Source: Perca fluviatilis
Lineage: Eukaryota > Chordata > Actinopteri > Perciformes > Percidae
Length of the DNA: 64,000 bases
Direction: 5' to 3'
Assembly: GCF_010015445.1 (NCBI RefSeq)
Contig: NC_053127.1
Span: forward strand, 5,758,004-5,822,003
Positions 1 through 64,000 of this stretch are shown in pieces (position 1 is the stretch's first letter; every line of letters begins with the position of its first letter). Position numbers and translations under genes: made by a program. The notes beneath the pieces are model-generated. The model saw only the letters and a list, made by a program, of their open reading frames with translations, was not told where the DNA came from and did not search any database.

Positions 1-359
1 CCTTCACTGGTCTCCATCCAGAGCAACGGGGTCTATTGGTCCATTATATATATGTCAATGGTGCAGACCACGCACTGCCCCTCCCCCACTGGCACCATGG
101 CAGTCTTAAATTACAAATCAAGCACTTTATTTCAGTGGCTACTTTTCAGGTTTATTGTTTTCTTAAATTATTTAAATGTGTTGACAAAGGACATTTTGTG
201 ACGACTTGATTATATCTGTCTTATAATATGTCAGCAAGCAATTCATCATCAAGGCTGTGTTGTAGATGTTGATGAAGCACAGTTAACCATATGCAGTGCA
301 CCCACCCATATGATGCACATTGCACACAGAATGTGGGTGATATGAATGTAAGATGATTG

Positions 360-600
360 CAGAAGTGACACTGATCTGTGTTTTTGTTTATTACTTTTAA
401 AGAAATGGCAGAGCAGATTCCGAAAACAAATCCAGTGTGGCAGGGTTTACATTTTTATGATGTAAATTGAGGGAGCAAAAGCAGTATCAGCTCCAAATAT
501 CGGCTCAAGAAAATCGGCAGCCCGTTATCGGCTAAGGCTGATGAAAAAAAATATAAAAATCTGTATCGGCACTAAAAAATCCATATCGGTCGATCCCTAA
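360..600. repeat. Non-autonomous hAT-like repeat fragment
   Basis: The segment is rich in repeated 'atcggc' words and ends in atcggtcgatccctaa, which resembles the terminus of abundant short hAT-type repeats in fish. I see only this end and no target duplication, so family and left boundary are inferred. The stretch from 1 to about 360 holds no recognisable gene. Confidence 0.4.
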
Positions 601-719
601 TTTTCCTTGATACATGTTGCGCCGTATCTAACCATACAGGTTTTGGAATCTGATCGGGTTTATTGGTGCTCACAGAATTAGGATTAACTTAAAAAAAAAA
701 AAAAAAAAAACTCCATGAT

Positions 720-1000
720 AATGACTACAGGTGGGAAAAAATAGCCATACTACAATACAGTATATTGTCGTCCTCCTTTGCGCGATACGAGAATCGATAC
801 GCTGGCATTGAATATTGATATTTTAATTAATAAAATGAGGTGGTTGTTTCCAGATAGACACAAAAAACAAGTGTGTCGTTCTTTAAAAGTTTAAGCACTG
901 AAATGTGTCAGAGTTTAAACATTATCAAGAGTTTAAGCTTTTGAAATTGATGAGCATTAAATGTACACAGGTTTTACATACACAGGTATGTTCTGCACTC
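720..1000. repeat. Probable MITE fragment
   Basis: AT-rich sequence containing 'tatattgtcgtcctcctttg' and 'gatacgagaatcgatacg', word patterns typical of short hAT-derived repeats in fish. No open frame and no clear inverted termini are visible. From 1000 to 1600 I see nothing that supports a gene. Confidence 0.3.
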
Positions 1001-1600
1001 AAGCACTAGAATTTGCATTTGTTCATGCCTTTTTTTATAAAGAAATGTTTCTTAAATCATTTTTCACATTAATAATCAAGCAGCATTCAGTCTGAACTCA
1101 TATCCTGTTAGTTCCGACTTATTAAAATCATATCAGACCCATACATTCAGCTTGTATGTGTTCTGACAGAACAGCCTGTTACAATGCTCGACATGCGACC
1201 TGTTGCCGGTGTTTCTATACAACAGACTGTTGATGTAATCTGAACGGATTTAGTGTCTCTAACTACTAAACGTCACCATCAGCCACACAACATGTCTTCT
1301 GTGCAGAATAAGCCTTCAAATCAGACAAATATGAACTACAATCTCTCCAATTCAAAAAATAAAAAAATTAAACGTTTATCTAAAACATCATCGTGTTGAG
1401 TTGATTTTGAACCGATCAGCTGAGAGCCTGGCGTTTCCCATCATGCCCTGGGTATTTCAGTTGGCGGAGAGCAGAGGTGCGGAGCCTGGCTCTAAAACCT
1501 GCGGCCGCCTTGATCTCGTGAGGTTATCGTTGCCCGCGTGTTCATACCGTCAGAGCAAGTCGGGATCAAGTCAGACTTCGTCTATATCCAAGAAGTGACA

Positions 1601-2010
1601 CTTCCGGGATTGCTCCAATGCCGCCGGAAATTCCGCCAAATATCCTTCTTTTCGCCCGTATGTGCGTCCCCTTCCTCTTTCTTTGTGTTGGCGTTCTAAC
1701 CTCCGGTGGATTTCTGAGGACTATGGTTAACTGCTCCTCAGATCTCTGCAGGGTAAATCCAGACAGCTAGCTAGACTATCTGTCCAATCTGAGTTTTCTG
1801 TTGCACGACTTAAACTACTTTTGAAGTACACATGTTCCACCAAAACAAGTTCCTTCCAGAGGCTATTTTGCAGAGGCTCCGTGCAGAGCTTAGCACCGCC
1901 CAAGACGATTGTGACTGGTTTAAAGAAATGCCAATAAACCAGAGCACGGTTTTCTCCCATCCCAGAAGGATGTATGGACTAGCCAGACACAGCGCTGTGG
2001 AGAAGTTAGG
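1601..2010. repeat. Interspersed repeat, family shared with the KDZ element
   Basis: This segment includes 'ggtaaatccagacagctagc' followed by 'tagactatctgtccaatctg'. Essentially the same string recurs at about 26010-26055 and 37915-37960, just after the stop codon of the plus-strand accessory gene. It is therefore a dispersed repeat. Short open frames across it on both strands look incidental. The region 2010-3000 has no recognisable feature. Confidence 0.6.
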
Positions 2011-3003
2011 CGGGCACAACCACAATCTAACCGGCATGCACTGGGCTGCAACCGCCGGTGAACAATTCTCCGCAGTCCTAGCTCATCTCAAACAAGCCTT
2101 ATTACCGCAATCAGTCAGCAGAACTATTACAATAACAGGTGTACTCCGGTGCCTTAGAGAACAATTAACATTTCCGAAAGCTTCAACAGGATCCTGTGCC
2201 AATCAACTCTAAAAAAACATCTGGTTTGTCTAAGACGGGCATGACACAGTTTTACAGAGAAGGGAGACAGAAGTGTGATACAGCAGCTCAACAAGAAGCA
2301 AATGGAAAAACTGCGTGCATAAGCTCAAAATTCACCGAGAGCTCTTCTCAAACAATTACCACACCCACATGCAGTGCAAAGGTCTGAAAGCACTCACTGA
2401 CTCTCTGAATCTCTTTGACCCTCTTCCCAAAGGGAAAAGACCTGATATGAATGAGCTACTTTCACTCCATTGAAATCTAGTCCTTTGCTGATTTTTTTTT
2501 GGGGTGACTATTTTAGACGTTTTAACGGCTGCAAGTACAATTAGAAACTGGTTGACACTGGTGACATCTTGATTCTTCGGTGGCAGCACGGTAGAATTTT
2601 ACAACAGCTAATGTTGGGTTATTTTCTCTGTTCTCGGTGTTCCTCGTGAAGCAAATATTGCAAATTAGGGTTGAAAATGATTCCTTGAGTAACTCAATCT
2701 TTATTTCTTGCATTGACAGACCTATCTCTATAGCACTGGAGTATGTTATGGCTCAAAGCATTCTCATGAATATGATATGATATCATACAAAACTTTATGC
2801 ACACCAATTCGTAGGATATCCTACAGAATGAGGCGACCGCCTGCTCGTCATGTGACGCCGGCTACAGAGCTCCGTGAGCTATCGATCGAATCAGCACGCA
2901 GTCGGTAGTTGAGTTTAGCCGACAAAAGGTGACTGGGATCTGGGTACAGAGCACCGTGAGGTGAGGGTCCTTTCAGCGGATATTATAGTTAAGTTTAGCT
3001 GAC

Positions 3004-3236
3004 AAAAAGTGAGCGTCATGGCGCGCCCAGGTAGCTCAGTTGGTAGAGCGTGCGCCCATATATAGAGGTTTACTCCTCGACGCAGCGGGCCCGGGGTTCA
3101 ACTCCGACCTGCGGCCCTTTGCTGCATGTCATTCCCCCCTCTCTCTCTCTCTCCCCTTTCATGGCTTTATCTGTCCTGTCAAAAATAAAGACCCAAAATG
3201 GCCCAAAAAATAATCTTTGAAAAAGTGAGCGTCATG
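3004..3236 (+). mobile_element. tRNA-derived SINE with 17-bp target site duplication
   Basis: The body, about 3021-3219, starts with a tRNA-like head. An A-box-like 'tagctcagttggtagagcg' is followed by a long variable part and a B-box-like 'ggttcaactcc', as in Pol III promoters. A CT-rich middle and a tail 'aaaaaataatctttg' follow. The 17-base string aaaaagtgagcgtcatg occurs exactly at 3004-3020 and 3220-3236, so this is a retroposed SINE and not a functional tRNA gene. The perfect duplication suggests a fairly recent insertion. Confidence 0.88.
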
Positions 3237-3339
3237 CGGCCAGGACAGTTAAGTTTAGGCACCAAAACGACTAGTTAAGTTTAGGAAAAAAACGGTTGTT
3301 TGGTTTGGATTAAAACACTCCTGAGGAACAAACACCCGT

Positions 3340-3500
3340 TTCTAGGGGTGGGGTGGTGGGGGTGATCGATGCAGCGTAGTATCGGGATATTTTCCATTGC
3401 AATACTGTATCGGTACACGGACGCCAAGTATCAATCTTTTATTATATAAATTGCACATGAGAAATAAACTTTTTGGTACGAGAATAATAAGATCAATTGC
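3340..3500. repeat. Probable hAT-like repeat fragment
   Basis: The segment has 'gatcgatgcagcgtagtatcg' and 'atactgtatcggtaca', again resembling the 'gatac/atcg' ends of fish hAT MITEs. Boundaries are uncertain. The interval 3500-4470 shows no gene structure; its ORFs are short and have no recognisable domain. Confidence 0.3.
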
Positions 3501-4469
3501 TTTTTCAGTCCACTAGAGGGAACACTGAAGTGAGATGAACAAACCAGAGACATTTTTCTTTTCAGAAAAAACACATGTTGACAAAGTTTTGCTTTGGGGA
3601 CATATTTGGAAGTTCGGAAAAAAGTTAATGAATTGCGAACTCCGCTCCCTTTCTTTAAACCAATCAGCAGGCAGCTACCAGTTCAGGATGAGTTTCGTAC
3701 AACAGATGAGGAGGAGGACAGTACATACAAAATGAACAAAAGTGGCTAATTGGATTTTGAAAATACAACATGGTGTTCCGTATCACTTACTTGAACATTA
3801 TTGAATAATTTCAATAATCCAGTGTTACTGTACATCTAAAAGCAGTAGGGCAGGAAGGAGCAGTTGGGGGCATAAAACACCATCGAACCCAGATCCTACC
3901 TCAAACATTTCCCTGAGCTTGGGGGTGAAAAAAATCCCAGCATTCATAGCTCGTTTCATTCAACTTCTCCTCACCCACAGCTTGTATTTTCACGCATCGC
4001 TTTGCATCCCTAATCAATGCCAATGAAAATATTTATGATCCAAGACGTAGACAGGCTTATGTGTGAATGAAATGATAAAAGCCCTATGAATGCTAACGGT
4101 GACATCACCTGCTGTTCCTGCTGAGGAGCTCGCTAAGGAACGGCCACGGTCTAGCGGAGCAAAAAATGCAGCAATTTCTCCCGGAGACAGCGCGTCAATC
4201 TTCAAACAGCTGTTCGGCAGTGCTGGCATGGCTGCGGTCTCGATTGGTGAAAAGCGATTTAAGACTAGAAGACGAGAGTGACTGACTCTTCCTCCAAAGC
4301 TCTCTGAGCTGCAGGAAACATCTATTGGGCCGCGATCTGTCAAAATCAAATGGAGTCGTCACACTTCACAGAGAAGGCCTAACGGTGAGAGAAAGAAAGG
4401 GTTCCTTCTGGAAACTTGGGGAGTTTGAATCGAAAAACTGTGGGAAACATAGGCGTAGCCTGCGGGGGC

Positions 4470-5092
4470 TGTGTATTGGCAAGAATCTGGCGATACAATA
4501 CGTATCACGATACATGGGTCACGATTCAATATATTGCAATATATTCCGATACTGTGCGTAAGGCGATATATTGGGATTTCTTTAAAGCATAATTTTAGAA
4601 AAACTAATATTTAAAAAAAGAAATGATGTGCATAAAAGTCAAAGAAGTTTACTTTAGGTAAACAATTCAGTAAATCAAATGTGTGTATGATAAAAGTAGG
4701 CCAAAGTTCAGCCATAGCTACGTTGTTAGCTTCTAGCAAAAAGTCAGGCACTGTTAGGCACTGCTAGGCCCTGTTAGGCACTACTAGGCCCTGTTAGGCC
4801 CTGTTAGGCCCTGTTAGGCCCTGCTAGGCACTGCTAGGCCCTGTTAGGCCCTGTTAGGCACTGTTAGGCCCTGTTAGGCACTGTTAGGCACTACTAGGCG
4901 AGGACACCAGTGGTGCGTCTCAGCATAGCCATCTAGCAGTAGGGGGTTTAAACACAACATAAACGTGAACCACTGTCTTACATGAATATTTTTTTCACGT
5001 AAACTAAAAATAAATAAAACTATATTGCTTTTTTGAAAATCGATACAGTATCTCGATACTCAAGTATATCGATTTTTTTCTTACACCCCTAG
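4470..5092. repeat. hAT-like MITE carrying an internal 10-bp satellite
   Basis: The left part contains 'ggcgatacaatacgtatcac' and 'ggcgatatattgggattt'. The right part ends with 'tatcgatttttttcttacacccctag', which resembles the terminus of a known style of fish hAT MITE. A decamer array is embedded at 4742-4900. No target duplication was confirmed, so the edges are approximate. Confidence 0.5.
4742..4900. repeat. 10-bp tandem array (ttaggccctg)n
   Basis: About sixteen head-to-tail copies of a decamer of the form ctgttaggcc, with variants 'ctgttaggca', 'ctgctaggca' and 'ctactaggc'. The array lies inside the MITE-like element around it. The T-rich stretch that follows (5100-5350) is low-complexity, and 5350-6300 holds nothing I can identify. 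Confidence 0.85.
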
Positions 5093-6312
5093 TTACAACC
5101 CTCAGAATAATCTAAACTGGGCTTTTTACGAAGGTTTTCGTTGCTTCTTTGGATGTTTTTGTCGTGTTTTCTGTCATTCTTGCCTCTTTTTTTAAACATT
5201 TATGTTGCTGGTTTGGGAGTTTTTGTCTCCTTTTTCACAAAAAAATGTTTTTTTCAAAGTTTTTGTTGCTTCTTTCTACGTTATTATTTCCACACCTTTT
5301 TCAAGGTCTCTGTCTCTAGTTGAGTTTTTTTCCAATTATTTCTTCAATGTTTGTGTCGTTTCTGTCCCGGGACCTCCCTAGATAGTTGGAGATCTCAACG
5401 CCCCCCCCCCCCATGTTTAACACAAAGATATACGCCCCTGGTGGGAACAAAATGCTGCTGAGCACAGTTTTTATCTCCTACTGTATTAGTTCATTTCCCG
5501 CACAATCGGTTTCCATGCATCTTGTTCCAGCAGCTCATTAAAGTTGTTGTTGTTCGGCGGATGAATCGGTGCATGCCTAGTACTGTAGTCAACTACACAC
5601 ACGACACACACACCACACACACAGGTTTTTTTCAGCATGGAAACAGGAAACATTCTCCCAGCCAACAATAATAAATCTGAACACAACAACTTGAGGTGAA
5701 AAGTCCAGGTCCATTTGTCAGCCGGCAGTTAATAGCACGTTCTCAATGATGAGACTTAATTGGGAACGTTTTACAGTTCAGAAATCCGTGCGCGGACTAA
5801 TAAACAGCAGGTGACCTTTAATTCCTGCTTCATCAAGATTACCAGCGGCCGACAATGACGGCACAAGGGTCAGAGTCCGCGTTCCCACCTACAACGTGAG
5901 GGGTTATTTAGCGAGCACAAGATACAGAGGACCAGTTGGACAATCAGTGTTTCCCCATGGTTTGGGGAACACTTAGGTGCATGTACAGTATTTGGCGGGG
6001 GTTTAGGGCTCCTCCCTCAATGAACAAAAATGAAATTTCACATAATTTTGGACCATTATTATTTTTATTTGTGTCTACAACATTGTAAAAGCTAGAGCAG
6101 ATCATAGATTAAAAAAAAACACTCAAAAAGCTTAAAGAAAACACTTAAAAGGTGTAGTAGGTAAGTCTTATAAAACTAACTTTCTGTCATATTTGCTGAA
6201 ACTGACCCTATGTTCCAGTAGAACTACATGAAGCAGGTCCTTTAATAAAAAATCCAGCTCCTCTGGCACCACCTACAGCCTGTAGTGCGATTTGCAAAAA
6301 TCCACCGCTCCC

Positions 6313-6555
6313 TGTTCAGATGCACCAATCAGGGCCAGGGGGGGTGTATAACTGTTCAGAGGCACCAATCAGGGCCAGGGAGTGTCTAACTGTTCAGATG
6401 CACCAATCAGGGCCAGGGGGAGAGTGTCTAACTATTCAGATGCACCAATCAGGGCCAGAGGGAGAGTGTCTAACTGTTCAGATGCACCAATCAGGGCCAG
6501 GGGGAGAGTGTCTAACTGTTCAGATGCACCAATCAGGGCCGGGGGGGTGTCTAAC
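6313..6555. repeat. Minisatellite of about 42 bp, six copies
   Basis: The unit is 'ttcagatgcaccaatcaggg' followed by 'ccagggggagagtgtctaactg', repeated about six times with small length differences in the G run. The array makes spurious open frames of repeated 'MHQSGPGG' type, which I do not count as coding. The region 6560-7560 has no supported gene. Confidence 0.85.
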
Positions 6556-7559
6556 TGCGTCGTGTCAATCACTGCTCAGGCACACGCATTCATTCTCCCT
6601 TGTGGGGGGAGGGGCTTAGGAGACCGTTTTGGGCTTCAGCAGAAAGGGGGGGGAGGGACTGACAAGTTGTCGATGTTTTGAATTTAGAATTTTTGGGCTT
6701 AATCCTGGATCTTCGCAATCCTACCTACGGCACATTTAAAGCTAAAGAAGTCCCGACTAAAGAGAAAAGTCTTTTAGTTACCTTCATTTGGTTTAGGGTG
6801 CTGCACCCTAAACCTTATAAATGGAGCCCAGAAATGTTCCTATCTGACCCAAGCTTAGTGTGACTGTGAAGCAGATTCAAGCTGAAAAACAGGCCTTCTC
6901 GAGGATGCATCTTATGTGTGTGTGTGTAAGGCTTAGCACGGTGAAGCACAGAGCTGGCCTTAAATTGGCATCCTGGGATTAGCTTAATCATCTGAGCATA
7001 AAAAAATAAATAAAAACAAGCAGCTCCATCACCCACGTGGCTGTAATTAAAAGGCCGACTGCTCGCTCCGTACCCACAGGCTGTCTGCTGCACCTGTCCC
7101 TCACTTGGCTCCCTGCGCTGATCTGGGCCAAGCAGATCCCTGACAGGCATACAGAGCAGCTTCTGCACGCGCTCGGCCTGCGCTGCAGCCAGCAGCGGCT
7201 CAACGTCAGCCTTGTGCGGAGAACGCGAGGAGGACACGCTCTCCGACAAAGTCGGCATGTGAACAAACACCTCTTTTACCCTTTTTTTTCCCTCCACTCC
7301 CTTGCTCCGCCGTTTCCCTCTCAGCTAAGAGCGATGAAGTGCAACGACTTAAGTCTGCAGCGAGTAACTCCACTTGTCTTTGCAAATGACTTTCATCCCT
7401 CAGTCTCCCTCGTTTCCAGAGGCTTAAAGACGTTCGAGATAAAAATCTCTTTTCCACAGTCTAGCAGCGCAGCTACAGCCAGCCCACAGCTCAGTGAGAC
7501 TGCATCAGGTACTAACCTAAGAGCTAGAGTCCCCCGATCACAAACCTCTGGACAGACCT

Positions 7560-8845
7560 GTCTCAAGTAACCAAGTACAAATACTTTGTTACTTTACTTA
7601 AGTAGAAATTTTGGGTATCTATACTTTACTGGAGTAATTATTTTACAGCAGACTTTTTACTTCTACTCCTTACATTTTCACGCAATTATCTGTACTTTCT
7701 ACTCCGTACATTTAAAAAATAGCCTCGTTACTCCTATTTCAGTTCGGCTTGTTTTCATTAGGGCTTGTCATCGTTAAAAAAAAACACACACCAAAAAAAA
7801 CTATCCAGATAAATCGCGCCATCCGGAGAGAGTGAATTTGATTGTGGTTGGATGAGAAGTATAAACATGTACCATTCCGACAGCCTATTGGTTTGTACGC
7901 GATCCATTGCACCTGCACAGACCCGGTGCTAATACGGCACCGGTGCCTTAACAACGGTTATCTACCAGACCGAATAGCAACGCGGATTTTGGTGCCTTAT
8001 TAGGTGCCACTTAAATGCCTGCTCCTCTGTCTGATGCTCCGAAAACGGGAACTGAAACATCGCCGCACGAGACGCTAGTTAACGCTACACTCGACAGCAG
8101 GTAACGTTAGCCTACCGTTAGCTAGTCAACACTACACTCAACAGTAGGTAACGTTAGCCTACCGTTAGCTAGTTAACGCTACACTCGACAGCAGGTAACG
8201 TTAGCCTACCGTTAGCTAGTTAACGCTACACTCGACAGCAGGTAACGTTAGCCTACCGTTAGCTAGTTAACGCTACACTCAACAGCAGGTAACATTAGCC
8301 TACCGTTAGCTAGTTAACGCTACACTCAACAGCAGGGAACGTTAGCCTACCATTAGCTAGTTAGCACTATACTCGACAGTAGGTAACGTTAGCCTACCGT
8401 TAGCTAGCAGCTGGAGTAAACACGGCTAAAATGCTGATAGCTAAACGGTGTAAAAGTGTGTCTGTATTTCACTGGAGAGGATTCTAACACCAGACTGTAG
8501 CTGCCGACACAGAAGAGACGTGTCACCTTTTTCAGCCCTTCTGAGTTTGCACGTATGATTTTAATATAATATTATTATAGTCATTATGGCCTTTAGAAAA
8601 AAAACTTTTTTTGTGGAGGTGGGGTAGTGCACTATAGGCCCCTGTGGGGCGGGCGAAGCTTTTGTCTTTTATGGCATTTTTTCCCCTTACATTACTTTTA
8701 CTTTTATACTTTAAGTAGTTTTGAAACCAGTACTTTTACACTTTTACTTGAGTAAAAAGCTTGAGTTGATACTTCCACTTCTACAGAAGTCTAGTATCTG
8801 TACTTCTACTTGAGTAATGAATGGGAATACTTTTGACACCTCTGC
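7560..8845. mobile_element. Non-autonomous DNA element with internal minisatellite
   Basis: The left part ('caagtacaaatactttgtta' then 'ctttacttaagtagaa') and the right part ('cttctacttgagtaatgaat' then 'gggaatacttttgacacctctg') are loosely inverted 'acttttact/agtaaaagt' sequences. This is the style of a widespread fish DNA-transposon derivative. A 47-bp array sits in the middle. There is no transposase frame. Terminal coordinates are estimates because I could not confirm a target duplication. Confidence 0.5.
8063..8410. repeat. Minisatellite of 47 bp, about seven copies
   Basis: The unit reads 'cgacagcaggtaacgttagc' 'ctaccgttagctagttaacg' 'ctacact', repeated about seven times with scattered substitutions. 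Each unit carries the short palindromes 'gttagctaac' or 'aacgtt'. The array is wholly inside the surrounding non-autonomous element. Confidence 0.88.
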
Positions 8846-10340
8846 CTCTGGAGCTCTGAGATTTATTCTCTCCCTAAATTATGCTTGAGGGATCTTTTAT
8901 CGATTATTAAATGTTCGTGTTCCAAATAAGTTGGTCTAACTTATGGTAGGGATAGACCAGTTGTTCTCAACCTTTTTTGGGCCAGCGCCGCGCTATCCAT
9001 TATCCATGTCCCTTACCCCCCATCAAATGAGATGTAGGCTAATTGCCCTGAATATTATGATTGATGATCTGGCCCTAACTTCTGTGGAAATGTTTAATGA
9101 AGACTTTAAATTTCGCGACAAGACCGATTTGTAATGCTGTAATGCTGAGTTCATTTAAGAGGATGCTGCGACGTCCCGTTCCCTGTGAAGGCAGCACCGA
9201 GCTGACAGAAACACTAAAGAGAAGAAGATCCACCATCTCGTCCACTCGCGGGGGTGTAGACTGGCAGGCTGAATGTTGTCGTATTGTTGTGAATCGTTGG
9301 TGTAAACTCGCCTTAAAAGCCCTTAATCCCGGACGGGTGGATGGGGCTGGGGGTTAATTAGGGTCGGCTATCGCTCGGAGAAAAAAACTAACTAAATTAG
9401 CATCCCTACCCTCTCTGGCCTCACATTAACCTTCTCTAATGTTTAACACTCGGACAGACCAAAAAAACTCAAGGTCCCCGCGGTGATAGAAGACCATTTT
9501 CACAAAAACAAAAACTCTAAACTCCAATGATCTCTCACGACGGTTATCTTAAACCATGTTAAATGGTCTTAATCCCACTCTCACAGCCTCTCTAATTGCT
9601 CTTTACCTCACAGGATTCATAAAGTTGATGCGATTTCCTTAATTGCATTTTCCCCTCACTTGTTTGCAGTCATATAAAAGGTAATTCACTGCAGACTGAA
9701 ATTATTTCCAATTGCAAAAAGAGTGCCTTGGGGACGATTGGGTTTTCTTCAAATCCTCCAAATGCGTGTGTTGCATGGCAGCCTAAATAAATCCACTCAC
9801 TTTCAATTTTGGTTTCTGTGCACTTTGGACTCACGCTTCACGTAGGTGCAGCCTCGAGGTTTCTCAAATATCACCGCCTGCCAATGGCATGAAACATCAT
9901 TCCCTCTCTCTCCCACGTGATGTCAACGCTGCAGCAAAAGGAGAGATGTTTTCACAGAACCACGGGCTAAACTCGTATTCAGCTGTAATGTTTATCAGAA
10001 GGGCAACAGGGAGGAAACTAGACAGGGGGAGCTGCAGGTTAAACAGTTTGAAACTGCCCGGGAGCGCCGAGGAATAGCATGGAAAGCAGGGGGACATATT
10101 GGATGACTTTAAAATGTCTAGGTTTGGCTCAGGTCCTTCCCTGGGAATTAGTTTCCGTGATGAGAAACGTGTCAACTCGTGCTTCCAAATATTTAAATCG
10201 CAGAGTAAACAGTTAAAGGAGAAACTATCCATTCACTGAATTACGGCACATCAGGGCTGTTTGTCAAGTGGCTGCATAACGAACACCAACATTATTTTAA
10301 TACCTAGGGAGAGATACAGGTTTGTTCTTCCAACATGGTG
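8846..10340. other. Intron stretch with no recognised gene
   Basis: Near 8960 the string 'gttctcaacctttttt' resembles the start of a Charlie-type hAT repeat, but I cannot delimit it. No ORF here exceeds about 110 codons or shows a known motif. I read the stretch as intronic or repetitive DNA. Confidence 0.4.
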
Positions 10341-10344
10341 CTTT

Positions 10345-10710
10345 GCAGCTAGAGCTGGGCAATATATCAATATTATATCGATATTGATATATGAGGCTAG
10401 ATATTGTCATATTTGGATTTTGGATATCGTAATATCCTGATATAAGTGGTGTCTTTTACTGGTTTTAAAGGCTGCATTACAGTAGAGTGATGTCATTTTC
10501 TGAACTTACCAGACTGTTCTAGCTGTTCTATTATTTTCCTTTACCCACTTAGTCATTATATCAACATACCTGATGATTTTTTAATCAAAAATCTCATTGT
10601 GTGCATATTTTGTGAAAGCAACAATTGTCAACACTACAACATCGCCACAATATCGATATCGGGGTATCTGGTCCAAAATATTCGATTTTCTCCATATCAC
10701 CCAGCTCTAC
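10345..10710. mobile_element. hAT-like MITE, about 365 bp
   Basis: It begins 'tagagctgggcaatatatca' and ends 'ccatatcacccagctcta', so the ends are near-perfect inverted repeats. Copies of the same family lie at 30422-30787 and 42276-42637, and a fragment at 47940-48036. With no coding capacity it must have been mobilised in trans. Confidence 0.75.
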
Positions 10711-10821
10711 TTTGAAAGTATTTTTCATTTTTTTTTATTCACTTTAAAAATGTAGTAGGCTACGAAGAAAACCTATTTCTGAAAGGGCTACAACTAACGA
10801 TTAGTTTGTCGATTGTGTGGA

Positions 10822-10955
10822 TTATGGCATGCTGACTCCCTGAAATATCTTACTGGGACACTTGATGGAACTGAGCCATCGTTAAGGTGATCAATCTCAG
10901 CTGTGCTTTTCCTACTATTACAAGTCAACATGTCTGCTGTGAAAAAGGTCCATAG
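10822..10955. repeat. Fragment of the repeat family seen at 60074-60777
   Basis: The sequence from 'gcatgctgactccctgaaat' to 'gctgtgaaaaaggtccatag' matches 60649-60777 with scattered substitutions. It is one terminus of that MITE family without the minisatellite core. The region 10960-11555 has no recognised feature. Confidence 0.65.
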
Positions 10956-12009
10956 CGCGCCAGGTGGATAAGCCACTTTGTGATTGGTCCCCGCAAATTT
11001 TTAACAGAAGCAGGATAGATAAATGTACAGGTTTCCAGCCTGAGCTGCAGGGCGAAATCAAATCGGGCTGGGTTTACCCAATCTAGTAAATCCCTATAAC
11101 ATTGTAAATCTCCAACATGGATCTAATGTGGCACCGAACGTGGCATCACACCATCATTTGTTGAGTTGTTTTTATGAGTTCATGACCATCTTGATTAGAT
11201 TTCATCTGGTTCAATCATGTCAGAGCACACTTGCATCCTAATTATTTTCAACACGGGTTGTTCAAAAGTTTCTTCTGTTCTTTTGAATAGATAAAAAGGG
11301 AATGAATAAAGCATCAAGGGTTTGTTTATTTTGCCTCAAAAAGGACAAATGTTACACTTTCTATGTTTTCTTCAGGCCTGCTGGGGAGGGGGGACGGACA
11401 CAGAGAGGTCAAACAAATATCTGATTTGCATCGTGACGGTGGGGCAGGAATACATCACACATCAGCAGATGCCGAGGGAATTCAAAATCAGACTGAAGCT
11501 CTTGGGGGATGTATTCAGGAGCAATAACTTGCCTGTTTGCAAGCTTCGACAATAGGATTGGGCGTCGAGAACCGGTTCCAACTTGGAATAGTTTAAAAAA
11601 TTACGATTCCGATGTAATTGTTGTTTTTTTGTAATTGTTTGGAAAATATGGTTTCGAATCAGATCATCGGTTCCAAATGTAACAGCTGTTGGTTTGGCTT
11701 TCCGTTAGGGATAGACAGCCGTTTCTTTGGTTTTATTTGCCCGATAACCGATAAAGTTAATGAATTAAAAAGTGGTCTACTTTGGCTCGGCTACAGCTCT
11801 GTGTCTGTCCCTCTGCTCCGGTTTGACTCACCACTGAGTCTGACTTAATGCCCTCCCCCCCACAGCACTATATGACTCTCTGTTACTGGGGATTATGTTG
11901 AAAGTTTCTCATTTATTAAATGATTGCTTAAAGCGTTTAACCCTCGTATTGTCTTCCCGTCGACCATGCACTTCTCCGGTTTGGTTTGCCCATTTATAAA
12001 GCATAAAGT

Positions 12010-12010
<1 letters not shown>

Positions 12011-12058
<48 letters not shown>
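12011..12058. repeat. (GACA)n microsatellite
   Basis: About twelve perfect copies of the tetramer gaca/cagacaga. It lies directly before a retroelement-like 3' end ('gatttttattgatcccaaaa'), a common arrangement for fish retroposon tails. Confidence 0.9.
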
Positions 12059-12059
<1 letters not shown>

Positions 12060-12425
12060 GATATAGATTTTTATTGATCCCAAAAGTGGAAACATTACAG
12101 TGTTACAGCAGAAAAATATCAGACACACAGCACACATGCAGAATATACTGTACATGAAATAATAGGATACAATATACATGAAATAATAATAGGATAGAAT
12201 AAAAGAAGAAATATTTAAAATATATACAAGTTGGGAATAAAAATGTACAACTGTTTAACTAGTAATGATAAAGCTGTAGATAAACCTATTGTGCAAGTTG
12301 CACTTCGTGCAGATGTGATGTCTAAGAGTCTTATCTAGCACCCAGTGATGAGGTGTTACAAAGTTGTATTGCCTGTGGTAGGAATGATTTCTTGTAGCGG
12401 TCCATGCAACATCGATCTGTAAATG
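12060..12425 (-). repeat. Probable LINE 3'-end fragment
   Basis: The string 'tttttattgatcccaaaagt' next to a simple tetranucleotide run resembles the reverse-complemented 3' end of a fish non-LTR retrotransposon. Further in, 'gtggtaggaatgatttcttg' and 'tagcggtccatgcaacatcg' resemble other fish LINE-derived repeats. I cannot assign the clade. Confidence 0.4.
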
Positions 12426-13316
12426 ATCACCCAATTCTGTGTTACATCTTTTTGGCCAACTTCATAACTTACTACCACTAGTTTTACACTTCTTTATGGA
12501 ATTGATGGTGAATAAATCTGATTTACACGAAATTACACCTAATTATTGAGTAAAATAAGCAGCAATTACGAATTAACTTGACTAATAGAGAAACATATGT
12601 TTATGAAGGATCACAGATTGTCACCCGGGTAGACCACAAAAGTAGTGAACATCAATTAGCGTATGGAACCAGCCATGTTATTTTTAGGAAATTTGGTTGA
12701 AAAGAAAGCCATACTTCTGACGTAGAAACTTTGAAAACGGGTCAAATTTGACCCTAGGACAACAGGAGGGGTTGAACAAAGTTTTGTGTTGGAGTTTGTA
12801 ACATTCCGAAATTTTCATTTTCACCGCATATGCATATCGGTTCCAAATATCGGTTATCGGTTTCATTAATAATCGGTATAGGAGCAGCCACCGTACCTCC
12901 AAAAATGTGATTCATTGCACAGCAGCTCTACTTATGTAGCTCAGCGTAAATTCTGTCAGGGAGACTTCGTTCACGTTAACTGTCTTCTCTTAAACTGATC
13001 AGCTGGTGGGTGGGTGTTACGTTCGTGTAAACCAATCAGAATCGGGCACGTATTTTCAAGCCAATCACAGCATGACTACCATGTTTTAAATCTGTTCCCT
13101 CTCTTTCATCCGGTCTACGGGTTTTTAAGTCGCCACCACCAGTGTCTAGACTCCATTGGGGGATATGTTTGGTTTTCTCTAAACCTAATAACTGTATATA
13201 CCCTTCTACGATGGAGTCTAGAATCCAAAATGTATGTATTTTCTTACTTTGCACTTGTTATTTGCATCTTACAAATAAATGTTTGCATATCTGTAACAAA
13301 GTCTCTCCTGATTGAA

Positions 13317-13320
13317 ATAA

Positions 13321-13391
<71 letters not shown>
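13317..13391. repeat. (GATA)n microsatellite
   Basis: About eighteen perfect gata units. Nothing coding is attached. Confidence 0.95.
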
Positions 13392-13659
13392 TGAGTCAGG
13401 GATTGTACTGTGCAGCCTACAGTGTGTGGCTCATAAAGGTAGCCTCCAGCAAACAGAAGCCTGTATGACTCATTTCTCCGTGACAGGGCCGTGAATCTCC
13501 ACTAACTTTCCTTTCAAGGGCACACTTTATCTGCTGGATTTTTTTAATGTATTTTTTTTTAAATCACAGCTGATTACGGCCAATTAGCGAGGGGAAAATC
13601 TACCAGCGAGTTGCCCCAAAAATATGGAACCCGATGTGGGAACACATATATCCTATATC

Positions 13660-13960
13660 AGGGTTTTCCCTACCGTTAAAAAGGCTTAAGGCGCACCACC
13701 CAAGCCAAATGCATTGAACTAAAGGACTTTTCTCAGATCTAGTGATTGCAGTTGGTCCCCAGTGGACTTCTTTAGCAAGTTTCGTCATTTAACCATGTCA
13801 TTTATTTAGTATTATCTGCTCTAGCTTTGCAACGTTTTTAGACACAGATATGGGAATAGTTTTGGTCCAAAAATTTGAAATTGCATTTTCTAATGGAAAA
13901 ATTACACTTTTTCTTGAGGGTGGACCCCTTAACCCACTGCAAAATATGTGCACCCAAGGG
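13660..13960. repeat. Repeat shared with 53550-53830
   Basis: Both places share the order 'aggcttaaggcgcaccaccc'/'aggcttaggtgcagcaccca', 'ttggtccccagt', 'tgctctagcttt'/'tgctttagctttt', 'gacacagatatgg'/'gacccagatatgg' and 'ttgcatttt'. They are diverged copies of one non-coding repeat. Confidence 0.6.
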
Positions 13961-14929
13961 GCCTTTCACACCTGAAAGTCCCAGCCAAAGTCTGAACCAA
14001 GGTTCATGTTTTCGTTACAGTGGCCCAATCCCAAAGGGAGCCCTGAGGACTAAGGACTAAAGACACACAGACTTAATTGATCTCAGGTGCTGAGTGAGTT
14101 GAGTGTGTGAGGCCACATGGGGCTCAGATAGGTAGAAATGGGATCGGGACAGCACTTCACGAGATCACATGTTACCTTTGGCGACGTTTAATAACAAAAG
14201 ATGTTGCTGACACATGCCAGTTTGGGAATTTTCATTTTAAGTTTGTCGCTTTCCACGCGACCGAGGCCCAGGAGACGGCTGCCCGATTCCAAATTTTTTT
14301 CAAACTCTTATTTTACAAGCTGGAAAACAGGTCGGTCTGTTCCGTGGTCGTGTGTCGTGCTGTTGCTTGCCTTTGTAATTTCCGGACACGACGCTTTGAA
14401 CTGTGGGTAATTCCCTTTGGTGAAGTCTGCATCGATGCCGACTCACAGAAAGCGCTCAGTAATTCCAAACCCTAGGCGAGCCGGCCGGTGTTAGTTAGCT
14501 AACGTTAGCTTGCTAACTCCGCCTTAATGTTCACAGAAAACGAGCCGAATAAAGCCGCCGGTCGTGGCGATAGCAGTGTGCTTTGTGTGGATGAAGCATG
14601 AAGTTAATCTGACTCATTTAATGGCCGGCTCACTGTCTCGTAGCGTCACTACTACGCTGCTCGTTTGTCCGTCAGTTATTGTAAAAGCTCAGCTCCGCGA
14701 TTAAATATCAGCTAATAATCAACTGTAAAGTAGCTACACCTTTTAAAGGATCCCTCGGTAAATCAGCCTCTGCCGGGTAGAAAGTGAAAGTGTATATAAA
14801 AAAACAAATAAATAAATAAAAAAAAGTGAACACCAACATTCAGTGGCAAGATCCATTTGTTAGGTCTACAAAATTATTTTTGATGTAGTATAAGTTCAAG
14901 TCACCACTACCGCTGGTCAAAATATTGAG

Positions 14930-15046
14930 TTAGTATCTCAATATATTGACTCAGTATCTCAGAATATAAACTAAGAATCTCAAAGTAATGAGAAAAATTT
15001 AAAATTTTGACTATAGAGATATATCTTAATATATTGACTTAGTAAC
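14930..15046. repeat. AT-rich minisatellite, left part
   Basis: Tandem units of the type 'tattgacttagtatctcaat' and 'aatattgacttagtaact' run from about 14930. The array is interrupted by the hAT-type insertion at 15047-16449 and continues at 16450-16655. Confidence 0.75.
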
Positions 15047-16449
15047 TAGGGTTGGGTACCGAACCCGGTACTTTTACCGCTACCGACCGAATCACGTTGG
15101 TACTACCGAGTATTGGTTCACGTAAAGTCAAACGGTGCCTGATTTCGGTACCTGAGAGTAAACGCAAGCTTATCTGTCCTCTCTGCACGTTGACAGAGAG
15201 CGCAGGTCCAACACACGCGCGTGCAGAGGCGCGGACGGAGCAAACTATGTCGGCTCTGCAGTTTTGTTGAAGTCACGGCGATGCCGATAAAGTGGTTTCT
15301 AGTGTGGTTACAGTTTTTCACGCAGACACCTTTCACCGTGATAGGATATTAATGGCGAGGCGAAAGCGGTCGCAGTGCTGTTGACATCAGTGTTTTCCTC
15401 TATGTTGATAGCATAGTGGCGGTGCGCCACGGTAAAATTCCCAGCAGTTCCAGAAATAGGGCAGACGCACAACAGGGTTTCCGCTATGTACACCACGCAC
15501 CACCGTTCCTTCGGCCGTTTATGAAAAGTGATAAAGTCGTAGAGCCGTGTGCTCTACTGAACTCAAGCGATGTGTCATCCGCTCTCTCCCCCCCCCCTAG
15601 GGTGAGCAGAGCAACTGGAACAGGGACAGGACGTCATCACTCGCGAAGTCATGGCAACCAAATAAACAACAGGGCGAGTACTACTTCACTCGATAAGCGA
15701 TAAACTGCGACGAAAGCCGCGACATGAAATCCGCACTCACACGGCTCCCGTGAAATTTGACAGCTACAGTTTATTGGAAAATAGTGTTGGGCGCGCTGAC
15801 TTTGATGAATTTACTGTTTATCAGACCCCCGATGAGACAAGAAGCTAACGTTAGCTAACGCTGCGGTGACGGTCCCTCTGCCTCTGACTCCCGTTGCAGG
15901 AGAACACTGTATTCCTCCGACACGCTGTATTAATGTTATTGTTTTAAAACTGTTTTCCAGGTTAGTGGGGGTGCATACCGCTCAAAACCAACATGAAAAC
16001 CGTAGCTAGCTAGTAATGTTCACTCAGCGTTTAGTTTTGTTGTTAAACTGTGTGTAAAATGAGCGGTGACGTTAAATCACCCTTTGGTACTGTCTATTTG
16101 CTGGATGGTTTCAAGGTAATTACACTTCCTCTGAGCAGGCACAACGGTGGATTCTGTGCCCTGGGGACTGACTGACAGGCTGAGGTTGAAAGGCAAGGCA
16201 ACTTTACTTCTACAGCGCCTTTCAGCAACAAGGCAATTCAAAGTTCTTTACATGAAACATTAAAAGAGCGATTAAAAAACGGTGAATGTTGAAAATAAAA
16301 CAAATACAAGAATAAAAGTAGAATAATTAATCAATTTAATCGGTTGTAGGGACGGGTTTGGGAGGAGAGAGGGAGGGTTTTTATTTTTGTTTGGGTTTAA
16401 TCGGTATCGGTACTGGTATTGGTTCAGATGCGAAAGGTACCCAACCCTA
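15047..16449. mobile_element. Non-autonomous hAT-type element with 8-bp target duplication
   Basis: The ends are the inverted pair tagggttgggtacc (15047) and ggtacccaaccctaG (to 16449). The flanks are ttagtaac (15039-15046) and gtagtaac (16450-16457), matching at seven of eight positions, as expected for a hAT 8-bp duplication. The interior is not coding and includes a piece resembling 'caacaaggcaattcaaagtt' retroposon sequence near 16190-16300. It inserted into the AT-rich minisatellite. Confidence 0.8.
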
Positions 16450-16655
16450 GTAGTAACTTAGAATATTGACTAGGAATCTCAATAACTTAGTATCTCAATA
16501 TTGACTTAGTAAGTCAGAATATTGACTAGGAATCTGAAAGTAATGACAAACTTTAAAATATTGACTTAATAACTCAATATTGACTTAGTAAGTCAGAATA
16601 TTGACTAGGAATCTGAAAGTAATGACAAACTTTAAAATATTGACTTAGAATCTCA
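16450..16655. repeat. AT-rich minisatellite, right part
   Basis: Continuation of the array at 14930-15046, with units such as 'aatattgacttagtaagtca' and 'gaatattgactaggaatctg'. It includes a direct repeat of about 70 bp around 16505-16640. The region 17090-17560 has nothing I can identify. Confidence 0.75.
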
Positions 16656-17564
16656 AATTCTGCACACCGGCATGCAAAGTATAACTTTGTATTATGGAGT
16701 CTGGAGATCCTTCTTTCTTGTTGAGTTTGGATGCTTTCAACGGTTTGTTTGAATTCTGCATTAGCAAAACGCACAACAAAATGATAAAATGATAAATCTT
16801 TACCCGGACAAGTGACTTTTGTGCCTTAAAAAGGAGATTCCCCGGCCATATAACACGAAGATAGCCTGCCAGAGCTTCCTGCATTTGGTCCGAAAGTCCG
16901 AACCATCCAAAAAAGGCTTTCAAACTAGAAACGAACCGGACCGTGGTTCAGCTTGATCCTAAACCGAGACTACCTCTATTGTTCAGACCAGATTTCGGCT
17001 GTTTGGTCCGGGGGAGGTTTCACACCTATAACTTTGGTTCAGATCAAAATGAAAAGTCCAAATGAAGTAGGTGTGAAAGCCGCCCTAAGTCTTCCACAAA
17101 CCTACAGGGAAATCTGTATACATGCAGACATATTTCAGACAACCTGAGGCCCAACTGGGCTTACAAATCTGCTGATGCCAGCCCTGCCTGCTTAACTTAA
17201 ACCGGATGAGGAAACCAAATGCTTTGGGACGTTAGCGTAAATACATTTGCTCAAGTCTGCCAGGCTTTTGTCATGACACGCACGCATGTATAATGCAACA
17301 TGCATAATGCAATAATGGTTCAGGTGGCAACGGTACTGGATATTGGAAGTGATTAAAGGATCAGACTCTAAAACCCTCTTGCATTTATCGTCTGGCTTTG
17401 GTGCCGTTTTGGGCGTGGGGGGGGGAGAGCCGATTTCATACACCGATGTTGTTTTGCTTAGGTCAGGATTGTTCCTGCATATCTATCTATGCCGCTATAT
17501 ATCGGAGGCGGGCCTTTTGTTCAATTAGCAAGCTGTGAAAACTAAAGCCCAACTGTTGTCACAG

Positions 17565-17602
17565 ATTTAGGGCCGCAACTAATGCTTATTTTCATTGTCT
17601 TA
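17565..17602. repeat. 5' piece of a repeat split by the giant insertion
   Basis: The segment 'agggccgcaactaatgctta' 'ttttcattgtc' is the start of a common fish repeat of the 'gggctgcaactaacgatta' type. It stops abruptly and the rest of the same family resumes at about 52575. This suggests that everything in between was inserted into one older repeat. The claim rests on my memory of the family consensus. Confidence 0.5.
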
Positions 17603-17673
17603 GTTTAGTTTATTTTGAACATGTTAAAAATACAAAAATAAATAAGAACATGTACAACGAAAACACGAAACTA

Positions 17674-18297
17674 ACACCCGCCGAATGTTATCATTGGATT
17701 GATTGGGCGTTATCAGTGGTTATCAGCCTCATAGAAATGGGTCAGTAGGGGCCTGCTGCGCCTACTGGTAGGCTCAGAAGGCTGTTATCATCCATTCGCA
17801 TGGTTAATCACGGATAAATACACAGAAGACTCCAGATCCAATCCCAGAACAATCCAGGTCGCCGCTAACCGGAAGTCTGCTGGATAACGGCATATGTATA
17901 CACAGGTAAGACCATTAAAATGAGAGCCTTTAAACTGTGAATATTTAGTCAATAAGCGTCAATAAGCGAAAACAATACAGAAAAAATGTTTTATGATGGC
18001 GTGATATTAGTGTTGACATGAGATAATGTTGCGTTGCCGTTAGCTAACGTTATTGTATTATTAGCCTACATGCGTTACGTTAGCATAAAAAGCGTTACTA
18101 ATTAGCATGTTTTGTTTTAGCAAATGTCCCCATTAGCTTGACAGTAAGTAGTTTTCCACACTGTTCACAGTGTAAATAGTAGTTTTCCACACTGTTCACA
18201 GTGTAAATAGTAGTTTTCCACACTGTTCAGTGTTAATAGTAAGGCCTATTGCATGTAGCTGCTCATTAACGTAATCATACGCCTATTGAGTGAAATA
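17674..18297 (+). repeat. Left terminal inverted repeat of the KDZ element
   Basis: The reverse complement of 50377-51345 matches this segment from 'acacccgc' through 'gttatcagtggttatcagcc', 'aatccaggtcgccgctaacc', 'attagcatgttttgttttag' and 'gcctattgagtgaaata'. Internal triplicated 'tagttttccacactgttcac' units lie at about 18150-18240. Identity is high for the first 270 bases, then broken by insertions in the other copy. Confidence 0.9.
17820..17906 (+). promoter_or_regulatory. Putative TIR promoter and 5' exon end, left
   Basis: An ETS-type motif CCGGAAGT lies at 17869-17876. About 30 bases on comes 'cacag|gtaag', a consensus splice donor with its GT at 17906-17907. The first acceptor downstream in the plus-strand gene is at 18682, directly before its ATG. 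I infer that a 5'-UTR exon starts in the TIR near the ETS site. The same arrangement occurs in mirror image at the right end. Confidence 0.55.
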
Positions 18298-18682
18298 TTC
18301 AAACCCAAAACGTATTTTTATGGTTGCACCAAGGATTGCACCTGTAGCATTGTGGATACATCAAATGGACTCCAGGTGTCCAGAGTTTCATTGTATATGC
18401 ATATCCATGAATTTAAGCCTGCCATGTTTGTTATAAGATGACTGTCAGTCTATTAGTAATAGATAGACTGTGGTGTCTATGTTGCTTATTTGTAAGTGAG
18501 CATTGAGGGAGGCTACCCTAAAAATTCATTGTTGTCCTGAACATTGAACTTCAAAAAATAATACCCAAAAGCATAGGTCTGTCTGTCTCTATGTATGTTT
18601 GTATGTCTGTCTGTCTGTCTGTGTAACGTTAATACAAATCTGTCATGTGCAAGTTTCTCTCTGTTTGTGTTTCGGGTTGAAG

Positions 18683-19577
18683 ATGGCCCAGAGAGGTAAG
18701 CCTTACAATTGCTAATCTAGGAGCATTAAGCGAAAGGTATGTATGAGAAAGATAGTATGATATTAAAATACATAATTAACAATGACACTTGTTTTTATTA
18801 CTGATTTATTGCTGACCAACTTTTTCTTTATTATTAAACAAGAGAGAACACAAATTAATGAAGAACAAAGGGAAACTTTGAAAACATTTTTTGAGGATGG
18901 AATGACACGGGTTGGTTCCCCCCTCATATCAAGAGCTGCATCAGATACTGGTTTGGAAACCAGTGTCATAGAAGTAAGGTTTACTTTAATTCCACGCTTA
19001 CAATCAACATATCAAATAAATACATAATTCTTCTGTACTACTGGTAAAAATCTAAAGTTTTTGTTAACATCCCTTCTCTTCTCTGCTTATCTTCATAGTT
19101 GTCAGATTTCTCTACCAACCCTTATAGCTGGCTCAGGTTTGCCTTGGACCAGCTCTTAGTTATGCTGTTATAGTTTTAGACTGCCGGGGCACTTCCTTCT
19201 TTTGACACACTGAGCTCCTCTCTCCTCTCTCTATCCATCTGTGTGCATCCATGTCCTAGAAATGCTTGTTACTAACCTAGCTCTGGGGAGCTTATTCCCT
19301 GGAGTCCTTATGTTTTCTTACCCAGCAGTTTTCCTTGGATTAGGATGGCAACTAAATCATGGTTGCAGCTGCTGCTGGGGTCCTGCTCAACGCCCTGCTA
19401 TGCCCTGCAGTGCCCTGTTACGTCTCGCTGCGCCCCCTGCAACGTCCTGCTAACGCAGCTACACCCTGCAGTGCCCTGCTCGTCCTGCGGCGCCCTGCAG
19501 TGCCCTGCTACGTCCCTGCTATGCCCTGCTACGTCCTGCTACACCTTGCAGTGCCTTTCAGTGCACTGCTACGCCTT

Positions 19578-19616
<39 letters not shown>

Positions 19617-22600
19617 CTCTTGGGGGTAATTATTGTAATTGTATATAACATCATTCTGCTTTACTGCTGGTAAAAATCTAAAGTTTTTGTAACATCCCTT
19701 CTCTTCTCTGCTTATCTTCATAGTTGTCAGATTTCTCTACCAACCCTTATAGCTGGCTCAGGTTTGCCTTGGACCAGCTCTTAGTTATGCTGTTATAGTT
19801 TTAGACTGCCGGGGCACTTCCTTCCTTTGACACACTGAGCTCCTCTCTCTTTCCATCTGTGTGCATCCATGTCCTAGAAATGCTTGTTACTAACCTAGCT
19901 CTGGGGAGCTTATTCCCTGGAGTCCTTATGTTTTCTCACCCAGCAGTTTTCCTTGGATTAGGATGGCAACTAAATCATGGTTGCAGCTGCTGCTGGGGTC
20001 CTGCTCAACGCCCTGCTATGCCCTGCAGTGCCCTGTTACGTCCTGCTATACCCTGCTACGTCCTGTTACACGCAGCTACAGCCTGCAGTGCCCTGCTACA
20101 CACTGCTATGCCCTGAAGTGCCCTACTACACACTGCTATGCCCTGAAGTGCCCTGCTACGTCCTGCTATGCCCTGGAAGTGCCCTGTTACATCCTGCTAC
20201 GCCCTGCAGTGCCCTGCTACGTCCTGCTATGCCATGCTACGTCCTGCTACACCTTGCAGTGCCTTTCAGTGCCCTGCTACGCTATAAATGGACGGACACA
20301 CACACACACACACACACACACAACCGTAACTTTGCTGGGTAATTATTGTAATTGTTGGGTATTTGGAAATTATAGTGTGGTCTAGACCTACTCTATCTGT
20401 AAAGTGTTATGAGACAACTGTTATGATTTGATACTATAAATATAATTTAATTGGATTCAGTTTAATTAACGTATATTTTTCTTTTTTGTTTTGTTTTCTC
20501 TCTTTCAGAACTGGATTGGTAACTACAAGAGGTCCTTTAAAGCTTGTTCTAAGCCAGGGCCCCAAAACAAAACTTTACACAAGAGAGCTGTCACCGTACA
20601 ATCTTTTTGTCGGGACATTCTCAAAAACAAAGGTGATGAACAATATTTAATTGATGCTTTTAATTGTTATACTAAATGGACTGTTGTTGTACATAGCCGC
20701 CCTGTTTACATCAGGGGTTCACAAGGGTCATTAAACAGATTTTCAAGAAAGAAGTTTTGCCAAGTATTTCACAGACTCAGTGTAAGACTGCTGTGTCTAT
20801 TGAAAAGAATCATCAGGTGATCTACTGCAAACGTTATATTTTTTTGCAGCGTTGTTACAGGGTTTTATAAGCCAAGTGAACCAGTGTGTTGGACAGATTG
20901 ACAGATTTTCTCTGTATGAATTTACTATATAAAGAGATGCTGACTCTATGGTGTTAAGTTTTCTGTTCATCTATTTTGGTTCTCAGGCACAATGAATGAC
21001 ATTAAGGGTAGGTGGTCCACATTGAGGGAAGATGTGAAGAAGCAGTATGTTCAAGGGAGGCGCAGCACTGAAGGCACATGGGCAGTCACAGGACCTTAGC
21101 CCTGAGATGAGAGATCTTAAAATAAAAGGGCATCTGAAGAACCTGAAGTTAGAGGTTTGGAAAGAAGCTTTCTTTGCTAGGCATTAGTGGTATCATTATA
21201 GTATTAGATGTAAGGGATGATTGATGGCAATTGTGATGTGAGCAGTACATTGTGACAGACAATTGAAGTGTTTATCTGTAGATTATTTTAGAATTTCAAA
21301 TGAATTCATCCCAAATAAACATTCCATCTGATTTTTTAAACATCCAGGGTATACTAAATCAGGTCCTCCGATGATTCACGTACTCAAACCATATCCCCCA
21401 AATGTATGTTATAAGCAATTATTAAACATGAAATGGCAAGCATAAAATAAATAAAATAAAAGAATAAACACTGTAAGACCACAATTAATCTGTAAAACAA
21501 AGTAGTTGGTTCAAGTGTTTACAAGGCTATCGGCATCAAATATTCTCACATTAAAAAGATTGTCGAAGGCTTATACCACCCCTCTCAAACAAAATTTTTA
21601 CTGGTTGGGGGCTAGTCTATTCAGATCAAGGTGGTCAATTGAAACATTAGTAGTCACATGCGGCTATGAGTCCATTAGAATTAAAATTAACCTTTTGCTC
21701 CATTTTGTTTATAATCAATTATTTACTATTTTTGTGGTTTGCTTGTTTCTCTAAATATTATAAAGGGTGTCCAAGCTGGAGCTGCGGGTGGTGGAGACTG
21801 CCATTTTATCTTTGACACTCAAAAGGCCAGCTTAGAGGTCTTTGAAACGAGTAGCAAGAAAGCCACTGTGTTCCTTGACTCAACGGACACAGTGAACAAT
21901 TTTGCACTGCATTTCAAAGGTAATATTTGTTGTATGAAAGTCCACAGAAATGGACTCCAGCCCCATAATAGTGCAAATATACATAAAACAGTTTTATGGA
22001 ATTAATTGTTGTCTGTTTTCACATCTGCAGCCAGCTCCTCAGCCAGCTCCTCAGCCACCCCACCTACTAAAGAGCCCATCAGTGTGCTTTTGAAAAAGTA
22101 CAAGATCTTTTCAACCAAAGATATAGTAAGCATACGGTTCAAACACTTTTTTATTATCAAATTAATAAATTATGTATCTAATGTACCCATCAACCATAAG
22201 ATTATGACACTTTAGCAAAACTAGCTTTCAACAGGAGGGAAGTCAGAATTATCCAACTGTGTAACATGTGCATGCATATGTGTGCCCATGTCTTTCAGAG
22301 GAGGCCGGAGGTACTGGAAGGCTCCCCTACCTATCCATTTTAAATAACGATGATGTAACAATCAAAGTTGCTGGGCTGCCCATTGGACTTGACCTCAAAG
22401 CCCTCCTTCTACGGAAGAAACCAATTAGAGGCCATTTTGGCAGCTGCTGACCAAATTTCATTTGAAATAAGTAAGTGATATTAACAGTGGCTGTTGTCTT
22501 TCTTCACTTGTGTTCCTGCAGACCATTTGGCTCTATGCAAAGTTGGGAAAATAAGTTAACTAAAGAATAACACAGGCCTTCATGTGAGTCTTTGTATAGT

Positions 22601-25600
22601 GCTGGGCCATTGCAGACATCCAGAACAGCTTTATTGCATTTGCGTCTTTGACAGTTTGTAATGATTGTTACAATATTCCTCAGTTGGAGTTTTCATCATT
22701 ATGGGGGGTTCAAGTCCCAGTACGGACCAAAGTACAGATTGTGGATTGGTAGATCTAGAGATGCCAGTTCCTGGGCACTGCCAGCAAGGCACCGTGCCCC
22801 AACCCACTCACTCTGACTCTCCATTTGTGCATGAATAGGTCCTGAGCATGTCTGTGTGTGTTTCAGGCCTGTGTGTAGTGATTTCTAACAAACAGAGTGT
22901 ACATTGTAATTTCCCCACTGGGATCAATAAACAGTATAAATTAATTAAAATGATAGTATAACACGTTTTCTAAAAAGGTACCTCTCCAGAATATCCTGTA
23001 AGTGTTTAGTTGAATGTGACTGGGATGGCCCTTGGCAATGGTTTACATATTTTTCTCATTTTGCTCATTAAACTATTAACTATAAACTATTAAACTAATC
23101 TTCATTGATAGTGCTATGTGATTATTTGTTCTCCAGTAATGCGGGAAGACCAATTATTTGTTATGCTCATATTACACATGTTTTCCTTTTTCCTAAACAT
23201 ATCAATTAGATACAACACAATGCAACCCCACTGACATGGCAGCAGAGGAATGTCCGAGCACATGGACGCAGAAGGTACGCTGAGTTGTTTTATTACCTCC
23301 TGGGCACTGCCAAAGGTGATCTTTAGCAAGGCAACCAACCCTCCCAACTGCTGGAGATCAATACAAAATATGAATTAAAAAATGTAATTAAATTTAAATG
23401 AATATTTAACATTAAACTTAAGAAGCACATGTCACTACATATGTAACTTTTGTAATTCAACCTCATTACACAGCATATTTGACCACTGTCCACATGTCTG
23501 ATGCAAATTATATGATGAAATTTTCACCTTTGTGTCATGGTTGAATGTCCTTAAATCAACAGACACAGCAGTTTGCATCCAAAAGAAGTCAGTGGAACAG
23601 ATCTTTGAGGCTATGTGTGGAAATGGTATTTCTTGCAATCTTAATACATTTTGAAAAACAATTGCACAAATCATTTACTTGTTTGAAAATTACAATATAT
23701 AGATACAATATTTATCCAAGTGACATTAAACAGCTTCTATAAGCTTGGTATCCTGATCATTTCACACTTTAAATTGGCTGTTGAGATTTAGATTTAGATG
23801 TTTACTATAACCATTGACAGTATACATTTTAATTAAGAATCAAAATTTGCATCTAGAAAGATGTTATTGTGTTTTCTTTTATGTTCTTTAGGTGCACAGC
23901 AGATGGAAGGAGAGTCCTCAGAAGCCACTAATGTAGCCATTGTGATGACTGAAGATGAAGGTATCTGTCCAAACTGTGGTTATATATATTTAACCAGGAA
24001 GTCCAATTGATACTAATAATGCCTTTTTCAAGCAGCAAAGATAAAACAAGTAATTTCAAAAGGTTACAATACTGCAATATGTAATCACAATTATGTTATT
24101 ACAGGTGAAATACTGGTTGAACCTAAAATGCATTTGAAAAAAAGAAGTTGAAACAACTGAAAATAAAATATAAGAACAAAGGTTCTGACATGAAAATTGG
24201 GGATATTTCCATGTATATTCAAAAGGCCAGGGCGGGCCCCGTTTGGTAGCACATTTACGGTTATGAAGAAAAAGGTTGGTGCGGCAAGAAAAGTGGGGGG
24301 GACGCGCGGGGTGAAGTGTATTTCGTCGCGCAACATTCCTCCCAATAGTCGGATTATAAAGGAATTTCCATCAGGCAAAATGTTCCCCAGTTTTCCGCAA
24401 CCTTTTGACCACACGTGTGATCATGCGTAATGCTCCCAAAGGTTTTGTAGACAGTGTTTTAGTGAACTCCGATGGTATGCCCGTTTCCGAACCTAACCCA
24501 GTTATGGTTTTCCTGAACCCAACAATCCCGTTCTTGCTAAACCGACCCAGAGCGGTCGCAGAGCCGGCGAGGGGCTGCCAGCAAAGGTGGGGGGCAGAGG
24601 ATCCTCCCACACAGCTGCTCCCCTGCCTCTCCCGGAAATGTGCTGTGTGTGTGTGTGGTGTCTGTGTGTGTGTGTCTCTGTGTGTGTCTACCATGTATGG
24701 CCAATGCGTCTTAATGTGGGCGTGTCTGATTGTAGGTGTCTGTGTGTGGGAATGTTGTCTTTCTGCACCTGCTATTCCAACAAAGTTACCAAATTGTTAC
24801 ATTTCAAGCACTTTCACCTGTTTTGCACCAATAATGATCCAAAATCTTGTTTCCTATTTTTTACCTTTTTAATAGTTGAATTTCCTTTCATACAAAAACG
24901 AAAATTATCATATGATCATAAATGTGATCTCACAGGGGTAAATGGCAAATATAAACCATAAATGATGTATATATCATTGGTAATTGAGCTAAATCTGTTA
25001 AGTATTAAGTTTGTGTAACAAAAATATGGACACCACACAGGGTTAAAGCTTCCAAACAGGATTTAGTTTGGATGTTCTACCTCTGTTAGAAGCATCGATC
25101 TCACAATCACTGAATCGGGATTTTTTCCATTTTTCCGTTTTCGTGATTGGTGATCAAAGGGCTCCTTTCAAGGCTGGAATATTCATTGATTGATTATCAT
25201 GGACCTTATTAGGACAATTTTTGCAAACAAAATCTTTCAGAATAGAATCTATGCACAGTCTTATAAATGAGGCCCCAGGCCTGTTATCTATGAGAGAAAA
25301 AAACGACAGTTTTGTGTTTTCTGACCATGGTAACTATTGATAAACTGAGGTGCAGGTCACCTGATAAAATGTGTCACTAAATAATTACTTAAATTATCTC
25401 CCTGATTTAACATTTTCAGAAATTATTTTTCATTTCCCCACCCCCTCAGCCCCCTCTGATTGTCAAACCAGCTCAATTTAAATGTCAACTGGGCTCCACA
25501 GTCTTTTCTGACTTATTTTATTGTTATTTAACTTTGCTTGGTGTTTAACCCGTTAAAAAATCTAGGGAGATTTTCATTTGGCAAAAATTTTATAAATGAA

Positions 25601-25880
25601 ATGGCTGCCTTAGAGACATTGTTTTATATATGTTAATGATTTCAACTAACTGGTTTCACTTCCAAAATATTTCTGTATGTTTTTCTTTCCGGTAGATGGA
25701 GGCAATTTGTGCTGTGTCTGCCGCATCCATTCTGACGACCAGAAGAAGAATGCTAGCAAAGAAGTGGCGTTCATGGTCTCAGTGCTCAGTGTGTCAATCA
25801 TGGTCCCACACTGCCTGTGGTTTTAAAAGAAGCATGTGCCTTCATTGCCGGGGGTCAACACACCATGCAAAACACCCTGA
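18683..25880 (+). CDS. KDZ-element accessory gene: homeodomain-like, HMG-box-like and PHD-like protein (spliced)
   Basis: Eleven exons are recognised: 18683-18695, 18843-18973, 20509-20632, 20987-21154, 21766-21919, 22031-22125, 22299-22470, 23210-23274, 23563-23625, 23892-23960 and 25696-25880. All have GT/AG borders, and intron phases agree once single-base indels are allowed for. The roughly 410-residue product starts MAQRERTQINEEQRETLK. Residues 8-55 resemble a homeodomain, with recognition helix VIENWIGNYKR. 'SPYNLFVGTF' plus 'KGRWSTLREDVKKQY' in the next exon resemble an HMG box. The C-terminus has 'CCVCRIHL' then 'WSQCSVCQSWSHTACGF', a PHD-like zinc cluster. Indels of one or two bases break exons 3, 4, 7, 8 and 11. 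It probably binds DNA or chromatin for the transposon; that role is inferred and I do not recognise a named gene. Confidence 0.7.
19035..20345. repeat. Two tandem units of about 0.65 kb in the second intron
   Basis: The strings 'aaatctaaagtttttgttaa' (about 19049) and 'aaatctaaagtttttgtaac' (about 19673) start two near-identical units. Each continues through 'agttgtcagatttctctacc' to a decamer array of 'ctgctacgccctgcagtgcc' type (19380-19575; 20000-20280) and a CA run. The array creates false open frames rich in Cys, Tyr and Pro. The downstream tail near 20380-20460 resembles a fish LINE 3' end. Confidence 0.8.
19578..19612. repeat. (CA)n microsatellite
   Basis: Perfect CA run of about seventeen units, closing the first intronic tandem unit; a matching shorter run lies at 20293-20322 in the second unit. 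Confidence 0.9.
22697..22950 (+). mobile_element. SINE-like retroposon (unit A)
   Basis: The segment has a B-box-like 'gggttcaagtcccag', then 'gggcactgccagcaaggcac' and a tail 'tttccccactgggatcaata' 'aacagtataaatt'. These are hallmarks of tRNA-derived fish SINEs with a LINE-like tail. The A box is not clear. A second copy is at 34637-34890 because of the tandem duplication. Confidence 0.6.
24227..25276. mobile_element. MITE of about 1 kb, unit A copy with damaged left end
   Basis: The right end 'cttataaatgaggccccagg' matches the intact copy at 36182-37193. At the left, where the other copy has 'gggcctcatttataaaac', this one reads 'gggcgggccccgtttggtag', followed by a G-rich patch unlike its partner. 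No transposase frame is present. It lies in the last intron of the accessory gene. Confidence 0.6.
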
Positions 25881-27904
25881 TTTCTAGCAGTCTATATCTA
25901 GGTCCATTGCCACCACGAAAATTCCCACGGATGTCCCTCTTTTCAGCTGATGTCCGTCCCTTCCTGTTTCTTTGTGTTGCGGCAGTAGTTTTTGTGTTCT
26001 CTGCAGGGTAAATCCAGACAGCTAGCTAGACTATCTGTCCAATCTGGGGTTTTCTGTTGTAATATTTACGTCTAGCATTACACAAGTTTGAGGTTTTGTG
26101 TTGATGGCCCCCACTGCATCAGCTAAAAACACACACTCCGTTTAAAAAGAACCCTGGAGTGTTTGGTGGGAAGAGTCCAGCTTGAAGTGAATTGAAAAAA
26201 TCAGTGAAAGCTCATTTGAACTCTGGTGCATGTCTGTCTGGTTGTATATGTGTATTATCTGGTTGGCGGCAGCCCGGAGTTTGACGGCGTGATTTAAAGC
26301 CTGTTAACATTTATTAGGTGCCTGTTCATCATTTTTCTTAAAAATAGACTCCTTGTGAATCTTGCCTCTACATGCCTTTGGATTACACTTATATATTTTA
26401 ATTTACCCTAGTTAAGATTCTTTGTACTTTATTGTTGTTTTATTGGTTCCATCAATGTGGTCCCTTTCAAACCGTACAGTAATGGGAACATTTAAAGTTA
26501 TATTGTAATGAATTGAGTATACCTGTTGGGAAATAAAAGGTATCCTATTTCTCAGTTTCATTATTGGCTTACCTATTCAATACCCAGGGTCACTGTATGA
26601 TTTGATGTTTTACATAACTTAAACTTATTTTCCACAGTCCTACTACCCTTAGACTGTTAGAATGTCCTTGTTTATTGTCACTAGTAGGTATTTTGCAAAA
26701 TTGATATTGAAAAGAGGGTTTATGTCAAAGGGATTAGTAAACTTAACGAAAGCGTAAGCATACAGTTGGAAGACTACACTTTATTTCTAATTTAAAAATA
26801 AATTAAAAATAATGGTTTGGATTTTCAAATGGTGCAGCATGACATTAAGTATCAAAGAAAATATAGAAAGTACAACAATTGATACATCAACAAGATAGAA
26901 GAAGAAAAGCTACAGCAAAGAAAGGAAAAAAAACATAAGATAAAAGATACAGAAAGCGTAAGTTCCGCTACACAACACAACCCAACAGCTAGCACAAGAC
27001 AACCATTGTTTTCATTGGTTTGCTATGGAGCTTCCTTTAGCTGAGAGCTGAAACCATTGACATATGGCTGAAACCAGCTAGCTTGCATCATGGCTTGCAT
27101 GACGTACTTCCGCTCACAAGTATTCTTTATGCACTGTAATGTTAAGCTTTTTCTTTCTAACGTTTTAGAGAAAATATGAAAGTGTCCGTGACAACTCAAC
27201 AATATAACGGGTTTATGTTAAGGATATCCGTTTTAATTATTATCCATTGATTCTGAGAAGTACATTTTATTACCGTCAGTTTGGATAGCGGAAGGCTAGA
27301 GGCAGCGTTGAGATCATGGTTAAGAGCTGTCCACCATGGAGGGGCTCCATTCCCATTTCAAATTGCAGCCGGTTGGGCGCAGCCCACATCAAATGCCACT
27401 AGACTATATCTCTATTAAGAAAAAGACGTTTAATAGCCTGTGATTGGTAAAATTTTATTTATGTCATTTGATTGTATACTTCCAAAGAATATGTCGCTGG
27501 GGATATGTTACTTACTATTAAATCAGCGTTCTTGAAACATAAAACAATTTCTACATAGGCCTACCATCTGGTTGGATTTTTACAGTACTAGGCTTAAATA
27601 GGCTATGCTATAGATTTGCCCAAAACATAGCTGTAGCATTTAGTTGCTCACAGTGACAGGTGTTGGAAGGAGGAAAATGTTAAGAGAAAAAACTAAATAT
27701 TTGCCTTTTGTAAAGCTCAAAATAAAAAATTTCAATGGAGGAATAAATAGCCTACAGAGAGATACAACAGGGCCTAGGGCTACAGTATGTGTCCTCTTGG
27801 TTTTGAATAACACACTAATAATACGGTTTGATTTTACAACCTAATAGCAGCATTAACATAATAGCCTATGCATACCATAGTTTGTCCCAAACAGAAATAA
27901 ACTC

Positions 27905-27949
<45 letters not shown>

Positions 27950-29548
27950 TTAAATATGTTTACACAGTCAGAAACAAAAACAAACAAAAGCACAATGTTT
28001 ATATATTAAGCCTTGAAAGTGCTCTCTGAAACTACACCTGAGATGAGCGTGTGTCTGTGAAATAGAAAATTAAAACTTTGTTGTAGAGTTGAACCAAATC
28101 ACATTGTTGGAAAGGTCTTGTCCTGGAGGTAACATATGTTAGTATAAAGATTCTTCATGGCTCCTGCTTTGGACGACCGCCCTTTGAAATGTCACTCTGG
28201 TGCATGTTTTAAATGCTTGCTATTCAGTAACAAAAGGGGTTAGAGACATGGGACCAAGTGTTATAAAAGCTCTTGGCCTCATCTATCAAGTCATTATAGT
28301 CAACAACTGGGGGTGGTGTCAAATACTCTTAAAATGTAATTTAATTAATTTTAACCAATTTAACAATTACATATTTGAAATATGATTACATAGATGCGTT
28401 TACTATACACCTAAACCCCCTCCTCTCCCTCATCTCTCAATATTTACAACTCCAATTCTAAGAAAAAGCGGTAATGTTTTTAAAAACTACAACTCCTGTA
28501 CGCCATGCGTAGCTTGATACAAATCAGAACTACAGTTGTAGTTCACCTTCTGGTTTACAAATTAGGGTTGTAAACTAGGGTTCTGAAAAGATATATCTAC
28601 TGAATATATCAAATATCTGAAGTAAAGCCGAACTAGTAATTACACGGCATCTAGATGTTTCTATGTTAAGAAAAAAATGTATATGTTGGTTTATTTCAGA
28701 TATATAGCTAGAGCTCAACATTGACTACCCACTTTTTGAATGGCTCTGCTTCGGAAGGTGTTTTCCCCCCATTCGCGAAAATAGCTGATATAAAGAGTTT
28801 TAAGCCTGTAACCAGGACAACCAGCTCACGAGATGAATAGTGAGCATAAACCAATTGATTGGCACAAAAACATTTTAAAACGGCAAGAAAAGGCATATAT
28901 ATCTATGGAAAGGGAAGGCAAAAGGTAGCTTGCATTATTTTTTTGGGGGGTAACGTTTCTATGGTAACAACGAGATTGGACAATCAGAGACGTTGCTTAT
29001 GGCGTAGCATTGTGGGTAGTGTTGTTTTGTCAATGTATCAGAAACCTTCTGCTACCAAAGACTGAAAAAACTTTATTTAAGTGTCCTTCTTAGAAAAACA
29101 TACTGTACAGATATATTATGGTATTAAGTGTTAAGTGTAAGGTCATTCAAAACACCAAAGCTGGCTATACATTGAGTACAACAAACGCTTTTAAAAAGTT
29201 ACTTAGACAGCAGCTTCTACAAAAAGTGTTTATTTATTGTCGCAAAAACAGCTTGTTTAAATTTTTTTTTTTGGTTCACATTGGCAGGACAGTTCAGAGC
29301 TCAAGAAAAACAAACATGGACTTTTTGCAGTTAGACTAATCAACTAATCAGCAACACAGCATCAATTAGATCCAGATCAGTTACAAGTAGAAAACACACA
29401 GAACCTAAACTGTCAGTTTGTTGAATTTTGGTTAGCTTGAATTAAGGAGACATTTTGAATGATAAATAGCAAAGCATACAAGCTTGCTCAAACTATTCAT
29501 TAAAACCAGGAAGCAGCAAACCAGCCCTAGTCATGAGTGCTTACAGTG
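25881..29548. other. Region between the two convergent genes, unit A
   Basis: No exon-like sequence is recognised here. Just after the accessory stop codon lies a fragment of the repeat seen at 1601-2010. A (TG)n microsatellite occupies 27907-27948. The rest is AT-rich, non-coding and repeated at 37792-41414. Both genes should terminate here, but I did not find a single convincing poly(A) signal. Confidence 0.6.
27907..27948. repeat. (TG)n microsatellite
   Basis: About twenty-one TG units. The equivalent run in unit B is at 39785-39819 and is shorter. Confidence 0.9.
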
Positions 29549-29563
29549 CTAGTTGCTGTCATT

Positions 29564-29601
<38 letters not shown>

Positions 29602-30421
29602 ATACCAGTGGTCTGTATGCTTGACATGGGGAGGTCCAGAGACAGGTAGGGGGTTTCTGGGACGACATAACTACATGTTGCAGGAACAATGTCTGGTACA
29701 TGTTGGTGAAACATCCATGGCATGATGTAGCTTTCTTTCCAGCTGTTTGAGACGTTGGATTAGAGCAGCTTTTGCACCAGGCTGCTCTGTGTCATTGATG
29801 GCAGAACGCACAGAAAGGCATGCTGCTGATTGAGGTGTTCAGTTACAGTTCTCATTTCCTTGTAAAGCATGTGCTTTTCCTCAGCTGCCGATGTCCTCGC
29901 TATGTAAGGCATCAATTCCACGCCTTTTCAGACTCCTTGAAACATCATCTTCTTCAATCTAGTAGAAGACATAAGGGAAACAAAGTACTATCTCATGTTA
30001 GCAGGTGGTTGATGACAATGATTGCCAGGTAGTTGTGAAGTTTACTAAAGCGGTTGTCAGATGGTTTACTAAGAGTGATTGCAGTGGGGTTACTAGGTTT
30101 AGGTAACTAGACTTTGAGATTTCATCAGAGCAGAAGTAGACAGGCCAAGAGGGATCGCATGCTTCCTGAAAATCCAATTGTTTGCAGGGAAGATGCTCAT
30201 CTGCGGTGGCCACTGAATACTGTTGTATTCCTTGATTGCTTAGTTCTCAGTCTCTTGTTGGAGTTGGCTACCTGCTTGGACAGTCTAATGGCAATGCCCT
30301 GCCCATCTGAAACAAAGTTAGAAAACACACATGCAAAGAAATGAATTCATTAGTTTGTATTATGGTCCTTTGAAAAGTTAAAATTCAAATCTTAAAATCT
30401 ACTTATTGTATCTACTTATCC

Positions 30422-30787
30422 TAGAGCTGGGCAATATATCAATATTATATTGTCTTAGATTTTGGATATCGTAATATCATAAAATGGCATAAGTGTCTTT
30501 TCCTGATTTTAAAGGCTACATTTACAGTAAAGTGATGTCATTTTTCTGAACTCACCAGACTGTTGTAACTGTTCTATTATTTGCCTTTACCCACTTATTC
30601 GTTATATCCACGATTACTGCTGATTATTTATCATATATTATATTTTATCATTTATCTAAAATCTCATTGTGTAAATATTCTGTGAAAGCACCAATAGTTA
30701 ACACTACACTATCGTTGTGGTATCGATATCTAGGTATTTGGTCAAAAATATCATGATATTTGATTTCTCCATATTGCCCAGCCCTAA
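30422..30787. mobile_element. hAT-like MITE in transposase intron, unit A
   Basis: Starts 'tagagctgggcaatatatca' and ends 'ccatattgcccagcccta'. Same family as 10345-10710 and 42276-42637. It sits in the intron between the counterparts of transposase exons 13 and 14, so a MITE has inserted into the giant transposon. Confidence 0.75.
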
Positions 30788-31693
30788 CTTATCCACAGCA
30801 CTTTACCTGGATATTTTCTTTTCAGATGGAGGAGGGACTGCTCTCTCCCTTGATTCAGTTCTTGCCTTGCATATAAGTTGGCCTCTGAGGTCACTGTCAA
30901 CATCTTTAAGGGTAGACTGGAAGTCTAAATCAGATTCTTTCCATCTTCTCCCAATACGGTGTTTTTGTTTCAATGTTCAGCAGAGAGTTCTCAATTCTAC
31001 AATGGTCATCAAGTAAATATTATTAAATGTTATTTAGACACTTGATCAGAGAACAGCAACAGACAGAGTACAGCCTACCTCTGTTCCATCCTCCATGTAC
31101 AACTCACGAGTTCCAGATCTATACATTACAAAGTACAGCACAAGGAATTCAGTAGTTACCTACCAGAAATCATTACTGTGGTACACCTGACCAAACACTG
31201 TAGAAGTTATAAGGAAGGCCTTGGTGGTACTGCAGCATTATAGCAACTCTTCATTTATAACAGGAATCTTCAACAGGGGTCTTCAAGTCAATGACCCAAA
31301 ATTGTTGGGTCTTAAAATGAATCCAACATATTATGAGTTGAGCTGCTTATAGGTGGGCCTATAGGTAATTAATAAAAAAGTTGGAAGAGTTTCCTAAAAA
31401 ATATGCTGTTATTGTCTCACCCATAGCTATGTAATACACCTAGGCTTCCATGTTGAGAGAAGCACATCAGTAGGTTACTTAAAGATGGAGTGTAATTACT
31501 ATATAGTCTTACATCAACACATTGAAGTCTCACTTGAACTTGTAAGAGCTGAATCAGATTGGTGATGTAGTCCCTTCTCCATCTACAGACAGTGTCTGGA
31601 GAACGATGAAAGACATTACTACTGCTACTGTTACTTCTTTACCCTCACAGTTTTACAGGATTGTATTTCATTACTGTACATGGGGAAAGGATA

Positions 31694-33389
31694 CAGTGCC
31701 TTCTTGAAAGTATTCGGCACCATGAACTTTTAAGCCTTTTTGCCACATTTCAGGCCTCAAACATAAAGATATAAAACTGGTAATTTATTGTGAAGAATCA
31801 ACAACAAATTTGAGGACACAATCATAGAAGTGGAGCGAAGTATATTGGATATTTCAAACCTTTTAGAAACCAAGTAAAAACTGAAGTATTAGGTAGGTGC
31901 AAAATTATTCAAGCCCCCTAAGTTAATACTTTGTGAGCCACCTTTTGCTACGATTACAGCTGTATGTAAGTGGCTTAGGGGTATGTCTCTATCAGTTTGC
32001 ACATCGAGAGACGACATTTTGCCCATTCCTCCTTACCAAGAGCAGCTCGCCTTTGAAGGCTCAGTGAGGTTGGATGGAAGGCGTTTGTGAACAGCAGTTT
32101 TCAGTTCTTTCCACAGATTGTACAAGATTTGGATTCCAGGTCTGGACTTTGACTTGGCCATTCTAACACCTGGATATGTTTATTTGAAACCATTCCATTT
32201 GTAGATTTTGCTTTATGTTTTGGATCATTTGTCTTGTTGGAAGACAAACTCCGTCCCAAAGTCTCAGGTCTTTTGCAGACTCCATCAGGTTTTCTTCAGA
32301 ATGGTCCTGTATTTGGCTCCATCCATCTTCCCATCAATTTTAACCATCTTCCACATAACCCTGCTAAGAAAAGCAGTTTGCCAAACCATGATGCTGCCAC
32401 CACCATGTTTTGACAGTGGGGATGGTGTGTTCAGAGGTGAAAAGGTGAGTGTGATGTATCAAACAAGCGTTTGCATTAGTGCCAAAACGTGTTCAGTTTC
32501 ATCTGACCACAGCATTATTTTTTTTTTGTTTCGAACTTCTTCCACATGTTTGGTGTGTCCTCCCCGAGGTGGCTTTTGGCAAACTTTAAGCGACACTTTT
32601 TATGGATATCTTTAAGAAATGGCTTTCTTCTTGACCACTCTTCCATAAAGGCCAGATTTGTGCAGTATCACGACTGATTGTTCGCCCTATGGACCACAGA
32701 GTCTCCCAACACCTCAGCTGTAGATCTCTGCAGTTCATCCAGAGTGATCATGGGCCTCTTGAGCTGCATCTCTGATCAGTCTTCTCATTGTATGAGCTGA
32801 AAGTTTAGAAGAACGGCCGGATCTTACCGTAGAGTTGTAGTGAGTCTGATACTCCTTCCATTTCAATATTATCGCTTGCACAGTGCTCCTTGGGATGTTT
32901 TAAAGCTTGGGAATCTTTTTGTATCAAATCCGAAGCTTTACAACTTCACCACAACAGTATCTCGGACCTGCCTGAGTGTGTTCCTTGTTCTTCATGATGC
33001 TCTCTGCTTTACCACGGACCTCTGAGACTATCACAGAGCAGGTGCATTTATACGGAGACTTGATTACACACAGCTGGATTCTATTTATCATCATTAGTCA
33101 TTTAGGTCAACATTGGATCATTCAGAGATCCTCACTGAACTTCTGGAGAGAGAGTTTGCTGCACTGAAAGTAAAGGGGGGCTGAATAATTTTTGCGCTTT
33201 GTTCAAGTTTTTTATTTATTAAAGAAGTTTTGAAATAGCCAATGAATTTGGTTCCACTTCATAATTGGGACCCACTTTTGTTGTTGATTCTTTACAAAAA
33301 ATTACAGATTTTATATCTTTATGTTTTAGGGGCTGAAATGTGGCAAAGGTCGAAGCGTTCAAGAGGCCGAACACTTTTCGCAGGCACTG
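31694..33389 (-). mobile_element. Tc1-like transposon, degraded copy in unit A
   Basis: The ends 'cagtgcc' and 'ggcactg' are flanked by TA at 31692-31693 and 33390-33391. The interior matches the copy at 43539-45166, but many indels break the transposase frame; only about 135 codons remain open in any frame, on the opposite strand. It occupies the same relative site as the other copy, so both derive from a single insertion that predates the duplication. Confidence 0.85.
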
Positions 33390-34636
33390 TAAAGTATAAC
33401 ATATTTGCAATAGTCTTTGTTAATTATATTCATGACCTTATTACAATAGTAAAGACATTCACACAGTCACTTCAGTTGCATACGTATTGGTTTCTGTTTC
33501 TGTTGGGCTGGATTCGATCTCCCTTTCTTCCATCTCTCATGTCTGGCTCCAGAAACCAACACTAGGCAACAACAAGAGTAACAGGAAACAAGACAATAAA
33601 GAAAAAGAAACACGTCATTGCTACATGCTCACAAAATGCGCTTGTAAAATGGAATCCTAAAATTCTTCCATTCCACAACTATTGTTGACTGCTTCTTATG
33701 TGCGGGAGTTTTACATGGTGCCCCTCTCTGATGACAGATGAGATGTCTTCTTGGCCGAGAAGTGATATTTTTCTGCTCTGTCTAATCTTTGCAGGAGCTG
33801 GACCTCTGTAAAGAAAGTTTAATGTACTTATGCTTACCAAGCTGTGTGTGATCGAAAGCAACTCCAAAATATATCAATTGTTTAGACATTGTTAAACAAC
33901 TTGGCACAGTGGTAACACTAGACAACACATTTAGACAGGTTATACAGCGGTGGACAAAAGCCAGGTCAGCCAAGCTCTCAGCAGCACCATACTAAAGAGC
34001 CATCAGTGTGCTTTTGAAAAAAGTACAAGATCTTTCGGCAAGATATAGTAAGCATACGTTTCAAACACTTTTTATTATCAAATTAATAAAATTATGTATC
34101 TAATGTGCCCATCAACCATAAGATTATGACGCTTTAGCAAAACCTTGGCTTTCCAACCAGGAGTCAGAATTATCCAACTGTGTAACATGTGCGGCCATGT
34201 AAATGATACCCATGTGTCTTTCAGAGGAGGCCGGAGGTACTGGAAGGAAGCTCCCCTACCTATCATTTTAAATAGCGATGATGTAACAATCCAAAGAGTT
34301 GCTGGGCTGCCAGTGGACTTGACTATAAAGAAGCCCTCCTTCACGGAAGAAACCAATTACAGAGGCCATTTTGGCAGCTGCTGACCAAATTTCATTTAAA
34401 ATAAGTAAGTGAAATATTAACGAGTGGCTGTTGTCTTTCTTCACTTGTGTTCCTGCCACCAGACCATTTGGCTCTATGCAAAGTTAGGAGAAAATAAGTT
34501 AACTAAAGAATAACACAGGCCTTCCTTGTGAGTCGTCTTTGTATAGTGCTGGAGCCATTACAGACATCAGAACAGCTTTATTGCATTGCGTCTTTGACAG
34601 TTTGTAATGGGTGTTACAATATTCCTCCAGTTGGAG

Positions 34637-34890
34637 TTTTTCATCATTATATGGGGGTTCAAGTCCCAGTACAGGACCAAAATTTTTAGATTGTGGATTG
34701 GTAGATCTAGAGATGCCAGTTCCTGGGCACTGCCAGCAAGGCACCGTACCCCAACCCACTCACTCTGACTCTCCATTTGTGCATGAATAGGTCCTGAGGC
34801 ATGTCTGTGTGTGTTTCAGGCCTGTGTGTAGTGATTTCTAACAAACAGAGTGTACATTGTAATTTCCCCACTGGGATCAATAAACAGTAT
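34637..34890 (+). mobile_element. SINE-like retroposon (unit B)
   Basis: Counterpart of 22697-22950, with the same 'gggttcaagtcccag' box and 'tttccccactgggatcaata' tail. Confidence 0.6.
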
Positions 34891-36181
34891 AAATTAATTA
34901 AAATGATAGTATAACACGTTTTCTAAAAGGTACCTCTCCAGAATATCCTGTAAGTGTTTAGTTGAATGTGACTGGGATGGCCCTTGGCAATGGTTTACAT
35001 ATTTTTCTCATTTTGCTCATTAAACTATTAACTATAAACTATTAAACTAATCTTCATTGATAGTGCTATGTGATTATTTGTTCTCCAGTAATGTCGGGAA
35101 GACCAATTATTTGTTATGCTCATATTACACATGTTTTCCTTTTTCCTAAACATATCAATTAGATACAACACAATGCAACCCCACTGACATGGCAGAGGGA
35201 ATGTCCGAGCACACATGGACGCAGAAGGTACGCTGAGTTGTTTTATTACCTCCTGGGCACTGCCAAGGTGATCTTTAGCAAGGCACGAACCCTCCCAACT
35301 GCTGGAGATCAATACAAAATATGAATTAAAAAATGTAATTAAATTTAAATGAATATTTAACATTAAACTTAAGAAGCACATGTCACTACATATGTAACTT
35401 TTGTGTAATTCAACCTCATTACACAGCATATTTGACCACTGTCCACATGTCTGATGCAAATTATATGATGAAATTTTCACCTTTGTGTCATGGTTGAATG
35501 TCCTTAAATCAACAGACACAGCAGTTTGCATCCAAAAGAAGTCAGTGGAACAGATCTTTGAGGCTATGTGTGGAAATGGTATTTCTTGCAATCTTAATAC
35601 ATTTTGAAAAACAATTGCTACAAATCATTTACTTGTTTGAAAATTACAATATATAGATACAATATTTATCCAAGTGACATTAAACAGCTTCTATAAGCTT
35701 GGTATCCTGATCATTTCACACTTTAAATTGGCTGTTGAGATTTAGATTTAGATGTTTACTATAACCATTGACAGTATACATTTTAATTAAGAATCAAAAT
35801 TTGCATCTAGAAAGATGTTATTGTGTTTTCTTTTATGTTCTTTAGGTGCACAGCAGATGGAAGGAGAGTCCTCAGAAGCCACTAATGTAGCCATTGTGAT
35901 GACTGAAGATGAAGGTATCTGTCCAAACTGTGGTTATATATATTTAACCAGGAAGTCCAATTGATACTAATAATGCCTTTTTCAAGCAGCAAAGATAAAA
36001 ACAAGTAATTTCAAAGGTTACAATACTGCAATATGTAATCACAATTATGTTATTACAGGTGAAAACTGGTTGAACCTAAAATGCATTTGAAAAAAGAAGT
36101 TGAAACAACTGAAAATAAAATATAAGAACAAAGGTTCTGACATGAAAATTGGGGATATTTCCATGTACAACTAAAAGGCCA

Positions 36182-37193
36182 GGGGCCTCATTTATAAAAC
36201 CTGTTATGCAAGAAAAAGTGCGTGAAGCACGGTGAAATTTGTCGTACGCAATTCCTCGCATCCAATAGTCGGGATTTATAAAGAATTTCCATGCGTAAAA
36301 ATGTTCCCAGTTTTCCGCAACCTTTTGACCACACGTGTGATCATGCGTAATGCTCCCAAAGTTTTGTAGACAGTGTTTTAGTGAACTCCGATGGTATGCC
36401 CGTTTTCCGAACCTAACCCAGTTATGGTTTTCCTGAACCCAACAATCCCGTTCTTGCTAAACCGACCCAGAGCCGGTCGCAGAGCCCGGCGAGGGGCTGC
36501 CAGCAACGGGGCGGGGCAGGGGATCCTCCCACACAGCTGCTCTCCCCTGCCTCTCCCCGGGAAATGTGCTGTGTGTGTGTGGTGTCTGTGTGTGTGTCTC
36601 TGTGTGTGTCTATGTGTCTGTGCGTCTTAATGTGGTCGTGTCTGATTGTAGGTGTCTGTGTGTGGGAATGTTGTCTTTCTGCACCTGCTATTCCCACAAA
36701 GTTACCAAATTGTTACATTTCAAGCACTTTCACCTGTTTTGCACCAATAATGATCCAAAATCTTGTTTCTATTTTTTACCTTTTTAATAGTTGAATTTCC
36801 TTTCTCACAAAAAACGAAAATTATCATATGATCATAAATGTGATCTCACAGGGGTAAATGGCAAATATGAACCATAAATGATGTATATATCATTGGTAAT
36901 TGAGCTAAATCTGTTAAGTATTAAGTTTGTGTAACAAAAATATGAACACCACACAAGGGTTAAAGCTTCCAAACAGGATTTAGTTTGGATGTTCTACCTC
37001 TGTTAGGAGCACATCGATCTCACAATCACTGAATCGGATTTTTTCCCATTTTTCCGTTTCGTGATTGGTGATCAAGGGCTCCTTTCAAGGCTGGAATATT
37101 CATTGATTGATTATCATGGACCTTATTAGGACAATTTTTGCAAACAAAATCTTTCAGAATAGAATCTATGCACAGTCTTATAAATGAGGCCCC
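36182..37193. mobile_element. MITE of about 1 kb with intact inverted ends
   Basis: The left end 'gggcctcatttataaaac' and the right end 'cttataaatgaggcccc' are inverted repeats, a design common in Harbinger-type fish MITEs. The interior is non-coding, with a TG-rich stretch near 36565-36660. It lies in the last intron of the accessory-gene copy. Confidence 0.65.
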
Positions 37194-37791
37194 AGGCCTG
37201 TTATCTATGGAGAAAAAAACGACAGTTTTGTGTTTTCTGACCATGGTAACTATTGATAAACTGAGGTGCAGGTCACCTGATAAAATGTGTCACTAAATAA
37301 TTACTTAAATTATCTCCCTGATTTAACATTTTCAGAAATTATTTTTTCATTTCCCACCCCCTCAGCCCCCTCTGATTGTCAAACCAGCTCAATTTAAATG
37401 TCAACTGGGCTCCACAGTCTTTTCTGACTTATTTTATTGTTATTTAACTTTGCTTGGTGTTTAACCGTTAAAAAATCTGGGAGATTTTCATTTGGCAAAA
37501 GTTGTAAATGAAATGGCTGCCTTAGAGACATTGTTTTATATATGTTAATGATTTCAACTAACTGGTTTCACTTCCAAAATATTTCTGTATGTTTTTCCTT
37601 TCGGTAGATGGAGGCAATTTGTGCTGTGTCTGCCGCATCCATTTGGACGACCAGAAGAAGAATGCTACAAAAGAAGTAGCGTTCAATGGTCTCAGTGCTC
37701 AGTGTGTCAATCATGGTCCCACACTGCCTGTGGTTTTAAAAGAAGCATGTGCCTTCATTGCCAGGGTCAACACACCATGCAAACACCCTGA

Positions 37792-39780
37792 TTTCTAGCA
37801 GTCTATATCTAGGTCCATTGCCACCGAAAATTCCACGGATGTCCCTCATTTTCAGCTGATGTCCGTCCCCTTCCTGTTTCTTTGTGTTGGCAGTAGTTTT
37901 TGTGTTCTCTGCAGGGTAAATCCAGACAGCTAGCTAGACTATCTGTCCAATCTGAGTTTTCTGTTGTAATATTTACGTACGAACGTACACAAGTTTGAGG
38001 TTTTGTGTTGATGGCCCCCACTGCATCCGTACAAACACACACACTCCGTTTAAAAAGAACCCTGGAGTGTTTGGTCGGAAAGTCCAGCTTGAGTGAATTG
38101 AAAAAATCAGTGAAAGCTCATTTGAACTCTGGTGCATGTCTGTACGGATTGTATATGTGTATACGGATTTGGCCGGCAGCCTTGAGTTTGACACGTGATT
38201 TAAAGCCTGTTAACATTTATTAGGTGCCTGTTCATCATTTTCATTAAAATAGACTCCTTGTGAATCTTGCCTCTACATGCCTTTGGATTACACTTATATA
38301 TTTTAATTTACCCTAGTTAAGATTCTTTGTACTTTATTGTTGTTTATTGGTTCCATCAATGTGGTCCCTTTCAAACCGTACAATGTGGGGAACATTTAAA
38401 GTTATATTGTAATGAATTGAGTATACCTGTTGGAAATAAAAGGTATCCTATTTCTCAGTTTCATTATTGGCTTACCTATTCAATACCCAGGGTCACTGTA
38501 TGATTTGATGTTTTACATAACTTAAACTTATTTTCCACAGTCCTACTACCCAGACTGTTAGAATGTCCTTGTTTATTGTCACTAGTAGGTATTTTGCAAA
38601 ATTGATATTGAAAAGAGGGTTTATGTCAAAGGGATTAGTAAACTTATGAAAACGTGGGCATACAGTTGGAAGACTACACTTTATTTCTAATTTAAAAATA
38701 AATTAAAAAATAATGGTTGGATTTTCAAATGTGCAGCATGACATTAAGTATCAAAAGAAAATATGAAAAGTACAACAATTGATACATCAACAAGATAGAA
38801 GAAGAAAAGCTACAAGCAAAGAAAGGAAAAAAAAAACATAAGATAAAAAAGATACAGAAACGTAAGTACGCTACACAACACAACCCAACAGCTAGCACAA
38901 GACAACCATTGTTTTCATTGGTTGCTATGGACGCTGCTTTAGCTGAGGCTGAAACCATTGACATATGGCTGAAACCAGCTAGCTTGCATCATGGCTTGCA
39001 TGACGTACTTCCGCTCACAAGTATTCTTTACTGTCACGTGTTAAGCTTTTCTTTCTAACGTTTTAGAGAAAATATGAAAGTGTCCGTGACAACTCAACAA
39101 TATGACGGGTTTATGTTAAGGATATCCGTTTTAATTATTATCCATTGATTCTGAGAAGTACATTTTATTACGTCAGTTTGGATAGCGGAAGGCTAGGGGC
39201 GCGTTCGAATCATGGTTAGAGCTGTCCGCCGTGGAGGGGCTCCATTCCATTTCAAATTGCCGCCGGTCGGCCGCAACCCACATCCAAATGCCACTAGACT
39301 ATATCTCTATTAAGAAAAGACGTTTAATAGCCTGTGATTGTAAAATTTTATTTATGTCATTTGATTGTATACTTCAAAGAATATGTCGCTGGGGATATGT
39401 TACTATTAAATCAGCGTTCTTGAAACATAAAACAATTTCTACATAGGCCTACCATCTGGTTGGATTTTACAGTACTAGGCTAAATAGGCTATGCTATAGA
39501 TTTGCCAAACATAGCTGTAGCATTTAGTTGCTCACAGTGACAGGTGTTGGAAGGAGGAAAATGTTAAGAGAAAAACTAAATATTTGCCTTTTGTAAAGCT
39601 CAAAATAAAAAATTTCAATGGAGGAATAAATAGCCTACAGAGAATACAACAGGGCCTAGGGCTACAGTATGTGTCCTCTTGGTTTTGAATAACACTAATA
39701 ATACACGTTTGATTTACAACCCTAATAGCAGCATTAACATAATAGCCTATGCATGCCATGTGTGTCCCAAACAGAAATAA

Positions 39781-39821
<41 letters not shown>

Positions 39822-41414
39822 AATATGTTTACACAGTCAGAAACAAAAAAACAAACAAAAAGCTTCATTTTATATATTAAGCCTTGAAAGTGCTCTCTGA
39901 AACTACACCTGAGATGGCTTGTGTCTGTGAAATGAGAAAATTAAAACTTTGTTGTAGAGTTGAACCAAATACATTGTTGGAAAGGTCTTGTCCTGGAGAG
40001 TAACATATGTTAGTATAAAGATTCTTCATGGCTCCTGCTTTGAATGACCGCCCTTTGAAATGTCACTCTGGTGCATGTTTAAATGCTTGTAATTCAGTAA
40101 CAAAAGGGGTTAGAGACATGGGACCAAGTGTTATAAAAAGCTCTTGGCCTCATCTATCAAGTCATTATAGTCAACAACTGGGGGTGGTGTCAAATACTCT
40201 TAAAATGTAATTTAATTAATTTTAACCAATTTAACAATTACATATTTGAAATATGATTACATAGATGCGTTTACTATACACCTAAACCCCTCACTCTACT
40301 CTCATCTCAATATTTACAACCTCCAATTCTAAGAAAAACGGTAATGTTTTAAAAACTACAACTCCCTGTAGCCCGCCCATGTAGCTTGATACAAATCAGC
40401 ACTACAGTTGTAGTTCTTCTGGTTTGCAAATTAGGGTTGTAAACTAGGGTTCTGAAAAGATATATCTACTGAATATATCAAATATCTAGTAAAGCCGAAC
40501 TAGTAATTACACGGCATCTAGATGTTCTATGTTAAGAAAAAATTTATATGTTGGTTTATTTCAGATATATAGCTAGAGCTCAACATTGACTACCCACTTT
40601 TTGAATGGCTCTGCTTCCGGAAGTGTTTTTCCCCCCATTCGAAAATAGCTGATATAAAGAGTTTTAAGCCTGTAACCATGACAACCAGCTACGAGATGAA
40701 TAGTGAGCATAAACCATTTGATTCGGCACAAAAAAAACATTTTGAAAACGGCAAGAAAAGGCATATATATCTATGGAAAAGGCAAAGGTAGCCGTTCGTA
40801 TTTTTGCGGGGTAAACGTTTCTATGGTAACAGCGAGATTGGACAATCAGAGACGTTGCTGTTACGCGTAGCATTGTGGGTAGTGTTGTTTTGTCAATGTA
40901 CTTCCGAAAACCTTCTGCTACCAAAGACTGAAAAAAACTTTATTTAAGTGTCCTTCTTAGAAAAACATACTGTACAGATATATTATGGTATTAAGTGTTA
41001 AGTGTAAGGTCATTCAAAACACCAAAGCTGGCTATACATTGAGTACAACAACGCTTTAAAAAGTTACTTAGACAGCAGCTTCTACAAAAAAGTGTTTATT
41101 TATTGTCCAAAAAACAGCTTGTTTAAATTTTTTTTTTTGGTTCACATTGGCAGGACAGTTCAGAGCTCAAGAAAAACAAACATGGACTTTTTGCAGTTAG
41201 ACTAATCAACTAATCAGCAACACAGCATCAATTAGATCCAGATCAGTTACAATGAAAACACACAGAACCTAAACTGTCAGTTTGTTGAATTTTGGTTAGC
41301 GCTGAATTAAGGAGACATTTTGAATGATAAATAGCAAAGCATACAAGCTTGCTCAAACTATTCATTAAAAACCAGGAAGCAGCAAACCAGCCCTAGTCAT
41401 GAGTGCTTACAGTG
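37792..41414. other. Region between convergent genes, unit B
   Basis: Counterpart of 25881-29548, with the same repeat fragment at 37800-37975 and a TG run at 39785-39819. No coding exon is recognised. Confidence 0.6.
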
Positions 41415-41429
41415 CTAGTTGCTGTCATT

Positions 41430-41467
<38 letters not shown>

Positions 41468-44400
41468 ATACCAGTGTCTGTATGCTTGACATGGGGAGGT
41501 CCTGAGACAGGTAGGGGGTTTCTGGGACGACATAACTACATGTTGCAGGAACAATGTCTGGTACATGTTGGTGAAACATCACAGTGGCATGATGTAGCTT
41601 TCTTTCCAGCTGTTTGAGACGTTGGATTAGAGCAGCTTTTGCACCAGGCTGCTCTGTGTCATTGATGGCAGAGCACAGAAAGGCATGCTGCTGATTGAGG
41701 TGTTCAGTTACAGTTCTCATTTCCTTGTAAAGCATGTGCTTTTCCTCAGCTGCCCGTGTCCTCATATGTAAGGCATCAATTCCACGCCTTTTCAGACTCC
41801 TTGAAACATCATCTTCTTCAATCTAGTAGAAGACATAAGGAAACAAAGTGCTATCTCATGTTAGCAGGTGGTTGATGACAATGATTGCCAGGTAGTTGTG
41901 GTTACTAAGCGGTTGTCAGATGGTTACTAGAGTGATTGCAGTGTGGTTACTAGGTTTAGGTAACTAGACTTACAGTTTCATCAGAGCAGAAGTAGACAGG
42001 CCAAGAGGGATCGCATGCTTCCTGAAAATCAATTGTTGCAGGGAAGATGCTCATCTGCGGTGGCCACTGAATACTGTTGTATTCCTTGATTGCTTGTCTC
42101 AGTCTCTTGTTGGAGTTGGCTACCTGCTTGGACAGTCTAATGGCAATGCCCTGCCCATCTGAAACAAAGTTAGAAAACACACATGCAAAGAAATGAATTC
42201 ATTAGTTTGTATTATGGTCCTTTGAAAAGTTAAAATTCAAATCTTAAAAATCTACTTATTGTATCTACTTATCCTAGAGCTGGGCAATATATCAATATTA
42301 TATTGTCTTAGATTTTGGATATCGTAATATCATAAAATGGCATAAGTGTCTTTTCCTGATTTTAAAGGCTACATTACAGTAAAGTGATGTCATTTTCTGA
42401 ACTTACCAGACTGTTGTAACTGTTCTATTATTTGCCTTTACCCACTTATTCGTTATATCCACATTACTGCTGATTATTTATCATATATTATATTTTATCA
42501 TTTATCTAAAATCTCATTGTGTAAATATTCTGTGAAAGCACCAATAGTTAACACTACACTATCGTTGTGGTATCGATATCTAGGTATTTGGTCAAAAATA
42601 TCATGATATTTGATTTTCTCCATATTGCCCAGCCCTAACTTATCCACAGCACTTTACCTGGATATTTTCTTTTCAGATGGAGGAGGACTGCTCTCTCCCT
42701 TGATTCAGTTCTTGCCTTGCATATAAGTTGGCCTCTGAGGTCACTGTCAACATCTTTAAGGGTAGACTGGAAGTCTAAATCAGATTCTTTCCATCTTCTC
42801 CCAATGCGGTGTTTTGTTTCAATGTTCAGCAGAGAGTTCTCAATTCTACAATGGTCATCAAGTAAATATTATTAAATGTTATTTAGACACTTGATCAGAG
42901 AACAGCAACAGACAGATACAGCCTACTTACTCTGTTCCATCCTCCATGTACAACTCACGAGTTCCAGATCTATACATTACAAGAAGTACAGCACAAGAAT
43001 TCAGTAGTTACCTACCAGAAATCATTACTGTGGTACACCTGACCAAACACTGTAGAAGTTATAAGGAAGGCCTTGGTGGTACTGCAGCATTATAGCAACT
43101 CTTCATTTATAACAGGAATCTTCAACAGGGGGTCTTCAGAGTCAATGACCCAAAATTGTTGGGTCTTAAAATGAATCCAACATATTATGAGTTGAGCTGC
43201 TTATAGGTGGGCCTATAGGTAATTAATAAAAAAGTTGGAAGAGTTTCCTAAAAAATATGCTGTTATTGTCTCACCCATAGCTATGTAATCACACCTAGGC
43301 TTCCATGTTGAAGCACATCAGTAGGTTACTTAAAGATGGGTGTAATTACTATATAGTCTTACATCAACACATTGAAGTCTTACTTGAACTTGTAAAACTG
43401 AATCAGATTGGTGATGTAGTCCCTTTTCCATCTACAGACAGTGTCTGGAGAACAGATAAAGACATTACTACTGCTACTGTTACTTCTTTACCCTCACAGT
43501 TTACAGGATTGTATTTCATTACTGTACATGGAAAGGTACAGTGCCTTGGGCGAAAGTCATTTCCCCCTTGAACTTTTCGACCTTGCCACATTTCAGGCCT
43601 CAAACATAAAGATATAAAACTGTAATTTATTGTGAAGAATCAACAACAAGTGGGACACAATCATGAAGTGGAACGAAATTTATTGGATATTTCAAACCTT
43701 TTAAACAAATAAAAACTGAAATATTGGGGTGCCAAAATTATTCAGCCCCCTTAAGTTAATACTTTGTAGCGCCACCTTTTGCTGCGATTACAGCTGTAAG
43801 TGGCTTGGGGTATGTCTCTATCAGTTTTGCACATCGAGAGACTGACATTTTTGCCCATTCCTCCTTGCAAAACAGCTCGAGCTCAGTGAGGTTGGATGGA
43901 GAGCGTTTGTGAACAGCAGTTTTCAGTTCTTTCCACAGATTGTCGATTGGATTCAGGTCTGGACTTTGACTTGGCCATTCTAACACCTGGATATGTTTAT
44001 TTGTGAACCATTCCATTGTAGATTTTGCTTTATGTTTTGGATCATTGTCTTGTTGGAAGACAAATCTCCGTCCCAGTCTCAGGTCTTTTGCAGACTCCAT
44101 CAGGTTTTCTTCCAGAATGGTCCTGTATTTGGCTCCATCCATCTTCCCATCAATTTTAACCATCTTCCCTGTCCCTGCTGAAGAAAAGCAGGCCCAAACC
44201 ATGATGCTGCCACCACCATGTTTGACAGTGGGGATGGTGTGTTCAGGGTGATGAGCTGTGTTGCTTTTACGCCAAACATAACGTTTTGCATTGTTGCCAA
44301 AACGTTCGATTTTGGTTTCATCTGACCACAGCACCTTCTTCCACATGTTTGGTGTGTCTCCCAGGTGGCTTTTGGCAAACTTTAAACGACACTTTTTATG

Positions 44401-46050
44401 GATATCTTTAAGAAATGGCTTTCTTCTTGCCACTCTTCCATAAAGGCCAGATTTGTGCAGTATACGACTGATTGTTGTCCTATGGACAGAGTCTCCCACC
44501 TCAGCTGTAGATCTCTGCAGTTCATCCAGAGTGATCATGGGCCTCTTGGCTGCATCTCTGATCAGTCTTCTCATTGTATGAGCTGAAAGTTTAGAGGGAC
44601 GGCCGGGTCTTCGTAGATTTGTAGTGGTCTGATACTCCTTCCATTTCAATATTATCGCTTGCACAGTGCTCCTTGGGATGTTTAAAGCTTGGGAAATCTT
44701 TTTGTCTCCAAATCCGGCTTTAAACTTCTCCACAACAGTATCTCGGACCTGCCTGGTGTGTTCCTTGTTCTTCATGATGCTCTCTGCGCTTTACACGGAC
44801 CTCTGAGACTATCACAGAGCAGGTGCATTTATACGGAGACTTGATTACACACAGCTGGATTCTATTTATCATCATTAGTCATTTAGGTCAACATTGGATC
44901 ATTCAGAGATCCTCACTGAACTTCTGGAGAGAGTTTGCTGCACTGAAAGTAAAGGGGCTGAATAATTTTGCACGCCCACTTTTTCAGTTTTTTATTTGTT
45001 AAAAAAGTTTGAAATAGCCAATGAATTTCGTTCCACTTCATAATTGGGACCCACTTGTTGTTGATTCTTCACAAAAAATTACAGATTTATATCTTTATGT
45101 TTGAGGCCTGAAATGTGGCAAAAGGTCGAAACGTTCAAGGGGGCCGAATACTTTCGCAAGGCACTGTAAGTATAACATATTTGCAATAGTCTTTGTTAAT
45201 AATATTCATGACCTTATTACAATATTAAAGACATTCACACAGTCACTTCAGTTGCATACGTATTGGTTTCTGTTTCTGTTGGGCTAGTTCGATCTCCCTT
45301 TTCTTCCATCTCTCCATGTCTCGCTCAGAAACCAACACTAGGCAACAACAAAATAACAGGAAACAAGACAATAAAAAAGAAAAAAAGAAAACCGTCATTG
45401 CTACATACTCACAAAATGCGCTTGTAAATGGAATCTAAAATTCTTCCATTCACAACTATTGTTGACTGCTTCTTATGTGCAGGGTTTACCTGGTGCCTCT
45501 CTGATGACAGATGAGATGTCTTCTTGAGCGAGAATTGATATTTTCTCTGCTCTGTCTAATCTTTGCAGGAGCTGGACCTCTGTAAAGAAAGTTTAATGTA
45601 CTTATGCTTACCAATTTGTGTGTGATCAGCTTAACTCCAAAATATATCAATTGTTTAGACATTAAACAACTTGGCACAGTGGTAACACTGAACAACAAAT
45701 TTAGACAGGTTATACAGCAGTGGACAAACCCAGGTCAGTTGATTTCCTCCGTCCATAATGTAAAGGGCATCAGTCAGCGGGCCCAGGCGGTGAGATGGAG
45801 TCATCTCCTTTGTGACTCTGGCAAATCTTCGGAGGAAAGACCACAGCCTTTCCATTCCTTCCCCATCTGTGAGCCCAAACCCTTCAAGCCGCCTGGTGCT
45901 GTACTTGATCTGTGATTAAAGCAAAGTCTTAGAATATCACATGCACTGACATTAAGCATTATTCTACTACAGTGGAAACTGCTTATAGTGATCATGGTTA
46001 CAACGACCAACTGCCTATATGGATCAAAAAGCTTGGGACAGAATAATTCA

Positions 46051-46091
<41 letters not shown>

Positions 46092-49000
46092 ATAAGCTCG
46101 TCATGTGATATTTTCCTCTACTCACACCACTGTGGCTCAGTGAGTTATTTTGCCTTCCATTTCTTGCTCTGCTTGCGGTTTCAGACTTTTATGGTGAATA
46201 ATTATTGGCCCTGGTCTCTCACAGGAGCAGGTAGACCTACTGTAGGTTTTATGAGTGGAGTGTAATGCTTTCACCCTGACCTTTCAGACTTGAAGGGCTT
46301 GGAGCAGGAGAGGGCCCTGATACAGTTTATGTTATTTTAAATCAGTAGCAAAGCTGTCCATTTCATTACTTTATATTAATGTAATAATTATAGAAATTAG
46401 ATTTTAATCAGCATAAAAAATAAACAAATTTGCTTATAACAATCAATTTACAGTTATTAACTTGACCCGGAGAGATATGAACACTGTAAGCGGTTTCCAA
46501 TATATCACTAAACAGTGCATCTCTGAAACAAGTCAAACACTAGGTGGGGAAATGTTAGAATAAAGATTACTTTAAGGCATTTGTACTTATCTCAGGTGTA
46601 CAGTGGATAGACATAAAAAATGGATGCCAAAAAGAGAGCAAATTATGAATTTACCTGGCAGGGCAATTTGTGTCCATAAATGTGAAAAGCTGAATGCGGC
46701 CAAGGAGAGGTTTTGTGGTATGCCCTCCCCTGATTTCTAGTTGAACACAGTATGGCATAATTTTGAGTTAATTTGTCAAGGTCTTTTATCAAATCAATAA
46801 TTCAGTTTTACACACAAAAAAAAAAGTACTTACACGCAAATGTGAGGCAACAACACAGGCAATGTCATAGACTACTCTGAGGTGTATGTTCTTGTCCTCA
46901 CGTCTTCGAAGAAGCTCATCAATGACATACAGAGGATAGGCTAATCTATTTCAACACAAAAATGTGAATAATGAAACACTTAATACTGAGGAAAAGTGAA
47001 GACTTAATAAGAACACTCAAAATGATACAAGCATAAATAAAATGAAAATTAGAATGGTGGCAAGGTTTAAATTTTGCAATATTTTGAAATCTCCCATATA
47101 CATTCCATGAGATTAATATTTGGTGATTGAAAAAAAATGTATAAGCTGTTTCCAATTCAAGGTCTGCAGCCTTCGAAGGCTGCAACTGTAGACCGAATGG
47201 CTTATGTTAGGTTCATGTTATCCTACGCATTGAAATTGTTGATAAAACAAAGTCAGTATGGCAGTTTTTGGGGATTTTATAATTCTGACCGTAGTCAGAC
47301 CAATGTCATCAGACTGTCGTCCCCACCAACACTGGTAATACCACAAACTTGTTTTACCATGTTAGCCGCGCTCACACTTTGGAGCAGAGCCATATTTGCC
47401 AGCAACGTCCAACAACATCTGCAGCTGCTACACCGCACAAGCAGCAGACCACCATGGAGAGGTACTCTGCATCAGCGCCTTACTAAACGCTACAAGCAGC
47501 AGACACCATGGAGAGGTACTCTGCATCAGCGCCTTACTAAACGCTACAAGCAGCAGACACCATGGAGAGGTACTCTGCATCAGCACCTTACTAAACGCTA
47601 CAAAGAAATAACGAAGGCAGACATGCTGAGCACTGTCCAGAAGCCAGGTTACCAACCTAGCACTAAACCTGCAGAAAATAGTTCTTCTCAGGTTTCTTAT
47701 ATTTAACATTTTGCACTTTATGAAGCATTTCTTACTTATTACTTAATTTTGCACCTTAATGTTAAGAGATAATTGTTAAGTGTCATTATGATTTTAGACC
47801 TATGTTACATTTTAATTATTTGATTGTTTTCCATGGTTGTGTTGACATTTCTGCTTTTATAACTGAGGGGATTATAATCAGAGGAAGGTTAAGTTTAAAA
47901 TAAAAAGGTTTAAAGTCATTATATTTTTCTCCTGGTCCTTATTTTAAATAGGTCATAAAAAAATATCAATAATTATCAATATCGACCGATATTAAACACT
48001 TATATCGTGATACAGTTTTCAGCCATATCGCCCAGCCCTAGTCAATAGTCATAAATGTCACTACTTGCCTTTCTCCTTGGCTCATGTTGACAAACATTAG
48101 CGGCATTTCATGACGACAGGAAGCTCCAAACACTCCTGTAACATCAAGTTTCTTTGCTTGTTGTTGGGACCTCAGAACGTTGCCAGCCTTGAAGTTACTG
48201 CAGTCCTAAAGATTTAAGGAACTATTCGATTTATGAGCACAATAATGGTCTTCTTCCAGGAGTTACATTTAACATTTCATGGACTCAGATTTTTCAGTCC
48301 TAATACAGTATTCTGCAACTGTGACTAACCTCGTTAGGCTTTGAGCCGTCAGGATGTGAAAGAAGGTATTCCTCTACATCCTTTTCATCAACAAACATGC
48401 GGGTTCCATGAAATGGCTCAACCACACTTGTCCCTGAGCTTTGCTTCCGCACAAGGCCAAAGTTGGCATCCAATGTCACTATCATATCTCCATCTGCCTG
48501 GGAAACAAACATTTACAGTAATCCTGGTTAATCTCATACAGCCTTCATAAATGCAGGTTGTACCAGAGAACACCTGGTTGATACGCTCATACTAATATTG
48601 TCACTATTTTATGATAATACCTTATACAACAATTAACTGATTTTGCGATATAAATTTAATGCCAAAAGGTCATAAAAATGGCAAATATAGTTAATCAAAC
48701 AATAACCATGCTAGAACTACAACCAACCTTTGGACATGCTGGGCATGTGGTCCCATCATCTAAGTGTGGGCAAACATCTACCAAACTTCTTTGTCGAAAG
48801 TGGTAATGCCTAAACTGGGATATGGATTCTCCCACCAGGGCTCTGTAGAGTGCGTTAACCTACAGTATAAGCAGCATTTTCACATCAGTGAAAACCTTTA
48901 CTTTTCATACAATTACACTTCCTAAATAAAGTCCAAGGTGATGGTAAGACATTATTTTTATAGAAAAATATCAATAATAACTTTGCATGTAACTATATAA

Positions 49001-50205
49001 TCCTAGACAGTTCCATAAATAATAATGACGCAGTACAATCAAAGTAAAAGGTCCAATTGTCACATCTATGCGGACTGGTCAGTCTTCCATGAAAGTAACT
49101 AAAATCTTCACTTCATAGACATGACTTCTAACTGACCTCTGCAAACTGACTTACCTCTGCAAGTGTAAGGTTGTTTTTCCAGCGTAAGGTGTTGCAAAAA
49201 CCCTCAACAGAAACCTGACACTCGAGTGACAGACAAACAAAAAGCTCTAGCAGAGGGATGGAAAAGGCTGTCTGGGGCTTGTCCGTGTTGCTGGCCAGAG
49301 CCCATACCTTAGCAGAGTGCAGGCTTCTGGTTCACACGCACACATATTGACAGTGACGGTGCAGAGCTGTCCTGCCAAATAAAAAGAGGGAAATAAAATA
49401 AAAACATAACAAAGTACTACTATAGAGACACATACATTACTCGACATTTAACAGGACTGGATTCCTCAACTTTAAAATTAAATACATTACATACACATTT
49501 TTTCAATGTAAAATGACAAACCTGTGCTGATAATGACCTTCATGTCCTTCATGTACACAGCATGGGTGCTATGGCCTTCAGGTAAGTATAGGAATAACCC
49601 CAGGGAAAACGGCTCATAGTAGGCATTCTGTAAGAAAGATTTATAGCTCTAAGAAAGTTTTTAAAACAGACTGAAGACACAAATAATTGATACAACATAG
49701 TGCTAAAATATTACCATAACAATTTAAAATTACTTTAGTTATGTCTGTATGTATGACTGCATGCTATTATTCTTACATTCCACTTATCAGGTAGGTGCAG
49801 TGAATTTCTGTGAGTCCTCTTCAGACAAGCCTCACAAAAGACTGCAGTTGTGCTGCACTCAATGCACCTATAATCAGCATCTTCTAGGCAGACAACACAC
49901 TGCGTAGTGATTGGTGCTGAACATTCAAATGACACCTTAAGCATGTCATCCTTGACTGCATCCCAGGCATGAATCCCTCTCTTCTTTGCCTTACTGTATG
50001 CAGTCTCAGAACATGAACTAGGTGCCACATCAGATTCAACCTGAGGTGTAACAGATGTGGAAGGGTCTGAAGGGTGGGTCTGTTTGGCGCTGGGTTGGGG
50101 AAGACCTTGACTAAGGTAAGAAACCTTTGCACGGCCAGCAATACACCTCCTCACCACCTTAATCTTAACGCTCCTGAAGCGTGCACTCTTACTAGCTTTT
50201 CCCAT
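41415..50205 (-). CDS. KDZ (Zisupton-like) transposase, 15 exons
   Basis: Exons in transcription order: 49777-50205, 49522-49627, 49155-49371, 48728-48859, 48330-48497, 48065-48205, 46834-46945, 46655-46736, 45730-45909, 45490-45577, 45247-45337, 42931-42969, 42658-42845, 41974-42158, 41415-41822. Borders are GT/AG and phases agree. Allowing for three one-base indels (exons 3, 7, 8) the product is 854 residues. Residues 103-137 form a cysteine cluster (C103, C106, C114, C117, C124, C127, H132, H137) of the CxC type associated with KDZ transposases. The core shows TLDANFGLVRK (D305), VYDIACVVASHLR (D425) and GFGLTDGEGMERLWSFLRR (D477, E479, E482), blocks conserved in KDZ proteins and likely to hold the acidic catalytic residues. 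The C-terminus is helical, Lys/Arg-rich and ends in twelve Asp. It should cut and integrate DNA at the TIRs in the nucleus. The start ATG lies two bases after an acceptor. Confidence 0.9.
41427..41466 (-). repeat. (TCA)n microsatellite coding a poly-Asp tail
   Basis: About thirteen TCA units on the plus strand read as GAT codons in the last transposase exon and end the protein with D12-N-D-S-N. A homologous run is in unit A at 29564-29600. Length polymorphism here would change the acidic tail without shifting the frame. Confidence 0.85.
42276..42637. mobile_element. hAT-like MITE in transposase intron, unit B
   Basis: Starts 'tagagctgggcaatatatca' and ends 'ccatattgcccagcccta', between transposase exons 13 and 14. 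Same family as 10345-10710. Confidence 0.75.
43118..43240. repeat. Fragment of the hAT-type MITE family seen at 56584-57062
   Basis: 'ggaatcttcaacagggggtc' and 'aacatattatgagttgagct' followed by 'gcctataggtaattaataaa' match the element at 56584-57062 in order. The copy in unit A is at about 31265-31385. Only the left part of the element is present. Confidence 0.6.
43539..45166 (-). mobile_element. Tc1-like transposon, complete (1628 bp)
   Basis: The element starts cagtgccttg and ends caaggcactg, flanked by the TA target duplication at 43537-43538 and 45167-45168. Inverted similarity extends inward for about 200 bases, including 'cctgaaatgtggcaaaaggt' near the right end and its complement near 43580-43600, as in IR/DR-type Tc1 elements. 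It is inserted in the intron between KDZ transposase exons 11 and 12, in the same orientation. Confidence 0.93.
43756..44775 (-). CDS. Tc1-like transposase, full-length ORF with DD34D triad
   Basis: The 339-codon uninterrupted frame has the usual Tc1 length. Residues 1-110 form the paired-like bipartite helix-turn-helix region with a GRPSK basic link at 59-63. The catalytic domain shows VLWSDETKIERFG (D152), a glycine-rich KHGGGSIMVW, and FQQDNDPKH (D243). The third block reads NPIDNLW (D278), 34 residues after D243. Tc1 proteins normally have Glu here (DD34E), so the triad is DD34D. This may reduce or abolish activity, although mariner transposases naturally use DD34D. The intact frame suggests a young insertion. 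Confidence 0.93.
   Translation of the reverse strand: MKNKEHTRQVRDTVVEKFKAGFGDKKISQALNIPRSTVQAIILKWKEYQTTTNLRRPGRPSKLSAHTMRRLIRDAAKRPMITLDELQRSTAEVGDSVHRTTISRILHKSGLYGRVARRKPFLKDIHKKCRLKFAKSHLGDTPNMWKKVLWSDETKIERFGNNAKRYVWRKSNTAHHPEHTIPTVKHGGGSIMVWACFSSAGTGKMVKIDGKMDGAKYRTILEENLMESAKDLRLGRRFVFQQDNDPKHKAKSTMEWFTNKHIQVLEWPSQSPDLNPIDNLWKELKTAVHKRSPSNLTELELFCKEEWAKMSVSRCAKLIETYPKPLTAVIAAKGGATKY
46054..46089. repeat. (TG)n microsatellite
   Basis: About eighteen TG units upstream (in transcription sense) of transposase exon 9. The surrounding interval 45910-46650 is intron 8 and shows nothing else. Confidence 0.9.
47451..47606. repeat. Three-copy 54-bp tandem repeat in transposase intron 6
   Basis: The unit 'catggagaggtactctgcat' 'cagcgccttactaaacgcta' 'caagcagcagacac' is repeated three times. 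It makes open frames on both strands with threefold internal repeats, which I take to be chance. The intron (46946-48064) also contains a MITE fragment at 47940-48036. Confidence 0.8.
47940..48036. repeat. hAT-like MITE fragment
   Basis: 'atatcaataattatcaatat' through 'ccatatcgcccagcccta' is one end of the family at 10345-10710. It lies just downstream of transposase exon 6. Confidence 0.55.
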
Positions 50206-50254
50206 ATCTGAAATCAAAATATTTGGCAATTATTTATTATTGTTATATATATGT

Positions 50255-50274
50255 GATAGATAGATAGATAGATG

Positions 50275-50333
<59 letters not shown>
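50255..50333. repeat. (TAGA)n microsatellite
   Basis: About nineteen taga units, one interrupted by 'tgga', between the transposase start codon and the right TIR. Confidence 0.93.
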
Positions 50334-50335
<2 letters not shown>

Positions 50336-50818
50336 GCACACAGAGTGTGCTTTTGGGTATTATTATTATTTATTTTTATTTCACTCAATAGGCTTATGAT
50401 ATAGCTTCTGTGAAGCGTTAATGAGCAGCTACATGCAATAGGCCTTACTATTAACACTGGGAACAGTGTGGAAAACTACTATTTACACTGTGAACAGTGT
50501 GGAAAACGACTTACTGTCAAGCTAATGGGGACATTTACTAAAACAAAACATGCTAATTAGTAACGTTTTATGCTAACGTAACGCATGTAGGCTAATAATA
50601 CAATAACGTTAGCTAACGCAATTGCAAAAAATATCTCATGTCAACACTAATGTCACGCTACACGATATATGCAATAGGCCTTACTATTTACACTGTGTAA
50701 ATTGTGGAAAATTACTTAATTTCAAGCTAATGGGGTCATTTACTAAAACAAAACATGCTAATTAGTAACATTTATGCTAACTTAAAGCAAGTAGGCTAAT
50801 AATAGAATAACGTTCGAC

Positions 50819-50992
50819 TTACGTGCAGTTTAGAAAAAAAAACGGAGTGTCCCAAATGACGAGGGTCTTATTTGAGACAGGTTATGGTAATGGTTAAGAT
50901 TATGGAAGCACAGGTGGTTTAGCAGGTTCATAGTTAATTAAGAACGTTGTATGGGGAATTTGGGACACTTAACTGCACGTATACCATAACGT
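50819..50992. mobile_element. Small palindromic MITE inside the right TIR
   Basis: The left end 'cttacgtgcagtttag' with 'gtgtcccaaatgac' and the right end 'atttgggacacttaactgca' 'cgta' are inverted. Absence from the left TIR shows a later insertion. Too short to code. Confidence 0.55.
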
Positions 50993-51109
50993 TCTCATGT
51001 TAACACTAATGTCACGCCATCTTAAAAAAAATTCTGTATTGTTTTCGCGCTTGTTGGTCGTTATTGACTAAATAATCACAGTTTAAAGGCTCTCATTTTA
51101 ATGGTCTTA

Positions 51110-51196
51110 CCTGTGTATACATATGCCGTTATCCAGCAGACTTCCGGTTAGCGGCGACCTGGATTGTTCTGGGATTGGATCTGGAGTCTTCGCTCG
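51110..51196 (-). promoter_or_regulatory. Putative TIR promoter and 5' exon end, right
   Basis: Mirror of the left arrangement. The ETS-type CCGGAAGT reads on the minus strand at 51140-51147, and the donor 'CACAG|GTAAG' has its G at 51110. The first acceptor towards the transposase is TTTCAG ending at 50208, two bases before the ATG at 50205. I infer a shared, TIR-encoded promoter and non-coding first exon for both element genes. Confidence 0.55.
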
Positions 51197-51345
51197 TATT
51201 TTACCGTGATTAACCATGCGAATGGATGATAACAGCCTTCTGAGCCTACCAGTAGGCGCAGCAGGCCCCTACTGACCCATTTCTATGAGGCTGATAACCA
51301 CTGATAACGCCCATTCAATCCAATAATAACATTCGAAGCGGGTGT

Positions 51346-51519
51346 ATAATACCTTCAGCAAACATATCTTTCAAAAGTATTGTAAATAAGGACTCCCACG
51401 TTTAAAAAAAATAATAATAATAAAAAAAAAAAAGAGTAGGAAGAAGTTCAAAAACTTTTCTGGTCGGGACTTTTATAAAAACAATTAACTTCTTCACTTA
51501 TTTATTTATGTATACATAC
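51346..51519. repeat. Retroelement-like flank interrupted by the KDZ element
   Basis: 'aaagagtaggaagaagttca' resembles the 3' region of a common fish non-LTR element. The left flank at 17603-17673 ('tagtttattttgaacatgtt') resembles another part of the same kind of repeat. This suggests the KDZ element landed inside a retroelement fragment. Based on recalled consensus, so moderate. Confidence 0.4.
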
Positions 51520-52006
51520 CAGTCCCTCCAGAAAAACGTGATTATGTGATTGCATAATTCAACGCATAATCAGCCAAAGTCCGCATTTTTTCAAATGCGC
51601 CGCACTTTCGCCGCATAAATTGCCGATTTCCGCGCAAAATATGCGGTGCTTGCATGATTTCATAATCCCCGCATTTTTGTTGCAAAAAAGTCCCATAATA
51701 TATCTCAGCAGAAAGTTGAAAAATGTTGCGTTTACTTCACACAAGAGCAGCCATTTTCCCCTGTTGCCATGGGAACATTATGAAGTGACGTAATTACGTG
51801 ACGTGAATATCATCGAAAAGCTGGTTGTTGGGGGAATCACTTTTTTTTCTCTTTTTCATCAAACTGCAATTTTTGCAAGTTCCCGCAATTTTATCACATA
51901 AAATTGCATAAATATCCTGCATATTCCATCGCATTTTTAAGAAAATGTGCCGCATAATCAAGGATTTTTGCCCCGCAACAATCACAAAAAAACTCTGGAA
52001 GGACTG
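51520..52006. mobile_element. hAT-type MITE of 487 bp
   Basis: The left end cagtccctccagaaaaac and the right end aactctggaaggactg are inverted. The 6-bp string acatac lies directly outside both ends (51514-51519 and 52007-52012). The interior is rich in 'cgcataa' and 'tgcgg' words. An inverted, truncated copy is at 62090-62433. Confidence 0.75.
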
Positions 52007-52017
52007 ACATACACATA

Positions 52018-52550
52018 CAGTACAGGCCAAAAGTTTGGACACACCTTCTCATTCAATGTGTTTCTTTATTTTCATGACTATTTACATTGTAGATTCTCAC
52101 TGAAGGCATCAAAACTATGAATGAACACATATGGAATTATGTACTTAACAAAAAAGTGTGAAATAACTGAAAACATGTCTTATATTTTAGATTCTTCAAA
52201 GTAGCCACCCTTTGCTTTTTTTGATAACTCTGCAAACCCTTGGTGTTCTCTCAATGAGCTTCATGAGGTAGTCACCTGAAATGGTTTTACCTTCACAGGT
52301 GTGCTTTGTCAGGGTTCATTAGTGGAAGTTTTTCCCTTATTAATAAAAAAGCAAAGGGTGGCTACTTTGAGGAATCTAAAATATAAGACATGTTTTCAGT
52401 TATTTCACACTTTTTTGTTAAGTACATAATTCCACATGTGTTCATTCATAGTTTTGATGCCTTCAGTGAAAATCTACAATGTAAATAGTCATGAAAATAA
52501 AAGGAAACGCATTGAATGAGAAGGTGTGTCCAAACTTTTGGCCTGTACTG
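52018..52550. mobile_element. Tc1-type MITE with long inverted repeats
   Basis: It starts 'cagtacaggccaaaagtttg' and ends 'caaacttttggcctgtactg', flanked by TA at 52016-52017 and 52551-52552. The inverted arms run about 220 bases each, to 'tagccaccctttgctttttt' and its complement near 52350. There is no ORF; a Tc1/mariner transposase would have acted in trans. Confidence 0.88.
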
Positions 52551-52574
52551 TAGATCAAACCGAATAATAATCTT

Positions 52575-52880
52575 TATTGATTAATCCGTGGATTATTTTC
52601 TGAATGAATGGATGAGTAGTTTGGTCTCTAAAATGTGGATCACTGTTTCCCAAAAAAGCCCAAGATGACGTCCTCAAATGTCTCGTTTTGTCCACAACTC
52701 AAAGATATTCAGTTTACTGTCACAGAGGAGGGAAGACAAAACTAGAACAATATTCACATTTAACAAGCCGACATCGGAGAAGTTTGACTTATTTTTCATT
52801 ACAAAAATGACTTAAACCGACCAATCGGTTATCAAAATAGTTGGCGAATAATTTGATGGTTGACAACTAATCAACTAGTC
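52575..52880. repeat. 3' piece of the repeat split by the giant insertion
   Basis: 'gattaatccgtggattattt', 'agcccaagatgacgtcctca' 'aatgtctcgttttgtccaca' and 'tatcaaaatagttggcga' follow the order of a common fish repeat whose start lies at 17565-17602. The pieces are separated by nested insertions of about 35 kb in total. The stretch 52881-53550 has nothing recognisable. Confidence 0.6.
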
Positions 52881-53549
52881 TTTGGAGTTTAAAAGTAGTT
52901 TTTGCCAATTGCAGTCCTTGCTTTGCTAAATGCCATTGAGACACACCGTGTGTAGCTAGTTTAAAATGTTTGTTTCCCTGTCTTTGTTAGTTAAAGGCTC
53001 CCTGTGTCATTGGACAAAGTTGGCCTCGTTTCTCAGATCCGCCTGTTTAGTCTCTTATCAAACTGTTGTGGAGGTTGACAGCTGTTATCAGCGTTTGCTA
53101 ATATGTAACAGGCTTTTCCTGGCCTTGTAGATGTCCTTTAATCCCATTCATAACATCGCTTGTCATTTAAGATAACAAATCCAAATTTGAGCTGAGAAAA
53201 GTAAATCCTTGGAGAAGATCTGCGTGCCGAATAAGCCGGCTTTATCGTTCCCACAATTCAGCCTGCAAATTAGCTTTAGCTGCGGATAACAACGAGGCAC
53301 TGTGGACTTCTGATGGGGATTTGTCAACATTTACGCACTAAATGATGAATTGATAGTGAAAATAATTGTTGACGGAGCCATTGTAATCATTCCAGTCGTC
53401 TTCTGCTTGAAGAGATACATGTAACAGACATTTATAAGACAAGCTCATGCTAACGCATCAAAACTAGGGCTGCACCACATCAGGAAAATATCGAATTGCG
53501 ATTATATCACATATTCAACGTTGGACGGTTTATGGTTATCAGTTTCCCC

Positions 53550-53830
53550 ACCATTATAAGGCTTAGGTGCAGCACCCAACCAGTTTTGGACACCTCCGAA
53601 GCCAAATACAAAATACTTTTCCCAAATCTAAAGATTTGGTCCCCAGTAGCAGTTTTTATTATTACCTGCTTTAGCTTTTCCACCGTTTTAGACCCAGATA
53701 TGGTAATAATGGTCCAAAATGATGTGAAATTGCATTTTTTTTTATTAAAACATATTCTTTTCTTGAGCAAAGACCCCTAAATCCCCTGCCAAATAAGTGC
53801 ACCTTGGTCTTCCACAAACTTAGGGAAAAC
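53550..53830. repeat. Repeat shared with 13660-13960
   Basis: Diverged copy: 'aggcttaggtgcagcaccca', 'ttggtccccagtagcag', 'cctgctttagcttttccacc' and 'gacccagatatggtaataat'. The interval 53830-54268 shows no gene. Confidence 0.6.
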
Positions 53831-54268
53831 ACGGTCTTCAATGACCACTGACAAGCTTAGAACACAGGCTCCACCCTCAAGCTACAACCGTGATGGCTGC
53901 GCCTGATTGGACGACAGTTTGGAAACTCTTATTTCACGAAAATGGTTAGATAGATATTTATTGTCCCATGAGGGAGATTTGTTTTCAGTCTGTTTCATGC
54001 ACATGGCAATATACACAGACAAATCCATCAACAGATAAGATAAGACTCATGGAAACGACCACAGTTATGACAACGAAACCGGATCTATACAGGGTCAGCG
54101 AGATAGTTTGTTAGGCAGTGCTGAAATGTGTTTCTGAAAACATTTTAAAAACAAGCTGCAGCTGCTGAACGGTCACTTTAAAAGATTTTTGTGAGTTTTC
54201 GAGAGGCGAAGTCGAGCTGGACGCCCCTACATTTGCATAAAGTCGCCTGCATTCAACTTTATGCAGCA

Positions 54269-54800
54269 TAGGCCTTCCGCACACTGCCTGCGTGGCGCGA
54301 GCGTGTCAGCTGCGTGGCGTGTCCATTTATATTTCGGCTCCCATGTTAACAGGTTAGAGCGTGCACGCCTGCCACGTCTCAGAAAACGCATGCCTGCTAG
54401 AAATAGAACCGACGCCTATTTTTCACGCGACACGCAAACGCGTTGGAAGCGTTTCCAGGCAAAACAGAATAGGAAAAGATGTGTCATTTTGACAGTCTCT
54501 AGGTTTTGACATAAATGAAGACATAAATGTAATTTAAAAAATAATACTAAATGATTATTGATTTTCTGATGTTGCACCGGTCAATACAGAACCAAATATC
54601 CTGGAGCCTATTTTGCCGTCAATACTGCCGACGTTGTCTTTGCTGTAATCAGATCAGTATGTATTTATGTTTAACATGGAGCAGCAGCAGCGCCGCGTCA
54701 GACACGTTTCTGTTGTGCAAAGACATAGAAAGCGCCACGCAGCCGCCACGCAACAGAAACGCCACGCTCACGCCACGCAGCCAGTATGCAGGAGGCCTTA
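54269..54800. mobile_element. MITE with about 30-bp inverted ends
   Basis: The left end 'taggccttccgcacactgcc' 'tgcgtggcg' and the right end 'cgccacgcagccagtatgca' 'ggaggcctta' are inverted with a few mismatches. The subterminal zones are dense in 'cacgc/gcgtg' words. No transposase is present. A TAA/TTA-like target is possible but not proven. Confidence 0.65.
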
Positions 54801-54949
54801 GGAGGCGGCAACTCGACACCCTGCCACTCAAAAGTTGCCGCGACGCTACCAGAATGCATTACCCGGCTGTTAACGGACAACGAATGGGAAGCGTGGAAAT
54901 GATGCTTGTCAGTGACACATAGGCCTGCCATAAGTCTACAAAACCAAAA

Positions 54950-55093
54950 AGCCAATGCCAATTTGTCTACAGAGATTTACTCCTACAATACAAGACACTC
55001 TAAGGACCACAATACATTGAAATACAGAGGAAGATCTCTCTGGAACAATCTACCGGCATCACTACAGTCACTAGTCAACATCTAGGCCTACAT
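54950..55093 (+). pseudogene. LINE ORF2 C-terminal remnant
   Basis: The plus-strand frame from 54959 reads 'NLSTEIYSYNTRHSKDHNTL' then 'KYRGRSLWNNLPASLQSLV' and a stop. The pattern 'YNTRHS...G.SLWNNLP..L' is typical of the extreme C-terminus of fish non-LTR reverse transcriptases. No upstream RT domain is visible. The region 55140-55740 has no recognised feature. Confidence 0.6.
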
Positions 55094-55742
55094 TCAACTA
55101 ATGACATAAGACTTTACACTTACGTGCCCTAAATTTTTTTTCTTTTTTTTTGGCTAATCCTCACTGCTTAATGTTAGATAAGATAAGACAGACTTTAGTG
55201 ATGCCACACTGGGAAAATGCCCTATTTAACTAGTGTTGCTTAGAGGGGTGGTATCTTCGTAGACCACTTCACAGTTGTAAACATAAATGTTCTAAATGGC
55301 CCCAAGTTGATATCCTGTTGCAGTGTATGTGAATGACATCAGGCTGTTGCATAGCAATGACATCCCATTGAAAAGATCTATAAGCCGTTTCTTGGCTTTT
55401 AAGCTCCCCATGCACAAAGTTTTACCTTGTATCAAGCCCTATTGTTGTTGTTTTTAATAATGTGTATACTATACTAAAAGGTTGAATACATAACCATGAA
55501 AACTGACCCTTTAGGCTAACTGTGCTGATGCCTGTCAACCTGTGAACGCAGCACCGCCGGCCTCACATTTTTGACAACTTCCTGAAGTCTCTGTTATTGT
55601 AACTTTACTGCGACGCCCAGCTTCGGGTTAGGTAGCCTACGTGGCTCGGCTCCCTGTTCACCCTAGCCGCTGTAACGTTATAACTAATGACCTGCCGTGC
55701 TTCCACGGTGTTAAAAAATGAAGGTCCATTTTGAAAATCAAA

Positions 55743-55801
<59 letters not shown>
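55743..55801. repeat. (AC)n microsatellite
   Basis: About twenty-nine uninterrupted AC units, 190 bases inside galnt10 intron 1. Confidence 0.95.
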
Positions 55802-55805
<4 letters not shown>

Positions 55806-55989
55806 GGGAATGCAACGGTTGTTAACCGTTGGCGTTGAGGCGAGCACAGAAGCCCGGGGAACCACTGCGGCGAACAAACTCACATTTTAGGATTTCTGGC
55901 GGAGATATCGCCGCCGTTGGTAGCCTACACGGCGAGACAACCGATAAACACGACACACTGATGAGGCCACCCGCGGCCCGAGCTCCTAC

Positions 55990-56139
55990 CTGTATCTGCG
56001 GGATGCCGTCCACTGTGTCGGGCGAGTTGTCGAACACTCGGTCCCGGTACAAAGACCACAGCCCGACGTTGGGGAGGAAAAGAAGAGCCGCTATGAGCAG
56101 CCCGGCGAACTGCAGCAGCCTCTTCTCCTTCCGCCTCAT
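55990..56139 (-). CDS. galnt10: galnt10 first coding exon (polypeptide N-acetylgalactosaminyltransferase 10, partial)
   Basis: The 50 codons begin [10 protein letters not shown] and continue with [20 protein letters not shown] and YRDR. This closely resembles the known start of vertebrate GALNT10 (short basic cytosolic tail, single signal-anchor helix at about residues 9-30, then the lumenal stem). The exon ends CAG|GTAGGA, a good donor at 55989. The enzyme is a Golgi type II membrane protein that starts mucin-type O-glycosylation by adding GalNAc to Ser/Thr. The catalytic exons must lie beyond position 1, since none was recognised in the window. The giant transposon would then be inside intron 1, with its transposase in the same orientation. 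Confidence 0.88.
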
Positions 56140-56320
56140 CTCTCCGGGAGAAAGCGTGTGAAGCAGCGGCGGTGGAAACTAGCGAAACCCCCGACTTCCA
56201 GGCTTTTCCGAGCGGAGACAACTTTCACTCTGACTGGGGGGGACGGACACCGGCGCCTGTGACGCTCCACACGGCTGCGAGCTGCGCCGCTAGGGGGAGC
56301 GAACCACTGCACACAGCCGG
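56140..56320 (-). promoter_or_regulatory. galnt10: galnt10 5' UTR and CpG-rich promoter region
   Basis: The sequence upstream of the ATG is GC-rich with many CpG dinucleotides ('ccggcgcctgtgacgctcca', 'ctgcgagctgcgccgctagg'), continuous with the CpG-rich exon. No TATA box is obvious. A CpG-island promoter is inferred from composition and position. Confidence 0.5.
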
Positions 56321-56583
56321 AGCAGGGGAGGAGGTGGGTTGGTTTCTTGAACAGAAGACTTTTATTTTTTAAAGGAATGTAACGTCTCTTATTTATTGAG
56401 TTTCCCATGCGTAATCACAGCCAGTGGATTAAACCGTAAAAATGGACAAATGTGCCTAACGAGTGGAAAGTTGAACTGAACCATCATGAAAAGTTCTGTG
56501 ACCGGCTGACGACTTGTGCCGCCTTCAAGGCACCTCGGAAATTAGACGAACCACCTGTATACCCTAATTTTTTAAGTCTATGG

Positions 56584-57062
56584 CAGGGATCTTCAACAGG
56601 GGGTCCGCAGAGTCATTGCAGGGGTGGCCTCCAAATTATTGTTAATAAAAAAATTAATTGTTAATTTTTTAACGTTTAAAATAAAAAAATAAAAGTCTTA
56701 ACATGATTCCAACATATTATTAGCTAATATAAATCCCCACTGATGATAGGCTTACTGGCCTATAGGTAATGTAGTCACTAAGGTAACCATCAACAGATAC
56801 AGTTCATCCCAAAGTATTGACTGTTCCACATCATGATTTATAAAATAATTCATAAAATCATGCCGACAATTATTAGGCTATTTGAATAGCTTGAATAAAA
56901 AGAATGAAAAGCTTAGTATTCTATGCAAAAAAAGTATCTACAAAGGCTTTAGGCTGCCCTAAATATACAACTTCATTTTATACAATATATGTAGTAGGGG
57001 TCCCTGATCCGTTTCTGTTTCAGTTAAGGGGTCCTTGGCTTAAAAAACTTTGAAGACCCCTG
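56584..57062. mobile_element. hAT-type MITE with 8-bp target duplication
   Basis: It starts 'cagggatcttcaacaggggg' and ends 'ctttgaagacccctg', forming inverted termini of about 15 bases. The flanks are gtctatgg (56576-56583) and gtctatgt (57063-57070), seven of eight identical. The interior is AT-rich and non-coding. A fragment of the same family lies in the KDZ transposase intron at 43118-43240. Confidence 0.85.
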
Positions 57063-57635
57063 GTCTATGTGTATACACAGTAGGCCTAAATCCGCCTAGG
57101 GAAATGGCAAATACATGTAATTAAGAAGAAAGGAAACCACCTGATTTAAATGATTTTGAATGACTTGAAGAAATTGTTTTATGAATATAAATTGACTTTG
57201 ACTTTATGATTAGTAGGCCTATTTGAATTTTAACAGCCACTGAGTTCTTAATATTGACCTATTTTACTTTTATATCTGAATTTATTTGCTCTGAGTTCAC
57301 CTCTTTGAAATTCAAATATGAAATTTCTTGATTTTGCATTTTCATTTAGAATTCTTTTTTTTTTTTTTATTCAGTGGTCCCAAATTCTAAAACTTTAATT
57401 CAATTAGTCACCTACCTGTACGTATATACTGTATATGGACGCATTCCTTGATGTAAGATTTGTCAGCCTCTTCAAAAATCTCAGGGACTTTAAAGCACAT
57501 CATGGTCTGTGAACAGATTTGCAAAATATGTTTTTCATTCAGAAAAGCATTGATCAGTTAATGTAACTCAGCTGCTTTAAACGTGTCGCTTCATGTTGCG
57601 TCTCTTAAACCTTCAGCTGTCTTCAAAGCAGTGCT
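57063..57635. other. AT-rich flank without recognised feature
   Basis: No ORF, repeat edge or RNA gene could be supported here; a T run lies at 57355-57369. Confidence 0.4.
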
Positions 57636-57639
57636 GTAG

Positions 57640-57750
57640 TACTGGAGTCCGGACTCAGAGATACTTTTCTATTGTCTCGGACTTGTCTTGGACTCGTCCG
57701 TTGGTCTGGCCAAATATTCTAGTTGGTCTCGACCAAGTCCAGCACTATAT
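57640..57750. repeat. 'Ggactcg'-type interspersed repeat fragment
   Basis: 'tggagtccggactcagagat' and 'tcggacttgtcttggactcg' repeat the motif 'gacttggactcg', as in a widespread fish repeat. Confidence 0.45.
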
Positions 57751-57859
57751 GCTTTTTTTTTTCTAAAGTAACTTTCTCCTTCAAAACTAAACCATTGATG
57801 AAGCGCGCTCGTTCAGAAAACGGGTCTTGGTTTAATTCAGAATCCATCTAGAACGGGCA

Positions 57860-58320
57860 TTTAGAGCTGTAACAACTCCAAATGTTGCTGTGCAATTAAT
57901 TGTCTCAGAAATAATTGCGATTAACAATATCATTGTCTCTTTCAGTCAAATTGAAAAAAAAATGTGTATCACTTTTTCAAACATCTTTTAGTTATATCAC
58001 TGTCATGTGACCCAGATAATGTAATAACACAAATACACAGCCTATGAAGTAAATAATGCCTCTTTATTATCATAAAACTTTTTTTCTAACTGTATCTCCC
58101 CCCCCCCCTTGTTATTTTTTTTGAGTCAAGTGCCAACAAATAACTTAACTAAAAAATATATAGTCTGCCCAATAATCACTTATATAATTACAATTTGGCA
58201 TATCTAAACAAAAACAACAATTACCAGTCATACCCTAAACACCTTAGCTAATGTTAGCAATTAATTGACAATTAGACAATTATGTAATAATTGTTACAGG
58301 CCTACAGGCATCGACTTTAG
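57860..58320. repeat. Probable hAT-like repeat
   Basis: 'gagctgtaacaactccaaat' and 'ttgtctcagaaataattgcg' 'attaacaatatcattgtc' resemble a fish hAT MITE. Termini are not defined. The interval 58320-59250 contains no supported gene; its ORFs are under 80 codons without motifs. Confidence 0.4.
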
Positions 58321-59249
58321 TCGCCTGGTACACGCCTGGCTGCATCATGCCCCTCAATCATCAGGCATCAATCATTTTCATTTTGGCCACAGACACAAAT
58401 CACACTCTGGTCTTTTTAGAGGGTAGGAAAAAACTACTCATATCGTCGTATGGTTGGAGGACTGGTTGTGAGGAAGTCGGGGACAGTTAGTTAGCTTTAT
58501 CGCAAAACTGCAAGAACATTTTCCAAATTACAGATTCTCTCCGAATATTTTTCACTTTCTGTGGACACCCAGTAAACCAACGACAATTTTAAAGTAGGTT
58601 TACTGAAGAAAAGTAGTCGAGAATGAGAAGAGGAGAAACTAAGGTCTTTTCATTTGCGATTGTGATGCCCTGGTCTATGCCTGGTGGCTTTCTCCTCTTC
58701 AGTGTTTGTTGCGTCAGTGTTATACCTGCTGCCTGTTTGTCTCTGCACGCAATCTGCAGAGTTATGGATTTGAAAAGTGCTTGGCAAAAATCAATGCGAG
58801 CCAAGACAGAGGAATGTGTCTGACAAAAGAAGGTGGAACGAATGCATGAGCAGAAAATTAATTTGAAAACTGGTTTCTAAGAGCAATTTTTTTTTTAGAA
58901 AATCACCCAGCCAGAGACCATGCTGGGGGAGAACCCTGAAACACATATTGATATTGTAGACATGTACTCAATGTACCTATGTAAAGATTATGTTCCTCTA
59001 CCAAAAATGGATTATGTGAGAATAGCACGAATTGGACAGGTTACTTTCCCCTGTTTACGCATGATAAATGATAATGAACCACTTTGGGTTAAGACACAGA
59101 TGAATACAAGGACGTGCAAAGACTGTTTGGCGGCCAATCACAGGGCTTAGAAGACACAGGGTAATCGCTGAATAAATAAATACCGGTCCATTTCGTACAT
59201 GCGAAATGCGGCACAAGAACGAGATAGTTAGGTTTAGGAAAAGATGGTG

Positions 59250-59990
59250 GGGGGGGGGGTTACAAAATGGATGTAATCAAATCCAAAAACATCTGTCTGG
59301 TCTACAAAATTCTGCATAAAACCGCTCCTCCTTTGAACACTTTCATAACCCAACGTAACAACAGCAGTCAGATCACCAGAAGCACCACACGCGGTGACCT
59401 TCTAACTCCATTCAGGAAAAGCACATTTGGCCAATCATCATTTTCCGTTACAGCAATACAAAACTGGAATTCACTGCCCACTGCTATCAAAGATATACAT
59501 ACATCTTCCACCTTTGCGACACACCTTAAAACATGGCTGTCCGATAACTATAACTATAATCTGTCAGATGTGATGTGTGTTTGATGATAGTCATTGTTGC
59601 TACCACTCCATCTCTGCTGCCTGCCTCCATGTTATGTCTTGTATGTGCTTTCAATGTGGCCTCAGTGACTATTCTCCTCTCTCTTGTCTCCATTGCATCG
59701 TCTTTACTGCATGGACTGCTTTAATGCCTTTGCCATCCTCTGTGCTTGCTTGTTTGTGTGCCACTTCTTTGTATGTCTTAATCCCTTTTGCTAAGCCCTG
59801 CTTACATTATAGATGTAATGTAATTTATTTTAATTTGTTAACCATTGTATATTTGGATGCCTTTTGTAAGCTGGCCGGGGACTACAGCTGGAAATTAGCC
59901 ATAGAGGCTAAAGCTGCTCCTTTTACTGTACAGTGTGAATTAAGGGGGACTGTCCACGATATTATGAACTAATAAACCAAACTATGTTTC
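59250..59990 (+). pseudogene. LINE fragment with ORF2 C-terminus
   Basis: The frame 59267-59584 reads 'KNICLVYKILHKTAPPLNTF', then 'TRSTTRGDLLTPFRKSTFGQ' and 'SSFSVTAIQNWNSLPTAIKD'. This is the C-terminal tail pattern 'YKIL...APP...STRG.L..P....TFG...FS..A...WNSLP..I' of L2/CR1/Rex-like reverse transcriptases. The stop is at 59582-59584 and a 3' UTR-like sequence follows. The RT and endonuclease domains are missing, as in a 5'-truncated insertion. Confidence 0.75.
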
Positions 59991-60073
59991 AGGGACACGC
60001 GGGACAAGAACGGGACATGAGTCTTTATGCGGATTTTCAGTCTTTTATACTACTCTCTACCGTTGTCTCTTAA

Positions 60074-60777
60074 TAGACCTTTTTCACGGCAGACATGTTG
60101 ACATGTCATAGTAGGAACAGCACAGGTGTATTCAAACCCATTACTGATGGCTGCATTCCACTTAGGAGAGGTCCTGGTATTAAACCATTACTGATGGCTG
60201 CATTCCACTTAGGAGAGGTCCTGGTATTAAACCATTACTGATGGCTGCATTCCACTTAGGAGAGGTCCTGGTATTAAACCATTACTGATGGCTGCATTCC
60301 ACTTAGGAGAGGTCCTGGTATTAAACCATTACTGATGGCTGCATTCCTAGGGCTAAAAAAATGTATTTAAACCATTAATGATGGCTGCATTCAACTTAGG
60401 AGAGGTCCTGGTATTAAACCATTAATGATGGCTGCATTCCACTTAGGAGGTCCTGGTATTAAACCATTAATGATGGCTGCATTCCACTTAGGAGAGGTCC
60501 TGGTATTAAACCATTAATGATGGCTGCATTCCACTTAGGAGAGGTCCTGGTATTAAACCATTACTGATGGCTGCATCCCACTTAGGAGAGACCCTGGTAT
60601 TAAACCATTACTGATGGCTGCATTCCACTTAGGAGAGGTCCTGGTATTGTGCATGCTGACTCACTGAAATAGCTTACTGGGACACTAGATGGAATTGAGC
60701 CATCGTTAAGGTTATCGATTTCAGCTGTGCTTTTCCTACTATGACAAGTCAAAATGTCTGCTGTGAAAAAGGTCCAT
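60074..60777. mobile_element. MITE with internal 47-bp minisatellite
   Basis: The left end 'tagacctttttcacggcaga' 'cat' and the right end 'atgtctgctgtgaaaaaggt' 'cca' are inverted. The core is an array of about eleven 47-bp units (60140-60648). The right terminus recurs alone at 10822-10955. No coding capacity. Confidence 0.8.
60140..60648. repeat. Minisatellite of 47 bp, about eleven copies
   Basis: The unit 'accattactgatggctgcat' 'tccacttaggagaggtcctg' 'gtattaa' repeats with few changes (tact/taat); one degenerate unit lies at about 60335-60370. Confidence 0.92.
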
Positions 60778-60894
60778 AGTACGTCATCTTACAGCGCCGC
60801 CGTCGAGAAAAGCTGCCCTGCCTGGTGCGTTCCGTACAGACGCGAAAGGGTGACTTTTGCGTCATATTTGACGCTGAGAGACACTGGCCAAGAG

Positions 60895-61370
60895 TCAGTA
60901 TTTTCAACCCAGTCTCATTGCAGTACGTGAAATTTTTTTTTTTTGTGGTGGCCAGCACGAAAATGTAAACTAATGTATTTAAATGGGAAGCATATGTCGT
61001 GGTCACAGCACGACTACGGTAGCGAGTAGTATGAAATGCCGAAAATCCACGTAAGGAGGTTGGTTGGTTGGGGTGGTTGATGGGTCAAACAATTCAGGAC
61101 TTTCACCCCGGAGGCCGGGGATCGCGTCCCGCGTGTGGCGTGTTGTTTCCCCGTTAACCGTCCCGTTATTGTCGCGCGTTCCCTGCAGCCGTCTCCCGGC
61201 GTGTGAGGCGTCCTCCCCCGGGATGTGGCGTTTGCTTTCCCCGTTAATCTCCGTATAGACCATTTCGTGCTGGCCACCACGAAAAAAACGACAAAAACGT
61301 CCCTGCGAACACGTATCAATGGATTAAATATAACGTCACCATTTCACGAACTGCCGTGAGACCGTGTTGG
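60895..61370. repeat. Interspersed repeat with inverted ends
   Basis: 'gcagtacgtgaaattttttt' with 'gtggtggccagcacgaaaat' on the left and 'cgtgctggccaccacgaaaa' with 'atttcacgaactgccgtgag' on the right are inverted counterparts. The core is GC-rich with a repeated 'tttccccgttaa' motif. Non-coding. Confidence 0.6.
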
Positions 61371-61729
61371 TAATTTATGAGTCGGGCTCAGACCACCTCT
61401 AAATGTGGTCTGAGTGATCGGATCTTAATGCATCCTGAGTGCGTTTCCACCTGTACTCCACCTATACTGGCCTACTACTCCAACTGTACTGTCAATTCAA
61501 TTCAACTGTCCACTTGTGATCCCATCACCTTCAATTCCCCTCCACTGCAGCTCAGCCAAGAATCAACATGTGCGAGGAAACAGGACGAATAGACTGTGAC
61601 TTCCGAAGGTACTTACTTGACTTGTCAAAGTCATCCTGCTGAAGCTTATATAAGCTTTAACTGGAATGTATAATGCATTTTTGCACAGAACAAGGACTGT
61701 ATATTTTAGCCCCCATCTCACACACTTAC

Positions 61730-61968
61730 GGTGCTTTAGGATGGACAGGAGGAACAATCCGTGTACAGCAACCAAAAACTGTTGCAATATACATACTGTA
61801 CAGCATGTATATTGAAACAGGTTTTTCTGGGTAGTTTGCATTAAAACTGGCAGCATGAATAGAGTTGAAGTGCCGCTTCAGGTTGTCTGCTTTGAATACA
61901 GATACAGTCTGTATGGATATTAGGCATGTCGAGTTAGCACTGCTGTGGTCCGGTGTAGCAGGGCTCAC
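61730..61968 (-). pseudogene. ZBED/hAT-transposase-like zinc-finger remnant
   Basis: The minus-strand frame contains 'VFKADNLKRHFNSIHAASFN' followed by 'ANYPEKPVS'. This resembles the 'sLkrHfe..H..f...yp' segment seen in hAT-derived ZBED or GTF2IRD2-like proteins. Only about 35 residues are recognisable and no catalytic domain follows. Confidence 0.4.
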
Positions 61969-62089
61969 TGCTACCGTGGGTTAAAAGATACAAAAGAGAC
62001 AGACTTTCAAAAATCGTTAATAATATAGACAGCAGATATTAAGATAGCTTTCTGATTGGATACCAACTTAAGAGACTCAGAGTACAACA

Positions 62090-62433
62090 TGTCAAATCCA
62101 ACCTCCAAAAGCCTGCTTTTCGATGATTTTCACGTCGCGTAATTACATCACTTCATAACGTTCCCATGGCAACAGGGGGAAACGGCTACTCTTGTGTGAA
62201 GTAAACGCAACATTTTTTCAACTTTCTGCTAAGATATATGTGACTTTTTTGCAACGAAAATGCGGGGATTATGAAATCATGCAAGCGCCTCATACTTTGC
62301 GCGGAAATCTGCAATTTATGCTGCGAAAGTGCGGCATATTTGAAAAAATGCGGCCCCCGTATGAATATGCGGACTTTGGCTGATTATGCATTGAATTATG
62401 CGATCGCATAATCGCGTTTTTCTGGAGGGACTG
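62090..62433. mobile_element. Truncated, inverted copy of the MITE at 51520-52006
   Basis: 'acgttcccatggcaacaggg', 'gtgtgaagtaaacgcaacat' and 'gcgtttttctggagggactg' are the reverse complement of segments of 51520-51810. The far end of the element is missing. The interval 61980-62090 has nothing recognised. Confidence 0.75.
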
Positions 62434-62547
62434 ATCTATCGCAGTCCAGTCCTGTCTCTGTGGTGTGTGGCAGCCAACTGAAGGTCCAGCACGCTACTGC
62501 ATGTAAAGGGAGAGTTTAATTACAACAACGAAAAGCTGAGACAATTA

Positions 62548-63160
62548 AAGGCTCTGACACACCAACCCGACGGCCGACTGTCGGCAGAAAAGACAGTCGG
62601 ACCGATCAGTCAGCTCCCGTCTCTCCGAGTGGGACAAAAAAGTGCCTCGGAAAACACACCGAAGCGACGCTGACTTGATCGTACGTTCTGCGCGTGCGCA
62701 AGGCGTAATACGTCTCCATAACAGCAGGCGGCGCTAATCTGTATTGTCGCCCCAAAAAAATTAAAACCTGAAATGACCTAGTAAACACAGCGCACGCTGT
62801 CATCGTTTATCGTCAGTCATTGTTTTCATCAAAGAGAGGTGATAGTAGTCAAGAAGGGTCGTTGCCGTCATTACTCGCTGAACGGAAGTAAATACGATGG
62901 CTAGTAATAAGAAGATTCTGGCGCTGTCAGCTCCGGTTTTCTCGCGCACTGATTCGCTAGTCAAGGGCTGGCACTCCACCAATCAGATTGGTCATTGAGT
63001 CCGACTGCCCACTGACCGATTCAACGAGTCAAATCGGTCAAAATGGATGCCGACGGCTCCTCCGGCTGACAACGGCACGGAACACACCGAACAGACTCGA
63101 GTCACCGACCTCGCCAGACTGTCCGACGGCCGATAATCGGGTTGGAGTGTCAGCGCCTAA
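62548..63160. mobile_element. DNA transposon derivative with about 40-bp inverted ends
   Basis: The left end 'aggctctgacacaccaaccc' 'gacggccgac' and the right end 'gtccgacggccgataatcgg' 'gttggagtgtcagcgcct' are inverted. Interior ORFs (60-86 codons) show no transposase motif. Harbinger-like by design, but this is unproven. Confidence 0.65.
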
Positions 63161-64000
63161 ACTCACCTGGCACTGCTCTCCTGCTCTATCCCCACACCTC
63201 TCTCCACTGCAGCTGATGGCAGACCACGCCCACCTCCACATCCGGTAAAAAAAAAAGCAACCTATACTTACATATACCTATACCTATACGTAGTCCAGTC
63301 AGTTTTGAACTGACGGTTCTCCTGGTCTACCTTCCATATCTTGGCAAATGCCACGTTGGTTTGACTGCATTGATTGTCTTTTTGTGACGAAGTGGTCAGT
63401 CCTTGGAATGACAGAGGGCTAAATTATCAGTAGTGGCCCATAGGGGTCCATAGAGGGGGGGCGGCCCTTCTGGCATTTGCCCAAATTCCGGATGGCCAGT
63501 CCGTCACTGGCTGATTTCAAAATAAAGCAGAGCCGTGGATATTTAATGTGTATTATAACAAGTGAACGTCACTGCTGTCAGCGTGGGCCAGACATTTGGC
63601 TCTTGCGGGCTGCTAATTGGGATTGACTGCTGTACTGTATGGGCATGTGGGTGTTGTTTTAAGCTAGACTTACAGAAAAATGTGAACCTATCCTTTAAAC
63701 AACCTGTCAACTATCACTTCCCACCGGCAGTGGAGTCTCCCATCACTTGAAGTAGGCTACTGAACTTAAAGCCAAGCTGCGGTGACACATTCCCCCCCCG
63801 GGATTAATACGTGACAAACCGCTCAGTGATGTCACTCTTCTCAACTGTCAGACTGATCCGATAAAACCTGACATCGGATCATCATCAGGCTGAACTCTTT
63901 CCTCACTTTCCTTGAGACAGGACTGACTGAATCACTGGGACAATAGTGAAATTGGTTCAGTGCTGATGTGCAATTGTCACAAGTGAGCCAGTACAATCCC
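63161..64000. other. Right-hand flank without recognised gene
   Basis: No exon, RNA gene or clear repeat boundary was identified. The string near 63460, 'ggcccttctggcatttgccc', resembles an interspersed fish repeat, but the evidence is weak. Confidence 0.35.

Follow-up and report, generated by a model that had tools for sequence, protein, structure and literature searches.

Harbinger-type two-gene transposons encode a transposase and a separate DNA-binding partner, which is Myb-like, and homeodomains and TFII-I-type repeats are domains familiar from vertebrate transcription factors. Zisupton is reported to generate target duplications of 8 bp (PMC12730594), and the account of the platyfish protein describes a CxC7 cluster (PMC12062965). 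Fungal Kyakuja is reported with 7-bp target duplications, 5'-CA...TG-3' termini and no terminal inverted repeats (PMC12730594), and KDZ proteins of up to 1400 aa are given for nematodes and fish (PMC9297572). In GTF2IRD2, as described, a hAT transposase has become part of a host factor (PMC10641963).

A KDZ element in intron 1 of galnt10

The window, a stretch of 64,000 nucleotides of Perca fluviatilis DNA (NC_053127.1, positions 5,758,004 to 5,822,003), carries in intron 1 of galnt10 a DNA transposon copy (C16) that belongs to the KDZ superfamily, with the following features:

17674..18297, + strand: left terminal inverted repeat, terminus CACCCGC..., made of an outer 350 bp and an inner part
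50377..51345, - strand: right terminal inverted repeat, containing an internal duplication
18147..18241, + strand: left-end subterminal repeats of 31 bp, carrying the dyad CACTGTTCACAGTG
50446..50511, - strand: subterminal 31-bp repeats, right end
43537..45168, - strand: Tc1-type element within intron 11 of the KDZ gene, common to the window and C267 copies

The left and right arms are 93% identical across the outer 350 bp and 82% identical across the inner 0.3 kb, and the 22-base terminus is matched at 21 or 22 bases in 13 of the 28 other ends examined, the window's own right end included. The first-pass annotation had proposed a KDZ transposon with two genes and both termini, bounded by inverted repeats of about 0.6-1.0 kb, and this was borne out by the two arms, by both genes and by a match to the KDZ profile. 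The 31-bp motif is confined to the vicinity of the element ends in the stretches examined of the window and of the C7, C10, C267 and C1 copies. An Rfam scan returned nothing at gathering scores.

The transposase gene

The transposase is encoded on the minus strand by many small exons:

41415..50205, - strand: KDZ transposase gene, 16 conceptual exons, product of 870 aa when three one-base disruptions are bridged
50205-49777, 49627-49522, 49371-49155, 48859-48728, 48497-48330, 48205-48069, 46945-46834, 46736-46655, - strand: exons 1-8
45909-45730, 45579-45490, 45337-45260, 43444-43384, 42969-42931, 42845-42658, 42158-41974, 41822-41415, - strand: exons 9-16

A multi-exon gene had been recognised earlier, with a count of 15 exons in place of the 16 modelled here. 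The predicted splice sites comprise AG acceptors and GT donors, with one GC donor; all splice junctions, in both genes of the element, are conceptual. The three disruptions lie in exons 3, 8 and 9, and for each of these exons one or more of the other copies have an open version. When the conceptual protein was compared with KDZ profiles, as had been suggested, PF18758 was matched at 153.7 bits (cut-off 26.6) over positions 2-213 of 217. The CxC-type cysteine cluster said to be retained is recovered as CxC2 (50.2 bits, cut-off 27) and CxC1 (44.7 bits, cut-off 26.9), and no TET/JBP domain was found in the pieces of the element scanned with Pfam. All 16 exons are present in C267 and C10 and also in C7, where exon 10 is incomplete, and exons 1-8 are present in C1.

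The accessory gene and its domains

The convergent second gene anticipated in the first-pass annotation was located on the plus strand:

18683..24137 (end approximate), + strand: accessory gene, 11 conceptual exons, convergent with the transposase gene
18683-18695, 18843-18973, 20509-20781, 20987-21154, 21767-21919, 22031-22125, + strand: exons A1-A6
22299-22470, 23210-23274, 23563-23625, 23892-23960, 24105-24137, + strand: exons A7-A11
18683..20781, + strand: homeodomain-like N terminus, exons A1-A3
22031..22470, + strand: GTF2I-like repeat, exons A6-A7, disrupted in the window copy

The gene is open in C10, where 11 exons encode 411 aa, and seven of the window exons (A3-A8 and A11) differ in length from their C10 equivalents. 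The A3 donor was picked for its fit to the reading frame of A4, which a nearby donor does not fit. A PHD-like finger 3' of the gene (at 25.7k and 37.6k) was dropped, because PHD_4 reached only 11.2 bits where the cut-off is 30.6, and because the C10 gene ends before that point.

From its sequence, the second gene is predicted to encode a homeodomain-like part, marginal in Pfam, and a GTF2I-like repeat, which are unexpected in a transposon; the literature search named no transposon with this pair. N-terminal fragments score 24.6 and 25.1 bits for the homeodomain and the full 411 aa score 21.6 bits (cut-off 22.9), and the solved homeodomain 2da4 matches the N terminus with an E of 1.3e-6. The GTF2I-like repeat reaches 50.8 and 52.2 bits in the spliced readings of C10 and C267 (cut-off 27), and the solved GTF2IRD1 repeat matches it with an E of 6.1e-11. 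Host transcription factors typically carry domains of both kinds, which, together with the marginal Pfam homeodomain score, would fit host exons caught by chance outside the transposon's own gene. Such an origin is very improbable, given that the A1-A3 protein has matches at 11 places, the window included, eight of them adjoining a terminal repeat, that C10 and C267 share identical, open GTF2I exons, which occupy the same position in C16 and C7 although disrupted there, and that the 11 exons join in phase up to the stop. RGATTR, the core that the cited text reports for TFII-I repeats (PMC3438194), occurs three times per 350-bp terminal repeat versus 1.75 times per kb in the window, but only 14 of the 27 ends examined have it close to the terminus, and it is therefore kept as a weak lead.

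An internal duplication inflates the window copy

The interior of the window copy contains a direct duplication, arranged as follows:

22039..33969, no strand: direct duplication, copy 1, the more error-rich copy
33966..45738, no strand: direct duplication, copy 2, with almost all of its private differences in the first kb
33840..34110, no strand: junction of copies 1 and 2, 4-bp overlap TCAG, probable assembly join

The giant unit of 33.7 kb described in the first-pass annotation owes its length to this duplication. Its copies, of 11.9 kb each, are 93.5% identical, and both carry exons 10-16 of the transposase gene and exons A6-A11 of the accessory gene, A6 being shortened in copy 2. In their alignment, small indels fall within blocks of zero substitutions, and the transition/transversion ratio drops from 2.3 to 0.9 with rising local divergence. 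C10 is also duplicated internally, with breakpoints unlike those of C16; the C7 unit, of 21.8 kb, and the C267 unit are without duplication. The private differences of C16 copy 2, C10a and C10b lie mostly beside or towards their respective junctions: in the first two, such substitutions and indels pile up at the junction and are almost absent elsewhere, and in C10b they become fewer farther away from it. The differing duplication in C10, the private errors crowding the junctions and the lack of any duplication in C7 and C267 indicate that the 11.9-kb duplication in the window arose, very probably, as an artefact of assembly. Within the element, two contig ends would have been abutted with their 11.9-kb overlap left unmerged, and the family unit is about 21.7 kb rather than 33.7 kb.

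A genuine 33.7-kb element would require an internal tandem duplication at a 4-bp microhomology and an independent one with other breakpoints in C10, which is quite unlikely. The TCAG overlap at the junction would fit such an event, neither the window nor the C10 stretch examined contains N, the 7-bp target duplication matches at C10, and galnt10 sequence on both flanks implies that the scaffold order is right. In addition, C16 copy 1 differs from copy 2 far from the junction too; it is noisy at the junction and equally noisy in parts far away, which a pure contig-end account does not cover. Two of the four long copies examined would, however, have been duplicated with different ends by coincidence, with none in C7 or C267, and the pattern of private differences around the junctions also speaks against it.

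Copy number, target duplications and mobility

The terminal repeats were searched against the same genome, a check that had been proposed earlier, and gave at least 43 matches, the window's two included; of 108 candidates, 40 were scored. Sequence bounded by these repeats therefore occurs more than once. Over 6.9 kb, substitutions separate C16 from C10 at 0.32% of positions, and short derivatives keep the element ends. A 7-bp target duplication was read by eye at C10, and four of the eight end pairs tested, these four belonging to short copies, have an exact 7/7 duplication; at 8 bp, only 1-3 of 8 positions match in the same four insertions. No target duplication was found at the termini of the window copy, where the 8-mer test is weak because, among random pairs of regions, 31% match with at most one mismatch, nor by eye at C7. 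With its copies nearly identical and its 7-bp target duplications clean, the family seems to have moved recently. No relative of the element was confirmed in viral contigs.

A two-gene KDZ family and its relation to known systems

We consider it likely that the structure and the multiple copies observed, with their target duplications, near-identity and short end-keeping derivatives, represent a KDZ cut-and-paste family of about 21.7 kb with long inverted repeats, 7-bp target duplications and two convergent genes, of which the window holds an assembly-inflated copy. The family would have termini 5'-CACCCGC...GCGGGTG-3' and would encode a 16-exon KDZ transposase, which presumably does the cutting and joining, and an 11-exon homeodomain-like/GTF2I-like protein. 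The chances seem evenly balanced that this second protein acts as a DNA-binding partner, which would recognise the subterminal dyad repeats or tether the complex to host chromatin. If it is a working partner, a KDZ element would be using a TFII-I-type module, and a testable route would exist for domain movement between host transcription factors and transposons. Quite doubtful, taken as a whole, is the wider proposal of a separate vertebrate KDZ lineage, marked by 7-bp duplications and long repeats, with two components, in which the homeodomain/GTF2I protein would be a dedicated partner for end recognition or chromatin tethering and its GTF2I-like repeat would share ancestry with the vertebrate TFII-I repeat, the transposon possibly being the donor. 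The window copy also serves as a warning that error-prone assemblies can make multi-exon transposons look much longer than they are.

Regarding its placement, the family shares with Zisupton of platyfish and other species the KDZ transposase domain, a cysteine cluster, many small exons and terminal inverted repeats. The earlier designation as Zisupton-like is nevertheless not established, because the target duplications are of 7 bp rather than 8 bp. A strict Zisupton with 8-bp duplications and CxC7, in which the 7-bp duplications were misread or are a variant within Zisupton, is fairly unlikely: the literature consulted names Zisupton as the KDZ lineage of fish, and the long repeats and many exons fit, but the four short insertions are exact at 7 bp, the C10 duplication has this same length, and no CxC7, a model that the Pfam set may lack, is among the Pfam matches with an E of 1 or less. 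The family differs from Zisupton also in its second gene. At 870 aa, the transposase compares with the up to 1400 aa given for nematode and fish proteins (PMC9297572). The 7-bp target duplications and CA...TG termini are shared with fungal Kyakuja as described in the cited account, from which the family differs in its inverted repeats of 0.6-1.0 kb and in the absence of a TET/JBP domain from the pieces scanned. The pairing of a transposase with a separate, here putative, DNA-binding partner resembles Harbinger-type transposons, although the transposase is unrelated and the partner is homeodomain-like with a GTF2I-like repeat instead of Myb-like. Finally, the accessory protein has a GTF2I-like repeat in common with the GTF2I, GTF2IRD1 and GTF2IRD2 factors, but only one repeat was detected and it is encoded by a transposon; GTF2IRD2, as described, is the reverse case, a transposase joined to a host factor (PMC10641963).

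The KDZ transposase gene

The transposase gene of the element, whose splice junctions were read conceptually from the DNA, lies at the following position:

50205 to 41415, minus strand: KDZ transposase gene, 16 modelled exons

The model uses one GC donor and contains three one-base disruptions, located in exons 3, 8 and 9. With these read as X, the protein has 870 residues and exceeds the respective Pfam cut-offs for the KDZ (153.7 bits), CxC2 (50.2 bits) and CxC1 (44.7 bits) domains. The blocks LDANFG, VYDIAC and GEGMERLW contain D, D and E residues, which we take to be putatively catalytic. Since exons 3 and 9 are open in the copy on contig C267, and exons 3 and 8 in that on C1, the disruptions belong to the window copy or to its assembly. 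In the C267 transposase, asparagine replaces the first conserved aspartate of LDANFG, exon 5 contains a stop and the frame is broken in exons 6 and 8; exon 1 is broken in C1, and several exons are broken in each of the C10 and C7 copies.

Intron 11 houses a Tc1-type transposase ORF (43756–44790, minus strand, 344 aa; PF01498, DDE_3), open from stop to stop. The ends of this Tc1-type element are also found in the C267 copy. Comparison with the equivalent stretch in copy 1 of the window's two duplicates shows 26 insertion events and 12 deletion events. The genome also contains other KDZ elements (L001–L008), in at least two groups, which are 28–44% identical to the window's transposase over the aligned parts and have an exon layout unlike it.

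The second gene

The convergent second gene is open in the C10 copy, where eleven exons (A1–A11) run in phase from ATG to stop and encode 411 residues, the donor of exon A3 having been picked to suit the reading frame of A4; in the window, seven of the 11 plus-strand exons differ in length from their C10 counterparts. Residues 267–337 of the C10 protein match the GTF2I-like repeat profile, scoring 50.8 bits where the cut-off is 27 (52.2 bits when the domain is scored alone), and the domain by itself matches nine solved TFII-I or GTF2IRD1 repeats (E ≤0.003; best 6.1e-11). The exons encoding it are open in C10 and C267, where their sequences are identical, and disrupted in C7 and in each of the window's duplicates. 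The N terminus is predicted to be homeodomain-like. The homeodomain profile scores 21.6 bits on the full 411-residue C10 protein, against a cut-off of 22.9, 19.1 on the ORF around exon A2, and 24.6 and 25.1 on spliced N-terminal fragments; among solved homeodomains, 2da4 gives the best match (E 1.3e-6). The protein encoded by A1–A3 has 11 genomic matches, including the window's own, eight of which adjoin a listed terminal-repeat match; those on C6, C19 and C11 have no neighbour among the terminal-repeat matches scored (40 of 108 candidates).

The intron between A2 and A3 contains a local tandem duplication (19022–20355) with a minisatellite of the 10-bp unit CCCTGCTAYG. Another insertion, an element with ends GGGCCTCATTTATAA, was recognized by eye in the 3′ region of the gene (approximately 36185–37200 and 24230–25300). 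A stretch of about 255 bp at 22798–23053 is shared by the two window duplicates and C10 and missing from C267, and is read as an indel polymorphism among the copies.

Termini, target duplications and mobility

The left and right arms are 93% identical over their outer 350 bp and 82% identical in their inner part. The terminus, CACCCGC, was defined from the arm alignment, the right end of the C1 copy and the fetched ends, 13 of 28 of which (the window's left end excluded) match the 22-base terminus at 21 or 22 bases. Subterminal repeats of 31 bp carry the dyad CACTGTTCACAGTG and are found only near the ends in the stretches examined from the window, C7, C10, C267 and C1. The C267 copy (L014–L016) lacks the terminal CACCCGC at both ends, and its right end stops at window-equivalent position 51175, where it adjoins unrelated coding-looking sequence.

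The searched genome (951 Mb in 297 contigs, the window being C16:5758004-5822003) holds at least 43 matches to the left terminal repeat, including the window's two, with 40 of 108 candidates scored; divergent short relatives, at 80–86% identity, are also present. The C10 copy has AGGCAAG on both flanks, as read by eye. Flanks were tested in eight end pairs, with ends at most 2 kb apart, among 29 loci. All seven flank bases match in four pairs, six of seven in two, which have identical flanks, and one and four in the remaining two, whose end calls are poor. No target duplication was found at the termini of the window copy or of C7. Copy 2 of the window differs by 0.32% substitutions over 6.9 kb from C10a, one of the duplicates inside the C10 copy, and by 0.95% from C267. 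The target duplications and the near-identical copies point to recent movement of the family.

Duplication and unit length

The stretches 22039–33969 (copy 1) and 33966–45738 (copy 2) are direct copies. When they are aligned, 41 of 120 windows of 100 columns are substitution-free, against 2.6 expected, and the transition/transversion ratio is 2.3 in windows with one to three substitutions and 0.91 in those with eight or more; substitution-free blocks longer than 300 bp hold 3–11 small indels each. Private differences were counted after aligning six element stretches. The first kb of copy 2 holds 58 private substitutions and 48 private indel columns, and its other 11 kb hold 12 and 16, respectively. 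Over the first 8 kb of C10a the counts are one substitution and four indel columns, followed by 37 and 99 substitutions in the pair of 1-kb bins that adjoin its own junction. Its partner C10b declines from 46 beside its junction to four at the far end. Copy 1 shows 34–45 per kb beside the junction and is equally noisy in parts of 36–40 kb, and C7 is noisy or diverged over the whole aligned stretch. The C10 duplication, of about 6.3 kb, has breakpoints other than those of the window, and the C267 and C7 copies show no duplication. Given this pattern of private differences, the different breakpoints in C10 and the unduplicated C267 and C7, the duplicates probably stem from contig ends joined without merging, a reading that leaves the copy 1 noise at 36–40 kb unexplained. 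The element unit measures about 21.7 kb (33.67 − 11.93 kb in the window, 21.78 kb in C7, and 28.02 − 6.3 kb in C10).

The host locus

The right flank contains the first exon of a host gene:

56139–56020, minus strand: galnt10 exon 1

Some 77 kb further left (L055), the minus strand also carries a match to exon 3 (85% over 46 aa) and a weaker one to exon 2 (40% over 35 aa). All three matches depend on a presumed GALNT10 query sequence. With exon 1 on one side and exons 2 and 3 on the other, the element is placed within galnt10 intron 1, and its KDZ transposase gene would run in the sense direction relative to galnt10. The presence of galnt10 and the abundance of transposons suggest that the host is a ray-finned fish. 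Minisatellites with 47-bp units are present at 8074–8407 (seven copies) and 60128–60648 (11 copies), the latter also matching C1:541111-541586.

Proposed mechanism and comparison with known systems

The family has two genes, inverted repeats, target duplications, short derivatives and near-identical copies. The KDZ enzyme would move the element by cut-and-paste. The product of the second gene is most likely a DNA-binding protein, with the subterminal dyads and host chromatin as candidate targets; the odds that it binds the element ends are about even.

In the literature searched, mostly outside subscription journals and in the portions available, no transposon was named with both a homeodomain and a GTF2I-like repeat. 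GTF2IRD2 is treated as a host factor to which a hAT transposase has become fused (PMC10641963). Zisupton is reported to generate 8-bp target duplications (PMC12730594), and CxC7 is placed in the platyfish Zisupton (PMC12062965). Nematode relatives of Zisupton, with 18 and 31 exons, are described as having terminal inverted repeats, and no target duplications were detected for them (PMC9297572). Kyakuja is described as having 7-bp target duplications, CA...TG ends and no inverted repeats (PMC12730594). On these descriptions, the window's family differs from Zisupton in its 7-bp instead of 8-bp target duplications, and shares that length with Kyakuja, from which its inverted repeats set it apart. 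With such mixed features, it is best filed at the level of the KDZ superfamily.
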